A stretch of DNA of 64,000 nt from the NCBI RefSeq assembly GCF_014489635.1, contig NZ_CP060828.1, forward strand, positions 6,160,001-6,224,000, read 5' to 3'. This DNA comes from Streptomyces roseirectus (GTDB taxonomy: Bacteria; Actinomycetota; Actinomycetes; Streptomycetales; Streptomycetaceae). The notes beneath the pieces were generated by a model. That model saw only the letters and a list, made by a program, of their open reading frames with translations, did no database searches and had not been told where the DNA came from. A program made the translations under genes and the position numbers. Positions 1 through 64,000 of the stretch are shown in pieces (position 1 is the first letter of the stretch; each line of letters begins with the position of its first letter).

Positions 1-1914
1 CACCTTCACCGGAACCTTGATGGTCTCCTCGACCGACTTCCCCTCGATCGCCCGCAGCGCGTTGTCCACGGCGATCCTCCCGAGCTGCGACGGCTGCTGC
101 GCGACGGACGCGTACAGCGTCCCCTGCTCAACCGCCTTGAGCCCGTCGGGAGTTCCGTCGAACCCGACGACCTGGACGGACTTGCCGGCCTTCGACCCGA
201 GCGCCTTGATCGCGCCGAGCGCCATCTCGTCGTTCGCGGCGATGACCCCCTGCACGTCCGGGTGCGCCTGGAGCAGGTTCGACATGACGTCGAGCCCCTT
301 GGTCCGGTCGAAGTCGGCGGGCTGCTGCGCGACGACCTGGATCCCGGGGTACGCCTTGAGCCCCTTGGCGAAGCCCTCGGCCCGCTCGCGCGCCGCCGAC
401 GTACCCGCCTGCCCCTGAAGGATGACGATCTTCCCGCTGCCGCCCAGCTTCTCGGCGATGCTCTTGGCCGCCTGCTCACCACCGGCGACGTTGTCGGAGG
501 CGACCAGCGCTTCCACGTCCGCCTTGTTGACGCCGCGGTCGACGGCGATGACCGGGATCTTCGCCTTGTCCGCGGCCTTCACGGAGTTGCCGGCCGCGTC
601 CGAGTCCACGGGGTTGACGATGATCGCGCCCAGGTTCGAACTGGTGAAGTTCTGCAGCTGGTTGGCCTGCTGGTTGGCGTCGTTCTGCGCGTCGGTGACG
701 GTCAGGTCGACGCCCAGCTTCTTGGCCTCGGCCTGCGCGCCCGACCGGATCTGCACGAAGAACGGGTTGTTGAGCGTGGAGAGCGAAAGGCCGATCTTCT
801 TCTCGGAGGACCCGGAACTCCCGTTGTGCAGGAACGACGTCGCACCGACGACCGCCACCGTCGCCACCGCCGCGATCCCGTACGTGGCGACCTGCTTCCC
901 CTTGCTCCCGCCGGGCGCCCCGAACGCCGTCGGCGTCGCCCCGGCCTTGCGCCGCACCGTGTCGAGCAGCACCGCCAGCGCGATGACGACACCGATGACG
1001 ACCTGCTGCCAGAACGCGGAGACGTTCAGCAGGTTCAGCCCGTTGCGCAGCACCGCGAGGATCAGCGCGCCGATCAGCGTCCCCGACGCCTTACCCGTAC
1101 CCCCCGCGAGGGAGGCGCCACCGATGACGACGGCGGCGATGGCGTCCAGCTCGTACCCGCTCGCGGCCTGCGGCTGCGCGGAGGAGAGCCGGGAGGCGAG
1201 GACGACACCGGCGACGGCGGCGAAGACACCGGACAGCGCGTAGATCGCGAGCTTCTGCCGGTGCACCCGCAGGCCCGACAGCCGTGCCGCTTCCTCGTTA
1301 CCACCGATGGCGTACATCGAACGGCCGATGTACGTACGGCCGAGGACGAACGCGGCGATCAGCCCCATGGCGACCATCACGAGCACCGGCACCGGCAGCC
1401 ACCCGCCGAGCGTGTCACCGAGGTGCGAGACCGAGTCGGGGAACGCGATCGGCGACCCGTCAGAGATCACCAGCGCGAGCCCGCGCCCCACCGACAGCAT
1501 CGCGAGCGTCGCGATGAACGGCGGCAGCTTCCCGTACGAGATCAGGAAGCCGTTTATCAGACCGGCGGCGACACCCGTCGCGAGCGCCAGCAGCACCGCG
1601 AGGAACACCGGCACCCCGTGCGACGTGGCGCTCCACGCCAGCACGGTCGCCGACAGCGCGGCCACCGAACCCACCGACAGGTCGATGCCCGCCGAGACGA
1701 TCACGAAGGTCACACCGAAGGCGAGGATGGCGGTCACGGCCGCCTGGACGCCGACGTTGAGCAGGTTGTCGGTGGTCAGGAAGTCACCCGACAGCGCCGA
1801 CATGGCGACGACGAGAACGATCAGCGCGGTCAGCGCGCCGTTGTCGAGCAGCAGACGGCGCACCGCCGCGGCGCCACCGGCGCCCGTACCGCTCTTGAGC
1901 GTTTCAGCGGCCAC
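1..1914 (-). CDS. CUT2 sugar ABC permease fused to substrate-binding protein (partial, C-terminus off window)
   Basis: This gene encodes a sugar importer in which the membrane permease and the extracytoplasmic binding protein are one polypeptide. The frame is open for 638 codons from a GTG at 1914 to the window edge. Residues 1 to about 330 are a RbsC-like permease of many hydrophobic helices, with the family segment SAGIDLSVGS near residue 65. An extra hydrophobic segment follows near residue 350, and from about residue 370 there is a RbsB-like periplasmic-binding domain (KIGLSLSTLNNPFF, then IIVNPVDSDAA and VVGFDGTPDG). The extra segment would place the binding domain outside the cell, tethered to the permease. 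The GTG start overlaps the end of the upstream ATPase gene by 11 bp, so the two are probably coupled. The substrate (ribose, xylose, inositol or similar) cannot be read from the sequence. The frame was read directly from the reverse complement. Confidence 0.9.
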   Translation of the reverse strand, partial: MAAETLKSGTGAGGAAAVRRLLLDNGALTALIVLVVAMSALSGDFLTTDNLLNVGVQAAVTAILAFGVTFVIVSAGIDLSVGSVAALSATVLAWSATSHGVPVFLAVLLALATGVAAGLINGFLISYGKLPPFIATLAMLSVGRGLALVISDGSPIAFPDSVSHLGDTLGGWLPVPVLVMVAMGLIAAFVLGRTYIGRSMYAIGGNEEAARLSGLRVHRQKLAIYALSGVFAAVAGVVLASRLSSAQPQAASGYELDAIAAVVIGGASLAGGTGKASGTLIGALILAVLRNGLNLLNVSAFWQQVVIGVVIALAVLLDTVRRKAGATPTAFGAPGGSKGKQVATYGIAAVATVAVVGATSFLHNGSSGSSEKKIGLSLSTLNNPFFVQIRSGAQAEAKKLGVDLTVTDAQNDANQQANQLQNFTSSNLGAIIVNPVDSDAAGNSVKAADKAKIPVIAVDRGVNKADVEALVASDNVAGGEQAAKSIAEKLGGSGKIVILQGQAGTSAARERAEGFAKGLKAYPGIQVVAQQPADFDRTKGLDVMSNLLQAHPDVQGVIAANDEMALGAIKALGSKAGKSVQVVGFDGTPDGLKAVEQGTLYASVAQQPSQLGRIAVDNALRAIEGKSVEETIKVPVKV

Positions 1915-3424
1915 GGGGGGCCTCCAGTTCGGTAGTGGGGTTGCTCACGGCCAGCGACATGACCGCGTCCTGCGTGGCCTCGTCGGCGGACAGCTCGCCC
2001 GCGATCCGGCCCTGAGCCATCACCAGCACCCGGTCGCTCATGCCGAGCACCTCGGGCAGATCGCTGGAGATCATCAGGACGGCGGCCCCGGCCGCCGTCA
2101 GCTCGTTGATCAGCTGGTAGATCTCGACCTTGGCGCCGACGTCGATGCCGCGCGTCGGCTCGTCGAGGATCAGCACCTTCGTGTCGGCCAGGAGCCACTT
2201 GCCGATGACGACCTTCTGCTGGTTGCCGCCGGACAGCGTGCGCACCTGCTGGCCGAGCCCGGCCATCCGCACCCCGAGCTGCCCGGCGATCCGCCCGGCC
2301 GCCTCGTGCTGGCCCCTGAGGTCGACGATGCCGCCCTTGGTGGCGGCCTTCAACGTCACCAGTCCCAGGTTCTCCTCGACCGACTGATCGAGCACGAGCC
2401 CCTGACCCTTGCGGTCCTCAGGTACGAGACCGATGCCCGCGGCCATGGCGGCGACGACGTCGTGCCGCTTCAGCGAGGCCCCGGAGACCCGGACCGTACC
2501 GTGGTCGTACGGGTCCGCCCCGAACACGGCCCGTACTACTTCAGTACGACCCGCGCCCACCAGACCCGCGATGCCCACGACCTCACCCGCGCGCACCTCG
2601 AAGCTGACGTCGTGGAAGACACCGTCCCGGGTCAGCCCCTCGACGGACAGCAGCGCCGCACCCGTCTCGGCCCGCTCGCGCGGGTACTGCTGCTCGATGG
2701 ACCGGCCGACCATCAGCCGCACCAGCTCGTCCTCCGGAGTGGAGGCGGGCACCTGGCCGACCGACCTGCCGTCCCGGATGACCGTGACCCGGTCCCCGAG
2801 GGCGGCGATCTCCTCCAGGTGGTGCGTGATGAAGACGATCCCGACGCCGTCCTCGCGCAGCTTCCGCACGATCACGAACAGCTTCTCGACCTCCTCGGAG
2901 GTCAGCACGGCCGTCGGCTCGTCCATGATCAGAACCCGCGCGTCCAGGCTCAGCGCCTTCGCGATCTCGACCATCTGGAGCCGGGCGATGCCCAGTTCAC
3001 GCACCCGCGCGCGAGGCGACACGTTCACGCCGACCCGCTCCAGCAGGACCTCGGCGTCCGCCTCCATCTTCTTCCGGTCGATCATCCCGTACCGGCGCGG
3101 CTGGCGCCCCAGGAAGATGTTCTCGGCGACCGTCAGATCGGGGACGAGGTTGAACTCCTGGTAGATGGTGGCGATCCCCAGCCGCTCGGAGTCCTGCGCG
3201 CCATGGATGCGCACCTCCTCACCACCGGCCAGGATGCGGCCCTCGTCGGGTGTGTAGGCGCCGGAGAGCATCTTGATCAGCGTGCTCTTGCCCGCGCCGT
3301 TCTCACCGAGCAGCACATGGACCTCGCCCCGCTTCAGGTCGAAGTCGACGCGGTCCAGCGCGACCACCCCGGGGAAGGTCTTCCGTATGCCCTCGATGCG
3401 CAGCAACTCGTCCGCGTTGCTCAC
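1904..3424 (-). CDS. Sugar ABC transporter ATP-binding protein, double-NBD RbsA type
   Basis: This 506-residue protein is the energy-coupling subunit of the adjacent CUT2 importer. It has two tandem nucleotide-binding domains. The first has Walker A GENGAGKST (about 40-48) and Walker B LIMDEPTAVL. The second has the degenerate GLVGAGRTE P-loop typical of RbsA/MglA/XylG proteins, then LSGGNQQKVVIGKWL and LILDEPTRGID. I chose GTG at 3424 because it forms a GTGA overlap with the stop codon of the lacI-type gene and begins just before the first domain; the frame is open further upstream but only antisense to coding sequence. Operon order is regulator, ATPase, permease-binding protein. Family assignment is secure; the substrate is unknown. 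Confidence 0.93.
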   Translation of the reverse strand: MSNADELLRIEGIRKTFPGVVALDRVDFDLKRGEVHVLLGENGAGKSTLIKMLSGAYTPDEGRILAGGEEVRIHGAQDSERLGIATIYQEFNLVPDLTVAENIFLGRQPRRYGMIDRKKMEADAEVLLERVGVNVSPRARVRELGIARLQMVEIAKALSLDARVLIMDEPTAVLTSEEVEKLFVIVRKLREDGVGIVFITHHLEEIAALGDRVTVIRDGRSVGQVPASTPEDELVRLMVGRSIEQQYPRERAETGAALLSVEGLTRDGVFHDVSFEVRAGEVVGIAGLVGAGRTEVVRAVFGADPYDHGTVRVSGASLKRHDVVAAMAAGIGLVPEDRKGQGLVLDQSVEENLGLVTLKAATKGGIVDLRGQHEAAGRIAGQLGVRMAGLGQQVRTLSGGNQQKVVIGKWLLADTKVLILDEPTRGIDVGAKVEIYQLINELTAAGAAVLMISSDLPEVLGMSDRVLVMAQGRIAGELSADEATQDAVMSLAVSNPTTELEAPRGR

Positions 3425-4437
3425 GACTGGCTCCTGTTCGTTACGGGGTCCTCGCCGCAGGAGCGGCGAACGACGAGACGGGCGGGCAGCGTCACGGAGT
3501 GCGGCGCCCGCCCCTCGATGCGGTCCACGAGAGCGCGCACGGCGGCCCGCCCCAGCTCGCCCGTGGGCTGGGCGATCGCGGTGATCGGCGGGTCCGTGTG
3601 CACGAACCACCGGATGTCGTCGAACGCGGCGAGCGCGATGTCGTCCGGCACCCGCAGCCCACGCGCGCGGACGGCGTCCAGGGCGCCCAGTGCCATCAGG
3701 TTGTCCGCCGCGAACACGACCTGCGGGGGCTCGGCGAGATCGAGGAACCCCTCGGTCACCCGCCGCCCGCTGTCGGCCTGGAAGTCGCCCTGACCGATGT
3801 ACCGGTCCGGCAGCTCCAGGCCGCACTCCTCAAGGGCCTCCCGGAACGCCTCGACCCGCTCCTGGCCGGTGGTGGTCGCCGCCGGGCCCGCGATGATCGC
3901 GAGCCGCCGGTGGCCCAGCCGGTGCAGGTGCGCGACGAGATCCCGGACGGCCGTCCGCCCGTCCGCCCGCACGACGGGGACGTCGACGCCGGGGATCCAG
4001 CGGTCCACGAACACCATCGGCGTCCCGCCCCGCGCGGCCTCCAGCATCAGCGGCGAACCGCCGTCCGTGGGCGACACCAGCAGGCCGTCGATCCGCCGGT
4101 CCAGCAGCGTCCGCACATGGTGATCCTGCAGGTCAGGCCGCTCATCGGCGTTCCCGATGATCACGCTGTACCCCAGCGCCCGCGCCTCTTCCTCCACGGA
4201 CCGCGCCAGCTCCGTGAAGTACGGGTTCAGCACGTCGCTGATGACGAGGCCCAGGGTGCGCGTCTCGTCCGTCCGCAACGACCGCGCGACGGCGTTCGGC
4301 CGGTACCCCAGCGCCGCGACGGCGGCCAGCACCCGCGCCCGCGCGTCCGCGCTCACCGACGGGTGCTCGTTCAGGACACGCGACACCGTGGCGACGGACA
4401 CCCCCGCCTCAGCCGCGACATCCTTGATGCTCGCCAT
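3421..4437 (-). CDS. LacI-family transcriptional regulator
   Basis: A 338-residue LacI/GalR repressor, probably controlling its own operon with the downstream sugar importer. The N-terminus is a canonical LacI helix-turn-helix (IKDVAAEAGVSVATVSRVL, residues 4-22) with a hinge near residues 50-60, followed by a periplasmic-binding-like effector domain (LGLVISDVLNPYF through VVFAADNLMALGALDAV and LAAFDDIRWF). Length is normal for the family. The stop overlaps the GTG of the ATPase gene. Two identical copies of a palindromic LacI-type box lie upstream of the ATG, which supports autoregulation. The inducer is probably the transported sugar or its phosphate, which is inference from family behaviour. 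Confidence 0.95.
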   Translation of the reverse strand: MASIKDVAAEAGVSVATVSRVLNEHPSVSADARARVLAAVAALGYRPNAVARSLRTDETRTLGLVISDVLNPYFTELARSVEEEARALGYSVIIGNADERPDLQDHHVRTLLDRRIDGLLVSPTDGGSPLMLEAARGGTPMVFVDRWIPGVDVPVVRADGRTAVRDLVAHLHRLGHRRLAIIAGPAATTTGQERVEAFREALEECGLELPDRYIGQGDFQADSGRRVTEGFLDLAEPPQVVFAADNLMALGALDAVRARGLRVPDDIALAAFDDIRWFVHTDPPITAIAQPTGELGRAAVRALVDRIEGRAPHSVTLPARLVVRRSCGEDPVTNRSQS

Positions 4438-4455
4438 AGCCGTCCCACCTCCTCG

Positions 4456-4502
4456 TGGAATCGATTACATCGACGTGTCAACACGATTGGAATCGATTAC
4501 AT
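4456..4502. promoter_or_regulatory. Tandem LacI-type operators upstream of the sugar importer operon
   Basis: The 15-mer TGGAATCGATTACAT occurs exactly twice, at 4456-4470 and 4488-4502. It contains the palindromic core AATCGATT. The copies are 32 bp apart, about three helical turns, so two dimers would sit on the same face of the DNA. The first copy begins 19 bp upstream of the lacI-type start codon. The geometry suits cooperative repression, with one box near the start site. Binding by this regulator is inferred from position. Confidence 0.8.
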
Positions 4503-4556
4503 GCCCGCAGGCAAGCCTTCAGCCACTGGCCGAAACCTGATCGTGATGAACCCCGC

Positions 4557-5027
4557 TCAGATGAGCGCAATCTCGTACCGCACCCCGCCCCGCCCGTCGT
4601 CCCCCCTCCCCACGAACCCGTTCCGCTCCAACACGGCCCGCGACGCCAGATTCCCGACGGCCGTCCCGGCGAAAAGCCCCCGCAGCCCATACGCCCCCCT
4701 CGCCAGCCGGCACACCTCACCCACCCCCCACGTGGCCACCCCCCTCCCACCCCACCGCTCCCCGACCCGGTACCCCACCTCCGCGACCCCCTCCACCACA
4801 TCCACGAGATTGACCCGCCCCACCACCTCCCCCTCGCTCACGACGACATGAAAGTGACACACCCCCGCTTCCTGCTCGGCCAGCAACCCCGCAAGCCGCT
4901 CCTCGAACTCCCGGAAGTAGTCGTCACCCCGGTCGGGGATGGTGCGGGCGAAGTAGGCACGGTTCTCGATCTCGAAGGTGAGCAGGGCAGCGGCATGATC
5001 GGCCCGAAGTCGCTCCAAACGCATCAT
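4557..5027 (-). CDS. GNAT-family N-acetyltransferase (RimJ/RimL-like)
   Basis: A 156-residue acetyltransferase that would transfer an acetyl group from acetyl-CoA to an amine. It shows the RimJ/RimL layout: AVGYRVGERW-type beta strand, then the acetyl-CoA loop GGRGVATWGV near residues 92-101, and the C-terminal NLASRAVLERNGF segment near residues 125-137. The start is ATG at 5027, with a second in-frame ATG immediately after. The gene lies upstream of lacI in the same direction, separated by about 120 bp that hold the lacI operators, so it is probably a separate unit. The substrate is unknown. Confidence 0.85.
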   Translation of the reverse strand: MMRLERLRADHAAALLTFEIENRAYFARTIPDRGDDYFREFEERLAGLLAEQEAGVCHFHVVVSEGEVVGRVNLVDVVEGVAEVGYRVGERWGGRGVATWGVGEVCRLARGAYGLRGLFAGTAVGNLASRAVLERNGFVGRGDDGRGGVRYEIALI

Positions 5028-5044
5028 GGGGCGACGCTACTCAG

Positions 5045-5323
5045 TCATGCGGCCAGGCCCGGGGTGGTGGGGAAGGAATCGGCGGCGAAGGGGGCGCCGT
5101 CGTAGGTGTACGGGTAGTCGATGCCCAGGGACGCGTAGGCCGCGGCTCGGCGGCGTTCCTCCTGGAGTTCCCGGACCGCGTCCGCCTTGCCGGGACTGGT
5201 CCACGGACGGGACCAAGGGCTGACGTACGGCTCCGGCTGGGCGGGAGGCGTTACGGGGCTCGGGGATCGGCGCTTGCCCGTGGCGGGCAGAACGAGATCG
5301 AGCAGGGTATGCAGGCACGCCAA
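5045..5323 (-). CDS. Small hypothetical protein (start uncertain)
   Basis: The C-terminal part of this frame looks like a small protein seen beside XRE loci in Streptomyces: a hydrophobic LHTLLDLVLPATG segment, a Pro-rich linker, a helix rich in Arg/Glu/Ala (DAVRELQEERRRAAAYASLG) and a tail IDYPYTYDGAPF. I recognise the style but not a named domain. No ATG lies near the plausible N-terminus. TTG at 5323 is my best guess and has no convincing ribosome-binding site, so the start may be wrong by tens of codons. It follows the small zinc-ribbon gene in the same direction. Confidence 0.45.
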   Translation of the reverse strand: MACLHTLLDLVLPATGKRRSPSPVTPPAQPEPYVSPWSRPWTSPGKADAVRELQEERRRAAAYASLGIDYPYTYDGAPFAADSFPTTPGLAA

Positions 5324-5411
5324 GATGGCGCGCGCGGTAGACGGAAATGTCCCGCCCGTCCGCCCCGGGGGACGACGAACAGGCGGGATGTTCAAGGGTG
5401 TTCGGGGTGAC

Positions 5412-5549
5412 TTACTTGCCGCATTGTCCGCACGGGTAGCTGGCGACGCGGCCGATGATGTTGTTGTTCTCGTCGACCTCATACACGTCCGCGCGGGACC
5501 CATTGCAACCGGGGGTCGGGCATGGGACGTTCTGCGTGATCTGCGCCAT
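5412..5549 (-). CDS. 45-residue zinc-ribbon protein
   Basis: A very small protein with two cysteine pairs, CPTPGC near the N-terminus and CGQC at the C-terminus, separated by a short beta-rich stretch (ADVYEVDENNNIIGRV). This is the layout of a rubredoxin-like zinc ribbon, so it probably binds one zinc ion. ATG at 5549 is preceded by GGTGAGG. Its start lies inside the 3' end of the upstream 115-residue zinc-ribbon gene in another frame (71-bp overlap). The same cysteine-ribbon pattern is present in the second half of that neighbour, so the two look like duplicated modules. Function is unknown. Confidence 0.6.
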   Translation of the reverse strand: MAQITQNVPCPTPGCNGSRADVYEVDENNNIIGRVASYPCGQCGK

Positions 5550-5826
5550 TGACCTCACCTTTGGGTCGAGTTGACTGACACTGGGGGCAGGGCAGCCGAG
5601 TGACACGCGCCAGCCGCCCCTTGCTGTCGTAGACGTACTGGTCCGCGACCTGCCCCCCACAATTGGGTGTCGAGCACCAAGTGGCGGCGACCAGCCGACC
5701 CCGTGGGGTACCCACGTTCGTCCCTCCCCGCTCGCAGAACAGGCAGGGGAACGGGTGCAGGCCCTGGTCGTTCTCCACGTAGGCGATCGCCTGGGCCTGA
5801 AAGCACCAAGGGCAGATGAAAGCCAT
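5479..5826 (-). CDS. Double zinc-ribbon hypothetical protein, 115 residues
   Basis: The protein has four cysteine pairs: CPWC and CLFC in the first half, CSTPNC and CPQC in the second. It could hold two zinc ribbons. The second ribbon has the same pattern as the 45-residue downstream protein (C-x4-C, then ADxY, then RV, then PCxQC). The last 35 residues or so are not ribbon-like and overlap the start of that gene. ATG at 5826 fits the N-terminal MAFICPWC. No catalytic motif is visible. A nucleic-acid-binding or protein-scaffold role is possible but unsupported. Confidence 0.6.
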   Translation of the reverse strand: MAFICPWCFQAQAIAYVENDQGLHPFPCLFCERGGTNVGTPRGRLVAATWCSTPNCGGQVADQYVYDSKGRLARVTRLPCPQCQSTRPKGEVNGADHAERPMPDPRLQWVPRGRV

Positions 5827-5918
5827 GCGGGCGGTCCTCTCTCAGACATGTACGGCCACGTCCTTCAACGAGGGAATTCGTCGCGCGCCACCTCGAACAT
5901 CCGTCTCGACGGGAATCT

Positions 5919-6104
5919 TCAGAGGGTGAGGAACTTCGTCGCCGTCGCGATGGTCATGGAGACGAGGCTCGCGACGCTCAGGACGGCGAGGAGAGTGTCG
6001 CCGAACTGGCGGTCGGGGGAAGGGGGTTGGGGGATGCGGGGTGGGGGTGTCACGTAGGTCGGGGGGACTTCCGTGATCTGGTGGGGGCTGGGGCGGTAGG
6101 TCAC
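5919..6104 (-). CDS. Small membrane protein, translationally coupled
   Basis: A 61-residue protein with a Pro-rich N-terminal half and one C-terminal hydrophobic helix (about residues 35-58, LLAVLSVASLVSMTIATA). It is probably a single-pass membrane protein. I chose GTG at 6104 because it forms a GTGA overlap with the stop codon of the upstream 140-residue gene, a strong sign of coupling. No domain is recognised. The pair lies divergent from an XRE/DUF5753 regulator, a common Streptomyces arrangement. Confidence 0.6.
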   Translation of the reverse strand: MTYRPSPHQITEVPPTYVTPPPRIPQPPSPDRQFGDTLLAVLSVASLVSMTIATATKFLTL

Positions 6105-6523
6105 TCGGCGGGGTCCTCGGTGGTGCGCTGGGGGTGGGCCTGGGCGTGGTGCCTGCGCAGCAGGACGTTCGCGTCGGTGGCGGCGCTGTAGTCGTGCTCC
6201 TTCGCGGCGGCCCTGCGGAGGGTGGCGAGTTCGTCGCAGGTGGCGCAGTTGGGGTAGGGGCGCGGGGGGACGTTGAGATCGATGGCAGGTTCCAACGGGG
6301 GCAACTGGCAGTTGTTCCCGGGGGTGTTGAGGCTCTGCCGGTTGGCCGCGCGGACGCCGGCGCGGACGCGCTCGCTGTCCGTCGGGGGCCGGAGGGTCTT
6401 GGGGTCGGCGGACCACTCCGTCCCGCCGCCGACGGGGCGCAGCATGGCGTACTTGCCGAGGTGGTCCTGGTACTCACCGACCTTGACGGTGGCGGGGTCG
6501 TAGAGGAGGGTTCCCGGTTCCAT
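6101..6523 (-). CDS. Hypothetical protein of the XRE/DUF397 neighbourhood, 140 residues
   Basis: A soluble protein of a type commonly seen in Streptomyces next to XRE-DUF397 loci. It opens with METGTLL-like residues (MEPGTLLYDPAT), continues with a conserved-looking GEYQDHLGKYAMLRPVGGG block (residues 16-34) and a CATC cysteine pair near residue 93, and ends in a charged helix. The ATG at 6523 faces the regulator gene across about 165 bp, so both probably share a divergent promoter region. Its stop overlaps the start of the small membrane gene. I cannot assign a biochemical role. Confidence 0.65.
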   Translation of the reverse strand: MEPGTLLYDPATVKVGEYQDHLGKYAMLRPVGGGTEWSADPKTLRPPTDSERVRAGVRAANRQSLNTPGNNCQLPPLEPAIDLNVPPRPYPNCATCDELATLRRAAAKEHDYSAATDANVLLRRHHAQAHPQRTTEDPAE

Positions 6524-6688
6524 CGGTTATCAGTCCTTTCACCCAAGTCATGTACGGAATGCGGCAGTTGTCATACTCTGCGTATCCCTGGGTAAGAAGA
6601 GGATGGCCCAGGCCGGGGGTCGCCGCAGCCGGAACAGGCGTTGGTTCCGGATCGGGCGACCAAATTCCATGAACGCCGGGAGGACGAG

Positions 6689-7486
6689 GTGCCACAGCGG
6701 CTTGCGGTCACAGGGCTCAGCCAGGAGCCGAGGAAGAGGTTCGCGCAGGAGCTGAGGAGACTGCGGGAGGAGAGGAAGGAGACTCTGCAGCAGCTTGCGG
6801 CTCAACTCGGTTGGGATGCCTCGACGTTCGGGAAACTGGAGAGCGGACGCAATCTGGGGAGTCCGGACATCGTGGAGGCGCTGGACCACCACTACGGGAC
6901 GACGCCCTGGATCCTGATCCTGTGGGAGTTGGCGCTCGGAGACGAGAGGCGGCGCGGGAAGCTTTACCGGCAGCCGATGGCGCACGAGCGTCAGTCGGTC
7001 AGCCTGTGTTACTTCTCGTCCAGTATTCTGCCCGGCCTGCTCCAAACCCCTGGCTACACACGCGAACTGTTCGCCGTGGGCGGGATTCCTAGCGATCGGC
7101 TGGAGGCTGAGGTCGCCTTCCGCATGGCTCGGCAAGAAATCCTGCTAGGAGACGACGCGCCATTGTTCCGGGCCGAGTGGCACAAGCAGTTGGAACACCT
7201 GCTGCACATGTCAGAGCACAGCAACATCGCCATCCAGGTACTCCCGTTTTCCACGAGACTCCACCCTCTGACGAACACTGAAGTCTTCATCATTCACGAC
7301 GGAGACGGGAAGGCCATCGTCTGGGTGGAGAGCGGATACTTCGGCGCACCGTTCAATGACACCAAGGAAGTCAAGCAATACCAGCTCCGATACGACCAAG
7401 TGCGCGATCTGGCCTACTCTCCGAGCGCATCGCGGGAGTTCATCAAGCAACTGCTGGAGGAAACCCCACAAAGCTTCTCAACCTGA
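6689..7486 (+). CDS. XRE-family regulator with DUF5753 domain
   Basis: A 265-residue DNA-binding protein of the large Streptomyces XRE/DUF5753 family. The helix-turn-helix is near residues 15-70 (RFAQELRRLREERKETLQQL, then DASTFGKLESG). DUF5753 follows from about residue 95, with LPGLLQTPGYTRELF, then IAIQVLPFST and the VWVESG segment. I prefer GTG at 6689 over the upstream TTG at 6641 because GGGAGGACGAG lies directly before it. These proteins usually pair with a downstream DUF397 gene; here that partner is only a degenerate remnant. It is divergent from the small-gene pair at 5919-6523, its likely target. Confidence 0.88.
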   Translation: MPQRLAVTGLSQEPRKRFAQELRRLREERKETLQQLAAQLGWDASTFGKLESGRNLGSPDIVEALDHHYGTTPWILILWELALGDERRRGKLYRQPMAHERQSVSLCYFSSSILPGLLQTPGYTRELFAVGGIPSDRLEAEVAFRMARQEILLGDDAPLFRAEWHKQLEHLLHMSEHSNIAIQVLPFSTRLHPLTNTEVFIIHDGDGKAIVWVESGYFGAPFNDTKEVKQYQLRYDQVRDLAYSPSASREFIKQLLEETPQSFST

Positions 7487-7644
7487 GCTCCGTCTCTTGG
7501 CGCAGGTGCAGCCACAGCAACCTGTCCACCGGCAGGTGCCTCGAATTCGCCCCCAACCTCCCCACCCTCGGCGCCCTCCTCTTCACCACCGCCTCCTGGA
7601 ACACCTTCGTCGACTCGGTCAAGGAACCCGCGCCCACGCGCTGA
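7486..7644 (+). pseudogene. Degenerate DUF397 gene remnant
   Basis: Translating from 7486 in the frame of the TGG at 7498 gives the signature of a DUF397 protein: SWRRCSHSN, then CLEFA, then LLFTTASWNTFVDSVK, with a TGA at 7642-7644. The usual central VRDSK-P-GP block is missing, and there is no ATG or GTG at the expected N-terminus; the frame runs back into the end of the XRE gene. A normal DUF397 gene is intact at 29609-29818 for comparison. This looks like the regulator's partner after internal deletion and loss of its start, though an unusual start cannot be excluded. Confidence 0.55.
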
Positions 7645-7757
7645 CGCCACATCGTCGCGGCCGTCTGCGCGGGAGCGTTCAGTCGAGGCGTACTGCCGGG
7701 AGCCGCGCCCCCACGCCCTCTCGTCAAGCGCGCCCGGCAGTGCTTGGATCACGGACC

Positions 7758-8378
7758 ATGACTGACCCTCAGAACATGGCTGATCACTGGTGGTGGCGGC
7801 CCGGTTGGCGGCAGGGCACCCGCTTCCTCACCTGGCACCTGACCTTCGACGGCCAGCCGGAGGTCAGGTGCCTGGCCGGGCAATGGCGTGAACATCTTGC
7901 CCTTCTTCCCGGCCTCGACCTCGTCCCCGACCAGTGGCTCCACCTGACCATGCAGGGTGTCGGCTTCGCCGACCAGGTCAGTGACGCCGACACCGCCGCC
8001 ATTGTCACCGCCGCGGGGAAACGTCTTGCCACCGTCAGCTCCTTCGAGATCACCATCGACAGGCCCGCCGTCACCCCGGAAGCCATCCGATGGGAAGCGG
8101 AGCCCGGACAGCCGGTCGCCGCCGTCCGCGATGCCCTCCGCGCCGCCATAGGGGACGTCTGGAGCGACGTCCCCGAACAGGCCGACGGCTTCGCCCCTCA
8201 CATCTCCATCGCCTACAGCAACAGCGATGGCCCGGCGGCTCCCGTCCTCGACACCGTCGCCACCGCACCTTCCGCCCCCGCACGCGCCCGCATCACCAGC
8301 GCCGAACTCATCCTCCTCAACCGCGACCACCGCATGTACGAATGGGAGCCCGTAGCGAGCGTGCCACTCGACGGCTGA
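7758..8378 (+). CDS. 2'-5' RNA ligase / 2H phosphoesterase family protein
   Basis: A 206-residue protein of the 2H phosphoesterase superfamily, whose members open or form 2',5' or cyclic phosphate bonds in RNA or small nucleotides. The two catalytic motifs are visible: HLTMQG near residue 59 (H-h-T) and HISIAY near residue 150 (H-h-S). The length and spacing fit the family. ATG at 7758 is used; the frame extends far upstream only as a shadow. It converges on the citrate synthase gene, with a hairpin between them. The substrate is unknown. Confidence 0.8.
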   Translation: MTDPQNMADHWWWRPGWRQGTRFLTWHLTFDGQPEVRCLAGQWREHLALLPGLDLVPDQWLHLTMQGVGFADQVSDADTAAIVTAAGKRLATVSSFEITIDRPAVTPEAIRWEAEPGQPVAAVRDALRAAIGDVWSDVPEQADGFAPHISIAYSNSDGPAAPVLDTVATAPSAPARARITSAELILLNRDHRMYEWEPVASVPLDG

Positions 8379-8421
8379 CGTCCGGCACAACGCCGAACCA
8401 CTGCACATCCCCCAACGGCGA

Positions 8422-8453
8422 AGGGTCCCCCCGCCAACAAGCGGAAGGACCCT
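8422..8453. terminator. Bidirectional hairpin terminator
   Basis: AGGGTCC (8422-8428) pairs with GGACCCT (8447-8453), with an inner CCGC/GCGG stem. It lies between the convergent phosphoesterase and citrate synthase genes and would serve both. Confidence 0.75.
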
Positions 8454-8497
8454 GAACCCACGTACGTTCACCGCACCCGGCGCAACCGCCGGAGGCG

Positions 8498-9787
8498 TCA
8501 GCGCTCCTCGACCGGCACGAAGTCCCGCTCGACGACACCGGTGTAGATCTGACGGGGACGCCCGATACGAGAACCGGGCTCCTTGATCATCTCGTGCCAC
8601 TGGGCGATCCACCCCGGCAGGCGACCGAGCGCGAAGAGGACCGTGAACATCTCGGTCGGGAAGCCCATGGCCCGGTAGATGAGCCCGGTGTAGAAGTCGA
8701 CGTTGGGGTACAGGCTGCGCGACACGAAGTAGTCGTCGGACAGCGCGTGCTCCTCCAGCTTGAGCGCGATGTCCAGCAGCTCGTCGGACTTGCCGAGCGC
8801 CGAGAGGACGTCGTGCGCGGCGGCCTTGATGATCTTCGCGCGGGGGTCGAAGTTCTTGTAGACCCGGTGCCCGAAGCCCATGAGCCGGACGCCGTCCTCC
8901 TTGTTCTTCACCTTGCGGATGAAGGAGTCGACGTCACCACCGCTCGCCTGGATGCCCTCCAGCATCTCCAGCACGGACTGGTTGGCGCCACCGTGCAGCG
9001 GCCCCCAGAGCGCGTTGATGCCGGCGGAGATGGAGGCGAACATGTTCGCCTGCGAGGAGCCCACCAGACGGACCGTCGAGGTCGAACAGTTCTGCTCGTG
9101 GTCCGCGTGCAGGATGAGCAGCTTGTCGAGCGCGGCGACGACGACGGGGTCGAGGTCGTAGTCCTGCGCGGGGACGGAGAACGTCATCCGCAGGAAGTTC
9201 TCGACGTACCCGAGGTCGTTGCGGGGGTAGACGAAGGGGTGCCCGACGGACTTCTTGTACGCGTACGCCGCGATCGTCGGCAGCTTCGCGAGCAGCCGGA
9301 TCGTCGAGAGGTTGCGCTGCTTCTCGTCGAACGGGTTGTGGCTGTCCTGGTAGAACGTGGACAGCGCGGAGACGACCGACGACAGCATCGCCATCGGGTG
9401 GGCGTCGCGCGGGAACCCCTTGTAGAAGTTCTTGACGTCCTCGTGCAGCAGGGTGTGCTGCGTGATCTCGCTCTTGAACGCGGAGAGCTCGTCGACGGTC
9501 GGCAGCTCCCCGTTGATCAGCAGGTAGGCGACCTCCAGGAACGTGGAGCGCTCGGCCAGCTGCTCGATCGGGTAGCCCCGGTAGCGGAGGATGCCCGCCT
9601 CGCCGTCGAGGTAGGTGATCGCGGATTTATAGGCGGCGGTGTTGCCGTAGCCGCTGTCGAGCGTTACGAGACCGGTCTGGGCGCGGAGCTTCCCGATGTC
9701 GAAGCCCGTGTCACCGACGGTGCTGTTGATCACCGGGTAGGTGTACTCGCCGTCGCCGAACCGCAGTACTACAGAGTTGTCGCTCAC
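8498..9787 (-). CDS. citA: Type II citrate synthase
   Basis: Citrate synthase condenses oxaloacetate and acetyl-CoA to citrate, the entry step of the TCA cycle. The 429-residue length is normal. Key segments are the active-site histidine in WGPLHGGAN, the second histidine region GFGHRVYKNFDPRA, and the aspartate/arginine region near LYPNVDFYTG. GTG at 9787 gives the expected VSDNSVVLRFGDGEY N-terminus; the ATG four codons upstream is less likely. It stands alone, downstream of a helicase gene in the same direction with about 280 bp between them, so it has its own promoter. From memory the S. coelicolor orthologue is citA. Confidence 0.97.
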   Translation of the reverse strand: MSDNSVVLRFGDGEYTYPVINSTVGDTGFDIGKLRAQTGLVTLDSGYGNTAAYKSAITYLDGEAGILRYRGYPIEQLAERSTFLEVAYLLINGELPTVDELSAFKSEITQHTLLHEDVKNFYKGFPRDAHPMAMLSSVVSALSTFYQDSHNPFDEKQRNLSTIRLLAKLPTIAAYAYKKSVGHPFVYPRNDLGYVENFLRMTFSVPAQDYDLDPVVVAALDKLLILHADHEQNCSTSTVRLVGSSQANMFASISAGINALWGPLHGGANQSVLEMLEGIQASGGDVDSFIRKVKNKEDGVRLMGFGHRVYKNFDPRAKIIKAAAHDVLSALGKSDELLDIALKLEEHALSDDYFVSRSLYPNVDFYTGLIYRAMGFPTEMFTVLFALGRLPGWIAQWHEMIKEPGSRIGRPRQIYTGVVERDFVPVEER

Positions 9788-10068
9788 GTCTTCCCTCACC
9801 GACGTTGTGCCTCATCTTCGAGGTTGCCCTGACTGTCTCTACCATCCCCCATTCGGCGCAGGAGAGTGCACTCGGGGTCGGCCATCGGGCGTGTCGGCGG
9901 CACTCAGTGCCGCCAACTTGCTCATCCTGCCGCCTTTGTTCCGCTTCCGGAAGTGCTCTGTGACCTTCGTGACTCATTTGATCGATCATTTTTTCCGACC
10001 GCCGCACGGGGCATACGGACAAGGAGCCCTGCCCACCGGAGCCTGCCGGAGCCCGCCCCCGCGGCACC

Positions 10069-12321
10069 TCACCCGCCTGCCAGTCTGAAGGCCAGCGCCG
10101 TGCACCGCCTGCCCGCGGAGACCGTCCGGACGGCCTGCCCGATCGCCTTGCGTGACCCCACGAGCACGACCAGCCGCTTCGCGCGCGTGACGGCCGTATA
10201 CAGCAGGTTCCGCTGGAGCATCATCCATGCTCCCGTCGTGACGGGAATCACCACCGCGGGATATTCACTGCCCTGCGAGCGGTGAATGGTGACGGCGTAC
10301 GCGTGCGCCAGCTCGTCCAGCTCGTCGAACCCGTATGCCACCTCCTCGTCCTCGTCCGTCAGCACGGTGAGGCTCTGCTCCACCGGGTCGAGTGAGGTGA
10401 TGACGCCGACCGTCCCGTTGAAGACCCCGTTCGCGCCCTTGTCGTAGTTGTTGCGGATCTGCGTGACCTTGTCGCCGACCCGGAACACCCGCCCGCCCAC
10501 CCGCCGCTCCGGCACGTCGGGCCGCCCCGGCGTGATGACCTGCTGGAGCAGCCCGTTGAGGTTCCCCGCGCCCGCGGGCCCCCGGTGCATCGGCGCGAGC
10601 ACCTGGACGTCGCGCCGCGGGTCCAGCCCGAACTTCGCCGGGACGCGCCGCGCGGCCACGTCCACCGCGAGTCTGCCCGCCTCCTCGGTGTCGTCCTCGA
10701 CGAACAGGAAGAAGTCCTTCATCCCGTCGGTCACCGGATGCTGCCCGGCGTTGATCCGGTGCGCGTTGGTGACCACGCCCGACTGCTGGGCCTGCCGGAA
10801 CACGCGCGTGAGCCGCACCGCCGGCACCGGCCCGCCCTCGGCGAGCAGATCCCGCAGCACCTCGCCCGCGCCCACGCTGGGCAACTGGTCGACGTCCCCC
10901 ACGAACAGCAGGTGCGCGCCCGGCGGCACCGCCTTGACCAGCTTGTTGGCGAGCAGCAGGTCCAGCATCGACGCCTCGTCGACGACGACCAGGTCCGCGT
11001 CCAGCGGCCGCTCCCGGTCGTAGGCCGCGTCCCCGCCCGGCTTCAGCTCCAGCAGGCGGTGGACGGTCGACGCCTCCGCGCCGGTCAGCTCCGCGAGCCG
11101 CTTCGCCGCGCGCCCGGTCGGCGCGGCCAGCACCACCTTCGCCTTCTTCGCGCGCGCCAGCTCCACGACCGACCGCACGGTGAACGACTTCCCGCACCCC
11201 GGCCCGCCCGTCAGCACCGCGACCTTCTCGCTCAGCGCGAGCCTGACGGCCGCCTCCTGCTCGGGTGCCAGCTCCGCCCCCGTCCGCCGCCCCAGCCACG
11301 CCAGCGCCTTGTCCCAGTCGACGTCCCGGAAGCCCGGCATGCGGTCCTCCTCGGTGCGCAGAAGGCGCAGCACCTGCCCCGACAGCGACAGCTCGGCGCG
11401 GTGGAACGGCACCAGGTAGACGGCCGTCACCGGCTCCCCGTCGGGCCCGGGGACCTTCTCGCGGACGACGCCCGGCTCGCCGTCGCCCTCGGGGTCCGGC
11501 TCGGCGAGTTCGGCCAGGCACTCGATGACGAGCCCGGTGTCGACCTGGAGGAGCTTCACCGCGTCGGCGATCAGGCGCTCCTCGGGGAGGTAGCAGTGGC
11601 CCTGGTCGGCCGACTGGGACAGCGCGTACTGCAGGCCCGCCTTCACGCGCTCGGGGCTGTCGTGCGGGATGCCCACGGACTGGGCGATCTTGTCGGCGGT
11701 GAGGAATCCGATGCCCCAGACGTCGGCGGCGAGCCGGTAGGGCTGGTTCTTGACGACCGAGATCGAGGCGTCGCCGTACTTCTTGTAGATCCGCACCGCG
11801 ATCGACGTCGACACCTCGACGGTCTGGAGGAAGAGCATGACCTCCTTGATCGCCTTCTGCTCCTCCCAGGCGTCGGCGATCTTGCGCGTGCGCTTGGGGC
11901 CGAGGCCCGGCACCTCGATCAGCCTCTTGGGCTCCTCCTCGATGATCCGCAGGGTGTCGGTCCCGAAGTGCTGCGTGATCCGGTCGGCGAAGACCGGCCC
12001 GATCCCCTTGACCAGCCCGGAGCCCAGGTAACGCCGGATGCCCTGCACGGTCGCGGGCAGGACGGTCGTGTAGTTCTCGACGGTGAACTGCTTGCCGTAC
12101 TGCGGGTGCGAGCCCCAGCGGCCCTCCATCCGCAGCGACTCCCCGACCTGCGCGCCGAGCAGCGCCCCGACGACCGTGAGGAGGTCACCGGCGCCCCTGC
12201 CGGTGTCGACGCGCGCGACCGTGTAGCCGTTGTCCTCGTTGGCGTACGTGATCCGCTCCAGCACGCCTTCGAGGACGCTGAGCCGCCGCTCACCCGTGGG
12301 ATTCCCCGCCTGACTGGACAT
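10069..12321 (-). CDS. recD2: RecD2-like ATP-dependent DNA helicase
   Basis: A 750-residue superfamily 1B helicase of the RecD2 type, which unwinds DNA 5' to 3' without RecBC. The N-terminal third contains the helix-hairpin-helix region typical of RecD2 (IRRYLGSGLVKGIGPVFA and LIEVPGLGPKRTRKI). The motor has Walker A GGPGCGKSF near residue 374, Walker B VVVDEASMLD near residue 447, motif III FVGDVDQLPSVG, and C-terminal motifs TIHRSQGSEYP and YTAVTRAKRLVVLVG. ATG at 12321 was chosen because the 32-residue upstream extension is Arg-rich and unlike the family. It is likely a DNA repair enzyme. Confidence 0.92.
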   Translation of the reverse strand: MSSQAGNPTGERRLSVLEGVLERITYANEDNGYTVARVDTGRGAGDLLTVVGALLGAQVGESLRMEGRWGSHPQYGKQFTVENYTTVLPATVQGIRRYLGSGLVKGIGPVFADRITQHFGTDTLRIIEEEPKRLIEVPGLGPKRTRKIADAWEEQKAIKEVMLFLQTVEVSTSIAVRIYKKYGDASISVVKNQPYRLAADVWGIGFLTADKIAQSVGIPHDSPERVKAGLQYALSQSADQGHCYLPEERLIADAVKLLQVDTGLVIECLAELAEPDPEGDGEPGVVREKVPGPDGEPVTAVYLVPFHRAELSLSGQVLRLLRTEEDRMPGFRDVDWDKALAWLGRRTGAELAPEQEAAVRLALSEKVAVLTGGPGCGKSFTVRSVVELARAKKAKVVLAAPTGRAAKRLAELTGAEASTVHRLLELKPGGDAAYDRERPLDADLVVVDEASMLDLLLANKLVKAVPPGAHLLFVGDVDQLPSVGAGEVLRDLLAEGGPVPAVRLTRVFRQAQQSGVVTNAHRINAGQHPVTDGMKDFFLFVEDDTEEAGRLAVDVAARRVPAKFGLDPRRDVQVLAPMHRGPAGAGNLNGLLQQVITPGRPDVPERRVGGRVFRVGDKVTQIRNNYDKGANGVFNGTVGVITSLDPVEQSLTVLTDEDEEVAYGFDELDELAHAYAVTIHRSQGSEYPAVVIPVTTGAWMMLQRNLLYTAVTRAKRLVVLVGSRKAIGQAVRTVSAGRRCTALAFRLAGG

Positions 12322-12602
12322 GATCCGACCGTACCGCCCGGGTCTGACAGCGGGGTGTGAACGGGCGATTCCAGGCCGTCCGGAAAAGCGACCGATCAGT
12401 ATCCGAACGACGCTCACCTTTCACCACGGATTCACAACCGAGATCGAAGCTTTACACTTCAAGGAACCTGACGGACTATTTCCTCTATCGCCCACGTGAG
12501 AGGATCGAACCGGTAATCGCGAGGCCGCGAAAGAATGTCCACGCGACCGCGTGATATCCGGCTCCTGGGGACCCCCCACCGTTCCACTCCCGGAGAACCG
12601 TC

Positions 12603-12812
12603 ATGCCGTCGCACCCGTACAGGGCCCTTCTCCTCGGCTCGTGCGCCGCCGCCTCCCTGGCGTTCATCGCCGTCGCCCTGCTGTTTCCGACCGGTCACGT
12701 GAGCGTGCCCCACCGTTATTCACCGGTGAATGCGAGCCCGCTCGGAGTTCCGCCCGAACACCGACTTCCGCCCCCGGATTCCCGCCCCTATCCGAGCCCC
12801 GGTCCGGGCTGA
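12603..12812 (+). CDS. Possible small membrane-anchored protein, 69 residues
   Basis: A short frame with an N-terminal hydrophobic helix (residues 8-29, ALLLGSCAAASLAFIAVALLF) and a Pro-rich tail. A GGAGAA sequence lies 5 bp upstream of the ATG. It precedes the PIG-V-like glycosyltransferase by 70 bp on the same strand. No homologue is recognised. Codon third-position bias in the tail is only moderate, so it may be a leader or spurious. Confidence 0.4.
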   Translation: MPSHPYRALLLGSCAAASLAFIAVALLFPTGHVSVPHRYSPVNASPLGVPPEHRLPPPDSRPYPSPGPG

Positions 12813-12881
12813 CCGTCCCTCACATTCCCTGCCAGGCACCGCAGTACCGCATTCCCGAAGAAAGAATCGCGAACTCCCCTC

Positions 12882-14111
12882 ATGCCGCCCACGCCCCTTC
12901 CCCTGCCGGCCCGCGGACCCCTCCCGCCCGAGGTGCGCGTCCCCGCCGCGCCCCCGCGCCAGGACCCCTGGAACACCCGCCCGCGCCTCACCCGCCTGCA
13001 CCGGGCCCTGCGCGCGGCACGCTTCCCGCTGGCCGTCTACGGCGTCGCCGCGGTCCTCCACCTCGTCCTGCTCGCCCTGCTCAACCCGCCCGGCGACCAG
13101 AGCGTGCACGACCGGCTGATCTCCTGGGACGGGCAGTGGTTCCTGGACATCGCCCAGCACGGCTACCCCCACGAGTTCGCGGTCACCAAGGACGGCCTCC
13201 AGGGCGGCACCCTGGCCTTCTTCCCCGCCTACCCCCTCCTGGTCCGCACGGTCCACACGGTGACCTTCCTGGACTACGACACCGCCGGGCTCGTGGCCGC
13301 GCACCTCGCGCTCATAGCCGCGCTCATATGCGTGCACCGCCTCCTCCTCGACCTCTACGGCCGCCGCACCGCCCACATCGCGACGTTCCTGGTCGCCTGC
13401 GCCCAGCCCATGGCGCTCGTCTTCCTGATGTCCTACAGCGAGTCCCTGTTCCTCGCGTTCGCCGCGGGCGCCCTCCTCGCGATCCACCGCAAGGCGTGGC
13501 TGACGGCCGGCACCCTGATCCTCCTCGCGGGCCTCACCCGCCCCGTCGCGGTCGCCCTCATGGCCGCCCTGGGCGTCGCCGTAGCCCTCCACTACCGCCG
13601 CGAGGGCCGCATCACCTGGCGCCCGCTCACGGGCCTCCTGCTCTCCTACTGCGGGGTCCTCGGCTACGTCGTCTGGGTCGCCCTGCGCACCGGCGAGGCG
13701 GACGCCTGGTTCCGGATCCAGGAGGCCGGCTGGGGCACCCGCTGGGACAACGGCAGCGCCTTCCTCAGCTTCTTGGGCGACACCTTCACCGCGTCCGACG
13801 GCTGGGTCCCGGTCAGTACCGCGCTCCTGCTGCTCGCCCTGATCGCCGGCACGGCCGCCGCCTGGCGCGACCGCGTCTGGCCCCCGCTCGCCGTCTACGG
13901 CACGGTCGTCCTGGTCATCACCCTCGGGCAGAGCAACTTCTACCACTCCAAGCTCCGCCTCCTGATCCCCGCGCTCGTCTTCGTCGTCCCCGTCGCCCGC
14001 GCGCTCGCGCGCGTACGCACGAGCACGGCGATCATCACCCTGGCCGCCGCCGCCCTCTTCGGTTCCTGGTACGGCGCGTACATGGTCACGGTCTGGCACT
14101 TCGCGATCTGA
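12882..14111 (+). CDS. Integral-membrane glycosyltransferase, PIG-V/mannosyltransferase-like
   Basis: A 409-residue multi-pass membrane protein resembling bacterial relatives of the GPI mannosyltransferase PIG-V. The motif LISWDGQWFLDIAQHGYP (about residues 81-98) sits in the first extracytoplasmic loop, where these enzymes keep a catalytic aspartate. About ten hydrophobic helices follow, ending near the C-terminus. Such enzymes use a polyprenyl-phosphate sugar as donor. The first 45 residues are Pro-rich and cytoplasmic. The acceptor is unknown, and the gene is not near a protein O-mannosylation operon in this window. Confidence 0.75.
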   Translation: MPPTPLPLPARGPLPPEVRVPAAPPRQDPWNTRPRLTRLHRALRAARFPLAVYGVAAVLHLVLLALLNPPGDQSVHDRLISWDGQWFLDIAQHGYPHEFAVTKDGLQGGTLAFFPAYPLLVRTVHTVTFLDYDTAGLVAAHLALIAALICVHRLLLDLYGRRTAHIATFLVACAQPMALVFLMSYSESLFLAFAAGALLAIHRKAWLTAGTLILLAGLTRPVAVALMAALGVAVALHYRREGRITWRPLTGLLLSYCGVLGYVVWVALRTGEADAWFRIQEAGWGTRWDNGSAFLSFLGDTFTASDGWVPVSTALLLLALIAGTAAAWRDRVWPPLAVYGTVVLVITLGQSNFYHSKLRLLIPALVFVVPVARALARVRTSTAIITLAAAALFGSWYGAYMVTVWHFAI

Positions 14112-14178
14112 GCCCGCCCCGAAAACCCGAGCCCGCTCCAGAAAAACGGAACGACGCCGCCCCGCGCGCGCCGCGACA

Positions 14179-14655
14179 ATGCCCGGCATGAGCTTCCGCC
14201 TGGCCGCGTACGCGGTGTGCGTAGACGACGCCCGAGTCCTGCTCGCCCGATGCGTACCGCAGCGGGGCGAGCCCCTTTGGACGCTGCCCGGCGGCGGCGT
14301 CGAACACGGCGAGGACCCGTACGACGCGGTGATCCGCGAGGTCGCCGAGGAGACGGGCTGCGACGCGGTCGTCGAGTACCTGCTGGGCGTCGACTCCCGC
14401 GTGATCCCCGCCTCGCAGGCACGCGCGGGCGTGCCGCACCAGAACGTCGGCGTCTTCTACGCGGTCCGCATCACCGGCGGACGCCTGCGCCCGGAGCCCG
14501 GGGGAGAGGTGGCCGAGTCGGTCTGGACGCCGCTGCCCGCCGTCACCGGCCTGCGCCGCTCATCCCTGGTCGACGTCGGCCTCGCGCTCGCGCGCACGCG
14601 CCCGGCGACGGGACACGTCCCCGGCGTCCCGGTGGGCGGCCTGATCCAGCACTGA
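14179..14655 (+). CDS. NUDIX hydrolase
   Basis: A 158-residue hydrolase of nucleoside diphosphates linked to another moiety. The Nudix box is complete: GGGVEHGEDPYDAVIREVAEETG at about residues 36-58, with the REVAEETG helix carrying the metal-binding glutamates. An alternative ATG three codons in (14188) gives MSFRLAAYAV and may be the real start. It follows the membrane glycosyltransferase by 67 bp in the same direction and could be cotranscribed. The substrate is not predictable. Confidence 0.9.
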   Translation: MPGMSFRLAAYAVCVDDARVLLARCVPQRGEPLWTLPGGGVEHGEDPYDAVIREVAEETGCDAVVEYLLGVDSRVIPASQARAGVPHQNVGVFYAVRITGGRLRPEPGGEVAESVWTPLPAVTGLRRSSLVDVGLALARTRPATGHVPGVPVGGLIQH

Positions 14656-15359
14656 GCCCTGATCCAGCACTGAGAGCGGAAAAGTTTTTTCATTCACGGA
14701 TTTCCGGAAAAGACTTTCCGCGCGGTCGGTGATGCGGGCCGGTGAAATGCCTCACGCGTGCGGACGCGCGAAAGCGCCCCGGATAAGCAGAAGGCGCCCT
14801 GGCGCCGGTCCCCCCACGGGCCGACGTCCAGGGCGCCTTCCCATGTCCCGGTGCGGATTCCCCCCACGGGATCCGGCCGGGCGTTTCGGAGGACAGCGCC
14901 TGAATCGCTGTGCTGTGTACTGCCTATGCGGTTGTGCGTGAGCGGAACGAGCGAAACTCGCCGTACCGCCAGGTCTGCGATCTGCCGGGACGCGCACGCT
15001 GGGAGGGCCGCTCAAAGCTTCCCGTTGTACGTGTCCCGGCAACGCATCTCCGGGGAGGTCCCCCAAGACATCCCCAGATGCCAGTCCGCGCCCCCCAAGA
15101 CGCTTCCTGACACCGTCAACTTAGACCTTCGAACCCCTTCGATGGTTACGTTCACATCACTGTGATCTGTGTCTCTCGCGCATGTCCCGTTTGGTGTGCA
15201 AGTGACCGGATACGGCGATCGGGGCCCTTGCGTGGTGGAGATGCGCGAGCCTTGTGAAGAGCTTATGTGAGGTGCTGCCCGGACTCCAGGGGGATTGTCA
15301 TATCCGGTGGTATCAAATTGAACCAACTCATCGTAACCTCCGGTAACTTACGCCCGTTC
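14656..15359. other. Long convergent intergenic region without a convincing gene
   Basis: About 700 bp lie between the NUDIX gene and the end of the copper ATPase gene. Short frames exist on both strands but have poor codon bias and no recognisable domain. The region holds a strong 12-bp hairpin (14791-14839) and a perfect ATCAC-T-GTGAT inverted repeat near 15157-15167. Base composition between about 15110 and 15340 is less GC-rich than coding DNA. A small RNA gene or untranslated regions are possible. I see no tRNA or known riboswitch. Confidence 0.5.
14791..14839. terminator. Strong hairpin in intergenic region
   Basis: AAGGCGCCCTGG (14791-14802) pairs perfectly with CCAGGGCGCCTT (14828-14839). 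It lies about 135 bp after the NUDIX stop and could end that transcript, or a transcript from the opposite strand. Confidence 0.65.
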
Positions 15360-17594
15360 TCAGCGGAACGTGCGCAAGCGGAGGCTGTTCGTGACGACGA
15401 ACACCGACGAGAAGGCCATCGCCGCCCCCGCGATCATCGGGTTGAGCAGTCCGGCGGCGGCCAGCGGCAGCCCGGCGACGTTGTAGCCGAACGCCCACAC
15501 GAGGTTGCCCTTGATCGTCGAGAGGGTCCTGCGCGAGAGCCGGATCGCGTCGGCGGCGACCCGCAGGTCCCCGCGCACCAGCGTCAGGTCGCCGGCCTCG
15601 ATGGCCGCGTCCGTCCCGGTGCCCATCGCGAGCCCGAGGTCGGCCTGCGCGAGCGCGGCGGCGTCGTTGACCCCGTCCCCGACCATCGCGACGACCCGCC
15701 CCTCGCCCTGGAGCCGTTTGACGGCGGCCACCTTGTCCTCGGGCAGCACCTCCGCGATCACCTCGTCGATCCCGACGGCCGCGGCGACGGACTCCGCGAC
15801 GACCCGGTTGTCCCCGGTCAGCAGCACCGGCGTCAGCCCGAGCGCCCGAAGCGCCCGCACGGCCTCCGCGCTGCTCTCCTTCACCGCGTCCGCGACGGCC
15901 AGCACCCCGCGCGCACGCCCGTCCCACCCGACGACGACAGCGGTCCGCCCACTCCGCTCGGCCTCGTCCCGGACCCGGGCGAGGTCGTCGGGCAGCACCT
16001 CGAAGAGCCGTCCCACGGCCACCTCCAGGCCGTCCACGCGGCCGCGTACGCCCCTCCCGGGCACGTTCTCGAACTCCGAGACCTCCGGCAGCTCCCCGAC
16101 CCGCTCAGCGGCGCCTGCGGCCACGGCACGGGCGACCGGGTGCTCGGAGGCGTGCTCCAGCGCCCCGGCGAGCCGCAGCAGCTCCTCCTCGTCGGTCCCC
16201 TCGGCGGCGTGCACCTCCTGGAGCGTCATCCGCCCCGTCGTCACCGTCCCCGTCTTGTCGAGGACGACCGTGTCGACCCGGCGCGTCGACTCCAGCACCT
16301 CGGGCCCCTTGATCAGGATCCCGAGCTGCGCCCCGCGCCCGGTCCCCACCAGCAGCGCGGTCGGCGTCGCGAGCCCCAGCGCGCACGGGCACGCGATGAT
16401 CAGGACGGCGACGGCGGCGGTGAACGCGGCCACCGTGTCACCGGTCGCTCCGAGCCACCCCCCGAACGTCGCGGCGGCGATCAGCAGCACGACCGGCACG
16501 AACACCCCGGAGATCCGGTCGGCCAGCCGCTGCACCTGCGCCTTCCCGCTCTGCGCGTCCTCCACGAGCCGCGCCATCCGCGCGAGCTGCGTGTCGGCGC
16601 CCACGCGCGTGGCCTCGACGACCAGCCGTCCCCCGGCGTTGACGGTCGCCCCGGTGACGGCGTCCCCGGGCCCGACGTCCACCGGCACCGACTCACCCGT
16701 CAGCATCGACGCGTCCACGGCGGACGCCCCCTCGACGACCACCCCGTCCGTCGCGACCTTCTCACCGGGCCGCACCACGAACCGGTCACCGGTCTTCAGG
16801 TCCCCGATCGGCACCCGTATCTCGCGCCCGTCCCGCAGGACGGCGACGTCCTTGGCGCCCAGCTCCATCAGCGCCCGCAGCGCTGCCCCGGACCGCCGCT
16901 TCGCGCGCGCCTCCAGGTACCGGCCGAGCAGCAGGAACGTGGTCACCCCGGCGGCCACTTCGAGGTACAGCGCGGACGACGCGCCCGCGCGCGAGACGGT
17001 GAACTCGAAACCGTGCCGCATGCCGGGCATCCCGGCGTCCCCGAAGAACAGCGCCCACAGGGACCACCCGAACGCGGCGGCCGTCCCGACGGACACCAGC
17101 GTGTCCATCGTCGACGCGCCGTGCCGCAGGTTCGTCCAGGCGGCCTTGTGGAAGGGCCAGCCGCCCCAGACGACGACCGGCGAGGCGAGCGTCAGGGAGA
17201 GCCACTGCCAGTTGTCGAACTGGAACGAGGGGACCATCGCCAGGAGGATCACCGGGACCGCCAAGGCGACCGACACCAGCAGGCGCTGCCGCAGGGCGTC
17301 GAGCTCCGGATCGGCGTCCGTAGGGGCGTCGTCGTCGGAGGCGGGCTCCACGCGCGCGGGTTCCTCAGCGGTGTACCCGGTCTTGACGACCGTCTCGATC
17401 AGATCGCTCACGGCTACCCCCTGGGGGTAGCTGACCCTGGCTTTCTCGGTGGCGTAGTTGACGGTCGCCGCGACGCCGTCCATCCGGTTGAGCTTCTTCT
17501 CGATCCGGGCGGCGCAGGAGGCGCAGGTCATGCCGCCGATGATCAGTTCGACCTCGGCGGTCTGCGGTGCCGCCGGCGCGTGGGTGCTGGACAT
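15360..17594 (-). CDS. copA: Copper-translocating P-type ATPase (CopA type)
   Basis: A 744-residue P1B ATPase that would pump Cu(I) out of the cytoplasm. It has one N-terminal heavy-metal-associated domain with MTCASC (residues 22-27), membrane helices, the TGES actuator motif, the transmembrane CPC metal site (near residue 402), the DKTGT phosphorylation site (near 447), the SEHP motif of P1B pumps, and GDGVNDA (near 640). ATG at 17594 starts just before the metal domain. The upstream copZ gene, the CsoR-like palindrome ahead of both, and the CPC motif support copper as substrate. Confidence 0.95.
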
Positions 17595-17613
17595 CTCCGT
17601 ACTCCTGGAAACG

Positions 17614-17657
17614 CGACGGGCCGTACGCGACCGGTGGGTCGGTCGTACGGCCCGTCG
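17614..17657 (-). terminator. Intercistronic hairpin between copZ and copA
   Basis: CGACGGGCCGTACG (17614-17627) pairs perfectly with CGTACGGCCCGTCG (17644-17657). It sits between the copZ stop and the copA start on the same strand, so it may reduce read-through or stabilise the copZ message and make chaperone more abundant than pump. Confidence 0.7.
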
Positions 17658-17677
17658 GGGGGATGGGGGAACGGGTC

Positions 17678-17908
17678 TCAGGCCCGGCCGACCAGCTCGA
17701 AGCCGGCCTCGTCGACGGCGGCGCGGACGGCCTCCTCGTCCAGCGGGGCGGCCGAGACGACCGTGACCTCACCGCTGGAGGCGATGGCCTTCACCGAGCT
17801 GACGCCGTCCAGCTGGGAGATCTCGCCGGAGACGGCGCCCTCGCAGTGGCCGCAGCTCATGCCGCTGACCTTGTAGACGGCGGTGACGGTGTCGGTAGGG
17901 GCGGTCAT
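17678..17908 (-). CDS. copZ: Copper chaperone, heavy-metal-associated domain
   Basis: A 76-residue single-domain protein with the Cu(I)-binding motif MSCGHC at residues 17-22 and the ferredoxin-like HMA fold pattern ([16 protein letters not shown], then [22 protein letters not shown]). It would deliver Cu(I) to CopA. ATG at 17908 gives the normal family length; an upstream in-frame start adds 20 atypical residues. It is the first gene of the copZ-copA pair and follows the CsoR-like operator by about 85 bp. Confidence 0.95.
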
Positions 17909-17992
17909 GTCGTTACTCCTCGTGGAGACGTGCGGGGCGTGGGGGAGCGGGGGCCGGTTGAGGCCCACGGTGCTTCCCTCACCTCCGACTGT

Positions 17993-18009
17993 ATACCCCT
18001 AGGGGGTAT
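17993..18009. promoter_or_regulatory. CsoR-like copper operator
   Basis: ATACCCCTAGGGGGTAT is a near-perfect palindrome with the G-tract/C-tract architecture of actinobacterial CsoR sites. It lies upstream of copZ and overlaps the TAG stop codon of the PrsW-like gene (17999-18001). CsoR represses copper genes until Cu(I) binds it. No csoR gene is in the window, so the regulator would act in trans. The assignment rests on motif form and position. Confidence 0.75.
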
Positions 18010-18949
18010 TTCTCCAAGGGGGGTCCCGGCGGGCCAGCGACCGCGCCCACGCCACTCCGAGCAGCGCGACGCAGACCGTCCCGCCGACCGAGAACAGCGT
18101 GAACAGGTGCGCCTGCTGCCGGGTCGGATCCGCCAGGTACCCCACCTCGAACAGTTCACGCTCCAGGTCGACGCTCGTCAGCCGCGTCACCAGCCACACC
18201 GCGATCCCGTGCGTCGAGTCCCACAGGGCGTGCAGCAGCGACACGCCGACGAACGTCCAGACGACGGGCCCGGTGAGCCGGAACCGCCCGCCGGCCGCCC
18301 GGTACGACAGCAGCACGCCGCCCGCGACGGCCGTCCACAGCCCGTGCCCGAACGGCGCGAGCACCCCGCGCAGCACCTCCGTCTCCACCAGCGCCCGCAG
18401 GTCGATCCCCTCGGCCGTCACCGCCGCGTTGAACGCGTACCCCGCGCTCTCCAGCGCCGCGAACCCGAACCCGACGGCCGCCCCCAGCACCAGCCCCGCC
18501 CGCATCCCCCGCAGCCGCACCTGCCGCCGCACCACGAGCATCAGCGCCCCCAGCTTCGCGGCCTCCTCGATCACCCCCACCCCGACGAACACCCAGGCGG
18601 ACGGCCGCAGCAGGTACGTCTCCATCAGGGACGCCCCCAGCACCCCGAGCGTCCCGCCGGTCAGGAAGCACCCCAGCAGCACGCTCACGCCCAGATCCCG
18701 CCCGTGCCGCTCGTACGCCCACAGCACGAACGTGACGGGCACCAGGAAGCTCCCCAGCAGGATCAGCGTCGGCAGCAGCGTCGTGTTCCCCGTCACGTAC
18801 GTCACCGCCGCGGTCAGCGCCCACAGCGCGAGCCCGCCCCCGAACGCGTGCTTCCAGAGCCCCGCCCGGATCCGCGGATAGCCGGGCGGCGGCTGCTGCG
18901 GACCGGGGATACGCGCGCGAGGAGCGCCGGGCGGCGGCGAATACGTCAC
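17999..18949 (-). CDS. PrsW-family intramembrane metalloprotease
   Basis: A 316-residue multi-pass protein of the PrsW (M82) family, whose founding member cleaves an anti-sigma factor at site 1. The family motifs are in order: EEAAK near residue 129, FAALES near 165, HGLWT near 203, and LHALWDS near 244, together supplying the Glu/His/Asp residues. An N-terminal Pro-rich cytoplasmic tail of 30 residues precedes the first helix. Its last codons overlap the copper operator. Many actinobacterial PrsW homologues have no known substrate, and there is no anti-sigma gene next to it. Confidence 0.85.
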   Translation of the reverse strand: MTYSPPPGAPRARIPGPQQPPPGYPRIRAGLWKHAFGGGLALWALTAAVTYVTGNTTLLPTLILLGSFLVPVTFVLWAYERHGRDLGVSVLLGCFLTGGTLGVLGASLMETYLLRPSAWVFVGVGVIEEAAKLGALMLVVRRQVRLRGMRAGLVLGAAVGFGFAALESAGYAFNAAVTAEGIDLRALVETEVLRGVLAPFGHGLWTAVAGGVLLSYRAAGGRFRLTGPVVWTFVGVSLLHALWDSTHGIAVWLVTRLTSVDLERELFEVGYLADPTRQQAHLFTLFSVGGTVCVALLGVAWARSLARRDPPWRNTP

Positions 18950-19092
18950 AGGGGCCCCTCAGGCGACAGGGAGGGTGGCTTTCGTCGCACTTTATGGGCG
19001 TACGCGGGGAACCGCAGTCCGGACGGGGCGCACGGGCTACCCGCACCGCGCCCGCGTCCTGCATGATCACCGTCACCGAAGGGAGTTACGAC

Positions 19093-20136
19093 ATGCGGGC
19101 AGTGGTCTTCGAGCGGTACGGCGAGCGCGCGCACGTGCGGGACGTGCCGGATCCGCGCCCCGCGCCGCACGGCGTGGTCGTCCGCGTGGAGTCCACCGGC
19201 CTGTGCCGCAGCGACTGGCACGGCTGGGCGGGCCACGACCCGGACATCACCCTCCCGCACGTCCCGGGCCACGAACTGGCGGGCGTGATCGAGGAGACGG
19301 GCCCGGCGGTGACGAGGTGGCGCGCGGGCGACCGGGTCACCGTCCCCTTTGTCTGCGGTTGCGGCACCTGCCCGTCCTGCCGGTCCGGCGACCACCAGGT
19401 GTGCGAGCGCCAGACCCAGCCCGGCTTCACCCACTGGGGCTCGTTCGCGCAGTACGTCGCCCTGGACCACGCGGACGTCAACCTCGTGGCCGTCCCGGAC
19501 GACCTCTCGTACGCCACGGCCGCCTCCCTCGGCTGCCGCTTCGCGACGGCGTTCCGCGCGGTGGTCCAGCAGGGCCGCGTCCGGGCCGGCGAGTGGGCCG
19601 TCGTCCACGGCTGCGGCGGTGTGGGCCTGTCGGCGGTGATGATCGCGGCGGCCTCCGGCGCGCGCGTGATAGCCGTCGACGTCTCCCCGCGCGCGCTGGC
19701 CCTCGCGCGCGCGTTCGGCGCGGTGGAGTGCGTGGACGCGGGCGAGGTGGACGACACGGCGGCCCGCGTCCGTGACCTGACGGGCGGCGGCGCCCACCTC
19801 TCGATGGACGCCCTGGGCTCCCCGGCGACCTGCGCCGCGTCCGTGAACTCCCTGCGCCGCAGGGGCCGCCACCTCCAGGTCGGCCTGCTCCCCTCGGACT
19901 GCGGCACGACCCCCGTCCCGATGGCCCGCGCGATCGCCCTGGAGCTTCAACTGATCGGCAGCCACGGCATGGCCGCCCACACCTACCCGGAGATGCTGGA
20001 GGCGGTCCGCGCGGGCGTCCTGCGCCCCGACCGGCTCGTCACGTCGACGATCGCGCTGGACGACGTCCCGGGGGCCCTGGAGGCGATGGGGACGGCGCCC
20101 GGCGCGGGCGTGACGGTCATCGAGCCGTGGCGGTGA
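19093..20136 (+). CDS. Zinc-dependent alcohol dehydrogenase
   Basis: A 347-residue medium-chain dehydrogenase/reductase that would oxidise an alcohol with NAD(P)+. Catalytic zinc ligands are in GLCRSDWHG (near residue 37) and GHELAG (near 59). The structural zinc lobe has four cysteines in CGCGTCPSCRSGDHQVC (about 90-106). The cofactor-binding segment is HGCGGVGLS (near 174). ATG at 19093 follows GAAGGGAG; the longer frame back to 18994 lacks a site and overlaps the divergent promoter. Its 3' end overlaps that of the convergent acetyltransferase by 20 bp. The substrate is unknown. Confidence 0.92.
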   Translation: MRAVVFERYGERAHVRDVPDPRPAPHGVVVRVESTGLCRSDWHGWAGHDPDITLPHVPGHELAGVIEETGPAVTRWRAGDRVTVPFVCGCGTCPSCRSGDHQVCERQTQPGFTHWGSFAQYVALDHADVNLVAVPDDLSYATAASLGCRFATAFRAVVQQGRVRAGEWAVVHGCGGVGLSAVMIAAASGARVIAVDVSPRALALARAFGAVECVDAGEVDDTAARVRDLTGGGAHLSMDALGSPATCAASVNSLRRRGRHLQVGLLPSDCGTTPVPMARAIALELQLIGSHGMAAHTYPEMLEAVRAGVLRPDRLVTSTIALDDVPGALEAMGTAPGAGVTVIEPWR

Positions 20137-20707
20137 CCTCCACGGCAGCGGGGTGTCCCCGGTGGACGGCCCACTCGTCCTCCAGGACCGCCATGACCAC
20201 CTCGTCCACCCACGCGCCGTCCCGCAGCTCGATCTCCCGCTGCAGCCCCTCCCGCACGAAACCGACCTTCTCGTAGACCCGTAGGGCGCGAGGATTGAAC
20301 GCGTACGCCGCCAGTTCGATCCGATGCAGTCCGAGTTGATCGAAACCGTGCCCGACGATCAGCCGCGTCGCCTCCGTACCGAGCCCCCGCCCGCGCCCGC
20401 GCGGCCCGAGGAACGTCCGGAACACACAACTGCGCGCGTCCGGGTCCCACGTGTTGAGGACGACCTCGCCGACGACCTCCCCGCTGAACCGGTCGGTGAC
20501 GGCGAGGTCGAGCCGGTCGGCCTGCGCGCTGCGCGAGCCGTACCAGGAGCGCAGGAACTCGGGGCTGAGGGGTTCGGGCGAGCCCCCGGTGAACCGGATG
20601 ACCTCCGGGTCCTCCATGAGCGCGCCCATGACCTCGGCGTCGGCCTCGGTGAAGGGCCGCAGCACGGTCAGCGGGCCGGTGAGAACGGGTTTCACGGAGA
20701 AGTCCAT
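20117..20707 (-). CDS. GNAT-family N-acetyltransferase (RimJ/RimL-like)
   Basis: A 196-residue acetyltransferase. The acetyl-CoA loop is GPRGRGRGLGTEA near residue 102, followed by LHRIELAAYAFNPRALRVYEKVGF, the C-terminal signature of this subfamily. The start at 20707 gives MDFSVKPVLTGPLTVLRPF, the usual beginning, and excludes a long upstream shadow frame. It may acetylate a ribosomal-protein N-terminus or a small amine. Convergent with the alcohol dehydrogenase; no functional link is evident. Confidence 0.87.
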   Translation of the reverse strand: MDFSVKPVLTGPLTVLRPFTEADAEVMGALMEDPEVIRFTGGSPEPLSPEFLRSWYGSRSAQADRLDLAVTDRFSGEVVGEVVLNTWDPDARSCVFRTFLGPRGRGRGLGTEATRLIVGHGFDQLGLHRIELAAYAFNPRALRVYEKVGFVREGLQREIELRDGAWVDEVVMAVLEDEWAVHRGHPAAVEVTATAR

Positions 20708-20769
20708 GGACGGCACTGTGCCCCACCCGAAGGCGGGGCACAGAACGATTTTCCGATCTTCGGGGCGCC

Positions 20770-20970
20770 TCACTCCTCCCGGCGCGTCTGGCTCCGGGGT
20801 CTCGACGCGGCCCACGCCCGGACCGTGTCGGCGTACCAGAACGGCTTGCCCCCTTCGACGTGGTCGGGCGGCGGCAGGAGCCCGTGCTTGCGGTAGGAGC
20901 GGACGGTGTCCGGCTGGACGCGGATATGGGCGGCGATGTCCTTGTAGGACCAGAGCTGACGGTCTGTCAT
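20770..20970 (-). CDS. Small MerR/excisionase-like helix-turn-helix protein
   Basis: A 66-residue DNA-binding protein made almost only of a winged helix-turn-helix: LWSYKDIAAHIRVQPDTVRSYRKHGLLPPPD (residues 6-36), then a GKPFWYADTVRAW segment. This is the AlpA/excisionase/MerR N-terminal pattern. Such proteins are common in Streptomyces both as chromosomal regulators and as leftovers of integrated elements. No integrase or attachment-site repeat is seen nearby. Confidence 0.8.
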   Translation of the reverse strand: MTDRQLWSYKDIAAHIRVQPDTVRSYRKHGLLPPPDHVEGGKPFWYADTVRAWAASRPRSQTRREE

Positions 20971-21093
20971 GTGCTGCTGAACGACACCGGCCGACCGGAG
21001 GGAAGCGCCGGTCGATCACGCGTGACCGAAGACCCGCGTACACGCGACACACGTGACACAAAGGTGTCGTTCGTTACACAGCCGACAAAACCC

Positions 21094-22011
21094 TCAGGCC
21101 CCGCAGGACCTCAGGAACGCCCGCGTGCGCTGCGCGATCGGCAGCGGCTTGTCCGGCTCGCACGGGTACATGTCCTGCTCGACGATCGCGAACAGGTCGA
21201 CGTCCAGCTTCCCGGCCGCCTCAAGGACGGGACCCAGCTCCGGCACCCCCTTCGGCGGCTCGCACATGACCCCCTGCGCGACGGCCGGCCCGAACGGCGT
21301 CCCCTTCGCGCGGACGTCGGCCAGGATCTCGGGGTCGACCTGCTTGAGGTGCAGGTACCCGATCCGCTCCCCGTACGTCTCGATCAGCTTGACGCTGTCG
21401 CCGCCGCAGTACGCGTAGTGCCCGGTGTCGAGGCAGAGCGAGACCAGCGAGGAGTCGGTGCCGTCCAGGAACCGGACGACGTTGTCCTCGCTGTCGATGT
21501 GCGTGTCGGCGTGCGGGTGGACGACGATCTTGAGCCCGTACTCGTCCCGCACCCGCTGCCCCAGCCGCTCGGTGAGGGTGTTGAGGTTGCGCCACTGCTC
21601 GGGCGTCAGTGTGTCCGGCTCAAGGACCTCGCCGGTCTTGTCGTCGCGCCAGAACGACGGGATGACGACGAGGTGCTTCGCGCCCATCGCCTGCGCGAGG
21701 ACCGCGTTGTCCGCGACGTGCGCCCAGGTCTTCTCCCAGACGGACTCGCCGTGGTGCAGCCCCGTGAAGACCGTCCCGGCCGACACCTTGAGGTTGCGGC
21801 GTGCGATCTCCTCCGTGAGTACTACGGGGTCGGTCGGGAGGTACCCGTAGGGGCCCAGCTCGATCCACTCGTACCCGGACGCGGAGACCTCGTCGAGGAA
21901 CCGCTGCCAGGGCACCTGGGCGGGGTCGTCCGGGAACCAGACGCCCCAGCTGTCGGGGGCCGAACCGATCCGGATGCGGGAGAGTGAGGGAGATGAGGAC
22001 AACGTCGTCAT
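21094..22011 (-). CDS. IolE/IolI-like sugar isomerase/dehydratase (TIM barrel)
   Basis: A 305-residue xylose-isomerase-like TIM-barrel protein. Motifs include IGSAPDSWGVWF at the N-terminus, the metal-ligand glutamate in GYEWIELGPYGYLP, VVIPSFW, VVHPHADTHIDS, CLDTGHYAYCGGD, and a final IVEQDMYP. In the inositol pathway, IolE dehydrates 2-keto-myo-inositol and IolI interconverts ketoinositols; both have this fold. ATG at 22011 is better than the upstream start. It is divergent from iolC across about 160 bp, which supports a role in inositol catabolism. I cannot separate IolE from IolI by eye. Confidence 0.82.
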   Translation of the reverse strand: MTTLSSSPSLSRIRIGSAPDSWGVWFPDDPAQVPWQRFLDEVSASGYEWIELGPYGYLPTDPVVLTEEIARRNLKVSAGTVFTGLHHGESVWEKTWAHVADNAVLAQAMGAKHLVVIPSFWRDDKTGEVLEPDTLTPEQWRNLNTLTERLGQRVRDEYGLKIVVHPHADTHIDSEDNVVRFLDGTDSSLVSLCLDTGHYAYCGGDSVKLIETYGERIGYLHLKQVDPEILADVRAKGTPFGPAVAQGVMCEPPKGVPELGPVLEAAGKLDVDLFAIVEQDMYPCEPDKPLPIAQRTRAFLRSCGA

Positions 22012-22051
22012 GAGCGCCAGCGTGGGGTCTCCCCGGGGAGGTGTCAAGAGC

Positions 22052-22105
22052 TGGTCCGAATGTCTGGACAAAGTATTGACAGGGCCCGGAGAACGGGACT
22101 AGAAC
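22052..22105 (+). promoter_or_regulatory. Predicted promoter and operator-like repeat of the iol operon
   Basis: TTGACA (22076-22081), an 18-bp spacer, and TAGAAC (22100-22105) form a good sigma-70/HrdB-type promoter 64 bp before the iolC start. Just upstream, TGGTCC (22052-22057) and GGACAA (22066-22071) form an imperfect inverted repeat, a plausible repressor or activator site shared with the divergent gene. No regulator gene is adjacent. Confidence 0.65.
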
Positions 22106-22168
22106 CCTTGCAGTGACTTCGTCATGCCGCCGCCGCATGCCGTGGAGAACCGATGTGAAGGGAACCCG

Positions 22169-23170
22169 ATGGCGTACGACCTGATCACCATGGGACGGAT
22201 CGGGGTGGACCTCTATCCGCTCCAGACGGGCGTCCCGCTCCCGCAGGTCACCTCGTTCGGGAAGTTCCTGGGCGGCTCGGCGACCAATGTCGCGGTCGCG
22301 GCCGCCCGCCTCGGCCGCTCCACCGCCGTCATCACCCGCACCGGCGACGACCCCTTCGGCACCTACCTCCACGAGGAGCTGCGCCGCTTCGGCGTCGACG
22401 ACCGCTGGGTCACCCCGGTCGCCGGGCTCCCGACCCCGGTCACCTTCTGCGAGGTCTTCCCGCCGGACGACTTCCCGCTCTACTTCTACCGCCGCCCCAA
22501 GGCCCCGGACCTCGAGATCGACGCCCACGAACTGGACCTGACGGCCCTTCAGGAGGCCCGCCTGTTCTGGGTCACCGGCACCGGCCTCAGCGAGGAGCCC
22601 AGCCGCACGGCGACCCTCGCGGCCCTCGCCCACCGCGCGAAGGCGGGCACGACCGTCTTCGACCTCGACTGGCGCCCGATGTTCTGGTCCGACCCCGAGA
22701 CCGCCCGCCCCTTCTACACCGAGGCGTTGAAGCACACGACCGTCGCCGTCGGCAACCTCGACGAGGTCGAGGTCGCCACCGGCGTGCGCGAACCCCGCGC
22801 CGCCGCACGGGCGTTGCTGGACGCGGGCGTCGAACTCGCCGTCGTCAAGCAGGGACCCAAGGGCGTCCTCGCGGTCAACAGTGAGGGCGAGGAGGCCGAG
22901 GTGCCGCCGCTGCCGGTGAGCGTCCTCAACGGCCTCGGCGCCGGCGACGCCTTCGGCGGCTCCCTCTGCCACGGCCTCCTCGAAGGCTGGGACCTGGAGA
23001 AGACCATGCGCCACGCCAACGCCGCCGGGGCGATCGTCGCCTCGCGCCTGGAGTGCAGCTCGGCGATGCCGACAACTGCCGAGATCGAAGCGGCCGTTGA
23101 AGCGGGCGAGGTCACGCCCGAGATCTCCGGCGCCGCCGGGGCCGTCACCGAAGCGGGGGCCGGCCGATGA
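22169..23170 (+). CDS. iolC: 5-dehydro-2-deoxygluconokinase
   Basis: A 333-residue PfkB-family sugar kinase. It phosphorylates 5-dehydro-2-deoxygluconate at O6 in myo-inositol breakdown. The N-terminal glycine-rich signature is FGKFLGGSATNVAVAAARLG (about residues 31-50), and the C-terminal signature NGLGAGDAFGGSL holds the catalytic aspartate (near residue 256). ATG at 22169 has GAAGGGAA before it; an upstream in-frame ATG adds 15 residues without support. First gene of the rightward operon; its stop overlaps the next gene as ATGA. Confidence 0.93.
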   Translation: MAYDLITMGRIGVDLYPLQTGVPLPQVTSFGKFLGGSATNVAVAAARLGRSTAVITRTGDDPFGTYLHEELRRFGVDDRWVTPVAGLPTPVTFCEVFPPDDFPLYFYRRPKAPDLEIDAHELDLTALQEARLFWVTGTGLSEEPSRTATLAALAHRAKAGTTVFDLDWRPMFWSDPETARPFYTEALKHTTVAVGNLDEVEVATGVREPRAAARALLDAGVELAVVKQGPKGVLAVNSEGEEAEVPPLPVSVLNGLGAGDAFGGSLCHGLLEGWDLEKTMRHANAAGAIVASRLECSSAMPTTAEIEAAVEAGEVTPEISGAAGAVTEAGAGR

Positions 23171-24057
23171 GCCCGGTCGCCGTGGACGTCGGCGAGATCG
23201 TCCGCCTGCGCACCGAGCGCCCCGAGGCGGTCGCCGAGGCCGCCGCGCACCGCAAGCGCCGCCCCCTCGTGGGCGACACCGGCCGCCTCATGATCGTCGC
23301 GGCCGACCACCCCGCGCGCGGCGCCCTCGGCGTCGGCGGCGACAGGCTCGCCATGGCCAACCGCGCCGACCTCCTCGAACGCCTCTGCCTCGCGCTCAGC
23401 CGCCCCGGCGTGGACGGCGTCCTCGCGACCGCCGACATCCTCGACGACCTGCTGCTGCTCGGCGCCCTCGACGGCAAGGTCGTCATGGGCTCGATGAACC
23501 GCGGCGGCCTCCAGGGCTCCGTCTTCGAGATGGACGACCGCTTCACCGGCCACCGCGCCGAGGACATCGAGCGGCTGAACTTCGACGCCGGGAAACTGCT
23601 CCTGCGCATCGACTACGACGACCCCGGCTCCCTCGCCACCCTGGAGACCACCGCGCGGGCCATCGACGACATGGCGGCCCGTCAACTCCCGCTGTTCGTC
23701 GAGCCGTTCATCAGCCGCCGGACCCCCGAGGGCAAGGTCAAGAACGACCTCTCCGCCGAGGCCGTCACCCGCTCGATCGCCATCGCCTCGGGGCTGGGCG
23801 GGACTTCGGCCTACACCTGGCTGAAACTCCCCGTCACCGACAACCCCGACGACATGGCCGAGGTCATGGAGACGTCGACACTCCCCGCCGTGCTGCTCGG
23901 CGGCGAGGTCGGCGGGGACCAGGACGGGGCGTACGAGAAGTGGCGCGGCGCGCTCCAACTCCCCACCGTCCGGGGCCTGGTGGTCGGCCGCTCGCTGCTG
24001 TACCCGGCGGACGGGGACGTCACCGCCGCCGTGGACACCGCCGTCGGACTGCTGTGA
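23167..24057 (+). CDS. Class I-like aldolase of the inositol operon (Cgl0159 type)
   Basis: A 296-residue (beta/alpha)8 protein annotated in actinobacteria as a Cgl0159-type aldolase family. Segments such as LMIVAADHPARGALG, VMGSMNRGGLQGS, LLRIDYDD, FVEPFISRR and TSAYTWLKLPV fit a barrel with a Lys-containing active site near residue 220 (WLKLP). By position it should split 6-phospho-5-dehydro-2-deoxygluconate into dihydroxyacetone phosphate and malonate semialdehyde, the job of IolJ elsewhere. That activity is inferred from the gap it fills between iolC and mmsA. It overlaps iolC by 4 bp. Confidence 0.75.
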   Translation: MSPVAVDVGEIVRLRTERPEAVAEAAAHRKRRPLVGDTGRLMIVAADHPARGALGVGGDRLAMANRADLLERLCLALSRPGVDGVLATADILDDLLLLGALDGKVVMGSMNRGGLQGSVFEMDDRFTGHRAEDIERLNFDAGKLLLRIDYDDPGSLATLETTARAIDDMAARQLPLFVEPFISRRTPEGKVKNDLSAEAVTRSIAIASGLGGTSAYTWLKLPVTDNPDDMAEVMETSTLPAVLLGGEVGGDQDGAYEKWRGALQLPTVRGLVVGRSLLYPADGDVTAAVDTAVGLL

Positions 24058-24064
24058 GGGCCGC

Positions 24065-24880
24065 ATGAGCACCGTAGAACTCCACGTACCCAAGGGCGCG
24101 TCCGCGCAAGGCGATTACGCGCTCGACATCGACCCGAAGACGGCGGGCTGGGGCTACAGCGCCCTGCGTATCGTCGAGTTGGGGGCGGACGGCTCCCACA
24201 CCTTCGACGCCGGCGAGAGCGAGTGGATCGTCCTCCCGCTCGAAGGCGGATGTACCGTGCGAACCGACGGAAAACAGTTCCAACTCCTGGGCAGGGAAAG
24301 CGTGTTCGCGGGTGTCTCCGACTTCGCGTACGTTCCCCGGGACGCCCAGGCAACGATCGCCTCCGGTGCGGGAGGCCGCTTCGCCCTGGCAGGAGCGAAG
24401 TGCGAGCGACGACTCCCCGCCCGCTACGGCCCCGCACCGGAGGTCCCCGTCGAGGACAGGGGCAGCGAGAACCGTCTGCGCCATGTCCGCAACTTCGCCT
24501 CGGCCGACGCGTTCGACTGCGACCGGCTGATCGCCGTCGAGGTCATCACCCCGGGCGGCAACTGGTCCTCGTACCCGCCGCACAAGCACGACGAGCACCG
24601 GCCGGGCGAGGAAGCCGAGTTGGAGGAGATCTACTACTTCGAGATCGACGGCGAGAACGGCTTCGGCTACCAGCGCGTGTCCCCCTCCCGCGAGGGCGGC
24701 GCGGACGTGCTCGCCGAGGTCCGCTCGGGTGACGCCGTTCTCGTCCCCGACGGCTGGCACGGCCCGTCGATCGCGCAGCCCGGCCACGACATGTACTACC
24801 TGAACGTCATGGCCGGACCGGGGGACACCCGGGAATGGCGGATCTGCTTCCACCCGGACCACACGGAGGGGTACCGATGA
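24065..24880 (+). CDS. iolB: 5-deoxy-glucuronate isomerase
   Basis: A 271-residue bicupin that isomerises 5-deoxy-D-glucuronate to 5-dehydro-2-deoxygluconate. Metal-binding histidines are in the segment YPPHKHDEHRPGEEAELEEIYYFEI (about 175-199), and a final conserved GWHGPSIAQPGHDMYYLNVMAGP follows. Length is normal for IolB. GAGGG precedes the ATG. It lies 7 bp after the aldolase gene and overlaps iolD by ATGA. Confidence 0.94.
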   Translation: MSTVELHVPKGASAQGDYALDIDPKTAGWGYSALRIVELGADGSHTFDAGESEWIVLPLEGGCTVRTDGKQFQLLGRESVFAGVSDFAYVPRDAQATIASGAGGRFALAGAKCERRLPARYGPAPEVPVEDRGSENRLRHVRNFASADAFDCDRLIAVEVITPGGNWSSYPPHKHDEHRPGEEAELEEIYYFEIDGENGFGYQRVSPSREGGADVLAEVRSGDAVLVPDGWHGPSIAQPGHDMYYLNVMAGPGDTREWRICFHPDHTEGYR

Positions 24881-26745
24881 CCACCAGGCTCACAGTGGCC
24901 CAGGCGCTCGTGCGCTTCCTCGCCGCGCAGTACACCGAGCGCGACGGGCAGCGGCAGCGGCTCATCAGCGCGACCTGGGGCATCTTCGGCCACGGCAACG
25001 TGGCCGGCCTCGGCCAGGCGCTCGTGGAGTACGGCGATGAGATGCCCTACCTCCAGGGCCGCAACGAACAGTCGATGGTCCACGCGGCCGTCGGCTACGC
25101 CCGCCAGTCGAACCGGCTCTCCGCCCAGGCGGTGACGACGTCCATCGGCCCCGGCGCCACCAACCTCGTGACCGGCGCCGCCCTCGCGACGGTCAACCAC
25201 ATCCCGGTCCTCCTCCTCCCGGGCGACATCTTCGCCACCCGCGTCGCCGACCCGGTGCTTCAGCAGCTCGAAGTCCCGTACGCGGGCGACGTGTCGGTGA
25301 ACGACGCGCTGCGCCCCGTCTCGCGCTACTTCGACCGCGTCACCCGCCCCGAGGCCCTGATCCCGGCCGCCCTCCAGGCGATGCGTGTCCTCACCGACCC
25401 CGTCGAGACCGGCGCCGTCACCCTCGCCCTCCCGCAGGACGTCCAGGCCGAGGCGTACGACTGGCCGGACGAGTTCTTCGCGGAGCGGACCTGGACGGTA
25501 CGCAGGCCCGGCGCGGACCCGGTCGAGCTGGCGGCGGCCGTCGAGGCGATCCGGGCGGCCCGGCGCCCCCTGATCGTCGCGGGCGGCGGCGTCCACCACA
25601 GCCGTGCGGAGGAAACCCTCGCGTCCCTCGTGAGTACTACGGGTATCCCCGTCGCCTCCACCCAGGCCGGCAAGGGCTCCCTCCCGTACGACCACCCCCA
25701 GGATGTAGGGGGCGTGGGCCACACCGGCACGGCGACCGCCGACGAACTCGCCCGCACGGCGGACCTGATCATCGGCGTCGGCACCCGCTACACCGACTTC
25801 ACCACCGCCTCCAACACCCTGTTCAACGCGGACGCCCGCTTCCTCAACCTCAACATCGCCGGCTACGACGCCCACAAGCTGGCCGGCCTCCCGCTGGTCG
25901 CGGACGCCCGCAGCGCGCTGGAACAACTGGCGGGGGAGCTGGCGGACCACCGCGTCGCCGCCCCCTACATCGCCGAGTACACCGAGGACAAGGAGCGCTG
26001 GGAGCAGCGCGTCGACGCCGCGTACGAGGCGACCGAGCAGGACGTACGGCCCACTCAGACCCAGGTACTAGGGGTACTGGACGCCCTCGCCGACGAGTCC
26101 GACATCGTCATCAACGCGGCCGGCTCCCTCCCCGGTGACCTGCACAAGCTGTGGCGGGCCCGCTCCCGGGACGGCTACCACCTGGAGTACGGGTACTCCT
26201 GCATGGGTTACGAGATCCCGGCCGCGATCGGCGTGAAGATGGCGTCCCCCGAGCGGAACGTCTGGGCGCTGGTCGGCGACGGCACCTACCTGATGATGCC
26301 GACCGAGATCGTGACGGCCGTCCAGGAGGGCGTCGCGATCAAGATGCTCCTCATCCAGAACCACGGCTACGCGTCCATCGGCGGCCTCTCCGAGGAGACC
26401 GGCGCCGAGCGCTACGGAACGGCCTACCGCTTCCGTACCCCCGAGGGCACCTTCTCCGGCGCCCCCCTGCCCGTGGACCTCGCGACGAACGTCGAGAGCC
26501 TGGGCATGCGGGTACTACGGGCCAGGACCGTAGGGGACCTGCGCGCCGCCCTCACCGAGGCGCGCGCCGCCGACACCGCCACTTGTGTCTATGTCGAGAC
26601 CGAAACGGCAGACACAGTGTCGGGGGCGCCCCCGGCGCAGGCCTGGTGGGATGTTCCCGTGGCCGAGACCGCGACCCGCCCGTCCGCCGTCAAGGCCCGC
26701 GAGCAGTACGAACGGCACGTCGCCACCCGTCGCCGCCACCTCTAG
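24877..26745 (+). CDS. iolD: 3D-(3,5/4)-trihydroxycyclohexane-1,2-dione acylhydrolase
   Basis: A 622-residue thiamin-diphosphate enzyme that opens the inositol ring to 5-deoxyglucuronate. It has the three-domain acetolactate-synthase-like layout: N-terminal pyrimidine-binding domain with the catalytic glutamate in GRNEQSM (near residue 66), a central Rossmann-like domain, and a C-terminal domain with GDGTYLMMPTE ... NHGYASIGG (metal and diphosphate site, about 467-505). ATG at 24877 overlaps the iolB stop. Three copies of GTACTA(C/G)GGG lie inside this gene in rare codons. Confidence 0.95.
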   Translation: MTTRLTVAQALVRFLAAQYTERDGQRQRLISATWGIFGHGNVAGLGQALVEYGDEMPYLQGRNEQSMVHAAVGYARQSNRLSAQAVTTSIGPGATNLVTGAALATVNHIPVLLLPGDIFATRVADPVLQQLEVPYAGDVSVNDALRPVSRYFDRVTRPEALIPAALQAMRVLTDPVETGAVTLALPQDVQAEAYDWPDEFFAERTWTVRRPGADPVELAAAVEAIRAARRPLIVAGGGVHHSRAEETLASLVSTTGIPVASTQAGKGSLPYDHPQDVGGVGHTGTATADELARTADLIIGVGTRYTDFTTASNTLFNADARFLNLNIAGYDAHKLAGLPLVADARSALEQLAGELADHRVAAPYIAEYTEDKERWEQRVDAAYEATEQDVRPTQTQVLGVLDALADESDIVINAAGSLPGDLHKLWRARSRDGYHLEYGYSCMGYEIPAAIGVKMASPERNVWALVGDGTYLMMPTEIVTAVQEGVAIKMLLIQNHGYASIGGLSEETGAERYGTAYRFRTPEGTFSGAPLPVDLATNVESLGMRVLRARTVGDLRAALTEARAADTATCVYVETETADTVSGAPPAQAWWDVPVAETATRPSAVKAREQYERHVATRRRHL

Positions 26746-26777
26746 AAGCCGCCGAAAGCACAAAGGAGCACCTGGGC

Positions 26778-28280
26778 ATGACGAAGATCGTCAACCACTG
26801 GATCGGCGGCAAGACCGTCGACGGCGCGTCGGGCACGTTCGGTCCGGTCACGGACCCGGCGACCGGCGCGGTCACCACGAAGGTCGCGTTCGCGACGGTC
26901 GACGAGGTCGACGCCGCCGTCGCCGCGGCCAAGGACGCGTACGTCACCTGGGGCCAGTCCTCCCTGGCCAAGCGCACCGAGATCCTGTTCAAGTTCCGCG
27001 CGCTGCTCGACGCCAACCGCGACGCCATCGCCGAACTCATCACCGCCGAGCACGGCAAGGTCCACTCCGACGCGCTCGGTGAGGTCGCCCGTGGCCTGGA
27101 GATCGTCGACCTCGCCTGCGGGATCAACGTCCAGCTGAAGGGCGAGCTGTCGACGCAGGTCGCCAGCCGGGTCGACGTCGCCTCGATCCGCCAGCCGCTC
27201 GGTGTCGTCGCCGGGATCACGCCGTTCAACTTCCCTGCCATGGTGCCGATGTGGATGTTCCCCATCGCCATCGCGACCGGCAACACGTTCGTCCTCAAGC
27301 CGTCCGAGAAGGACCCGTCGGCGTCGATCAAGCTCGCCGAGCTGCTGGCCGAGGCGGGCCTGCCGGACGGCGTCTTCAACGTCGTCCACGGCGACAAGGT
27401 GGCCGTCGACCGCCTCCTTGAGCACCCCGACGTCAAGGCCGTCTCCTTCGTCGGCTCGACCCCGATCGCGCGCTACATCCACACCACCGCCTCCGCAAAT
27501 GGCAAGCGGGTCCAGGCACTTGGCGGCGCGAAGAACCACATGCTGGTCCTGCCCGACGCGGACCTCGACGCGGCGGCGGACGCGGCGGTGAGCGCGGCGT
27601 ACGGCTCCGCCGGCGAGCGCTGCATGGCCATCTCCGCTGTCGTGGCCGTCGGTTCGATCGGTGACGAGCTGGTCGAGAAGATCCGCGAGCGCGCCGAGAA
27701 GATCAAGATCGGCCCCGGCAACGACCCGACGTCCGAGATGGGCCCCCTCATCACCGCCGCGCACCGCGACAAGGTCGCGTCCTACGTCAAGGGTGCCGCC
27801 GCCGAGGGCGCCGAAGTCGTCCTGGACGGCAGCGACTTCACCGTCGAGGGCTTCGAGGACGGCCACTGGATCGGCATCTCGCTGCTCGACAAGGTCCCGA
27901 CGACGGCCAAGGCGTACCAGGACGAGATCTTCGGCCCCGTCCTGACTGTCCTCCGCGTAGACACGTACGACGAGGGCATCGCCCTGATCAACGCGTCCCC
28001 CTTCGGCAACGGCACCGCCATCTTCACCCGCGACGGCGGCGCCGCCCGCCGCTTCCAACTGGAGGTCGAGGCAGGCATGGTGGGCGTCAACGTCCCCATC
28101 CCGGTGCCGGTCGGCTACCACAGCTTCGGCGGCTGGAAGGACTCGTTGTTCGGCGACCACCACATCTACGGCAACGACGGCACGCACTTCTACACGCGCG
28201 GCAAGGTCATCACCACCCGCTGGCCGGACCCCTCCGAGGGTCCGTCGGGCGTCGACCTGGGCTTCCCCCGCAACCACTGA
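26778..28280 (+). CDS. mmsA: Methylmalonate-semialdehyde dehydrogenase (acylating)
   Basis: A 500-residue aldehyde dehydrogenase that converts malonate semialdehyde (from inositol) or methylmalonate semialdehyde (from valine) to acetyl- or propionyl-CoA with NAD+ and CoA. The catalytic cysteine is in GSAGERCMAISAV (near residue 284), and GITPFNFPAMVPMWMFPIA marks the N-terminal domain. AAAGGAG precedes the ATG. It ends the iol operon, linking it to central metabolism, and is followed by a strong terminator. It equals IolA in other bacteria. Confidence 0.95.
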   Translation: MTKIVNHWIGGKTVDGASGTFGPVTDPATGAVTTKVAFATVDEVDAAVAAAKDAYVTWGQSSLAKRTEILFKFRALLDANRDAIAELITAEHGKVHSDALGEVARGLEIVDLACGINVQLKGELSTQVASRVDVASIRQPLGVVAGITPFNFPAMVPMWMFPIAIATGNTFVLKPSEKDPSASIKLAELLAEAGLPDGVFNVVHGDKVAVDRLLEHPDVKAVSFVGSTPIARYIHTTASANGKRVQALGGAKNHMLVLPDADLDAAADAAVSAAYGSAGERCMAISAVVAVGSIGDELVEKIRERAEKIKIGPGNDPTSEMGPLITAAHRDKVASYVKGAAAEGAEVVLDGSDFTVEGFEDGHWIGISLLDKVPTTAKAYQDEIFGPVLTVLRVDTYDEGIALINASPFGNGTAIFTRDGGAARRFQLEVEAGMVGVNVPIPVPVGYHSFGGWKDSLFGDHHIYGNDGTHFYTRGKVITTRWPDPSEGPSGVDLGFPRNH

Positions 28281-28290
28281 GTGACGTCAA

Positions 28291-28332
28291 CGAAGCCCTG
28301 TTCACCCCGACTTGGGGGCGAGCAGGGCTTCG
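28291..28332 (+). terminator. Terminator of the iol operon
   Basis: CGAAGCCCTG (28291-28300) pairs with CAGGGCTTCG (28323-28332), with an inner CCCC/GGGG stem. It begins 11 bp after the mmsA stop and also faces the convergent gene at 28350. Confidence 0.85.
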
Positions 28333-28349
28333 CCGTTTCGCGCGCACGC

Positions 28350-28658
28350 CTACTCGTCGTCCCCGTCCCCGTCCTCCTCAACTCCCAACCGCCGCCCCCG
28401 CGACTCCGCCACCCTCACCGTGTCCCGCAGACACTCCGACAACCGCTTCCCCGCGAACAGCACTTCCCTGGGCGGCGAGTCGGGGTCGTCCAACACCTTG
28501 ACCGCATGCCCCAGCACTTTGACGGCCGTCTCCATCTGCATCGCCTCCACATCATCGGCGAGCCGACTGACGTGCCCCTTCTTGTCGGGGTCGGCGGAGA
28601 GGTAACAGGGTCGGCCATCGGGGGTGGTCCAGGGGAGCAGACGGAGTGTGGGGTCCAT
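28350..28658 (-). CDS. Hypothetical protein, 102 residues
   Basis: A small acidic/charged soluble protein of a type often found beside XRE/DUF397 loci. Visible parts are an N-terminal LPWTTPDGRPCYLSADP stretch, a predicted helix VSRLADDVEAMQMETAVKVLGHA, and an acidic C-terminus (EEDGDGDDE). Third-position GC bias supports coding. It is divergent from the XRE regulator at 28782 across about 120 bp. No function is assigned. Confidence 0.7.
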   Translation of the reverse strand: MDPTLRLLPWTTPDGRPCYLSADPDKKGHVSRLADDVEAMQMETAVKVLGHAVKVLDDPDSPPREVLFAGKRLSECLRDTVRVAESRGRRLGVEEDGDGDDE

Positions 28659-28781
28659 GGGGGCCTCCGGAGTTGGGGGGTTTAACCGTTTGTGCCTCCA
28701 TGGTTGCGGTCTGTCGCTAGCCTCGGCAGGGGGAGACCGTTTCCGGCCGCCGTAGAAACGAGGACAAAGGAGTCCGGCGAC

Positions 28782-29630
28782 ATGACCATCGACGCGAACG
28801 GCATCGAAGTTCCGTGCACGGCAAGGGAGTTGTACTCAAGGGAACTCCATCGCCAGCGCACCGCGGCGGGCCTGTCGTACCAAGGGCTGGCGGACATCGT
28901 CAACTACAGCAAGCCTCATGTGTACGGCGTCGAGATCGGAACCCGCATGCCGCTGCCGCCGATCTCGGCGAAGTTCGACGTCGCGTTCGGCACGGGGGTG
29001 CTGTTTCAGGGCATCTACGAAACGATCCTCAAGGAGCAGCCTCAGAAGAGGTTCGACCACTGTCTGGAACTGGAGGCGAAGGCGGTCCGCATCCAGGAGT
29101 TCAGCTCGAACCTGGTGCCGGGCCTGTTGCAGACGGAGGCGTACATGCGGGCGCTGTTCCACCGCAGCAACCCGGAGGCGAGCCCCGAAGAGATCGAGGA
29201 CCTGGTCGCGAAACGCCTGAGCCGCCAGGAAGCCCTCCGTGGAGACAACCCGCCCGACTACTGGGCCATCCTGGACGAGGCGATCCTCCACCGTGCCGTG
29301 GGCGGCCCGTCGGTCATGCGGGACCAACTCGCGGCGTTCTTGCCCCGGGTGAACTCGGGGCGCTCGACCATCCAGATCATGCCGTTCTCGGCGGGGTCGT
29401 ACGCCTTCATGAACGGCTTCCTCGTGCTGCTCACCTCGCCGGACAACTCGACCACCGTCTATCAGGAAGCCTGCGGTGTCGGGGAGGCGTTCGACGACCG
29501 TGCCACCGTGAGTCGCCGCATCCGCCAGTACGATCTCATGAAAGCCCACGCTCTCTCGCCGGAGGCGTCTGCGGCCTCGATCGAAGCGGCGATGGAAAGG
29601 TTCAACGCATGCGAGTCACCCCGGACCTGA
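28782..29630 (+). CDS. XRE-family regulator with DUF5753 domain
   Basis: A 282-residue member of the XRE/DUF5753 family. The helix-turn-helix is about residues 12-55 (LYSRELHRQRTAAGLSYQGLADIVNYS, then VYGVEIGTRMPLP). DUF5753 begins near residue 90 with EAKAVRIQEFSSNLVPGLLQTEAYMRALF, then IQIMPFSAGSYAFMNGF. ATG at 28782 has AGGAG in front; the longer frame from 28692 does not. The DUF397 partner overlaps its 3' end by 22 bp, so they form a standard pair. Targets are unknown. Confidence 0.9.
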   Translation: MTIDANGIEVPCTARELYSRELHRQRTAAGLSYQGLADIVNYSKPHVYGVEIGTRMPLPPISAKFDVAFGTGVLFQGIYETILKEQPQKRFDHCLELEAKAVRIQEFSSNLVPGLLQTEAYMRALFHRSNPEASPEEIEDLVAKRLSRQEALRGDNPPDYWAILDEAILHRAVGGPSVMRDQLAAFLPRVNSGRSTIQIMPFSAGSYAFMNGFLVLLTSPDNSTTVYQEACGVGEAFDDRATVSRRIRQYDLMKAHALSPEASAASIEAAMERFNACESPRT

Positions 29631-29818
29631 GCGGCGCCCAGTGGCGCAAGTCCACCTACACCGGTGGCGAAGCGGGCGACAACTGCGTCGAGGTAGCCCA
29701 CAACATCCCCCACCTCATTCCCGTCCGCGACAGCAAAACCCCCCACACCACCCCCCTCACCTTCACCCCCCACGCCTGGCAGACCTTCATCACCGCCACC
29801 CGCGACTCACGCCACTGA
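29609..29818 (+). CDS. DUF397 protein, partner of the XRE regulator
   Basis: A 69-residue DUF397 protein with all family blocks: WRKSTYTGGEAGDNCVEVA (residues 12-30), VPVRDSK-like IPVRDSKTP (37-45), LTFTPHAWQTFI (50-61). DUF397 proteins commonly act with the adjacent XRE protein, in some cases as antagonist in a regulator pair. The ATG at 29609 lies inside the 3' end of the XRE gene. It serves as a yardstick for the decayed copy near 7.5 kb. Confidence 0.9.
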   Translation: MRVTPDLSGAQWRKSTYTGGEAGDNCVEVAHNIPHLIPVRDSKTPHTTPLTFTPHAWQTFITATRDSRH

Positions 29819-29830
29819 CGGCCGCCCACC

Positions 29831-30160
29831 CTACCCCTCCCCCTCACGCGGAGTGAACACGAACGCCGAAGCGTCACCGTCCAGATCGATGCTCAGCGAC
29901 GCTTCCAACGCCTTGGCCAAACGCGTGAGCAACGGCAGGGTCGGCACCGAATCACCCCCCTCGATATTCGAGATCTGCGGCTGACTCATCCCCGCCCGCC
30001 GAGCCAACTCGCTCTGCGGCAACCCGAGTTCCGTGCGCCGGTCGTACACAGCCTGCCCCAGGGCAAACGCGTACCCGGCCTCTACGTAAGCGGCCGACTC
30101 CTCCACCCGTTCCCCCAGAAGCTTCCGGGTCCGACGCGTTTTCCACTCAGAGTGGTTCAC
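29831..30160 (-). CDS. XRE-family helix-turn-helix protein (HigA-like)
   Basis: A 109-residue DNA-binding protein. The N-terminal half is a charged helix region (WKTRRTRKLLGERVEESAAYVEAGYAF), and residues 50-95 form an XRE helix-turn-helix (RRTELGLPQSELARRAGMSQPQISNIEGGDSVPTLPLLTRLAKAL). This shape resembles antitoxins such as HigA. GTG at 30160 has GGAGGAGGAG upstream, which decides the start. No RelE/HigB toxin frame is adjacent in either direction, so it is either an orphan antitoxin or a regulator. Its stop lies 12 bp from the DUF397 stop (convergent). Confidence 0.8.
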   Translation of the reverse strand: MNHSEWKTRRTRKLLGERVEESAAYVEAGYAFALGQAVYDRRTELGLPQSELARRAGMSQPQISNIEGGDSVPTLPLLTRLAKALEASLSIDLDGDASAFVFTPREGEG

Positions 30161-30373
30161 GACTTCTCCTCCTCCGCTCGGTCGTATCTGTGCTCGGCCT
30201 TGTCGTACTACTGGTCCGAGGGAGCGCCAGCCGCTGACGTGCCGATCACCCGCCCACGCCCTCATAAATGATCTGTGACGTACGCCATTGATCAGGATCG
30301 CCCGATTCAACCCCTGCGCGGCGATATGGCGTAAATTTGCTCCCCCTTTGCTTAGGGTAACGTCACCGCTCTC

Positions 30374-33106
30374 ATGAAACCTTCACAAACGGACCTGACT
30401 ACTCCGCCCACCCGCACTCGCCGCACGACCAGCACCGCTGTCACCACAATCGCGGCCCTAACCTCCCTTACCCTCCTCGCCGCAGCCGCCCCCGCGACCG
30501 CCGAGGAACCCCCCGCCCCCGCCCCCCAGGCCCCCGCGATCACAGAAGCGAACACCCCGGAAGCCGCCATAGCCGCGGCCCAGTCGGGCCACCGCAGGGT
30601 CGAGGTGCTGGAACGCCGGACGGAGTCCTCCACCACCTGGGCCGCCCCGGACGGACACCTCGTCACGGAACTCACCTCGGGCCCCACCCGCATGCTGCGC
30701 AACGGCAACTGGGTAGACGTGGACGCGACACTGACCCGGCGACCCGATGGGAGCGTCGCCGCCAAGGCGCACCCCCAGGAACTCAGGCTCGCCGGGGGCG
30801 GCGGCGTGAGGGCCAGTTCGGTCGCCGCCGCAGCCACCGCCCCGGACTCCGCCAATCGCGACCTCGTCACGCTCGGCATGGGAAGCCGCCGCATGGCGGT
30901 GCAGTGGAAGGGCGGGCTGCCCGCACCGGCCGTCAGCGGACACAAGGCCGTCTACCAGCAGGCGGTACCCGGCGCCGACCTCGTCGTAGATGCAACGCGC
31001 GACGGATTCGAGCAGTTCCTCGTACTCAAGGACCGCCCAGCTCAGGACAAGGCACCGTGGACCGTGCCGCTGACGCTGCCGGGACTCGACGCGACGCAGC
31101 AGGACGACGGTTCGGTGTCGTTCAAGGACCGGAAGTCGGGCGAGGAGGTGGGCCTCATGCCCGCCCCGGTGATGTGGGACGCGCAGACGGACCCGCGTTC
31201 GGGCGAGCACACCCACTCCGCGCGCGTGCCGATGACGCTGTCCCAGAACGGCGACACCGTCGAACTCACCCTCGCTCCGGACCCGGCCTTCCTGTCCGCC
31301 GAGGACACCGTGTACCCGGTGACGATCGACCCGGCGACGGACGCTCTCGGCACGCTGTTCGACACGTTCGTCCAGGACGGCGACACCACCGACCAGTCCT
31401 CGTCGACGGACCTGAAACTCGGCTGGCCCGGCGACTACGCCGACACCGCCAAGACCCGTAAGCGCATTGCCCGTTCGTACATGACCTGGGACACCTCAGT
31501 CTTCGCGGACGCCCTCGTCAGCAGCGCGAAACTGTCGCTGTACAACTACCACTCGTGGTCGTGCGAAGCGCGCCCCTGGGAGGTGTGGGCCGCGAACGGC
31601 GCCGACGCCGACACCCGTTGGGGCAACCAGCCCGCACGCACGCAGAAGATCGCCACCTCGACCGAGACACGCGGCGCCTCCTGCAAGAACGCGGGCTGGG
31701 TGAGCGCGGACGTCACCTCACTCGCCCAGACCTGGGCGAGCGCGAAGGCCGACGAGGGGCACATCGCGCTCAAGGCGGCGGACGAGTCCGACACCTTCGC
31801 CTGGAAGCGCTTCTACTCGTCCGAATCGACCGCCGAGCAGATCCCCCAGCTGACGGTCAGCTACAACTACCGCCCCCGGACGGGCACCAACCTCCAGGCC
31901 GGGCCCCCCTTCTACTCCCAGGGAGGCATCTACCGGGTCAACACCACCACGCCCACCCTGCGCTTCACCCCGGAGGACTCCAACAACGACGACCAGGTGC
32001 GCGGCACCTACCAGATCACCGACACGGCCACGGGCAAGGTCGTCACGAGCGTGGTCGCCGACCCCGTACCCACGGGTGAGACGTCCAAGGTCCAGGTACC
32101 GGCAGGCAAGTTGACCAACGGCCGCACCTACTCCTTCCGGACTACCACGGACGACGGCACCCACTGGGCCAACGGCTGGTCCGACCCCGTCACCTTCACC
32201 GTCGACACCGCCCTGCGCATGACCCCGGAACTGACGTCCCTGTCCGCCGTCAACACCGCTCTGGACGCCGCCGACGTCACCCCGGCCACCACCAGCGACA
32301 GCGCCTACGCGGCCGTCGCCGCCACCGGCACCACGACGGTCGGCGTCCCCTGGGGCACCTCGGACGCCATCAGCGTCAAGTCCGCCGAACGCGGCAGCAT
32401 GACGATGGGACTGCCGACGGCGGTACAACCGCGCGGCGTCGCCCTCAATGGCAGCGTCGTGTACGTCAGCCCCGACGGCCCTGTCGACACGGTGGCCCAG
32501 CCGACGCTGGAGGGCGGCGTCCGCACCTTCCAGGTCATCAAGAACGCCACCGCGCCGCACGAGTACACCTCCGCGATGAAGCTGCCGGCCGGCGCGACCC
32601 TCACCCCGTTCGACGGCGGAACCGTCCTGGTCTCCTCCGGCACGGACGAGAACACGGTGGTCCACGGCCTCATCGACGCGCCGTGGGCCCGGGACGCCGA
32701 CGGCAAGGCGGTGCCCACGTCGTACCGCGTCGAAGGGGACAAGCTCGTCCAGACCGTCGACTTCAGCGCGGCCACGGCCTTCCCTGTGGTGGTCGACCCC
32801 AAACTGACCTTCGGCCTGAACATCTACTTCAACGCCACGAGCGTCGAATGGAAGGCGTACAGCATGGCCGCGACCACGGCCGGCTGGGGCGGCTGGCTGT
32901 ACGGCTGCACCGTCGCCAAGCTGCCCGCCAAGCTCGCGGGGATCGGCAAGATGGTCTGCGGTGCCGCAGGGCTCAACGCCTGGAAGAACCTCGTCAACTG
33001 GCTCAAGCAGATCAAGAACTGGAATCTGGCGGCGGGCGGCTGTTACCAGATCAAGCTCTGGGGGTCGAGCAAACTGACCAAGGTCAGCAAGAAGAACTGC
33101 CGATGA
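30374..33106 (+). CDS. Large secreted DNRLRE-domain protein with Cys-containing C-terminal domain
   Basis: A 910-residue exported protein. Residues 1-43 look like a signal peptide ending at ATAEE. The first part resembles the N-terminus of Streptomyces RHS/wall-associated proteins (LVTELTSGPTRMLRNGNWVDVDATL). The DNRLRE domain lies near 325-500 (DTFVQDGDTTDQSSSTDLKLGWPGD, then RSYMTWDTSVF), followed by a fibronectin-like region (TPTLRFTPEDSNNDDQVRGTYQI). After VVVDPKLT (near 815), where relatives continue into RHS repeats, this protein has only a roughly 90-residue tail with four cysteines (YGCTV, MVCGA, GGCYQ, KNCR), hydrophobic and lysine-rich. A small membrane gene follows 25 bp later. The tail could be a toxin-like module or a surface-binding domain. 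Confidence 0.8.
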   Translation: MKPSQTDLTTPPTRTRRTTSTAVTTIAALTSLTLLAAAAPATAEEPPAPAPQAPAITEANTPEAAIAAAQSGHRRVEVLERRTESSTTWAAPDGHLVTELTSGPTRMLRNGNWVDVDATLTRRPDGSVAAKAHPQELRLAGGGGVRASSVAAAATAPDSANRDLVTLGMGSRRMAVQWKGGLPAPAVSGHKAVYQQAVPGADLVVDATRDGFEQFLVLKDRPAQDKAPWTVPLTLPGLDATQQDDGSVSFKDRKSGEEVGLMPAPVMWDAQTDPRSGEHTHSARVPMTLSQNGDTVELTLAPDPAFLSAEDTVYPVTIDPATDALGTLFDTFVQDGDTTDQSSSTDLKLGWPGDYADTAKTRKRIARSYMTWDTSVFADALVSSAKLSLYNYHSWSCEARPWEVWAANGADADTRWGNQPARTQKIATSTETRGASCKNAGWVSADVTSLAQTWASAKADEGHIALKAADESDTFAWKRFYSSESTAEQIPQLTVSYNYRPRTGTNLQAGPPFYSQGGIYRVNTTTPTLRFTPEDSNNDDQVRGTYQITDTATGKVVTSVVADPVPTGETSKVQVPAGKLTNGRTYSFRTTTDDGTHWANGWSDPVTFTVDTALRMTPELTSLSAVNTALDAADVTPATTSDSAYAAVAATGTTTVGVPWGTSDAISVKSAERGSMTMGLPTAVQPRGVALNGSVVYVSPDGPVDTVAQPTLEGGVRTFQVIKNATAPHEYTSAMKLPAGATLTPFDGGTVLVSSGTDENTVVHGLIDAPWARDADGKAVPTSYRVEGDKLVQTVDFSAATAFPVVVDPKLTFGLNIYFNATSVEWKAYSMAATTAGWGGWLYGCTVAKLPAKLAGIGKMVCGAAGLNAWKNLVNWLKQIKNWNLAAGGCYQIKLWGSSKLTKVSKKNCR

Positions 33107-33131
33107 CGACCGCTGCCGAAGAGGTTCCCTC

Positions 33132-33302
33132 ATGATCATGCGCACTCCGTGGTGGCTGAACCTGCTCGCCCTCGCCGCCGCGATCGCCTTCTGCGTCGTC
33201 CTCCACCTCCCCTGGTACGCCGCGGCCGTGGCCGCCCTCGTCACGGGAACCGTCGCCGACCGCGCCTGGCAGGCGGTGCTCCGCCGCCGCGAACGGGGCT
33301 GA
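33132..33302 (+). CDS. Tiny two-helix membrane protein downstream of DNRLRE gene
   Basis: Reading directly from ATG at 33132 gives 56 residues: MIMRTPWWLN, two hydrophobic helices (about 9-25 and 27-43), then an arginine-rich tail ending RRRERG. It is probably an inner-membrane protein with the positive tail in the cytoplasm. It lies 25 bp after the DNRLRE gene, before a perfect terminator, so the two are surely cotranscribed. An immunity or accessory role for the large exported protein is an inference from position. Confidence 0.65.
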   Translation: MIMRTPWWLNLLALAAAIAFCVVLHLPWYAAAVAALVTGTVADRAWQAVLRRRERG

Positions 33303-33317
33303 ACCGGCACTGACGTG

Positions 33318-33349
33318 CCCCGGTGTACCGCGCCTGCGGTACACCGGGG
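33318..33349 (+). terminator. Perfect 14-bp stem terminator
   Basis: CCCCGGTGTACCGC (33318-33331) pairs perfectly with GCGGTACACCGGGG (33336-33349) around a 4-base loop, 15 bp after the small membrane gene. Confidence 0.85.
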
Positions 33350-33469
33350 AAACGTCGTACGCCCCAAGGATGGCCCCACCTCGCCCTCCGGTCGACAGCT
33401 CATTGTCAGACTCACCCCGTACCGTTGACGCATGGATCTTCGAGTGTCCGGGCAGAGCAGGGGCCGCAC

Positions 33470-36090
<2,621 letters not shown>

Positions 36091-36094
<4 letters not shown>

Positions 36095-36945
36095 GCACGC
36101 TCACCGAGACGGCCTCCGGCTACCGGGCGTCGAGCACCCTGCCCCTGAAGGTCGAACTAGCCCGCCAGCTGAAGCGCCGCCGCACGCTGATCATGGGCGG
36201 CATCCTCGCCGCCCTCCCGTTCGTGCTGTGGATCGCGTTCATGATCGGCGGCACCCCGGACGGCCGCGACGGCCAGGTCACCCTGATGGACACGGCGACG
36301 GCGTCGGGCGCCAACTTCGCCGCCGTGAACCTCTTCGTGTCGGCGGGCTTCCTGCTGGTCATCCCGGTCGCCCTGTTCTGCGGGGACACCGTCGCCTCGG
36401 AGGCCGGCTGGTCCTCCCTGCGCTACCTCCTCGCGGCGCCCGTCCCGAGGGCCCGGCTGCTGTGGTCGAAGCTGGTGGTCGGCCTCGGCCTCAGCCTCGC
36501 CGCGATGATCCTGCTCCCGCTGGTCGCCCTCGCCGTCGGCACCGCCGCCTACGGCTGGGGCTCCCTGGACCTGCCGACGGGCGGCGCGCTCGCCCCGGGC
36601 ACGGCCGCGCAGCGGCTCCTGATCGTCGTCGCCTACATCTTCGTCTCCCAACTGGTCACCGCCGGGCTCGCGTTCTGGCTCTCGACCAGGACGGACGCCC
36701 CGCTCGGCGCCGTCGGCGGCGCGGTCGGCCTGACGATCGTCGGCAACGTCCTCGACCAGGTCACCGCCCTCGGCGACTGGCGCCACTTCCTGCCCGCGCA
36801 CTGGCAGTACGCCTGGGCCGACGCCGTCCAGCCCACCCCCGAGTGGGCGGGCATGGCCCAGGGCGCGTCCGTCTCGGTGACCTATGCGGTGATCCTCTTC
36901 GCCCTCGCGTTCCGGGGGTTCGCGAGGAAGGACGTGGTCTCGTAA
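36091..36945 (+). CDS. ABC-2 type transporter permease
   Basis: A 284-residue membrane protein with about six hydrophobic helices, starting after a short cytoplasmic segment (LKVELARQLKRRRTLIMGG). It has the layout of ABC-2 permeases: a first helix, an extracytoplasmic loop, then FLLVIPVALFCGDTVASEAGWSSLRYLLAAPVPRARLLWSKL, the cytoplasmic coupling region. GGAGG precedes the ATG, which overlaps the upstream stop. It is the membrane partner of the ATPase half of the fusion protein, and the pair should export something or act as a signalling exporter. The substrate is unknown. Confidence 0.88.
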
Positions 36946-37053
36946 CCCTCTCGCCCGGTTTCCTGATCCACAAAGGCCCGACCCCTGGCCCCAGAAGGCT
37001 ACGCACGAGTAAGTTGCCTTCACTTCCAGCCAGTTGACGTCAGGGGAGCCTTC

Positions 37054-38973
37054 ATGGGCGTACGCAGGGATCTCAGGCGAGCCAAGCAGCGCACCGACCT
37101 CGCGGCCCGTACCGCCCTGGACCTGGTCCGGGACGAGCACGGCACGGTCCGCGAGGCCCGCGTCCCCTCGCTCACCGCCCCCCTGACCACCGGCAGCGTC
37201 GCCGACCTCCCGTACCGGAACGCCACCGAGGCCCCGGCCGACGTCATCCTCAAACGCCGTGACCCCGACGGGACTTGGCGCCCGATCACGGCCGCCGAGT
37301 TCGCCGCCGAGGTCACCGCCGTCGCCAAGGGCCTGATCGCCGCCGGCGTCGAACCGGGCGCCCGCGTCGCGGTCATGTCCCGCACCCGGTACGAGTGGAC
37401 CGTCCTCGACTTCGCGATCTGGGCGGCCGGCGGCGTCACCGTCCCCGTCTACGCCACCTCCTCCGCCGAACAGGTCGAGTGGATCGTCCGCGACTCCGGC
37501 GCCCGGCACGTCATCACCGAGAACCCCGCCAACACCGCCACCGTCGTCGAGGCCACGGCCGCCCACGAACCGAAACTCTGGGAACTCGACGCCGGAGCCC
37601 TCGCCGACCTGAGGAACCTCGGCCGCGAGGTGGACGACGACGAGGTCACCAGGCGCCGCAAGGAACTCACCCCCGACGCCACCGCGACCATCTGCTACAC
37701 CTCAGGTACTACGGGTCGCCCCAAGGGATGCGTCCTCACCCACACCAACCTCCACGAGGAGGCGGGCAACGTCCTCGAACTCCTCCACCCCGTCTTCAAG
37801 GCCGTCACCGGCCGCACCGCCTCCACCCTCCTCTTCCTGCCGCTCGCCCACATCATGGGCCGCGTCCTGCAGATCGCCTGCCTCACCGGCCGCATCGAGG
37901 TCGGCCACTTCCCGAGCGTCAAACCCGACGAACTCCGGCCCGCCCTCAAGGAGTTCAGGCCCACCTTCATCGTCGGCGTCCCTTACCTCTTCGAGCGCAT
38001 CCACGACACCGGCCGCGCCACCGCCGAGAAGATCGGCCGGGGCGCCTCCTTCGACCGCGCCGAACGCATCGGCGTCCGCTTCGCCGAGCAGTACCTCGCC
38101 CACTTCCTGGGGCAGACCCCCAAGGGTCCCGGCCTCAAGCTGTACGCCGCCTGGGCCCTGTACGACGTCCTCGTCTACCGCCGCATCCGCAAGGAGCTCG
38201 GCGGCCGGCTCAACTACGCGATCAGCGGCGGCAGTCCGCTCGACCGCACCCTGAACCTCTTCTTCCAGGCCGCCGGCATCATCGTCTACGAGGGCTACGG
38301 GCTCACCGAGACGACGGCCGCCGCGACCATGATCCCGCCGCTGGAACCGCGCCCCGGCACGGTCGGCCGCCCGGTCCCCGGCACCGCGATCCGCATCGCC
38401 GACGACGGCGAGGTCCTGATCAGGGGCGGCGCCGTCTTCCCCGCCTACTGGAACAACCCCGAGGCCACGCAGCAGGTCCTCAAGGGCGGCTGGTTCGAGA
38501 CCGGCGACCTCGGCGCGCTCGACGACGACGGCTACCTCACCATCACCGGCCGCAAGAAGGACCTCCTCGTCACCTCCGGCGGCAAGAACGTCTCCCCGGC
38601 CGTCCTGGAGGACCGCCTGCGCAGCCGCAGCCCCGTCGGCCAGTGCCTCGTCGTCGGCGACAACCGCGCCTTCATCGCCGCCCTCATCACCCTCGACCCC
38701 GACGCGATCGCCCACTGGCTCGCCGTCCGGGGGCTCCCCGCCGACACCCCCTTCACCGAACTCGCCGCCGACCCCAGCCTGCGCGAGACCGTCCAAGCGG
38801 CCGTCGACTACGCCAACCAGGCCGTCTCCCGCGCCGAGTCCATCCGCGCGTTCACCCTGGTGGACGGCGAGTTCACCGAGGCCAACGGCATGCTCACCCC
38901 GTCCCTGAAGGTCAAGCGGGACGTCGTCACCCGCGCCTACGCCGAACAGATCGAGGCGATCTACCGCAAGTAG
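37054..38973 (+). CDS. Long-chain fatty-acid-CoA ligase (AMP-forming)
   Basis: A 639-residue FadD15-like adenylating enzyme that activates fatty acids to acyl-CoA with ATP. It has the AMP-binding loop YTSGTTGRPKG (near residue 217), YEGYGLTETTAAATM (near 412), GWFETGDLG and GRKKDLLVTSGGKNVSP (near 508) with the hinge lysine. A GGGGAG site precedes the ATG. It stands alone after the permease gene (about 110-bp gap) and is followed by a strong terminator. One copy of GTACTACGGG lies in its AMP-binding loop codons. Confidence 0.92.
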   Translation: MGVRRDLRRAKQRTDLAARTALDLVRDEHGTVREARVPSLTAPLTTGSVADLPYRNATEAPADVILKRRDPDGTWRPITAAEFAAEVTAVAKGLIAAGVEPGARVAVMSRTRYEWTVLDFAIWAAGGVTVPVYATSSAEQVEWIVRDSGARHVITENPANTATVVEATAAHEPKLWELDAGALADLRNLGREVDDDEVTRRRKELTPDATATICYTSGTTGRPKGCVLTHTNLHEEAGNVLELLHPVFKAVTGRTASTLLFLPLAHIMGRVLQIACLTGRIEVGHFPSVKPDELRPALKEFRPTFIVGVPYLFERIHDTGRATAEKIGRGASFDRAERIGVRFAEQYLAHFLGQTPKGPGLKLYAAWALYDVLVYRRIRKELGGRLNYAISGGSPLDRTLNLFFQAAGIIVYEGYGLTETTAAATMIPPLEPRPGTVGRPVPGTAIRIADDGEVLIRGGAVFPAYWNNPEATQQVLKGGWFETGDLGALDDDGYLTITGRKKDLLVTSGGKNVSPAVLEDRLRSRSPVGQCLVVGDNRAFIAALITLDPDAIAHWLAVRGLPADTPFTELAADPSLRETVQAAVDYANQAVSRAESIRAFTLVDGEFTEANGMLTPSLKVKRDVVTRAYAEQIEAIYRK

Positions 38974-38999
38974 CCGTCCAGCGGCCGGACATGACGGAC

Positions 39000-39030
39000 G
39001 GCGGGTCACCGGGGAAACCGGTGACCCGCC
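39000..39030. terminator. Bidirectional terminator
   Basis: GGCGGGTCACCGG (39000-39012) pairs perfectly with CCGGTGACCCGCC (39018-39030) around GGAAA. It separates the acyl-CoA ligase from the convergent rodlin gene. Confidence 0.87.
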
Positions 39031-39052
39031 GTACGACGGGGAGCGGGACGGC

Positions 39053-39460
39053 TCAGCCGTTGGCCGCGCCGTTGCCCGACAGGGCGGAGATGTCGTCCAG
39101 GATGTGCGACAGCGGCTCGTCGCCCTTGGCCTGCGTCGAGTTCTCCACGCACTGCTGGTTCTGCGGCGCCGACAGGACGTTGATGTCCTGGACCGCGATC
39201 GGCACGAGGCCGACGATCGAACCGGCGTTGAGCTTGGCCGGCAGACCGATGCAGGGCTTGTTCAGCGAACCCTGGACCAGCGAGAGCTGCGGGCTCATGT
39301 CGCCGAAGGTGGCGGAGTTGCCGAACTCCTGCGAGGCGCCGTTGCCGCTGGCGGAGGTGGTGCCGCTGTCGTCACCGATGGCCAGCGCCTGGGGCGCGGC
39401 ACCGGCCGCGATACCGGCTACGGAAGCGGCTACAGCGGCGGTTGCCCACAGCTTCTTCAT
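39053..39460 (-). CDS. Rodlin (third copy)
   Basis: A 135-residue secreted rodlin. Rodlins organise chaplin fibrils into the paired rodlet layer on aerial hyphae and spores. The signal peptide ends at ALA-IG (residue 27). The mature part has the family blocks [44 protein letters not shown], and [16 protein letters not shown]. Two cysteines (PCIG, QQCV) are conserved in all three copies here. It is much closer to the copy at 40733 than to that at 41356. S. coelicolor has two rodlins as I recall, so this is extra. A BldN-like promoter pattern lies upstream. Confidence 0.95.
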
Positions 39461-39511
39461 GGTTCTTGTTCCCTTCGAAAAGCGGACTCCGGGGGAGGAG
39501 CTGCATGACCG

Positions 39512-39540
39512 AGAACGGCCCGCCCCGGCCCGAGGTTGCG
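39512..39540 (-). promoter_or_regulatory. Sigma-BldN-like promoter upstream of third rodlin
   Basis: On the minus strand CGCAAC (39540-39535), a 17-bp spacer and CGTTCT (39517-39512) resemble the sigma-BldN consensus as I recall it (CGTAAC, 16 bp, CGTTGA). BldN controls chaplin and rodlin genes in Streptomyces. Confidence 0.45.
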
Positions 39541-39583
39541 CAAGTTGCCCCGTTCGGACCAGCGCGCACCCCGCCGCGCGCCG

Positions 39584-40639
39584 CTACCGGCAGGCGTACG
39601 CGCTCCCGCGCACCGGCACCGGCGCCCCCACCGGACTCGGCGGGTCCTTCGGCCGGGGATTGGCCCGCTTCACCACCAGCGGCTGATCCTTGGCGAGCTT
39701 CCCGAACACCGCCCGCGCCTTCTTCCCGTCCCACGCGAGCGTCGAACCGACGTCCCCGCGCACGGGGTTGAAGCCGGCGATCGGCACGGTCGTGAACTCC
39801 GTCGCGCTCACCGTCACCTTGCGCAACTCACCGGCGAGCCGCACGAGTTCGACGGCCGTGAACCCCTGCGGCCCCGAACCAAGCAACGTCCGCGCCCACT
39901 TGACCGTCCGCACCGGATCAGCGAGCAGCCCGCGCGCACTCAGCCCTCTCAACGCCTGGACCAGGAAACGCTGTTGACGCTGGATACGGCCGAGGTCGGC
40001 GCTGCCGTCGACGTGCCGCGAGCGCACGTACTGGAGCGCGGGCCCGCCCTTCAGCCGGTGCTTGCCGGGGCGCAGGTCGAGCTTCGTCGTGCGGTCCCGC
40101 AGCCGCCGGGGCGTGCACACCTCGACGCCGCCGACCTGGTTCACGGTGTCCATGAAGCGCCGGAAGTCCACCTGGAGGTACTTGTCGATCTTCACGCCGG
40201 TCATCGCCGACACCGTCTTCACCGCCAGCTCCGGACCGCCCTCCTGGTAGGCGGAGTTGAGCTTGGCGGGGTGCGCGCGGCGGGTGCGGCCGGCGTCGTC
40301 CCGGTACGTCGGGACCGTCGCGAGGGAGTCGCGGGGCAGACCGACGACGCTGACCCGGTCCCGGCGGGCCGAGAAGTGGACCAGCATCATCGAGTCGGAG
40401 CAGCCGCAGGGCTCGCCGCCCGCGTGGAAGCGCCGCTTCTCGGCGGTCGTGATGGTGTCCCGCTCGTCGGTGCCCAGCACCAGGACGTTCAGGGGACGCC
40501 GGGGCGCGGAGTGGGCTGCGGGGAGGGCGGCGCCGGTGAGGAGGGCGCCCGCCGTGGTGAGGACGACGGCGGGCAGGACCGACCGCCGTGACAAAAGGTT
40601 TCTCTTGGCTCTGTGTCTGTCGCTCGTCACGCCGCGCAC
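39584..40639 (-). CDS. LytR-CpsA-Psr (LCP) family protein
   Basis: A 351-residue exported enzyme of the LCP family, which attaches wall glycopolymers from lipid carriers to peptidoglycan. Residues about 14-45 form a membrane anchor/signal (RSVLPAVVLTTAGALLTGAALPAAHSA). The catalytic domain shows LNVLVLGTDERD, DSMMLVHFSARRDRVSVVGLPRDSLA (pocket arginine), KLNSAYQEGG, VDFRRFMDTVNQVGGVEVCTP, and LQYVRSRHVDGSADLGRIQRQQRFL. The likely start is GTG at 40639; a GTG three codons later is also possible. It sits between two near-identical rodlin genes, which suggests a role in fixing surface material during aerial growth, but that is inference. Confidence 0.9.
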   Translation of the reverse strand: MRGVTSDRHRAKRNLLSRRSVLPAVVLTTAGALLTGAALPAAHSAPRRPLNVLVLGTDERDTITTAEKRRFHAGGEPCGCSDSMMLVHFSARRDRVSVVGLPRDSLATVPTYRDDAGRTRRAHPAKLNSAYQEGGPELAVKTVSAMTGVKIDKYLQVDFRRFMDTVNQVGGVEVCTPRRLRDRTTKLDLRPGKHRLKGGPALQYVRSRHVDGSADLGRIQRQQRFLVQALRGLSARGLLADPVRTVKWARTLLGSGPQGFTAVELVRLAGELRKVTVSATEFTTVPIAGFNPVRGDVGSTLAWDGKKARAVFGKLAKDQPLVVKRANPRPKDPPSPVGAPVPVRGSAYACR

Positions 40640-40732
40640 GGTAAACGGAACGGGCCGCCGGAAGACCGGCGGCCCGCTGCGACGGGGCGGAAATCAGCCC
40701 CTGGGCTCAGCGAGGTGAACCCGTTCGACGGC

Positions 40733-41134
40733 TCAGTGGTTGGCCGCGCCGTTGCCCGCGAGGACCGAGATGTCGTCGAGGATGTGCGACAGCGGCTCGT
40801 CGCCCTTGGCCTGCGTCGAGTTCTCGACACACTGCTGGTTCTGCGGCGAGGACAGGACGTTGATGTCCTGGACCGCGATCGGCACGAGGCCCACGATCGA
40901 ACCGGCGTTGACCTTGGCCGGCAGACCGATGCAGGGCTTGTTGAGCGAGCCCTGGATGAGCGCCATCTGCGGGCTCATGTTGCCGTAGGTCGCCGAGTTG
41001 CCGAACGACTGGGAAGCGCCGTTGCCGCTCGCGGAGGTGGTGCCGTGGTCGTTGCCGATGGCGAGGGCCGGGCCGGCGCCCGCGCCGACGACGGACGCGG
41101 CGACAGCGGCAGCGGCGAGTACCTTCTTGATCAC
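40733..41134 (-). CDS. rdlA: Rodlin
   Basis: A 133-residue secreted rodlin with a signal peptide ending at ALA-IG and the same blocks as the copy at 39053 ([43 protein letters not shown]). GTG at 41134 is used because the next in-frame start upstream adds 27 residues before a good signal peptide. It is divergent from the rodlin at 41356, as I recall for rdlA/rdlB in S. coelicolor, so the rdlA label is by position and could equally be exchanged with rdlB. Confidence 0.93.
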
Positions 41135-41267
41135 GTGAATAAGTCCCTTCTGGAGAAACCCCGTCCACCGGAGCGTGCTGATCAACCGACGAAGGGGCCC
41201 GACGGTTTCCCCCATTCACCCGTACGGCCCAAGCTCGGCGTGTCGCGGAACCGATCGGGTGAAGGGC

Positions 41268-41295
41268 CGCAACCAATTCCCGTGCCCGCTGTTGT
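41268..41295 (+). promoter_or_regulatory. Sigma-BldN-like promoter of rightward rodlin
   Basis: CGCAAC (41268-41273), a 16-bp spacer, and TGTTGT (41290-41295) resemble the BldN consensus and lie 60 bp before the ATG. In the same divergent region a weaker leftward pattern, GGAAAC-17 bp-GGTTGA, is present before the other rodlin. Confidence 0.5.
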
Positions 41296-41355
41296 GTCGG
41301 GGGCAGGCACAAGGTCCTGGCCGACGGCCGGGATCGGGAAAGAGAAGAGAGCGAA

Positions 41356-41766
41356 ATGCTGAAGAAGGCAATGGCCGTGGCGGCGGTAGCCGCGTCCGTC
41401 GTCGGCGCGAGCGCGGCGGTGGCCCCCCAGGCGCTTGCCATCGGGGACGACAGCGGGACCACCTCCGCCAGCGGCAACGGCGCGCACTCCAAGTTCGGCA
41501 ACTCGGTGACCAAGGGCGACATGAGCCCCCAGGCCACCCTGGTCCAGGGCTCGGTCAACAAGCTCTGCGCCGGCGTGCCGCTCAAGGCCAACGTGGGCTC
41601 CGTCGTCGGCGTGGTGCCGATCGCCGTCCAGGACATCCCGATCCTGTCGGCGCCGCAGAACCAGCAGTGCGTCGAGAACTCGACCCAGGCCAAGGGCGAC
41701 GAGCCGCTGTCGCACATCCTCAGCGACATCTCCGCGCTGTCGGGCAACGGCGTCTCCAACGGCTGA
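41356..41766 (+). CDS. rdlB: Rodlin
   Basis: A 136-residue secreted rodlin. The signal peptide ends at ALA-IG. The mature sequence keeps [44 protein letters not shown] and [16 protein letters not shown] but differs from the other two in the central part ([29 protein letters not shown]). It is therefore the divergent paralogue, consistent with rdlA and rdlB being distinct partners in the fibril layer. AGAGAAG-type site upstream. The symbol is by position relative to its divergent neighbour. Confidence 0.93.
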
Positions 41767-42014
41767 CGTCCGCCGGTGTGTCGCGTCCGGGCGGTCCGTT
41801 TCTGTGTGCGGGCCGTCCGGGCGTTTTTCTGTGACACGCCGTCAATTCGCTTTACTTGTCTGCGAAGAATCGTTCTGTCACTCCGAAGTGCTGATTATAT
41901 GAATGCGTTCGAGTGAATTCCCGTTCGGCCCATGTTGCTCAGTTTCTTTCGCTGTCTATCTCTCGTTTGCAGCCTGTAGGTCATGGGAGGCATGACCACG
42001 GAGAAGGGAAAGAC

Positions 42015-42242
42015 ATGAAGAAGAGCGCTGCCGTCATCGCGGGCCTGGTACTGGCGCTGGGCGGGGCGGCCCCGGCCTTCGCGGACGCGGGCGCCGAGGG
42101 TGCGGCCATCGGCTCGCCGGGTGTCCTGTCCGGCAACGTCGTCCAGATCCCGGTCCACGTCCCGGTCAACGTCTGCGGCAACACCGTCAACGTGATCGCG
42201 GCCCTGAACCCGGCGTTCGGCAACACCTGCGTCAACGACTGA
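42015..42242 (+). CDS. chpD: Short chaplin
   Basis: A 75-residue short chaplin: signal peptide ending at AFA (residue 23), then one chaplin domain with GSPGVLSGNVVQIPVHVPVNVCGNTVNVI and the C-terminal ALNPAFGNTCVND. The two cysteines form the usual disulfide. Chaplins self-assemble into amphipathic amyloid fibrils that let hyphae leave the water surface. ATG at 42015 with GAGAAGGGAAAG before it; longer upstream frames lack a signal peptide. The name chpD is by position near the rodlins and the long chaplin, from memory of S. coelicolor. Confidence 0.93.
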   Translation: MKKSAAVIAGLVLALGGAAPAFADAGAEGAAIGSPGVLSGNVVQIPVHVPVNVCGNTVNVIAALNPAFGNTCVND

Positions 42243-42274
42243 CGTATCCGTCACACCAGGCTGAACGGCTTGGT

Positions 42275-42322
42275 CGAAGGCCGGCCTTGGACACCTGCCC
42301 AACGTTCCGAGGCCGGCCTTCG
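42275..42322 (+). terminator. Terminator of short chaplin gene
   Basis: CGAAGGCCGGCCT (42275-42287) pairs perfectly with AGGCCGGCCTTCG (42310-42322), about 33 bp after the chaplin stop. Confidence 0.8.
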
Positions 42323-42411
42323 GCTCTCCATCGCCCAGTCGTGGCAGTCGCCGAGCGTCCGTTCACGCCGAGTCCAGCATTCATGGCAGTTCGAGCAGGA
42401 AGACAACGAGA

Positions 42412-43383
42412 TTGCGACAGACCCTGAGCAGGGGAATGGTCGTGGCCGCCGCCGCGACGAGCATTCTGTCCCTGTGCGGCAGCCCGGCGTTCGCCGACTC
42501 GCACACCACCGGCACCGCGGCCGGTTCGCCCGGCGTCCTGTCCGGCAACAACGTCGAGGTTCCCGTCGACGTGCCGGTCAACGCCTGCGGCAACACCGTC
42601 GACGCGGCCTCCGGGCTCAACCCGACCTTCGGCAACTCCTGCGCGCACCAGTCGGTGACGCCGGAGTCGTACGGGGGGTACGGGACGTACGGAGGGGATG
42701 ACGACGAGTCGTACGGGTCCTACGGGTCGTACGGGGGGTCCTACGGGTCGTACGGGTCCTACGGGGACGACGATCACGAGTCCTCGTCCGGTGACTCCGG
42801 TGGCTCGGACGGCCCCGGGTACGGCGGAGAGACCGAGACGCCGGACCAGCCGCCCACGGGTGACGACCAGCCCCCGACCGGTGACGACCAGCCTCCGGGG
42901 GGTGTCTGCGAGAGCCCCGGGGACGTGATCGACGTACCGGGCTCCAACGGGGAGACGTGCGAGCAGCCGCCGACGGGCGATGACCAGCCGCCCACGGGTG
43001 ACGATCAGCCGCCGACGGGCGATGACCAGCCCCCGACCGGTGACGATCAGCCGCCGACGGGCGATGACCAGCCCCCGACCGGTGACGATCAGCCCCCGAC
43101 CGGCGATGACCAGCCCCCCACGGGTGACGATCAGCCGCCGACGGGCGATGACCAGCCGCCGACCGGTGATGACCAGCCCCCCACGGGCAACGACCAGCCG
43201 CCGACGGGCAACGACCAGCCGCCCACCGGCAACGACCAACCCCCCACGGGCAACGACTCCCCGCCGCCCACCCTGGCCCACACCGGTACGGGCGATCTGC
43301 TCGCCGCCGCGGGCTTCAGCGCCGCGATGATCGCGGGCGGTGCCGTGCTCTACCGACGTGGCAGGGCCCAGACCCGTCGGTGA
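42412..43383 (+). CDS. chpA: Long chaplin with sortase signal and Pro/Asp repeat linker
   Basis: A 323-residue wall-anchored chaplin. A signal peptide ends at AFA (residue 28). One chaplin domain follows (SPGVLSGNNVEVPVDVPVNACGNTV, then LNPTFGNSC), then a Tyr/Gly/Ser linker (YGSYGSYG), a long run of 7-residue QPPTG(D/N)D repeats, and a sortase signal LAHTG with hydrophobic helix and Arg tail (near 290-323). Long chaplins in S. coelicolor have two chaplin domains as I recall; here only one is recognisable. A two-cysteine segment (GVCESPGDVIDVPGSNGETC) interrupts the repeats. The start appears to be TTG at 42412 behind AGGAAG. The symbol is by position. Confidence 0.88.
   Translation: MRQTLSRGMVVAAAATSILSLCGSPAFADSHTTGTAAGSPGVLSGNNVEVPVDVPVNACGNTVDAASGLNPTFGNSCAHQSVTPESYGGYGTYGGDDDESYGSYGSYGGSYGSYGSYGDDDHESSSGDSGGSDGPGYGGETETPDQPPTGDDQPPTGDDQPPGGVCESPGDVIDVPGSNGETCEQPPTGDDQPPTGDDQPPTGDDQPPTGDDQPPTGDDQPPTGDDQPPTGDDQPPTGDDQPPTGDDQPPTGDDQPPTGNDQPPTGNDQPPTGNDQPPTGNDSPPPTLAHTGTGDLLAAAGFSAAMIAGGAVLYRRGRAQTRR
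42964..43257 (+). repeat. 14 tandem 21-bp coding repeats in the long chaplin gene
   Basis: Exactly 294 bp encode 14 copies of a seven-residue unit: ten QPPTGDD and four QPPTGND at the 3' end. Neighbouring copies alternate between GGCGATGAC and GGTGACGAT codons, which suggests the unit was amplified as a pair (42 bp). The run makes an extended, negatively charged spacer between the chaplin domain and the wall anchor. Confidence 0.9.
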
Positions 43384-43461
43384 CACGGACCCCGGGTCCG
43401 AACAACTCCGCACACCCTGGTGCCGGACGCTCCGAGAAGCGGCCGGCACCCGTGCGTATGT

Positions 43462-43482
43462 GGGCCGGCTGACAACCGGCCC
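43462..43482. terminator. Hairpin between long chaplin and oxidoreductase genes
   Basis: GGGCCGG (43462-43468) pairs with CCGGCCC (43476-43482). It lies between two convergent genes. Confidence 0.6.
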
Positions 43483-43487
43483 CGGTA

Positions 43488-44789
43488 TCAACGCCGTACG
43501 GCGTCCACCGCACCCCGCTCACCACTGCGCCCCGGCGCCGGGACCGCCCCGCCGGGCACGCCCGTGCGCAGCCGGCGCCGTACGCCCCGGACGAGGGTGC
43601 CGGCGGTGAAGGTCGCGCCGTGCACGAAGCGCATCGCGGGGCCGAAGCCGGAGGCGGTGACGAGGCCGGCCAGGAAGAGGCCGGGGCAGGAGGACTCGAA
43701 CTCCCGGCCGACGGCAGGGGATCCGTCGGCCACGGCGGTCAGGGCGCCGCGCAACTCGGGGGAGAGCAGGGCGAGTCGGTCCCGGGTCGCCTTGAAACCG
43801 GTCGCGGCGATGACGTGGTCGGTCTCGACGGTCCGCGTCCTGCCGGAGGCGCCGGTGACCTCCAATCGGAGCTTGCCCGCATCGAGTTGGGCATCACCGG
43901 CGGCCCCGCGCGTCAACTCCCCCTCAACTGCCGTCACTTCATGCCCGAGCAGCACCTCCACTACCCCCTCCACCCGATCCCGGACCCACCAAGCCCCCGC
44001 CGGACCAAGGGCGTTGGCGGCGATCCGGGCGCGCGTCTCCTCCGGCAGGCGCCGGTACCAGCCGGCCCGCTCGGAGTAGAACCAGTTCCGCCAGCCGCAG
44101 CCGAGCCCGCTGTGCGGCGAGCGCAGCGACTGCCACCACGGACGCTCCCAGGGCGGCGGCACGTCGTTCCAGTCGAGGTGGTCCGCGCGGGCCAACACCC
44201 GGACCCGCGTGCCCTGTTCGGCCAGCAGCGCGGCCGTCTCCAGCGCCGCCTGGCCGCCGCCGACGACCGTCACGTCACGGCCCCGGAAGCGGTCGAGGTC
44301 GCTGTGGTGGCTGCTGTGGGAGACGAGGTCGGGGGAGACGCCGTGCAGGGCCGAGGGGATCTCCACGAACGGCATGACGCCGACCGCGAGGGCGACCGTC
44401 CGGGCGTGCACGGTCTCGCCGTCCTCGGTCACCGCCTCGAATCCGCCGACGCGCGGGGAGATGCGGACGATCGTGCGCTCGTCGACCTCGGGGACGGCGT
44501 TGCGGGCGAACCAGAGGCCGTAGTCGGCGAACACCTCCACCGGGATCGGCTCGCCGTGCCGCGCGGAGACGCCCCGGGTGTCGCAGTAGGCGTCGAGCCG
44601 CCAGCGGGCGGCCGGGTCGGACAGGTTGGACGCCCAGGGTTCGGACTTGAGGAACATGCCGCGCGGCATGTGGTCACGCCACGACGCCATCGGCCGCCCG
44701 AAGACGCGCAGGCTCAGCCCGGCGCCCGCCGCATGGGACGCGATGGACAGTCCGTACGGGCCCGCGCCCACCACCAGCAGGTCGAACAT
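43488..44789 (-). CDS. FAD-dependent oxidoreductase / flavin monooxygenase-like protein
   Basis: A 433-residue two-dinucleotide-fold flavoprotein. The FAD-binding site is VVGAGPYGLSIASHAAGAG (residues 6-24), the NAD(P)-binding site VTVVGGGQAALETAALLAEQG (near 167-187), and a late ATGFKATRD motif (near 350) marks this class. PrsW-like SHSSHHSDLDRFRG precedes the second site, typical of lysine/ornithine-N-monooxygenase-like proteins. The start at 44789 overlaps the ATP-grasp gene by ATGA. Substrate unknown; with the ATP-grasp partner it may modify an amino acid or surface glycan. Confidence 0.82.
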   Translation of the reverse strand: MFDLLVVGAGPYGLSIASHAAGAGLSLRVFGRPMASWRDHMPRGMFLKSEPWASNLSDPAARWRLDAYCDTRGVSARHGEPIPVEVFADYGLWFARNAVPEVDERTIVRISPRVGGFEAVTEDGETVHARTVALAVGVMPFVEIPSALHGVSPDLVSHSSHHSDLDRFRGRDVTVVGGGQAALETAALLAEQGTRVRVLARADHLDWNDVPPPWERPWWQSLRSPHSGLGCGWRNWFYSERAGWYRRLPEETRARIAANALGPAGAWWVRDRVEGVVEVLLGHEVTAVEGELTRGAAGDAQLDAGKLRLEVTGASGRTRTVETDHVIAATGFKATRDRLALLSPELRGALTAVADGSPAVGREFESSCPGLFLAGLVTASGFGPAMRFVHGATFTAGTLVRGVRRRLRTGVPGGAVPAPGRSGERGAVDAVRR

Positions 44790-46174
44790 CAGCCGCTCGC
44801 TTTCTCGTCGTCGGTCGGAGGGGACGGAGGGGTTGTAGGGGTTGTAGGGGAAACCCCTGAGCTCCCTGGTTGTGCGGCGCGCCCCGCGCCCGCCGCCTGC
44901 GGTACCCCCTGGGGGAGACCTGTGAGGGACACCGCCGGAGCTACGGCCTGCCGTACCACCCTGGTACGGGCGGTCGTCAGGGTCGCCCCGCCCGTGCGCC
45001 GCAGCCGCTGGGCGATCCGCGTCACGACGTGCCGGCACCACAGCCCCCACATCGCGCGGCCGGGGCCGGGGTCGTCTGGGGCGTGCCAGGCGAGTTCGCG
45101 CCCGTGGGGGGAGGGGCGCAGGGCGGCCAGGGGCGCGTAGTTCTCGACGACGAAGGCGCGGCCGGGGCGGGGCGCGCCCGCGGGGAGGGCGCGGTGGGTC
45201 AGGTCGAGGTGCTGCGCGCGGACCACGTCGAGGCCCGTCGCGTCGGTGAAGAGCCGGAACTGCGCGCCGGGGCGGGGGTTGAAGTCGAGGAGGTGGTAGC
45301 GGCCGGTGGCGGCGCAGCGCCGGAAGTCGAGGTCGAGGATGCCCCGGTAGCCGAGGTCGGCCGTCAGCCGCTCGGCGAGCGAGGTCACCGTCGCGTTCGG
45401 GACCCACTCGCCGACGGCCGTCAGACCCGCCCCGCGCGGCCAGGACAGCAGCTTGCGGCCGGGCCCGCCCGCGCGGACCGCCCCCGCGCGGTCGGCGTAC
45501 CCGTGGAAGAACCAGTCGAGGCCGGTGCCCGGCGCCAGGAACTCCTGGAGCAGCAGCCGGCACCCGGCGTCCTCCGTCCGCAGGTACAGCTCGCGCGCCT
45601 CCTGCGTGGAGCGCAGGACGACCGTGCTGCGCAGCCCGCTCCCGCCGGGCAGCAGCCACGGTCTGCTCCACTTCGCGACGACCGGCAGCCCGAGCCGCCA
45701 CGCGGCCTGCGCCGCCTGCGTCGCGCTCTCCGGGACGACCGTCTCGGGATGCGGGACGCCGGCCGCCCGGCACAGCCCCGCCAGCTCCGCCTTGTCCGCG
45801 ACCCGTTCGGGCAGCTCACCGGGTTGCTGCGGCAGCAGGTACGCGGGCGCCAGCTCCGCGCGCAGCCGGCTGACGGCGACCGCGCCGGCGTCGTCCATCG
45901 GGATGAGCACGGCGGGCCGCTCCACGCGCGCGGCGACCCGCAGCAGGACGGCGGCGATCTCCGCGTCGGCGGCCCCGGGCAGCGGCGGCGGATGCAGGCC
46001 GCGGACGAACCGCGAGCGGCCCACGGGGCTCCCCGTCACGTCCGCGACGAGGTGGACCTCGACCCCGGCGCGGCCGAGCGAGCGCACGGCACCCAGCGTT
46101 CCGTGGTGAAAGGGATTCCGGTCGATCCGCAGCAGCACTGCGGGGACGCGGGTGTCGAGCAGGGGCACGGGCAT
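44789..46174 (-). CDS. ATP-grasp family protein
   Basis: A 461-residue ATP-grasp enzyme, likely a carboxylate-amine or carboxylate-thiol ligase. Visible parts are an N-terminal Rossmann-like region (PAVLLRIDRNPFHHGTLGAVRSLGRAG), the ATP-binding central domain (ADKAELAGLCRAAGVPHPETV, VVAKWSRPW, LLLQEFLAPG), and the metal-binding FNPRPG motif (YHLLDFNPRPGAQFRLF near residue 300). The C-terminal 70 residues are low-complexity. It is the first gene of a two-gene leftward operon with the flavoprotein, and is divergent from the GH26-like gene over a region with a perfect palindrome. Confidence 0.8.
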   Translation of the reverse strand: MPVPLLDTRVPAVLLRIDRNPFHHGTLGAVRSLGRAGVEVHLVADVTGSPVGRSRFVRGLHPPPLPGAADAEIAAVLLRVAARVERPAVLIPMDDAGAVAVSRLRAELAPAYLLPQQPGELPERVADKAELAGLCRAAGVPHPETVVPESATQAAQAAWRLGLPVVAKWSRPWLLPGGSGLRSTVVLRSTQEARELYLRTEDAGCRLLLQEFLAPGTGLDWFFHGYADRAGAVRAGGPGRKLLSWPRGAGLTAVGEWVPNATVTSLAERLTADLGYRGILDLDFRRCAATGRYHLLDFNPRPGAQFRLFTDATGLDVVRAQHLDLTHRALPAGAPRPGRAFVVENYAPLAALRPSPHGRELAWHAPDDPGPGRAMWGLWCRHVVTRIAQRLRRTGGATLTTARTRVVRQAVAPAVSLTGLPQGVPQAAGAGRAAQPGSSGVSPTTPTTPPSPPTDDEKASG

Positions 46175-46271
46175 TCCTTCGGTTCGTTCACCGATGCGGA
46201 CGAATGGACCACTCGAAAGCCGTAACGGCGGTGGCGTACTTCCTTTTCGTATGACTTACATGTGACTGTCT

Positions 46272-46287
46272 GTCAGGAATTCCTGAC
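46272..46287. promoter_or_regulatory. Perfect 16-bp palindrome in divergent promoter region
   Basis: GTCAGGAATTCCTGAC is a perfect inverted repeat between the ATP-grasp gene (leftward) and the GH26-like gene (rightward), 60 bp before the latter's ATG. It is a strong candidate operator for both. CGTAAC at 46222-46227 nearby resembles a BldN -35 element but lacks a matching -10. Confidence 0.6.
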
Positions 46288-46346
46288 GCTGTCATAACGC
46301 GCGAATGGCGCGGTCATCACGCGTGTGAGTGGAGAAAGGAGCAGGC

Positions 46347-47723
46347 ATGACCCCACGAAAGCGACGCGCCCGGTCCCGGCGGCTGGCCGTCGTCGCGACG
46401 GCCGTCGTCGTATCGGCAGCCCTGGCCTCCGGTCCTGGTTTCGCCGCGGGTCCGGGGGTGGTGCAACGCGCCGATCCTCCCGCTCCCGCGTGGTGGGAGA
46501 GCGGCCGGTGGTCGGACGGCTGGTGGGGGGACGACGACGAGGACGCCGCCCAGACGCCCGCGCCGGCCCCCGCGGACCCCGTAGGACCCGTAGTACCTCC
46601 GGGCGACACGACGAGCCCGGCCCCGGTGCCCGCCCCCGTCCCCGCTCCCGCCCCGGCGAAGAAGTACCCCGCTTTCGGCGCCTACCTCGACTACGGCCCC
46701 CGCGGCGTCTCCCGCATGGCCGAGCTGAGCCGCTGGCTCGGCGGCTCGGAGCTGCGGGTCGGCCACACCTACCTGCCGGGCGACCGGTGGAGCAACATCG
46801 AGGGCGCCCCCGGCTTCCTCGACGTGTGGGCGGACTGGCGGCGCGAGAAGGCCGACCGGATGTTCGTCCTCAACGTGCCGATGCTGGAACGCAACGAGGA
46901 GGGCGTGCCCGACGCCGAGGTGCGCCGGATGCTGCGGCAGGGCGCCGCCGGCGAGTTCGATCACCACTTCAAGGCCCTGGCCGAACGCCTCGTCGCCCTG
47001 AAGGTGCCGGACACGGTGATCGTGCTCGGCTGGGAGATGAACGGCATCACGTACACCCATCGGTGCGGTCCGGACCCGGAGTCCTGGAAGAAGTACTGGA
47101 ACAGGATCGTCACCACCATGCGTGCGGTGCCGGGCCAGGAATTCAAGTTCGACTTCACGCCGAGCCGGGGCCGGGACGCCGTTCCGTGGACCCAGTGCTA
47201 TCCCGGTGACGCGACGGTCGACATCGTCGGAATGGACTCCTACGACCAGCCCACCGGCCGGACGTTCGACGAACAGGTGACAGAGCCCTACGGCCTCCAG
47301 GAACACGTGGACTTCGCGAAGTCCCACGGCAAGGCCATCTCCTATCCGGAGTGGGGGCTCTTCCGCAACGGCGACAACCCGGAGTACATGCGGCGCATGC
47401 TCGCCTGGATGGACGAGCACAAGCCGCTCTACAACACCGTCACCGACTACTGCCCGCACGGCGTGTGGCAGTGCGGCTCCAACCCGCGCTCCTCCGAGGT
47501 CTACCGCTCGGTCCTGTCCGGCCGGGTGGACGAGCCGGTGACGCCGGTCGAGCCGCCGGTCGAACCCCCGGTGGTCGTGCCTCCGGTGCAGCCCCCGGTC
47601 GAGCCGCAGCCCGAGCCTCAGCCTCAGCCGAACTGCTCGCCGGTGAACCTCGGCGACTGGGTCGAGCACTGGCTCGGCGGGAAGCTCTGCATCAAGTTCG
47701 ACTGGTTCTCCCGCAACCGGTGA
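46347..47723 (+). CDS. Secreted GH26-like glycoside hydrolase
   Basis: A 458-residue secreted protein with a signal peptide (residues 1-32), a Pro-rich linker (about 70-105), a catalytic TIM barrel, then a second Pro-rich linker and a short C-terminal tail with two cysteines. The candidate acid/base glutamate is in LGWEMNG (Glu230) and the nucleophile in YPEWGL (Glu335), as in GH26 beta-mannanases and related clan A enzymes. GGAGAAAGGAGC precedes ATG at 46347. It lies between the ATP-grasp operon and the polysaccharide gene run, so it could trim the polymer those genes make. Substrate inferred, not shown. Confidence 0.82.
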   Translation: MTPRKRRARSRRLAVVATAVVVSAALASGPGFAAGPGVVQRADPPAPAWWESGRWSDGWWGDDDEDAAQTPAPAPADPVGPVVPPGDTTSPAPVPAPVPAPAPAKKYPAFGAYLDYGPRGVSRMAELSRWLGGSELRVGHTYLPGDRWSNIEGAPGFLDVWADWRREKADRMFVLNVPMLERNEEGVPDAEVRRMLRQGAAGEFDHHFKALAERLVALKVPDTVIVLGWEMNGITYTHRCGPDPESWKKYWNRIVTTMRAVPGQEFKFDFTPSRGRDAVPWTQCYPGDATVDIVGMDSYDQPTGRTFDEQVTEPYGLQEHVDFAKSHGKAISYPEWGLFRNGDNPEYMRRMLAWMDEHKPLYNTVTDYCPHGVWQCGSNPRSSEVYRSVLSGRVDEPVTPVEPPVEPPVVVPPVQPPVEPQPEPQPQPNCSPVNLGDWVEHWLGGKLCIKFDWFSRNR

Positions 47724-47730
47724 CGGCGCC

Positions 47731-47787
47731 GGTGACGGCGGGCCCGCCTGAGAACCTGCGGCCAGGCTCTCAGGACCCGCCGTCACC
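47731..47787. terminator. Convergent terminator overlapping acetyltransferase stop
   Basis: GGTGACGGCGGG (47731-47742) pairs with CCCGCCGTCACC (47776-47787), with an inner CCTGAGA/TCTCAGG stem. It overlaps the last codons of the leftward GNAT gene and follows the GH26-like gene by 7 bp. Confidence 0.8.
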
Positions 47788-48876
47788 GGACCGCTCCCTG
47801 AAGGACTCCCAGCGGTGCAGCAGCTCCTTGCCGCGCCGCCGGGCCGCCACGTCGCACAGCGCCGCCGACAGCAGCGGCGCCGTGCGCCGCCGGGCCAGCA
47901 ACAGCCGCTGGTTGACGACGGGTTCGGGCCGCCAGTGGTGCTTGTACGGCTCGTTGCCGCGCAGCAGGCTCAAGGCCCCGCGCGTCCGCTCCCGGGTGTG
48001 CTCGGCGCACGCGTCCAGCAGCATCACCGCGACGTCCGCCTTCCGCTCCCGCAGCCTCGGATGCGCCCCGTACAGATAGCCCCCGGCCAACTCCCGTGAC
48101 AGCAGCGTGAGATCGACGGCGACGACGTCGTCGTCCAGCCGGAACTCGGTCACCACCGCGTCGCCCGAGCGCACCATCGGGCCGACCGACCTCACCAGGT
48201 GCTCGCAGAACCGCTGTCGCAGGTGCTCGGACGTCACCTTCCGGCCCTGCCACTGGAGTCGGTGCAGTTCCAGCAGGCGGCGCAGCGCCCCGTCCACCTC
48301 GTCCGGCGCGACGGCGCTGCGCTCGACGCCGAGCGAGGTCAGCTTGCGCAGCTTGGCGCGTACCCGCTGCGCCTTCGCCGACGGCAGCCGCGCGACCAGT
48401 TCCTCCATCGGGACGGCCGGCAGCTCCAGGCACACCGAGTCGCCGACCCGCCGCCTCGGCCCGCGCCAGTGCTCGTACACCCGCTCGACGGCGCCCCCCG
48501 GACGCACCTCGCGGAAGTCGATCAGCGCCGTGCGGGCCGCCGCCGCGAGCCCTTCGGTGAGCGCGACGACGGCCTCCTCGGCGCGCTCGTCGTCGACCAG
48601 GACGTCCCCGTAGTCGGAGATCGCCCCGCCCAGCGGCACCAGCGCGGGCAGCGGAGCGCGGACGGCCATCAGGGGCGCGACGGCGAGGAGTTGGCCGTCC
48701 GCCGCGCGCACGAGCAGCAGGCGCAGTCGGCCGCGCCTGCCGTACGAGAGCCACCAGGAGTGCAGCCAGGCGTGGCTCTGGAACGGGGTCGCCGTCGCAC
48801 AACGCCCGTACAGGTCGGCCCAGTCGGCGGCCAGCGCCGCGAACTCGGCCTCGTCCGTGACCAGTTCGGCCCTCAT
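47770..48876 (-). CDS. GNAT/CelD-like acetyltransferase of the exopolysaccharide cluster
   Basis: A 368-residue protein of the BioF2-like/FemAB-like GNAT superfamily often found in exopolysaccharide operons. It has a pair of GNAT folds: PFQSHAWLHSWWLSYG near residue 31, LLLVRAADGQLLAVAPLM near 53, then DVTSEHLRQRF-type helix and FRLDDDVVAVDLTLLSRELAGGYLYGAHPRLRERK (near 248-282), ending in SLLRGNEPYKHHW. Last gene of the leftward run, and overlaps the chain-length-type gene by 4 bp. It may acylate an amino sugar. Confidence 0.8.
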   Translation of the reverse strand: MRAELVTDEAEFAALAADWADLYGRCATATPFQSHAWLHSWWLSYGRRGRLRLLLVRAADGQLLAVAPLMAVRAPLPALVPLGGAISDYGDVLVDDERAEEAVVALTEGLAAAARTALIDFREVRPGGAVERVYEHWRGPRRRVGDSVCLELPAVPMEELVARLPSAKAQRVRAKLRKLTSLGVERSAVAPDEVDGALRRLLELHRLQWQGRKVTSEHLRQRFCEHLVRSVGPMVRSGDAVVTEFRLDDDVVAVDLTLLSRELAGGYLYGAHPRLRERKADVAVMLLDACAEHTRERTRGALSLLRGNEPYKHHWRPEPVVNQRLLLARRRTAPLLSAALCDVAARRRGKELLHRWESFRERSGDGGS

Positions 48877-49760
48877 CGCGCGCCGCGAGTGTCGGCGGCG
48901 AGGGCCGGGCCGGGGACGGGGGCGGCGGTCTTGGCGTCGTCGGGGGCGGCGGAGGAGGCGGTGGCGGCGGAGGTGTTGGCGGTGCCGGTGACACCGGCCG
49001 AGCCGGAGCCTCGCCCGGCCCGCCCCGCGTCGGCCCCCCGGCCTGCTCCGGCCGCCTTGCCGCCGCCGGCCGCCCTGCCTGCCCCAACTGCCTTGCTCTC
49101 CCCGCCTGTTCCGGCGGCCTCGTCCACCTCAGCCGCCCCCGCCGCTCCCGCCGCCCCGAACACCCCGTCAGCCCCGGCCCCCCGCCCCCGCTTGGGCCGC
49201 ACCAGCAGCACCAGCCCCCCCAGCAGCCCGCCCGCGCTCGCGCCGACCAGTCCGGTGACCGCCGGGGACTGCGAGGACGGCTCCGTCGGCTTCATCGCCC
49301 GTGCGAACGACTGGAGTTCGACGTTGGTGGTCTTCTCGGTGCCCTTCGCGTGCTGGGTCAGCGCCCGCGACACCGCGTTGGCCATGTCGGCGGCGAGGTC
49401 GGCGCGCCCCGAGGTCGCGGTGATCGAGACCATCGGCGCGTCCGGCGAGGTCGCCGTCCGCACGCTCGTCCGGAGCGTGTTCACCGGCACCCCGGCCCAG
49501 ACCTGCGCGTCCCCGAGCACCGCGAGCTGCGTCGCGACCCGGCCGTACGCCTGCGCGAAGCCCAGCGCGGAGGAGGGGTCGGACTTCTCGGCGGGGACGG
49601 CGACGACGTACGCGGTCGCCGTGTAGACGGGCGGCTTCAGCAGGCCGTACGAGCCGCCGGCCAGGCCGCCGACGAGGGCGCCGGCGGCGATCAGGGTCCA
49701 GGGCGGGAGGGCCTTGGCGCGGGCGAGGACGGCGGGGCGGCGGGAGGTGTTCTCGGTCAT
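48873..49760 (-). CDS. Wzz/chain-length-determinant-like membrane protein
   Basis: A 295-residue protein with the polysaccharide co-polymerase layout: an N-terminal helix (WTLIAAGALVGGLAGGSYGLL, residues 21-41), an extracytoplasmic domain rich in helix (DLAADMANAVSRALTQHAKGTEKTT), and a second helix (VTGLVGASAGGLLGGLVLLV, near 170-189). The C-terminal 100 residues are Ala/Gly-rich. No BY-kinase domain is present. These proteins set polymer length together with a Wzy polymerase. The start overlaps the glycosyltransferase gene as ATGA. Confidence 0.8.
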   Translation of the reverse strand: MTENTSRRPAVLARAKALPPWTLIAAGALVGGLAGGSYGLLKPPVYTATAYVVAVPAEKSDPSSALGFAQAYGRVATQLAVLGDAQVWAGVPVNTLRTSVRTATSPDAPMVSITATSGRADLAADMANAVSRALTQHAKGTEKTTNVELQSFARAMKPTEPSSQSPAVTGLVGASAGGLLGGLVLLVRPKRGRGAGADGVFGAAGAAGAAEVDEAAGTGGESKAVGAGRAAGGGKAAGAGRGADAGRAGRGSGSAGVTGTANTSAATASSAAPDDAKTAAPVPGPALAADTRGAR

Positions 49761-50890
49761 GTGGCGGTGGCTTTCTGGGGTGACGGGACGGAAAGGGTGG
49801 TCGTGTAGACGTCCATGAGCCGCGCGGCGCTGCGGGCGATGTCGTAGTGGCGGGCGGCCTCGGGCGGGGTGCGCGGGCCGCAAGTCGGGGGCCGGACCAA
49901 GGACTTGGCGAACGCCTCGGCGCTGCACGGGACTTGACGGGCGTCCGGCGCCTGCGACGGCAGGTCCTCGACCGCCGGGCACGACGCGTACCGCACCGGC
50001 AGCCCGGACGCCAGCGCCTCAACCACCGCCAAGCCAAAGGCTTCTTCGGGGGACGGCGACGCCAGGACGTCCATCGCGGACGTCAGCGACGGCAGGTCGG
50101 GGCCGGGGCCGCCGTCCGGGACGTACGGGCGCTCGCCGGTGAACAGGACGCGGTCGGCCACCCCGGCGTCGTGCGCGGTGCGCCGCAGCACGCTCTCCTC
50201 GGGACCGCCGCCGACCAGCAACAGCCAGTGGTCGTCCGGGAGTTGGGCCAGCGCCTCGATGACGACGTCGAAACGTTTCCCGGCGCTGAGGCGGCCGATG
50301 CCGCCGATCACGTACGCGTCCTCCGGCAGGCCCAGGCGGCGGCGGGTGCGGTGGCGGGCCACCGGGTCGAAGCGGAAGCGGGCCAGGTCGATGCCGTTCG
50401 GGACGACCTCGATGCGCGGTCCCGGCACGCCCCAGCGGCGCAGGCGGTCGGCGACCGTGGGGGAGACGGCGACCGTCGAACGGCCCAGCCGCTCACTCGC
50501 CAGGTACAGCGCGCGCACACCCCTGCTGAGGCCGCGGCCCTCCATCTGCGAGTCGCCCAGGGAGTGTTCGGTCGCGACGATCGCCTTCACCCCCGCGAGC
50601 CGGGCCGCGATCCTCCCGTACACGCAGGCGCGGTAGAGGTGGGTGTGGACGAGGTCGTAGCCGCCGTCCCTGATGTGCTTCACCAGCCTCGGCAGGGCGC
50701 CGAGATCCCGGTTGCCGGACATGCCGAGGTGCGTGACCCGGACGCCGTCCGCGATCAGCCCGTCGGCGACCGGGCCCGGGTTGGTGAGCGTGACGACGTC
50801 GCAGTCGACCGGCAAGTGCCGGATCAACAGCCGCAGTTGCTGCTCGGCGCCGCCGACGCCGAGGCCCGTGATGATGTGCAGCGCCCGCAT
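49757..50890 (-). CDS. Glycosyltransferase family 4
   Basis: A retaining GT-B glycosyltransferase of 377 residues. N-terminal motif GLGVGGAEQQLRLL (residues 8-21) and HTHLYRACVYGRIAARLAG, linker region with VVPNGIDLARF, and the donor site SPSPEEAFGLAVVEALASGLPV (near 280-301) with the two glutamates spaced by seven. It adds a sugar to the lipid-linked repeat unit. The ATG at 50890 or the GTG one codon upstream could be used; both overlap the deacetylase stop. Sugar and linkage unknown. Confidence 0.9.
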   Translation of the reverse strand: MRALHIITGLGVGGAEQQLRLLIRHLPVDCDVVTLTNPGPVADGLIADGVRVTHLGMSGNRDLGALPRLVKHIRDGGYDLVHTHLYRACVYGRIAARLAGVKAIVATEHSLGDSQMEGRGLSRGVRALYLASERLGRSTVAVSPTVADRLRRWGVPGPRIEVVPNGIDLARFRFDPVARHRTRRRLGLPEDAYVIGGIGRLSAGKRFDVVIEALAQLPDDHWLLLVGGGPEESVLRRTAHDAGVADRVLFTGERPYVPDGGPGPDLPSLTSAMDVLASPSPEEAFGLAVVEALASGLPVRYASCPAVEDLPSQAPDARQVPCSAEAFAKSLVRPPTCGPRTPPEAARHYDIARSAARLMDVYTTTLSVPSPQKATAT

Positions 50891-51630
50891 CACAACCCCT
50901 CCACCGGGCGCCGACGGAGCCTGTGCAGGCGGTACTTGAGGAACAGGCGGGCGGCGGTGTCGTTCTGGCCGACGTGCACGCGCGGCAGGGCGTGGACGCC
51001 GTTCAGGGCACCGGGGTCGATCGCGCAGGCGTAGGCGTAACCGGCGTCGCGGACGGCGGCCACGGCGCGCGCGTCGACCGTCCCGTAGGGGTAGCAGAAG
51101 CCGGTGACGGCGGTGTCCAGGAGCTCTTCGAGGCGGGCGCGGCTGTCCTGGGTCTCGGCCGCGAGCGTCCGGTCGTCGGCCTGGGTGAGGTCGACGTGGG
51201 TGAGGCCGTGGGAGCCGATCTCGACGCCCTGCGCCGCGGCCTCGCGGATGCCGTCGGCGCCCAGCAGGGGCTTGCGGGGGCCGAGGGGGTCCCAGGCGTT
51301 GTCGCCGGCGAGGCGGCCGGGGAGGACGAAGAGGGTCGCGGAGAAGCCGTGGGCGCGCAGGATCGGCAGGGCGCTGTCGACGAAGTCGGCGTAACCGTCG
51401 TCGAAGGTCAGGCCGATGAGGCCCCGGCGGTCGGGGGCCGCCAGCAACTCGGCCACGGAGACACCCCTGAGGCCGCCGCGCGCGAACCAGGCGAGCTGCG
51501 CGTCGAGGCGGTCGGGGGTGACGGTGATGCGGTACGGGTCGTCGGAGCAGTCGCCCACCGAGTGGTACATCGCCACCCAGGGAAGGGAGTTGAGGGTCGG
51601 CCGTCTCGGGGCCTCAACGGGAACGGACAT
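50890..51630 (-). CDS. Polysaccharide deacetylase (CE4)
   Basis: A 246-residue NodB-homology deacetylase. TFDDGYADF (near residue 74) carries the catalytic base and metal aspartate, and SHGLTHVDL (near 140) carries the metal histidines; YPYGTVDARAVAAV and LPRVHVG complete the set. It has no signal peptide, so it may act on the inner face or be exported another way. It would remove N-acetyl or O-acetyl groups from a sugar in the pathway. It overlaps the flippase gene by 17 bp. Confidence 0.9.
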   Translation of the reverse strand: MSVPVEAPRRPTLNSLPWVAMYHSVGDCSDDPYRITVTPDRLDAQLAWFARGGLRGVSVAELLAAPDRRGLIGLTFDDGYADFVDSALPILRAHGFSATLFVLPGRLAGDNAWDPLGPRKPLLGADGIREAAAQGVEIGSHGLTHVDLTQADDRTLAAETQDSRARLEELLDTAVTGFCYPYGTVDARAVAAVRDAGYAYACAIDPGALNGVHALPRVHVGQNDTAARLFLKYRLHRLRRRPVEGL

Positions 51631-53797
51631 GGGCTGCCAGCCTTCGGGATGCGGAACGGGCGGATCGGAGGACGGGGTCGACCCCCTGGGCGTCCAGCGC
51701 CCAGCCGAGGACGAGGAAGACGGCGGTCACGGTCAGCCCTCCGGCCACCGCGCCCGTCAGCGGACCCCCCTGGACATGGCCGGCCGCGTACGTGCCGAGG
51801 ACCGTCGCGACCAGCGCGGCCCGCACCGGCCTGCTCAACTCCCGCAGCACGCCCCGGACATGGACCGGGACGCTCCTCGGGCCGAGACCCGCGAGCAGGA
51901 CCAGCGCGGTGACGGTGATGCCGGCCGCGTTCGCCGCGGCGATGCCGGTGACCCCCCAACCGCCCACGGTCAGCGCGCCGATCCACGACGTCACCACGAT
52001 CCCCACGGCCATCGCGCCCACCGGGTACCAGCTCGCGCGGCCCGCCGAGAAGTACGAGCGGACCACGACGCCGGTGAGGGTCTGCCCCAGCAGGCCCAGC
52101 GCGTACACGCGCATCACCTGCGCGGTGGCGGCCGTGTCCTCGGAGGTGAACGCGCCTTTCTGGAACAGGAGTTGGATGATCTGCGGGGCGCACGCCACGA
52201 TCGCCGCCGTGCCCAGCAGGACGACGCAGGTCGCCAGCGCCAGGTCGCTCTCCACGCGCTTGCGGGCCCGCTCGGTGTCGCCCTCCGCGAGTGCCCGCGC
52301 GACCACCGGGAACGTCACGGTGACCAGCATCATCGACAGCAGCATCGGCATCTGCGCCACTTTCTGGGCGTAGTTGAGATGCGAGATGGCCCCCTCCGGG
52401 AGGCGCGAGGCGAGGAACCGCTCGATCAGCACCTGCGACTGGCGGCACAGCGCGAACAGCAGCACGGTCGCCAGCAGCGCCACGTCCAGCGCCTGCGGCT
52501 CCTGCTCCCCGCGCTTCTCCCGCAGCGCGGCCTTGCTGGTCAACTGCTTCAGCAGCGACGGCAGTTGGACGAGGACCATCAGCACGCCGCCGACCGCCAC
52601 GCCGACCGCCGCCGACCGCACCCCCCACCGGCCGCCCAGCACGAACATCCCGGTGATGATCCCGACGTTGTACGCCACGTAGATCGCCGCCGGCGCCCCG
52701 AACTTCCGGTGCGCCCGCAGCGCGGCGCTGCAGTACCCGGCGAGCCCGAAACTGACGACACAGGTCGCCGTGAGCCGCGTGCAGTCGACGGCGAGCCGCG
52801 GGTCGGGCAGCCCCGGCGCCAGCGCTCCCACCACCTGCGGCGCCAGCCCGATGACCAACGCCCCCACGCCGACGAACGCCAGCGACAGCTTGGGCAGCGT
52901 CCCCGCGACCAGCGCCCGCACCGGATCCCCCGACACCCCCCTCGCCCGGCTCGCCAACGCCGCACTGAACGCCGGGATCAACGCGAACGCCATCCCGTCC
53001 TCGATCAGCAACGTCGCCGCGAACTCCGGCACCGTCCACGCCACCAAGAACGCGTCCGTCTCCTCCCCCGCCCCGAACAACCGCGCCAACGCCTGATCCC
53101 GCACCAGCCCGAGCAACGACCCCGCGACCGAGAGAACCGCCGTGAGCACGGCCGCCTTGGCGAGGAACTTCCCGCTGGGATGCGAACCGGCACCCGAGCG
53201 GGCGGAGTTCTCCTGGCCGACGCCGGGAGCGACCAAGGCGCCCCTCCGTTCACCGGCGGGGGTGCTATCCGCAGCGTGGTTCTGTCCGCCGGTGAGGCTG
53301 GCGCCTGAGGCGCGCTCCCGTTCGCCGGCGAGCACGGTGTCGGAGGCGCGCTCCTGCGTGGCGGCAAGTGCGGCGGGCGCGGCGTGTTCCCGGTCGCTGG
53401 GGGGATTGACGGGGGCGCGACGTCGTTCGCCGGCGGGGGCGGCGTCTGCGGCGTGGTTCTGTCCGCCGGCGAGGTCGGCGCCTGAGGCGCGCTCCCGTGC
53501 GGTGGCAAGAGCGGCGGACGAGCTCCGGTCCCGCTCGCCGGTGGGCGCCCCGGACAGGTGGGACGGCCCGCTGGAGTCACCGGCACCGAGGCCCGTGTCG
53601 ATCGCCGGGGAGAGGGGGTGCTCGGGGGCCGGCTCGCCGGGGCCGACGCGCTCCGCGCCCGCCTCGTCGCCGGGCGTCCCGTCATCCCCCGCGCGCACAT
53701 CGGCCTCCGCTGCGTCGCCCGACCGCACGGACGGCACCGGCGCGGCTTCCCGCGCTGTGCCGTCCGTCCGGGGGGTCCGGGAGGGAGTCACCGTCAT
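51614..53797 (-). CDS. MurJ/MviN-family lipid flippase with long disordered N-terminus
   Basis: A 727-residue multi-pass protein. From about residue 190 it is a MurJ/Wzx-like MOP flippase: KAAVLTAVLSVAGSLLGLVRDQALARLFGAG, then a dozen or more helices with LLFALCRQSQVLIERFLASRLP and NYAQKVAQMPMLLSMM. In a polysaccharide operon it likely flips the lipid-linked repeat unit. The first 190 residues are a low-complexity Ala/Gly/Pro/Arg tail in which a block with GGQNHAAD(A/S)(A/T)PAGERR occurs twice. The start at 53797 overlaps the ligase gene as ATGA. An upstream shadow frame is ignored. Confidence 0.88.
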   Translation of the reverse strand: MTVTPSRTPRTDGTAREAAPVPSVRSGDAAEADVRAGDDGTPGDEAGAERVGPGEPAPEHPLSPAIDTGLGAGDSSGPSHLSGAPTGERDRSSSAALATARERASGADLAGGQNHAADAAPAGERRRAPVNPPSDREHAAPAALAATQERASDTVLAGERERASGASLTGGQNHAADSTPAGERRGALVAPGVGQENSARSGAGSHPSGKFLAKAAVLTAVLSVAGSLLGLVRDQALARLFGAGEETDAFLVAWTVPEFAATLLIEDGMAFALIPAFSAALASRARGVSGDPVRALVAGTLPKLSLAFVGVGALVIGLAPQVVGALAPGLPDPRLAVDCTRLTATCVVSFGLAGYCSAALRAHRKFGAPAAIYVAYNVGIITGMFVLGGRWGVRSAAVGVAVGGVLMVLVQLPSLLKQLTSKAALREKRGEQEPQALDVALLATVLLFALCRQSQVLIERFLASRLPEGAISHLNYAQKVAQMPMLLSMMLVTVTFPVVARALAEGDTERARKRVESDLALATCVVLLGTAAIVACAPQIIQLLFQKGAFTSEDTAATAQVMRVYALGLLGQTLTGVVVRSYFSAGRASWYPVGAMAVGIVVTSWIGALTVGGWGVTGIAAANAAGITVTALVLLAGLGPRSVPVHVRGVLRELSRPVRAALVATVLGTYAAGHVQGGPLTGAVAGGLTVTAVFLVLGWALDAQGVDPVLRSARSASRRLAAHVRSR

Positions 53798-55107
53798 CGG
53801 GTGGTGGCCCTCTCCGAAGCGGTGTGGCCGGCCAGGGCCCACCAGGCGATCAGGCCCAGGCAGATGGCCGTGAGGACGGTGGAGGGGCCGCCGATGTCGG
53901 CGTACATGAAGTCGGTGAGTTGCCAGACGGAGAGGCCGCAGGCGATCAACGCGCAGTCGAGGAAGGGGTGTTGGCGGGTGCGGGTGCGCAGGAGGTTGCG
54001 GAGGGCGCAGGTGAGGAGGGCGAGCCAGCAGCCGGCCAGGGCGAGGAGGCCGAGTAGGCCCTGTTCGCTGAGGATCAGGAGGTACATGTTGTGGGGGGAG
54101 AGCAGCGGCTGCTTGACGTAGGCCGAGCCCGCCCCCTCGGTGTCGCTGCCGGAGGAGAGCGCCAGCGACGCGTGGGCGTCGCGGTGTTCGGGGAAGCCCT
54201 TCAACCCGACGCCGGTCAGGGGCTGTTCGCGCCACATGTCGAGGGCGGCGGCCCACATGGTGTACCGGTCGGTGACGGACTGGTCCGGCGTACCGGTGAC
54301 CTGGGTGATGCTGCTGACCCGCTCCTGGAGCATCGCGGAGCCGACCCCGAACCCGCCGACGAGGACGACCCCGAGGGCGGCCACGACCGCCCCCGCCTTG
54401 AGGGCCCTGCGCAGCCCGGCCAGCACCAGCTGGACCGTGCACGTCAGCGCCGTCGCGATCCAGGCCCCCCGGCTGAAGGACAGCGCCAGCGGAATGAGCA
54501 GCGCCCCCGCGCAGACCGCGGCGATCACCCGTTCCCGGGCGACGGTCCGCCCCAGCGCCAGCCCCACCGCGCAGATCAGCCCGAAGGACACGACGGTCGC
54601 CATCCCCATCACGTCCTGCGGCCCGAACGTGCCCACGGCCCGGATCTCCTCGCCCTGGTAGGACGCCCCGGTGTGCGTGACGAACTGGTGCACGCCGACG
54701 GCCCCCTGCCACCCGGCGAGGCCGACGAACGCCCAGGCCAGCAGCCGGAAGTCACGGGCGTCCCGGATCAGCAGCAGGACGGCCGCCGGCACCAGCACGA
54801 AGACCTGGAGGTAGCGGCCGAGCCCGGACATCCCGGCGCCCGCCGAGGCCGCGCCGAGCGCCGCGAGCGTCAGCCCCGCGACCGGCATCCCGAACAGCAC
54901 GGCGGCCCGCAGGGACAGCGGCCGGGCCCGCCGCCGCAGGAGCCGGACGACGCAGAAGAGGACGACGAGCGCGGAGAGCGCGTCGGCGGGCCCCGCACCC
55001 CCCTCGCCGCCGGGCGCGACGGGCAGGGCGACGAGCGCGATCACGGCGGCGACCGGCAGCACCGGCGACCAGGACCGGGGCGGGGCGAGGGGCAGGGCGA
55101 GGGCCAT
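53794..55107 (-). CDS. O-antigen ligase/polymerase-like (Wzy type) membrane protein
   Basis: A 437-residue protein with about a dozen hydrophobic helices and one large extracytoplasmic loop (QVTGTPDQSVTDRYTMWAAALDMWREQPLTGVGLKGFP, about 265-302, then SPHNMYLLILSEQGLLGLL). This is the Wzy_C/O-antigen ligase pattern, in which the H-N-x-x-L-x-x-L-x-E-x-G motif recurs. It would polymerise or ligate the repeat unit. The start at 55107 fits, with 5 bp to the upstream sugar transferase stop. Confidence 0.87.
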   Translation of the reverse strand: MALALPLAPPRSWSPVLPVAAVIALVALPVAPGGEGGAGPADALSALVVLFCVVRLLRRRARPLSLRAAVLFGMPVAGLTLAALGAASAGAGMSGLGRYLQVFVLVPAAVLLLIRDARDFRLLAWAFVGLAGWQGAVGVHQFVTHTGASYQGEEIRAVGTFGPQDVMGMATVVSFGLICAVGLALGRTVARERVIAAVCAGALLIPLALSFSRGAWIATALTCTVQLVLAGLRRALKAGAVVAALGVVLVGGFGVGSAMLQERVSSITQVTGTPDQSVTDRYTMWAAALDMWREQPLTGVGLKGFPEHRDAHASLALSSGSDTEGAGSAYVKQPLLSPHNMYLLILSEQGLLGLLALAGCWLALLTCALRNLLRTRTRQHPFLDCALIACGLSVWQLTDFMYADIGGPSTVLTAICLGLIAWWALAGHTASERATTR

Positions 55108-55112
55108 CGGCG

Positions 55113-56513
55113 TCAGCTCCCGGTCGGACGGACGAAGGCGGCGGCCGTGCGCAGCAGGATGCAGACGTCCTGCCACAGCGACCAGTTGTCGATGTACGCG
55201 TTGTCGAAGCGGGCCCGGTCCTCGATCGAGGTGTCCCCGCGCAGCCCGTTGATCTGGGCCAGCCCGGTGATCCCGACCCGCATCCGGTGCCGGGCCGCGT
55301 AACCGGGGTACGTCTGGCTGAACTGCCCGACGAAATAAGGCCGTTCGGGACGCGGCCCGACGAGGCTCATGTCCCCGCGCAGCACGTTCCACAGCTGCAG
55401 CAGCTCGTCCAGCGAGGTCTGCCGCAGGAACCGGCAGAACCGGCTCATCTCCCGCTCCCCGGCGACGCTCCACCGCGTCGCGGCCTCGTGGTCGTCGGCG
55501 GGCCGGTACGTGCGGAACTTCAGCAGCGTGAACGGCCGCCCGTCCTTGCCGATCCGCTCCTGCCGGAACACCACCCCGGGCCCGTCGGTGAGCCGCAGCA
55601 CGATCGCGCACACCAGCAGCAGCGGGCTGATCAGCAGCAGCAGCGTCCCGGACACGGCGACGTCCAGCAGCCGCTTCCCGGCGCTGCCCCGCCGCCGCAG
55701 CCCGAGGTCGACGGGCCGGCGCGGGTACCCGGCGAGATGGTCGCGCGAGCCGTGCGACGGCGACTCGGCGTCGACCTCCCACACCGCGCACCCCGACTCG
55801 GCGAGCGCCCGCAGCAGCGGCGCCTGCTTGACCCGGACGGCCGGGTCGACGCACAGGATGTCCCGCACCCCGTTCTGCACGACCGCCCGCTGGACGTCCT
55901 GACCGGTCGTCAGAACCGGCAACTGGCCGCCGGAGCCGCCCTGTTCGGCGACGATCCCGACCGGCTCCACCCCGCACCGGGGATGCCGCAGGACGGCGGC
56001 GGCGACCCGCTGGGCGGTGGCGGCGGGGCCCACGACGAGCGCGGCGCGCGGACGCCGGGCCAGCAGCCGCCGGCGCCGGTAGTGCACCAGCGACCGACCG
56101 AGGCAGGCGGCGCCCGCCTGAGCGGCGCACCCGGCCCCGAGCGTCGCCCAACTCAGCGCGTCGGCGGGCGAGTTCGCGGCGACCAGGGTGGCCAGCGCCA
56201 GCCAGGCCACCGCGATCCGCCCGCACACGGCGGGGAGTTCGTCCAGCACCCCGGCGACGGGCCGGGCCCGCTGGGGCCGCAGGAGTATCGTCGCCGCCAC
56301 CAACGCCCCGACCAGCAGCGGCCTGCGCTGCGCCTCGGCCAGCGCCGGGAGCCCGGCGGCGACGGCGGCGAAGTCGGCCAGCAGCAGCGGCAGCGGCGAG
56401 GGCGGCCGCGCGGAGGGCCGCCGGACCGGGAACCGGAACCCCGTGCCGCTCTCGCGGCGGGGCATGACGGAGACGGGTGAACCGGGGGAGGGGACGGTGC
56501 TTTCGGCGGTCAC
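55113..56513 (-). CDS. Initiating sugar-phosphate transferase (WbaP/WcaJ-like)
   Basis: A 466-residue polyprenol-phosphate sugar-1-phosphate transferase. The N-terminal half has helices and a nucleotide-binding-like region (RAALVVGPAATAQRVAAAVL). The C-terminal catalytic domain, from about residue 280 (KRLLDVAVSGTLLLLISPLLL), holds QERIGKDGRPFTLLKFRT, LRQTSLDELLQLWNVLRGDMSLVGPRP and ITGLAQINGLRGDTSIEDR, the PF02397 signature. It starts repeat-unit assembly on the lipid carrier. GTG at 56513 overlaps the upstream stop as GTGA. Confidence 0.92.
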   Translation of the reverse strand: MTAESTVPSPGSPVSVMPRRESGTGFRFPVRRPSARPPSPLPLLLADFAAVAAGLPALAEAQRRPLLVGALVAATILLRPQRARPVAGVLDELPAVCGRIAVAWLALATLVAANSPADALSWATLGAGCAAQAGAACLGRSLVHYRRRRLLARRPRAALVVGPAATAQRVAAAVLRHPRCGVEPVGIVAEQGGSGGQLPVLTTGQDVQRAVVQNGVRDILCVDPAVRVKQAPLLRALAESGCAVWEVDAESPSHGSRDHLAGYPRRPVDLGLRRRGSAGKRLLDVAVSGTLLLLISPLLLVCAIVLRLTDGPGVVFRQERIGKDGRPFTLLKFRTYRPADDHEAATRWSVAGEREMSRFCRFLRQTSLDELLQLWNVLRGDMSLVGPRPERPYFVGQFSQTYPGYAARHRMRVGITGLAQINGLRGDTSIEDRARFDNAYIDNWSLWQDVCILLRTAAAFVRPTGS

Positions 56514-57688
56514 GAGTGGATGGACTCCCTGCACTCGGTGGGCTCGACGCGCGGCAACGGCCGCTCGCCGCCGAGGAGTTCGCGGTAGAGGTCCGCGATC
56601 GCCCCGGCGGTGTGCCGCACGTCGTGTGTGGACAGGACGTGCCGGCGGCCCCGGGAGCCGAGGGACGCGCGCAGCGAAGGGTCGAGCAGCAGGCCGGTGA
56701 CCGCGCCGGCCAGCGCGGCGGGCTCCCCGGACGGCACCAGGCACCGGTCGGCGAGCGCGGCCGGCAGGCTCTCGCGGGCGCCGTCCACATCGCTCACCAC
56801 CACCGGCCGACCGCACGCCATCGCCTCCAGCGGGGCGAGCGCCATGCCCTCCCAGCGGGACGGCAGGACGACCAGGTCGGCGGCCCGGTACCAGGGCGCG
56901 GTGTCCTCGACGGCCCCGGCGAACGTCACCGACTCCGGTGCCCGCGCGGCGAGTCGAGCCCGGTCGGGGCCGTCGCCGACGAGCACCAGCCGGGCCCCGG
57001 GAACCTCCCGGACGACCGTCTCCCAGGCCGCGAGCAGCACGTCCTGCCCCTTCTGCCGGCACAGCCGCCCCACGCACACCACGAGCGGCGCGGCCGACTC
57101 GACGCCGGGCAGCAGGGCGGCGCGGACGGCGTCCGCGGGTGCGGGGCGGAAGCGGCCGGTGTCGATGCCGTTGGGGACCACCCGGTAGTGCCCGGCGATC
57201 CCGGCCCGCTGGCCGGTCGCCTGCTCGGCGGCGCTCACGCACACCAGCCGCTCGGCCCAACGCGCCCCGAAACGCTCCCAGTTGACGGCGAAGGCGGCCA
57301 TGGCCCCGTCGACCGCCTCGAACGACCAGGCGTGCGGCTGGAACACCGTCGGCACCCGCCCGCGCACCGCGAGGCGCCCGGCGAGGCCGGCCTTCGCGGA
57401 GTGCGCGTGCACCAACTCCGGCCGCACGTCCCGCAGTACGCGCGTCAGGCGCCGCACCTCGCCCCAGAGCGAGGGCCCCGGCGCCCGCGCCGCCTCCCAG
57501 CGGCGCACGACGGCCCCGAGCGCGGCCAGGTCGGCGGCGAGCGGACTGTCGGGGACGGCGACCGTGACGTGGTACCCGGCCGCGAGCTGAGCCATCGTCA
57601 GATCCCGGACGACGCGGGCGACTCCGCCGTCCACGGGCTGGGCGACGTGCAGGACCCGGGGGCCGGCTTCGGGCACTGGCTGGTGCAT
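56510..57688 (-). CDS. Glycosyltransferase family 4
   Basis: A 392-residue GT-B enzyme. N-terminal VDGGVARVVRDLTMAQLAAG, VHAHSAKAGLAGRLAVRG, then VPNGIDTGRF and the donor site SRWEGMALAPLEAMACGRPVVVSDVDG (near 300-326). It adds a sugar after the initiating transferase. It starts 54 bp after the DUF3344-like gene and overlaps the next gene by 4 bp, so it is part of the same run. Sugar unknown. Confidence 0.91.
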   Translation of the reverse strand: MHQPVPEAGPRVLHVAQPVDGGVARVVRDLTMAQLAAGYHVTVAVPDSPLAADLAALGAVVRRWEAARAPGPSLWGEVRRLTRVLRDVRPELVHAHSAKAGLAGRLAVRGRVPTVFQPHAWSFEAVDGAMAAFAVNWERFGARWAERLVCVSAAEQATGQRAGIAGHYRVVPNGIDTGRFRPAPADAVRAALLPGVESAAPLVVCVGRLCRQKGQDVLLAAWETVVREVPGARLVLVGDGPDRARLAARAPESVTFAGAVEDTAPWYRAADLVVLPSRWEGMALAPLEAMACGRPVVVSDVDGARESLPAALADRCLVPSGEPAALAGAVTGLLLDPSLRASLGSRGRRHVLSTHDVRHTAGAIADLYRELLGGERPLPRVEPTECRESIHS

Positions 57689-57742
57689 TGCGCGGTTTCC
57701 TCGCTCACGGACGACGCTCGGGACGGGCGGGAACGCGCCTGA

Positions 57743-58819
57743 CTACTGCCGGGCGTCGACGGCGACGAAGAGCGCGCCGGCCCACGCCGCGTCCCGGGAG
57801 GAAACGAGACGGAAGGCCGCCTGGTCACCACCGCGCCGCAAACCCTCGCTCAGATCGAACACGTCGGAGTCGTAGCCGAGGGTGCTCGCGTACGCCGGTT
57901 CACGCGCCGCCGGAGCCTCCCCCGGCTCGCTGATCGTGGAGTTCAGTACGTCGTCGCCCGGATTCGCGGCGTCGGAGAGCCGTGTCGAGCGGCCGGCGCC
58001 CGTCGAAAGGACGAGCGAGTCACCCGTTCGGCCGGGGTCACCGTTGTAGGCCACGAGCCCGGCGTACCCGCCCGCGTGCGCCGCCAGCGCGCGCCCCTTG
58101 AGTGTCACTTCGTGCCCCCGCTTGCCGTTCAGGGTGTCGAAGCCGTCCCAGAGGGAGAGGTGGCGGAGGGGTTCGTTCCGATTGTCGTACGCCACGACGA
58201 GCGTCCACCCGCCCCAGGCGCCGGCCTTCGACTTCCCCATCGCCACGTTGACTTGTGCGACCGTGTAGAGCCCCGCGCCGCTCTCCCGGACGAGCTTGGT
58301 GACGTCGGCGGACGCCTGGAAGGCGTCGGCGCCGCCCGCGACACGGTGGCCGGTGACGGTGTCGGCGAGCAGCGCCTTGTAGGAGCCGCCGGGTTCGGCG
58401 ATCAGCACCCGGCCGTTGTCCTTCGGCGGCTTCTGCTCGCCCACGCGCAGGTTGCCGCCCCAGTAGAGGCGGGCGTACGTGACGCGCGAGCCCTCGGGGA
58501 GGCGGACCTCGGCGCGGGAGGAGTTGTAGGTGTTGGGGTCGTCGTCGACGTCGACGTAGAACATGTCGAAGTCCCCGTTGGCGGCCGGGAGTCCGGCCCG
58601 TACCTCGGCGCAGCCGGCCGTCTCGGCGCGGCAGGTGATCGAGGTGTTGGCGGCGCGGACGATGCCGCCGTGCCGGGTGGCGCGGTAGCGCTCGGCGAAG
58701 GGGAGGACGCTCGCCTCGGCGGCCGGGGCGGCGAGCGCCGGGTGCGAGGTCCAGAGGGTGGCGAGGGCGACGGCGCCCACCGTCGCGCGGCGCAGCAGCG
58801 GAGCCAGAGGAGTGGGCAT
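57743..58819 (-). CDS. Secreted DUF3344-like protein heading the polysaccharide run
   Basis: A 358-residue exported protein. The signal peptide runs from MPTPLAPLLRRATVGAVALATLW to about residue 32. The body has blocks such as RLPEGSRVTYARLYWGGN, DVTKLVRESGAGLYTVAQVN, GGWTLVVAYDN and RGHEVTLKGR, resembling a DUF3344-type surface protein family by recall; no catalytic motif is visible. It lies 54 bp upstream of the first glycosyltransferase on the same strand, and may be the first gene of the operon. ATG at 58819 gives the clear signal peptide. Confidence 0.72.
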   Translation of the reverse strand: MPTPLAPLLRRATVGAVALATLWTSHPALAAPAAEASVLPFAERYRATRHGGIVRAANTSITCRAETAGCAEVRAGLPAANGDFDMFYVDVDDDPNTYNSSRAEVRLPEGSRVTYARLYWGGNLRVGEQKPPKDNGRVLIAEPGGSYKALLADTVTGHRVAGGADAFQASADVTKLVRESGAGLYTVAQVNVAMGKSKAGAWGGWTLVVAYDNRNEPLRHLSLWDGFDTLNGKRGHEVTLKGRALAAHAGGYAGLVAYNGDPGRTGDSLVLSTGAGRSTRLSDAANPGDDVLNSTISEPGEAPAAREPAYASTLGYDSDVFDLSEGLRRGGDQAAFRLVSSRDAAWAGALFVAVDARQ

Positions 58820-58909
58820 GACCGGCGTGGCCCTTTCGGGGAACCTGCGGCGGCGAGTCCGCAGTGCGATTTGCTGGCTTATAGGGGTGGCTCGGATGGG
58901 CCGCAACTC

Positions 58910-58927
58910 TAGTCCGTATTCGGACTA
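58910..58927. promoter_or_regulatory. Perfect inverted repeat upstream of polysaccharide run and chaplin
   Basis: TAGTCCG (58910-58916), TATT, CGGACTA (58921-58927). It lies between the leftward DUF3344-like gene and the rightward chaplin, 90 bp from the former start. It is a candidate operator; the regulator is unknown. Confidence 0.55.
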
Positions 58928-58997
58928 ATCCGGTGATAGCCGGGCAAGTGTGTCGGAATGGTGAAAGCGGCCGGTCGGCACATCACCCCATTGGCCG

Positions 58998-59025
58998 CAC
59001 AACCAGCGGCGGCGCCACGCGTTGA
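58998..59025 (+). promoter_or_regulatory. Sigma-BldN-like promoter of chaplin
   Basis: CACAAC (58998-59003), a 16-bp spacer, and CGTTGA (59020-59025). The -10 is identical to the consensus I recall, and the -35 matches in four of six. It lies 60 bp before the chaplin ATG. Confidence 0.6.
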
Positions 59026-59085
59026 CACAGCGCTGGGCATCCCCGCCCGGATGTTTGTGTCAAATCCTCCAAGGAGCACCTCTCC

Positions 59086-59325
59086 ATGTCGCGTATCGCG
59101 AAGGGCCTGGCCCTCACCACCGTTGCCGTAGCGGCCGTCGCCGGCGCCTCCGGCGTCGCCGCCGCCGACAGTGGCGCGCAGGGTGTCGCCGAGCACTCCC
59201 CGGGCGTGCTGTCGGGCAACGTCGTCCAGGCCCCGATCCACGTGCCGGTCAACGTCTGCGGCAACTCCGTCGACGTCATCGGCCTGCTGAACCCGGCCTT
59301 CGGCAACACCTGCGTCAACGACTGA
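59086..59325 (+). CDS. chpF: Short chaplin
   Basis: A 79-residue short chaplin with a signal peptide ending near AAA-DSG (residue 27), then HSPGVLSGNVVQAPIHVPVNVCGNSVDVIGLLNPAFGNTCVND. The two cysteines and all family positions are present. CAAGGAG lies 9-14 bp before the ATG. The name chpF follows its place between the polysaccharide genes and the tyrosinase, as I recall from S. coelicolor. It has its own BldN-like promoter and terminator. Confidence 0.93.
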   Translation: MSRIAKGLALTTVAVAAVAGASGVAAADSGAQGVAEHSPGVLSGNVVQAPIHVPVNVCGNSVDVIGLLNPAFGNTCVND

Positions 59326-59341
59326 CGCGCCTCTTCGCAGG

Positions 59342-59372
59342 ACGGCCGCTCCCCAGCCAGGGGAGCGGCCGT
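59342..59372 (+). terminator. Terminator of chaplin gene
   Basis: ACGGCCGCTCCCC (59342-59354) pairs with GGGGAGCGGCCGT (59360-59372), followed by TT-rich sequence. It begins 17 bp after the chaplin stop. Confidence 0.88.
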
Positions 59373-59554
59373 TTCGTGTGTGCTCCCCCGAATGGGGGGT
59401 CGGCCGCGCGACACGGGGCGCGGCGCTTGACGGCCCGTCCGACCTGGGGTGATGCGGTCACGCAAACGGTCGCGGGGCGTGATTGATCTGTTGCGGTGAG
59501 TGGGTGTCACTCGCACGGTGGGCTCAAGACCTGACGCAATCGAAAGGAATACTC

Positions 59555-60457
59555 ATGCGTGGTCTGCCCGTACGGCGTATCGCGTCCACCGCACTGTGCG
59601 CCTCCCTCGTCCTCGGCGTCGCCGCCCCCACCGCGTTCGCGGCGGACGGCTCCGCCCACGAACACGCGGCGGCGGCGTCCAAGACGGCCAAGGCTGCCGA
59701 GGCGCCCCTCCCCGACGCCGGCGCGCTGCTCGCCCAGACCAAGAGCCTCGGTGACCTCGGTTCCCTGCTCACCCCGGTCACCGACCTCGTCAACGCCGTA
59801 CTCGCCGCCCCCGACGGCCAGTTGACGCCGGACAAGGCCGCCGCGCTCTCCGACGCGATCAAGGCGGCCGTCGCCAAGATCAGCGCCGCGGCCCCGGCGA
59901 CCCCGGAACTCCCCGCCACCCCCGCCGTCCCCGAGACGCCGGCCCTCCCCGCGACCCCGCCCCTGCCCGAGACCCCGGCGCTCCCGGCCACGCCCCCGCT
60001 GCCGCAGACCCCGGCCCTGCCCCCCGCGCCCACCCTCCCGCTGCCGTCCACCGGCCAGAAGGCGGGCGCGGACGACGGCAAGGCGGCCCGCGACGACACC
60101 AAGGCCGCCCTCGCCGACGTCCAGGACGACGCGCTCGCCGCGCTGCAGGCCGCCGTCGCGAAACTGGTCGCGGCGGCGACGTCGGCCGACCCGACCGGCG
60201 TCGTCTCGGCGGCGACGGGCACGGTGCTCGGCCTCGTCAACCTCGTCGCGGCGACCCTCCTCGGCGGCGGCCTGCCCGTCCCGAGCCTGCCCGGACTGCC
60301 GCCGCTCCCGGCGCTGCCGGTCGACGCCCCGGCGCTGCCGGTCGACCCTCCGGCCCTGCCGGCGACGCCCGCCCTCCCGGCGACCCCGGCGCTGCCCGAG
60401 ACCCCGGCGCTCCCCGTGGCGCCCCAACTCCCGGTGGCGGCGCCGCAATTGCCGTGA
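59555..60457 (+). CDS. Secreted Ala/Pro-rich protein with PALPxTP repeats
   Basis: A 300-residue exported protein. The signal peptide ends at AFAAD (residue 29). The mature part alternates helical Ala-rich segments (GDLGSLLTPVTDLVNAVLAAPDGQLTPDKAAALSDAIKAAV) with two blocks of PALPATPPLPETPALP-like repeats (about 115-168 and 255-300). No cysteine or catalytic motif is seen. GAAAGGAA precedes the ATG. It has its own terminator. It may be a structural surface or wall-spanning protein; the function is unknown. Confidence 0.78.
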   Translation: MRGLPVRRIASTALCASLVLGVAAPTAFAADGSAHEHAAAASKTAKAAEAPLPDAGALLAQTKSLGDLGSLLTPVTDLVNAVLAAPDGQLTPDKAAALSDAIKAAVAKISAAAPATPELPATPAVPETPALPATPPLPETPALPATPPLPQTPALPPAPTLPLPSTGQKAGADDGKAARDDTKAALADVQDDALAALQAAVAKLVAAATSADPTGVVSAATGTVLGLVNLVAATLLGGGLPVPSLPGLPPLPALPVDAPALPVDPPALPATPALPATPALPETPALPVAPQLPVAAPQLP

Positions 60458-60476
60458 CCGAAAAGCAGTAGCCCGG

Positions 60477-60516
60477 AATTTCCGCACCCCGGCCGACCGG
60501 TCGGGGTGCGGAAATT
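60477..60516 (+). terminator. Terminator after Ala/Pro-rich gene
   Basis: AATTTCCGCACCCC (60477-60490) pairs perfectly with GGGGTGCGGAAATT (60503-60516), 20 bp after the stop. Confidence 0.85.
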
Positions 60517-60628
60517 TCCGCGTACACGTATGTCCGCGCACGTCCGTGCGTTTCCGGTGCGCGAGGGAATCGTTAGGCACGGCGTCGTGATCGCCGACTC
60601 CCTCTCAGCCGCCGATGAAAGGAACCCG

Positions 60629-60919
60629 ATGAAGTCCCTCAAGGCTGCCGCCGTCATTGCCGGAACCGTCGCCCTCGCGGGTGCCGCCGCGCCCGCCTTC
60701 GCGCACAGCACCGCCGACCTGACGCCCACCAGCCTCACCGGCGCGGTGAACACGCTCACCTCGGGGGGCCTCACCGCCGACGACGTGATGCCGCTCCAGC
60801 ACCAGTCCAACGCGCTCGACACCGAGAACGCGAGCTCCCCGCTCAGCTCCGTCAAGGAGGCGGCCGGCGCGCTCAACACGCACAACCCGCTCCTCGGCGG
60901 ACTCCCGCTGCAGAGCTGA
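60629..60919 (+). CDS. Small secreted protein, 96 residues
   Basis: A signal peptide of about 25 residues (MKSLKAAAVIAGTVALAGAAAPAFAHS) is followed by a 70-residue mature part with no cysteine, rich in Leu/Thr/Asn/Ser (DLTPTSLTGAVNTLTSGGLTADDVMP, NPLLGGLPLQS). The length and export resemble chaplin neighbours but not the chaplin motif. GAAAGGAA precedes ATG at 60629. The function is unknown. Confidence 0.75.
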   Translation: MKSLKAAAVIAGTVALAGAAAPAFAHSTADLTPTSLTGAVNTLTSGGLTADDVMPLQHQSNALDTENASSPLSSVKEAAGALNTHNPLLGGLPLQS

Positions 60920-61090
60920 ACACACCGCGGGGAGGGCCGGTCCGGGCGCGCCGGGACCGGCCCTCCGGCAACCCCCGGCGTCGACCCGCGACCCCGCTCG
61001 TCCCTCGTACGAGTGGCACACCCGTGCGGAGTCCTCCGCTCGGGTGAGGACACGCCCTGACGGCCCGTCGCGCGCCGCTATGGTCGCGCG

Positions 61091-61585
61091 GTGACCTCAA
61101 CTAGCGAAACCCGCCCCTTCCGTGTCGCCGACCTCGGCACCCTGGTCGTGATGCCGTGGAGCGGCGAGGCCCCCGACGGCAGTGACATGCCCTACCTGCT
61201 CGCCTACTCCCTCGGTGACGCGGCCGACGGGCCCGAGGTGACCGCGAGCGCCATCGAACGGCTCCTCGGTGACAACGGACTCCCGGTCGGCGGCGACCTC
61301 GTCGACGGGACCGAACGGCCGAGCCTGCCGGTCAGCCTGCTCGTCGAGTCGGGCCAGGCGGTCCTGAACATGCCCGGCCTCAACGCGCAGTGCGTGCCGC
61401 CGCCGGAGTGGCTGGCCGCCGTCGAGAACCGCGGCTACGCCTACCTCGTCTTCACCACCCGCCCCTGGCCCGAGGCCGAGCCGGGCAAGCCCGTCGAACT
61501 GGAGGCGCTGGCCGCGTTCGCGGGCGCCGACGAGACGCTGAACGCCGCCGCGCACATCGTGCTGCCCGCGCGCAGCCTCCGGTAA
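61091..61585 (+). CDS. DUF5949-like protein
   Basis: A 164-residue soluble protein that I recall as the Streptomyces DUF5949 family (start SETRPFRVADLGTLVVMPWSGEAPDGSDMPYLLAYSLGD). Later blocks are GGDLVDGTERPSLPVSLLVESGQAV and a final HIVLPARSLR. GTG at 61091 is the only good start. No catalytic motif is visible. It has its own strong terminator. Confidence 0.7.
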   Translation: MTSTSETRPFRVADLGTLVVMPWSGEAPDGSDMPYLLAYSLGDAADGPEVTASAIERLLGDNGLPVGGDLVDGTERPSLPVSLLVESGQAVLNMPGLNAQCVPPPEWLAAVENRGYAYLVFTTRPWPEAEPGKPVELEALAAFAGADETLNAAAHIVLPARSLR

Positions 61586-61608
61586 CGGCTTTTTCCCGCA
61601 GGACCACG

Positions 61609-61648
61609 GCGGCGGGGCGCTCACCCTTTCGAGTGAGCGCCCCGCCGC
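61609..61648 (+). terminator. Perfect 16-bp stem terminator
   Basis: GCGGCGGGGCGCTCAC (61609-61624) pairs perfectly with GTGAGCGCCCCGCCGC (61633-61648), followed by TTTAG. It starts 23 bp after the DUF5949-like gene. Confidence 0.9.
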
Positions 61649-61772
61649 TTTAGTCGTTCGATTCCCGCGTCCGGGGGAATTGCGGACCCGCCTCGTTTCC
61701 AGGGTGCTCGCCCCGCTCGTTACCCGTTGTGCAGAGCGCGTCCCCCGAAATCCGAAAGGGCCCGTACCCGAG

Positions 61773-62285
61773 ATGAAGTCGACCACCCGAGGAACCCTCG
61801 CCGCCGTGCTGCTGGCCGCCGCTGCCGGCGCCGCCGCCGCGACCCCCGCCGCCGCGGCCGAGACGGTTCCCGTGCCCGTCCCGCTGGAGGGCGCCGAGAC
61901 GGCGCTGGGCATGGAGCTGCCGAAGGTCGGCGGCGAGATCCCGCTCCCGATGCCGGGCGCGCCCGACGGCCCCCGGTACGTCGAGGGCAGCCTCGTCCCC
62001 GACCGCGCGCTCCCCCAGCTCCCCGTCGGCGCCGGCCTGCCGGGCCTCGGCATGCGGACGCCGATCCCGCGCGTCCTCGGCGACGAGTTCGACCACGTCG
62101 CCCTCGACGCCCCCGCGGGCGACGTCCGCGCGCTCGGCCCCGGCGCCACCCTCGACCTGCCCCTCACCCCGCCCAACCCCGACAACTTCGGCCTGCCCGA
62201 CCCGAAGCTGCCCGCCGCCGGCGTCGTCACCCCCGTCCTCCAGGCCGTCCCGGCCGCCGACCTCGGCCTGGGCGAGGGCCTGTAG
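61773..62285 (+). CDS. Secreted Pro/Leu-rich protein, 170 residues
   Basis: A signal peptide (MKSTTRGTLAAVLLAAAAGAAAATPAAAAE) is followed by a Pro/Leu/Gly-rich mature domain (VPVPVPLEGAETALGMELPKVGGEIPLPMPGAP; GLPGLGMRTPIPRVLGDEFDHVALDAPAGDV). No cysteine or known motif. ATG at 61773 follows GAAAGGG. It resembles in style the Ala/Pro-rich protein at 59555. A surface or sheath role is suggested only by its location. Confidence 0.72.
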   Translation: MKSTTRGTLAAVLLAAAAGAAAATPAAAAETVPVPVPLEGAETALGMELPKVGGEIPLPMPGAPDGPRYVEGSLVPDRALPQLPVGAGLPGLGMRTPIPRVLGDEFDHVALDAPAGDVRALGPGATLDLPLTPPNPDNFGLPDPKLPAAGVVTPVLQAVPAADLGLGEGL

Positions 62286-62306
62286 CGCCCGGCCCTCCCA
62301 CGACGG

Positions 62307-62335
62307 CGGCCCGGGGCGGTGGGTGCCCCGGGCCG
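62307..62335 (+). terminator. Terminator before tyrosinase operon
   Basis: CGGCCCGGGG (62307-62316) pairs with CCCCGGGCCG (62326-62335), followed by TCGTT. It follows the secreted-protein stop by 21 bp. Confidence 0.8.
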
Positions 62336-62429
62336 TCGTTCGCGTGCTTTTTCCGCCTCCGGCGGTGACCCGGCGGGCCCCTTCGCGGTTACCGCTGTGG
62401 ACGTGACGGAACCGGAGGAGGAGCGGAGC

Positions 62430-62846
62430 ATGACGGTCGTCGGTGTGGGCGGGGGTTCGGTGACGGTGGCGAGACCCGGACGGCGGGCCATGATGCGGGC
62501 GCTGCTGGGGGTGGGCGCGGTCGCCGCCGTCACCCCGCTGCTCGTCGCCTCGCGGGGCTTCCGCGACGTGAACCCCGGGCCGGGGTTCGACGAGATGTAC
62601 CGGGGCCGGCACATCAAGGGCATGCCGACGCGCAGCGGCCGCTCGGCCGACGCGTCGTGGCAGGTCACCGTCGACGGACGGCCGCTGCACCTGATGCGGC
62701 GCGCCGACGGCACCTGGCTGAGCATGGTCGACCACTACCGCTCGTACGACACCCCGCTGGAGGCCGCCCGCGCCGCCGTCGACGAACTCAGCCCGGGGGA
62801 ACAGCTCAAGGAACGCTCGGGGGGACACCATGGCCTACACCCGTAA
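62430..62846 (+). CDS. melC1: Tyrosinase cofactor/caddie protein
   Basis: A 138-residue MelC1 protein, which binds apo-tyrosinase, supplies copper and helps it leave the cell. It carries a twin-arginine-like signal (PGRRAMMRALLGVGAVAAV, residues 17-35), then the conserved GFDEMYRGRHIKG (near 51-63), VDGRPLHLMRRADGTWLSMVDHYRSYDTPLEAARAAVDEL. ATG at 62430 follows a GGAGGAGGAGCGGAGC site. The reading frame overlaps melC2 by 17 bp, so the two are coupled. The MelC2 partner lacks its own signal, as expected. Confidence 0.95.
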   Translation: MTVVGVGGGSVTVARPGRRAMMRALLGVGAVAAVTPLLVASRGFRDVNPGPGFDEMYRGRHIKGMPTRSGRSADASWQVTVDGRPLHLMRRADGTWLSMVDHYRSYDTPLEAARAAVDELSPGEQLKERSGGHHGLHP

Positions 62847-63696
62847 GGACGTCACCACCCTCACCGCCGCCGAACGGGCCCGTTTCGTCAAGGCGCTCCT
62901 GGAGATCAAACGCCGGGGCCAGTACGACGAGTTCGTGCGCATGCACATCGACTTCTACGTCTCCGACGGCGAGGACGGACTGCGGACGGCCCACATGGCG
63001 CCCTCCTTCCTCCCCTGGCACCGGCGCTTCCTCCTCGACCTGGAGCGGGCGCTGCGCAAGGTCGACGACTCGGTGACCGTGCCCTACTGGGACTGGACGC
63101 GCGCCCGCAGCGCCAAGTCGGCGCCCTGGACGGCGGATCTGCTCGGCGGCAACGGCCGCCCCGGCGACCGCCAGGTGACCACAGGACCCTTCGCCCACGC
63201 CACCGGCAACTGGACGCTGCGCGAGAACATCACCGACGAGGACTTCCTCACCCGCGACCTCGGCCGCGCCCGCGACCCCATCGAACTGCCCACCAAGGAC
63301 GAGCTGGAGTGGGCGATGTCGGACCCCGTCTACGACACCTCGCCCTGGGACTCCACGGTCACCAAGGGGTTCCGCAACAAGCTGGAGGGGTGGGGGACCG
63401 GACGGGGCAGCGTCTCCTGGCGCAACCACAACCGCGTCCACCGCTGGGTCGGCGGGGTGATGCTGGGCGGGGCCTCGGTCAACGACCCGGTGTTCTGGCT
63501 GCACCACGCCTTCGTCGACCTGTGCTGGTACCGGTGGCAGAAGCGGCACGCTCAGCACCGGTATCTCCCGGCACGGCAACCGGAGTTGGGCGACCGGCAG
63601 CGGGGGCGGGTGGTGGCGCGGACGGAGCAACTGCCGCCCTGGGACGTGACGCCGGACCAGTTGGAGGACGTCAGCGCCATCTACCGGTACGCGTAG
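62830..63696 (+). CDS. melC2: Tyrosinase
   Basis: A 288-residue type 3 copper enzyme that hydroxylates monophenols and oxidises diphenols to quinones, giving melanin. Copper A ligands are His39 (VRMHID), His55 (TAHMAP) and His64 (PWHRRF). Copper B ligands are His200 and His204 (NHNRVHRW) and His226 (FWLHHAFVD). Length is near that of other Streptomyces enzymes. No signal peptide is present; it leaves with MelC1. ATG at 62830 lies within melC1. A terminator follows the stop. Confidence 0.97.
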   Translation: MAYTRKDVTTLTAAERARFVKALLEIKRRGQYDEFVRMHIDFYVSDGEDGLRTAHMAPSFLPWHRRFLLDLERALRKVDDSVTVPYWDWTRARSAKSAPWTADLLGGNGRPGDRQVTTGPFAHATGNWTLRENITDEDFLTRDLGRARDPIELPTKDELEWAMSDPVYDTSPWDSTVTKGFRNKLEGWGTGRGSVSWRNHNRVHRWVGGVMLGGASVNDPVFWLHHAFVDLCWYRWQKRHAQHRYLPARQPELGDRQRGRVVARTEQLPPWDVTPDQLEDVSAIYRYA

Positions 63697-63710
63697 GGGA
63701 GTTGGGGACA

Positions 63711-63749
63711 CGGGAAAGCCCCGGCGCTCGGAGTGCCGGGGCTTTCCCG
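63711..63749. terminator. Bidirectional terminator between tyrosinase and chaplin
   Basis: CGGGAAAGCCCCGGC (63711-63725) pairs perfectly with GCCGGGGCTTTCCCG (63735-63749). It separates two convergent genes. Confidence 0.9.
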
Positions 63750-63774
63750 CGCAGGTGCGGGAGGTGACGGAACG

Positions 63775-64000
63775 TCAGCTGCCGTAACCGCCGTAGCCAC
63801 CGCCGTGCTTCGGGCCGCCGTGGCCGTCGTTCACGCAGGTGTTGCCGAAGGCCGGGTTCAGCAGGCCGATCACGTTCACGGTGTTGCCGCACAGGTTCAC
63901 CGGGACGTTGACGGGGACCTGGATGACGTTGCCGGACAGCACGCCGGGCGAACCGACAGCGGCGCCCTGCGCACCCGCGTCCGCCATGGCCAGACCGGCG
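63775..64000 (-). CDS. chpG: Short chaplin (partial, N-terminus off window)
   Basis: A chaplin whose start lies beyond the right edge. Visible are the end of the signal peptide (AGLAMA) and the chaplin domain GSPGVLSGNVIQVPVNVPVNLCGNTVNVIGLLNPAFGNTCVND, then a C-terminal extension of about 16 residues rich in Gly, His and Tyr (GHGGPKHGGGYGGYGS), which the other short chaplins here lack. The internal ATG at 63987 falls inside the signal peptide and is not the start. The name is by position next to the tyrosinase and by recall. Confidence 0.92.
   Translation of the reverse strand, partial: AGLAMADAGAQGAAVGSPGVLSGNVIQVPVNVPVNLCGNTVNVIGLLNPAFGNTCVNDGHGGPKHGGGYGGYGS

Follow-up and report, generated by a model that had tools for sequence, protein, structure and literature searches.

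A Wzx/Wzy-type locus, probably for a developmental surface polysaccharide, joined to the chaplin/rodlin island of Streptomyces

A run of nine leftward genes in Streptomyces roseirectus very probably produces and exports a sugar polymer, judging from the families to which its proteins belong. We analyzed a window of 64,000 nucleotides (contig NZ_CP060828.1 of assembly GCF_014489635.1, positions 6,160,001 to 6,224,000), in which this run lies among genes for chaplins and rodlins. Overall, the locus is probably a conserved Wzx/Wzy-type developmental surface polysaccharide locus of actinomycetes that in Streptomyces has joined the chaplin/rodlin island, and our best reading is that it predates its chaplin linkage. 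The chaplin/rodlin sheath is usually presented as a protein (amyloid) coat. In the passages cited here, chaplins and rodlins make up a sheath described as hydrophobic. The cassette may supply a sugar part of this coat on aerial filaments. No published study of the cassette was found among the papers listed by the literature searches.

All nine genes, closely spaced on the minus strand from 58819 to 47770, were recovered by an ORF and homology check; coordinates and Pfam matches bore out the families, overlaps and short gaps given in the first-pass annotation. Gene 1 encodes an exported DUF3344 protein (57743..58819; PF11824, 29.7 bits, cut-off 27.2) and is followed by a GT4 glycosyltransferase, GT4a (56510..57688; PF13692/PF13439), an initiating polyprenyl-phosphate sugar-phosphate transferase, PGT (55113..56513; PF02397 Bac_transf, 201 bits), a Wzy-like polymerase/O-antigen-ligase family membrane protein (53794..55107; PF04932 Wzy_C, 70 bits, cut-off 31.7) and a MurJ-family flippase proposed as a Wzx analogue (51614..53797; PF03023, 220 bits). 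The remaining genes encode a CE4 polysaccharide deacetylase (50890..51630; PF01522 Polysacc_deac_1, 97 bits), a second GT4 enzyme, GT4b (49757..50890; PF13439), a Wzz-like chain-length protein whose PF02706 match is weak (48873..49760; 22.4 bits, below the cut-off of 25.5) and a CelD-like GNAT of the Acetyltransf_6 family (47770..48876; PF13480, 87 bits). By coordinates, the first four junctions comprise a 54-bp gap (57743/57688), a 4-bp overlap (56510/56513), a 5-bp gap (55113/55107) and a further 4-bp overlap (53794/53797), with overlaps of 17 bp (51614/51630), 1-4 bp (50890/50890-50893) and twice 4 bp (49757/49760 and 48873/48876) thereafter. A codon-position filter was passed by five of the nine genes; those for PGT, Wzy, flippase and Wzz are missing from it because their longest frames begin too far upstream, and they were positioned by overlap and homology. 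The starts of the Wzz and GNAT genes, at which no ribosome-site-like sequence was found, were placed by their 4-bp overlaps.

The assignment of a Wzx/Wzy-type cassette is supported by the matches of its central enzymes. The priming polyprenyl-phosphate sugar-phosphate transferase is present by both PF02397 and TIGR03025 (322.7 bits, above the cut-off of 295.55), as is a Wzy-type protein by PF04932, a family match that does not separate polymerase from ligase. An earlier statement that the run holds exactly the parts of such a pathway is slightly too strong, because the flippase is of the MurJ family rather than the usual Wzx (PST): no PST/Wzx-family match was found for it among the Pfam matches listed. 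Its N-terminal extension is variable. GT4a and GT4b are both conserved across the compared loci, as are the TFDDG and SHG..H motifs of the CE4 deacetylase. The DUF3344 protein was matched in 61 of 150 genomes, in part by partial or distant sequences; elsewhere its gene is frequently partial or lost. An XrtA/PEP-CTERM exopolysaccharide cluster was also considered and rejected: XrtA-system models ranked first or appeared among the matches for four proteins, with scores far under cut-off (TIGR03088, 118 and 113.6 of 409.05; TIGR03097, 56.6 of 188.1; TIGR03019, 22 of 260.35).

Flanking the run, as previously noted, are an FAD/NAD(P)-binding flavoprotein (43488..44723, minus strand; PF13738, PF07992), an ATP-grasp protein (44789..46174, minus strand; PF13549, weak and below cut-off) and a secreted hydrolase (46347..47723, plus strand), all three encoded between chaplin genes. 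The hydrolase, earlier called GH26-like, proved to be a true GH26 enzyme, with PF02156 Glyco_hydro_26 over its cut-off (27.4 bits against 20.2), the GH26 fold and both catalytic glutamates. A TGAC-N5-GTCA element lies in the divergent GH26/ATP-grasp intergenic region (46175..46346). Chaplin genes comprise a short one read as a stop-to-stop frame (41895..42239, plus strand), a long one that bears repeats as well as a sorting-type signal, LAHTG (42412..43383, plus strand; PF03777, 82 bits), a short one in the chpF position, divergent from the operon (59086..59325, plus strand; PF03777, 101.6 bits), and one at the window edge (63778-63999, minus strand). Three further proteins, none with a Pfam match, we take to be rodlins: 39053..39460 (minus strand), 40733..41131 (minus strand, 86% identical to the first) and 41356..41766 (plus strand, 78% identical to the first). 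Between the first two of these lies a gene that the first-pass annotation had overlooked, encoding a putative LytR-CpsA-Psr (LCP) glycopolymer ligase (39584..40639, minus strand; PF03816, 147 bits).

Conservation of the cassette was surveyed in 150 Streptomyces genomes with the polymerase as marker, yielding a match in at least 110. In the comparison of gene order proposed in the first-pass annotation, the order of seven core genes was kept in 102 of 103 loci, an arrangement that therefore exceeds chance, and the priming transferase, Wzy_C, Wzz-like and MurJ-family genes occurred together in the same proportion (102/103). The GH26 gene co-occurred with the polymerase (106 of 110 polymerase-positive versus 5 of 40 polymerase-negative Streptomyces genomes). 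A chaplin lay within ~10 kb in 86 of 98 Streptomyces loci, and operon and chaplin shared one divergent intergenic region in 41 of 80 named loci; depending on the group, chaplins preceded or followed the operon. In other genera, 11 of 13 fetched loci had no chaplin within ~10 kb (7/9 same-family loci and 4/4 loci of another family), with the core cassette nonetheless there; in four loci of another family the ATP-grasp and flavoprotein genes adjoin it. Absence or displacement of the cluster in most chaplin-bearing species, named at the outset as telling against a sheath role, is thus not what is seen within Streptomyces but is what is seen outside it. Rodlin homologs were found in 111 of the 150 genomes and showed no association with the polymerase (79/110 positive versus 32/40 negative, p = 0.40), and every one of the 40 genomes lacking a polymerase match still carried chaplins.

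The operon promoter, which carries a conserved TAGAGT, differs from the BldN-like promoter of the adjacent chaplin. In the intergenic region (58820..59085), GACAC stands ~42 bp before TAGAGT on the minus strand, and a GACAC-N-TAGAGT block is likewise conserved before the operon in relatives. The TAGAGT box was missing in 13 of 42 intergenic sequences; in 23 of the 29 that bear it, GACAC lay 41-43 bp away, against 0.26 expected by shuffling. This GACAC equals the published WhiA motif and is a candidate site, although the part of PMC4850268 cited here describes GACAC as very abundant in Streptomyces genomes and the loci, being related, do not give independent counts. The plus-strand promoter of the 59086 chaplin (58998..59026) has two mismatches to the sigma-BldN consensus, and its dyad recurs in 38 of 41 loci. 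With the same consensus, no sigma-BldN-like site for the operon was found within three mismatches on the operon strand of this window, a threshold that leaves room for weaker sites; for relatives the evidence is indirect and consists of the GACAC-N-TAGAGT block conserved there.

These data bear on what the polymer is for. A general exopolysaccharide or capsule for vegetative growth or adhesion, beside chaplins by inherited order and without a common role, is a serious if unlikely possibility: it would fit the unlinked loci of other genera, the independence of rodlins from the polymerase and the housekeeping-like TAGAGT box, with no BldN box, at the operon promoter, but it sits poorly with the widespread chaplin linkage in Streptomyces, divergent loci included, and with chaplins lying on different sides of the operon in different groups. 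The polymerase-bearing lineages are presumably sporulating genera, which also argues against it. An improbable reading is a peptidoglycan-linked, teichuronic-acid-like secondary wall glycopolymer, attached by LCP proteins and serving wall shape over the outer sheath. In its favor, the LCP gene is flanked by rodlins here and in at least 13 other genomes (at least 14 of 150 in total, every one polymerase-positive; p = 0.010), with the order rodlin-LCP-rodlin in 12 of 13 fetched loci, and other LCP proteins could act from elsewhere, S. coelicolor having 11 according to the cited part of PMC11481543. Against it, this LCP gene was found near the polymerase in few genomes (at least 14 with flanking rodlins, at least one without), and the secreted GH26 and exported DUF3344 proteins suggest an outer, turned-over polymer.

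Two further alternatives concern single proteins. The Wzy_C family includes O-oligosaccharyltransferases, and the O-antigen-ligase-like protein could be one that glycosylates chaplins, rodlins or the DUF3344 protein; we regard this as highly improbable, since the corresponding models match weakly and far below cut-off (TIGR03097 O-glycosylation ligase, 56.6 versus 188.1; TfpM, 23 versus 600) and a Wzz-like partner in 102/103 loci is consistent with polymerization. Scarcely credible is a second lipid II flippase in a cluster that alters spore-wall peptidoglycan: the MurJ-family protein comes close to the TIGR01695 cut-off (234.6 versus 235.55 bits) in addition to its Pfam score, but a second MurJ at 4.94 Mb in the same genome scores better, and the operon protein is almost invariably accompanied by the priming transferase and a Wzy_C protein.

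For the favored surface polysaccharide, family membership suggests a route in which a repeat unit, begun on undecaprenyl phosphate by the Bac_transf enzyme, would be lengthened by both GT4 enzymes and flipped by the MurJ-family protein, after which the Wzy_C protein would polymerize it to a length set by the Wzz-like protein. The CE4 deacetylase, GNAT and ATP-grasp proteins may modify the sugars. Because GH26 and polymerase co-occur, we infer that the secreted hydrolase trims or releases the cassette's own polymer, which in Streptomyces would most likely be part of the developing hypha or spore surface; in some species, the LCP ligase encoded between rodlin genes may join it to peptidoglycan. 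Tentatively, and with rather low confidence, the rodlet/chaplin coat could be a glycan-amyloid composite, its polysaccharide trimmed by GH26 and under WhiA-type control and, where the rodlin-LCP-rodlin order occurs, anchored to peptidoglycan by LCP as a base for rodlins and chaplins. The original proposal, that the polymer is produced together with the aerial-hypha sheath or to serve it, gains from the chaplin linkage across Streptomyces, but a strict sheath role is unproven because chaplins persist in polymerase-negative genomes, rodlins are independent and the operon promoter is unlike the BldN-like one; it is further weakened by the cassettes of other genera that lie away from chaplins. Nonetheless, a near-invariant cassette among sheath genes in much of the genus is a testable candidate for the sugar component of the coat.

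Several described systems resemble this locus in part. The CslA/GlxA and MatAB glycans are products of a synthase-type pathway. They too are described as Streptomyces hyphal surface glycans, and they act in tip growth or aggregation, but other genes make them. The Ebosin (ste) exopolysaccharide cluster of Streptomyces sp. 139 shares a Wzz protein and has a galactosyltransferase, but as described in the cited part of PMC8902715 its 27 ORFs include those for a DasABC-like transporter and for a DasR-type regulator, and a chaplin link is not mentioned there. The nearest described systems appear to be the wps and imp clusters of Actinoplanes. According to the cited portion of PMC13390465, A. missouriensis wps-1 is required for normal sporangia, and sporangium defects are attributed to wps-1 and gsf only. 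Compared by domain descriptions alone, wps-1 shares Wzx, Wzy and Wzz-type proteins and a GH26 hydrolase; it differs in its glycosyltransferases, of families GT2 and GT26, in a pair of sulfotransferases and in a flippase assigned to a different domain (IPR050833), whereas chaplin, CE4 and Bac_transf genes are not named for it in that portion. On the same footing, wps-3 shares GT4, Wzx, Wzy, Wzz, a polysaccharide deacetylase, a BioF2-like acetyltransferase and an FAD-binding monooxygenase, but has an added aminotransferase and lacks GH26 and a priming transferase among its described genes (PMC13390465). The A. missouriensis imp cluster (PMC12691653) resembles the cassette in directing a developmental matrix polysaccharide through a Wzx/Wzy-like route that uses GT4 enzymes, and in having an adjacent hydrolase gene, gimB; it differs in its hydrolase, GH5 by the figure legend, in an Alg6/Alg8-like Wzy candidate and in having only four glycosyltransferases and three membrane proteins. 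The cassette would tie aerial development in Streptomyces to the sporangial polysaccharide matrices of Actinoplanes.

The leftward run from 58819 to 47770 comprises nine genes which, judged from frames, translations and start candidates, overlap by 1-17 bp or leave 5- and 54-bp gaps between them. Pfam and NCBIfam matches give the order DUF3344 (an exported protein), GT4, Bac_transf, Wzy_C, MurJ, CE4, GT4, Wzz and Acetyltransf_6, with the Wzz match falling below cut-off. Beyond the Acetyltransf_6 (GNAT) gene lies a GH26 gene on the opposite strand, followed by an ATP-grasp protein (match below cut-off) and then a flavoprotein. Chaplins occupy 41895-42239, 42412-43383, 59086-59325 and 63778-63999. 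The frames and domain matches bear out the gene content described in the first-pass annotation, whose nine genes and flanks stand; its list left out an LCP-family (LytR-CpsA-Psr ligase) gene at 39584-40639, flanked by two rodlin genes. A tyrosinase-domain gene (62830-63696) adjoins the chaplin at the window edge, and a large frame (30374-33106) carries a weak, below-cut-off disaggregatase-repeat match.

Within Streptomyces, the Wzy_C polymerase (53794-55107, reverse strand) was matched in at least 110 of 150 evenly drawn genomes, a lower bound because in two negatives, G046 and G113, the operon front runs into a contig end and the polymerase may just be unassembled. We examined 120 loci, 80 named (nearest to the query) and 40 chosen from lower-identity positives, two sets in which species may overlap. 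Among the 103 loci with enough flank, all but one possess the order GT4a-PGT-Wzy-Wzx-CE4-GT4b-Wzz, in which PGT is the Bac_transf priming enzyme and Wzx the MurJ-family flippase; the remaining locus has GT4a, PGT and Wzy only. GH26 accompanies this order in 97 of the 102 loci (76 and 13 with GNAT, 8 without), four more have GNAT and no GH26 in the fetched stretch, and one has neither. For three GH26-less loci, GH26 lies just beyond or spans the end of that stretch. Overall, anatomy and conservation lend good support to the predicted function of the locus in polymer biosynthesis. Only the C-terminal part of the DUF3344 gene (57743-58819) matches in four genomes that keep the polymerase. A second GH26 paralog occurs in seven genomes, ~9-13 kb from the polymerase and on the opposite side of it from the first, and the S. 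roseirectus genome has another GH26 copy at 4.65 Mb.

Linkage to chaplins was counted in the 98 Streptomyces loci with at least 9.3 kb available on each side. In 86 of these (52/58 named, 34/40 divergent) the polymerase has a chaplin no further than about 10 kb away, and in 12 it has none at that distance; chaplin positions suggest that ~1% of the S. roseirectus genome falls within 10 kb of a chaplin. Two arrangements were observed. GH26 is oriented against the operon in most loci, and 41 of the 80 named loci have a divergent chaplin immediately before the operon. A second group, made up of divergent loci, has GH26 co-directional with the operon and ~3 kb past the GNAT gene; 12 of 16 loci viewed have a co-directional chaplin directly after GNAT, preceded in 9 of the 12 by a BldN-like box identified by eye. 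Chaplins thus occupy either end of the operon, depending on the group.

Where chaplin and operon share an intergenic region, a BldN-like dyad is present for the chaplin in 38 of 41 loci. The operon strand has a different conserved block: of 42 sequences, one of them from the window, 29 contain TAGAGT (shuffling would give 1.5) and 13 do not, and GACAC lies 41-43 bp upstream in 23 of the 29 (0.26 expected), both counts being inflated by relatedness of the sequences. Excerpts of one report describe GACAC as the WhiA motif (PMC3781837), and those of another call it very common and credit S. venezuelae with ~15,000 copies (PMC4850268). The block is kept in four of seven loci without a DUF3344 match, which suggests a promoter for the operon rather than just for DUF3344. 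The divergent GH26/ATP-grasp region contains a separate conserved element of the TGACACTCAGTCA type, whose 8-mers recur in about 30 of the 49 sequences. A perfect inverted repeat, TAGTCCGTATTCGGACTA (58910-58927), overlaps the operon promoter and was not conserved among the relatives scanned.

Besides S. roseirectus, at least 13 genomes encode an LCP homolog at a distance of up to ~15 kb from the polymerase. Two rodlin genes flank this homolog in 12 of the 13 loci, all three running in the same direction, and in the exception no rodlin was found. The rodlin-LCP-rodlin order occurs in at least 14 of 150 genomes, counting the window and G081 (a genome included by coordinates alone), all of them polymerase-positive (p = 0.010). 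Rodlin genes as such show no association with the polymerase (79/110 positives versus 32/40 negatives, p = 0.40).

Chaplin-family PF03777 matches are present in all 40 polymerase-negative Streptomyces genomes. Seven places were fetched from such genomes, a non-random choice guided by DUF3344 or chaplins; two are the operon fronts of G046 and G113, and the other five, on long contigs, hold cassette remnants next to chaplins. These comprise DUF3344, PGT, GT4b and flavoprotein (L119); the same genes plus Wzz (L120); DUF3344, GT4a, part of the flippase, CE4, GT4b, part of GNAT, GH26, part of ATP-grasp and flavoprotein (L121); DUF3344, a flippase piece and ATP-grasp (L122); and GT4a flanked by two chaplin groups (L141). 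Such remnants fit in-place decay.

Outside the genus, the polymerase was matched in 90 of 121 genomes and 6 of 17 genera of the family sample (Streptomyces included), and in 25 of 246 genomes of the class sample: 20 Streptomyces, four clear in one other family, and one weak. Of 13 non-Streptomyces loci fetched, no chaplin was found in the 20-kb stretch in seven of the nine from the same family (four genera) or in any of the four from the other family. PF03777 matches exist somewhere in all 13 genomes, weak only (best 30-42 bits) in three of the four other-family genomes, and in one of the seven chaplin-unlinked same-family genomes the closest chaplin is 43 kb off. All 11 chaplin-unlinked loci retain PGT, Wzy, flippase, CE4, GT4b, Wzz, GT4a and GH26; the four other-family loci place GT4a after Wzz and retain ATP-grasp and flavoprotein, and GNAT was not seen in three of them. 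Chaplins flank the cassette in both loci of a further same-family genus. Protein searches pointed to Kitasatospora for one chaplin-unlinked genus and to Planomonospora for two other-family genomes, and found polymerase homologs, as proteins and not loci, in Planobispora and Nonomuraea. With chaplin-free cassettes in 11 of 13 other-genus loci, the cassette can therefore occur without chaplins beside it and probably predates the linkage to them.

A putative role at the aerial surface is the best single reading, to which linkage, promoter motifs and analogy point and against which there is clear counter-evidence. The analogy is with Actinoplanes, where wps-1, which is required for normal sporangia, has GH26 alongside a Wzx/Wzy pathway, wps-3 contains a deacetylase, a BioF2-like transferase and a flavin monooxygenase (PMC13390465), and the imp cluster makes the sporangium matrix (PMC12691653). 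The excerpts of these sources do not mention chaplins for the three clusters, and the comparison is one of described domains. On these likenesses the locus would belong with already known clusters of this kind, its MurJ-family flippase and its genomic location being unusual.
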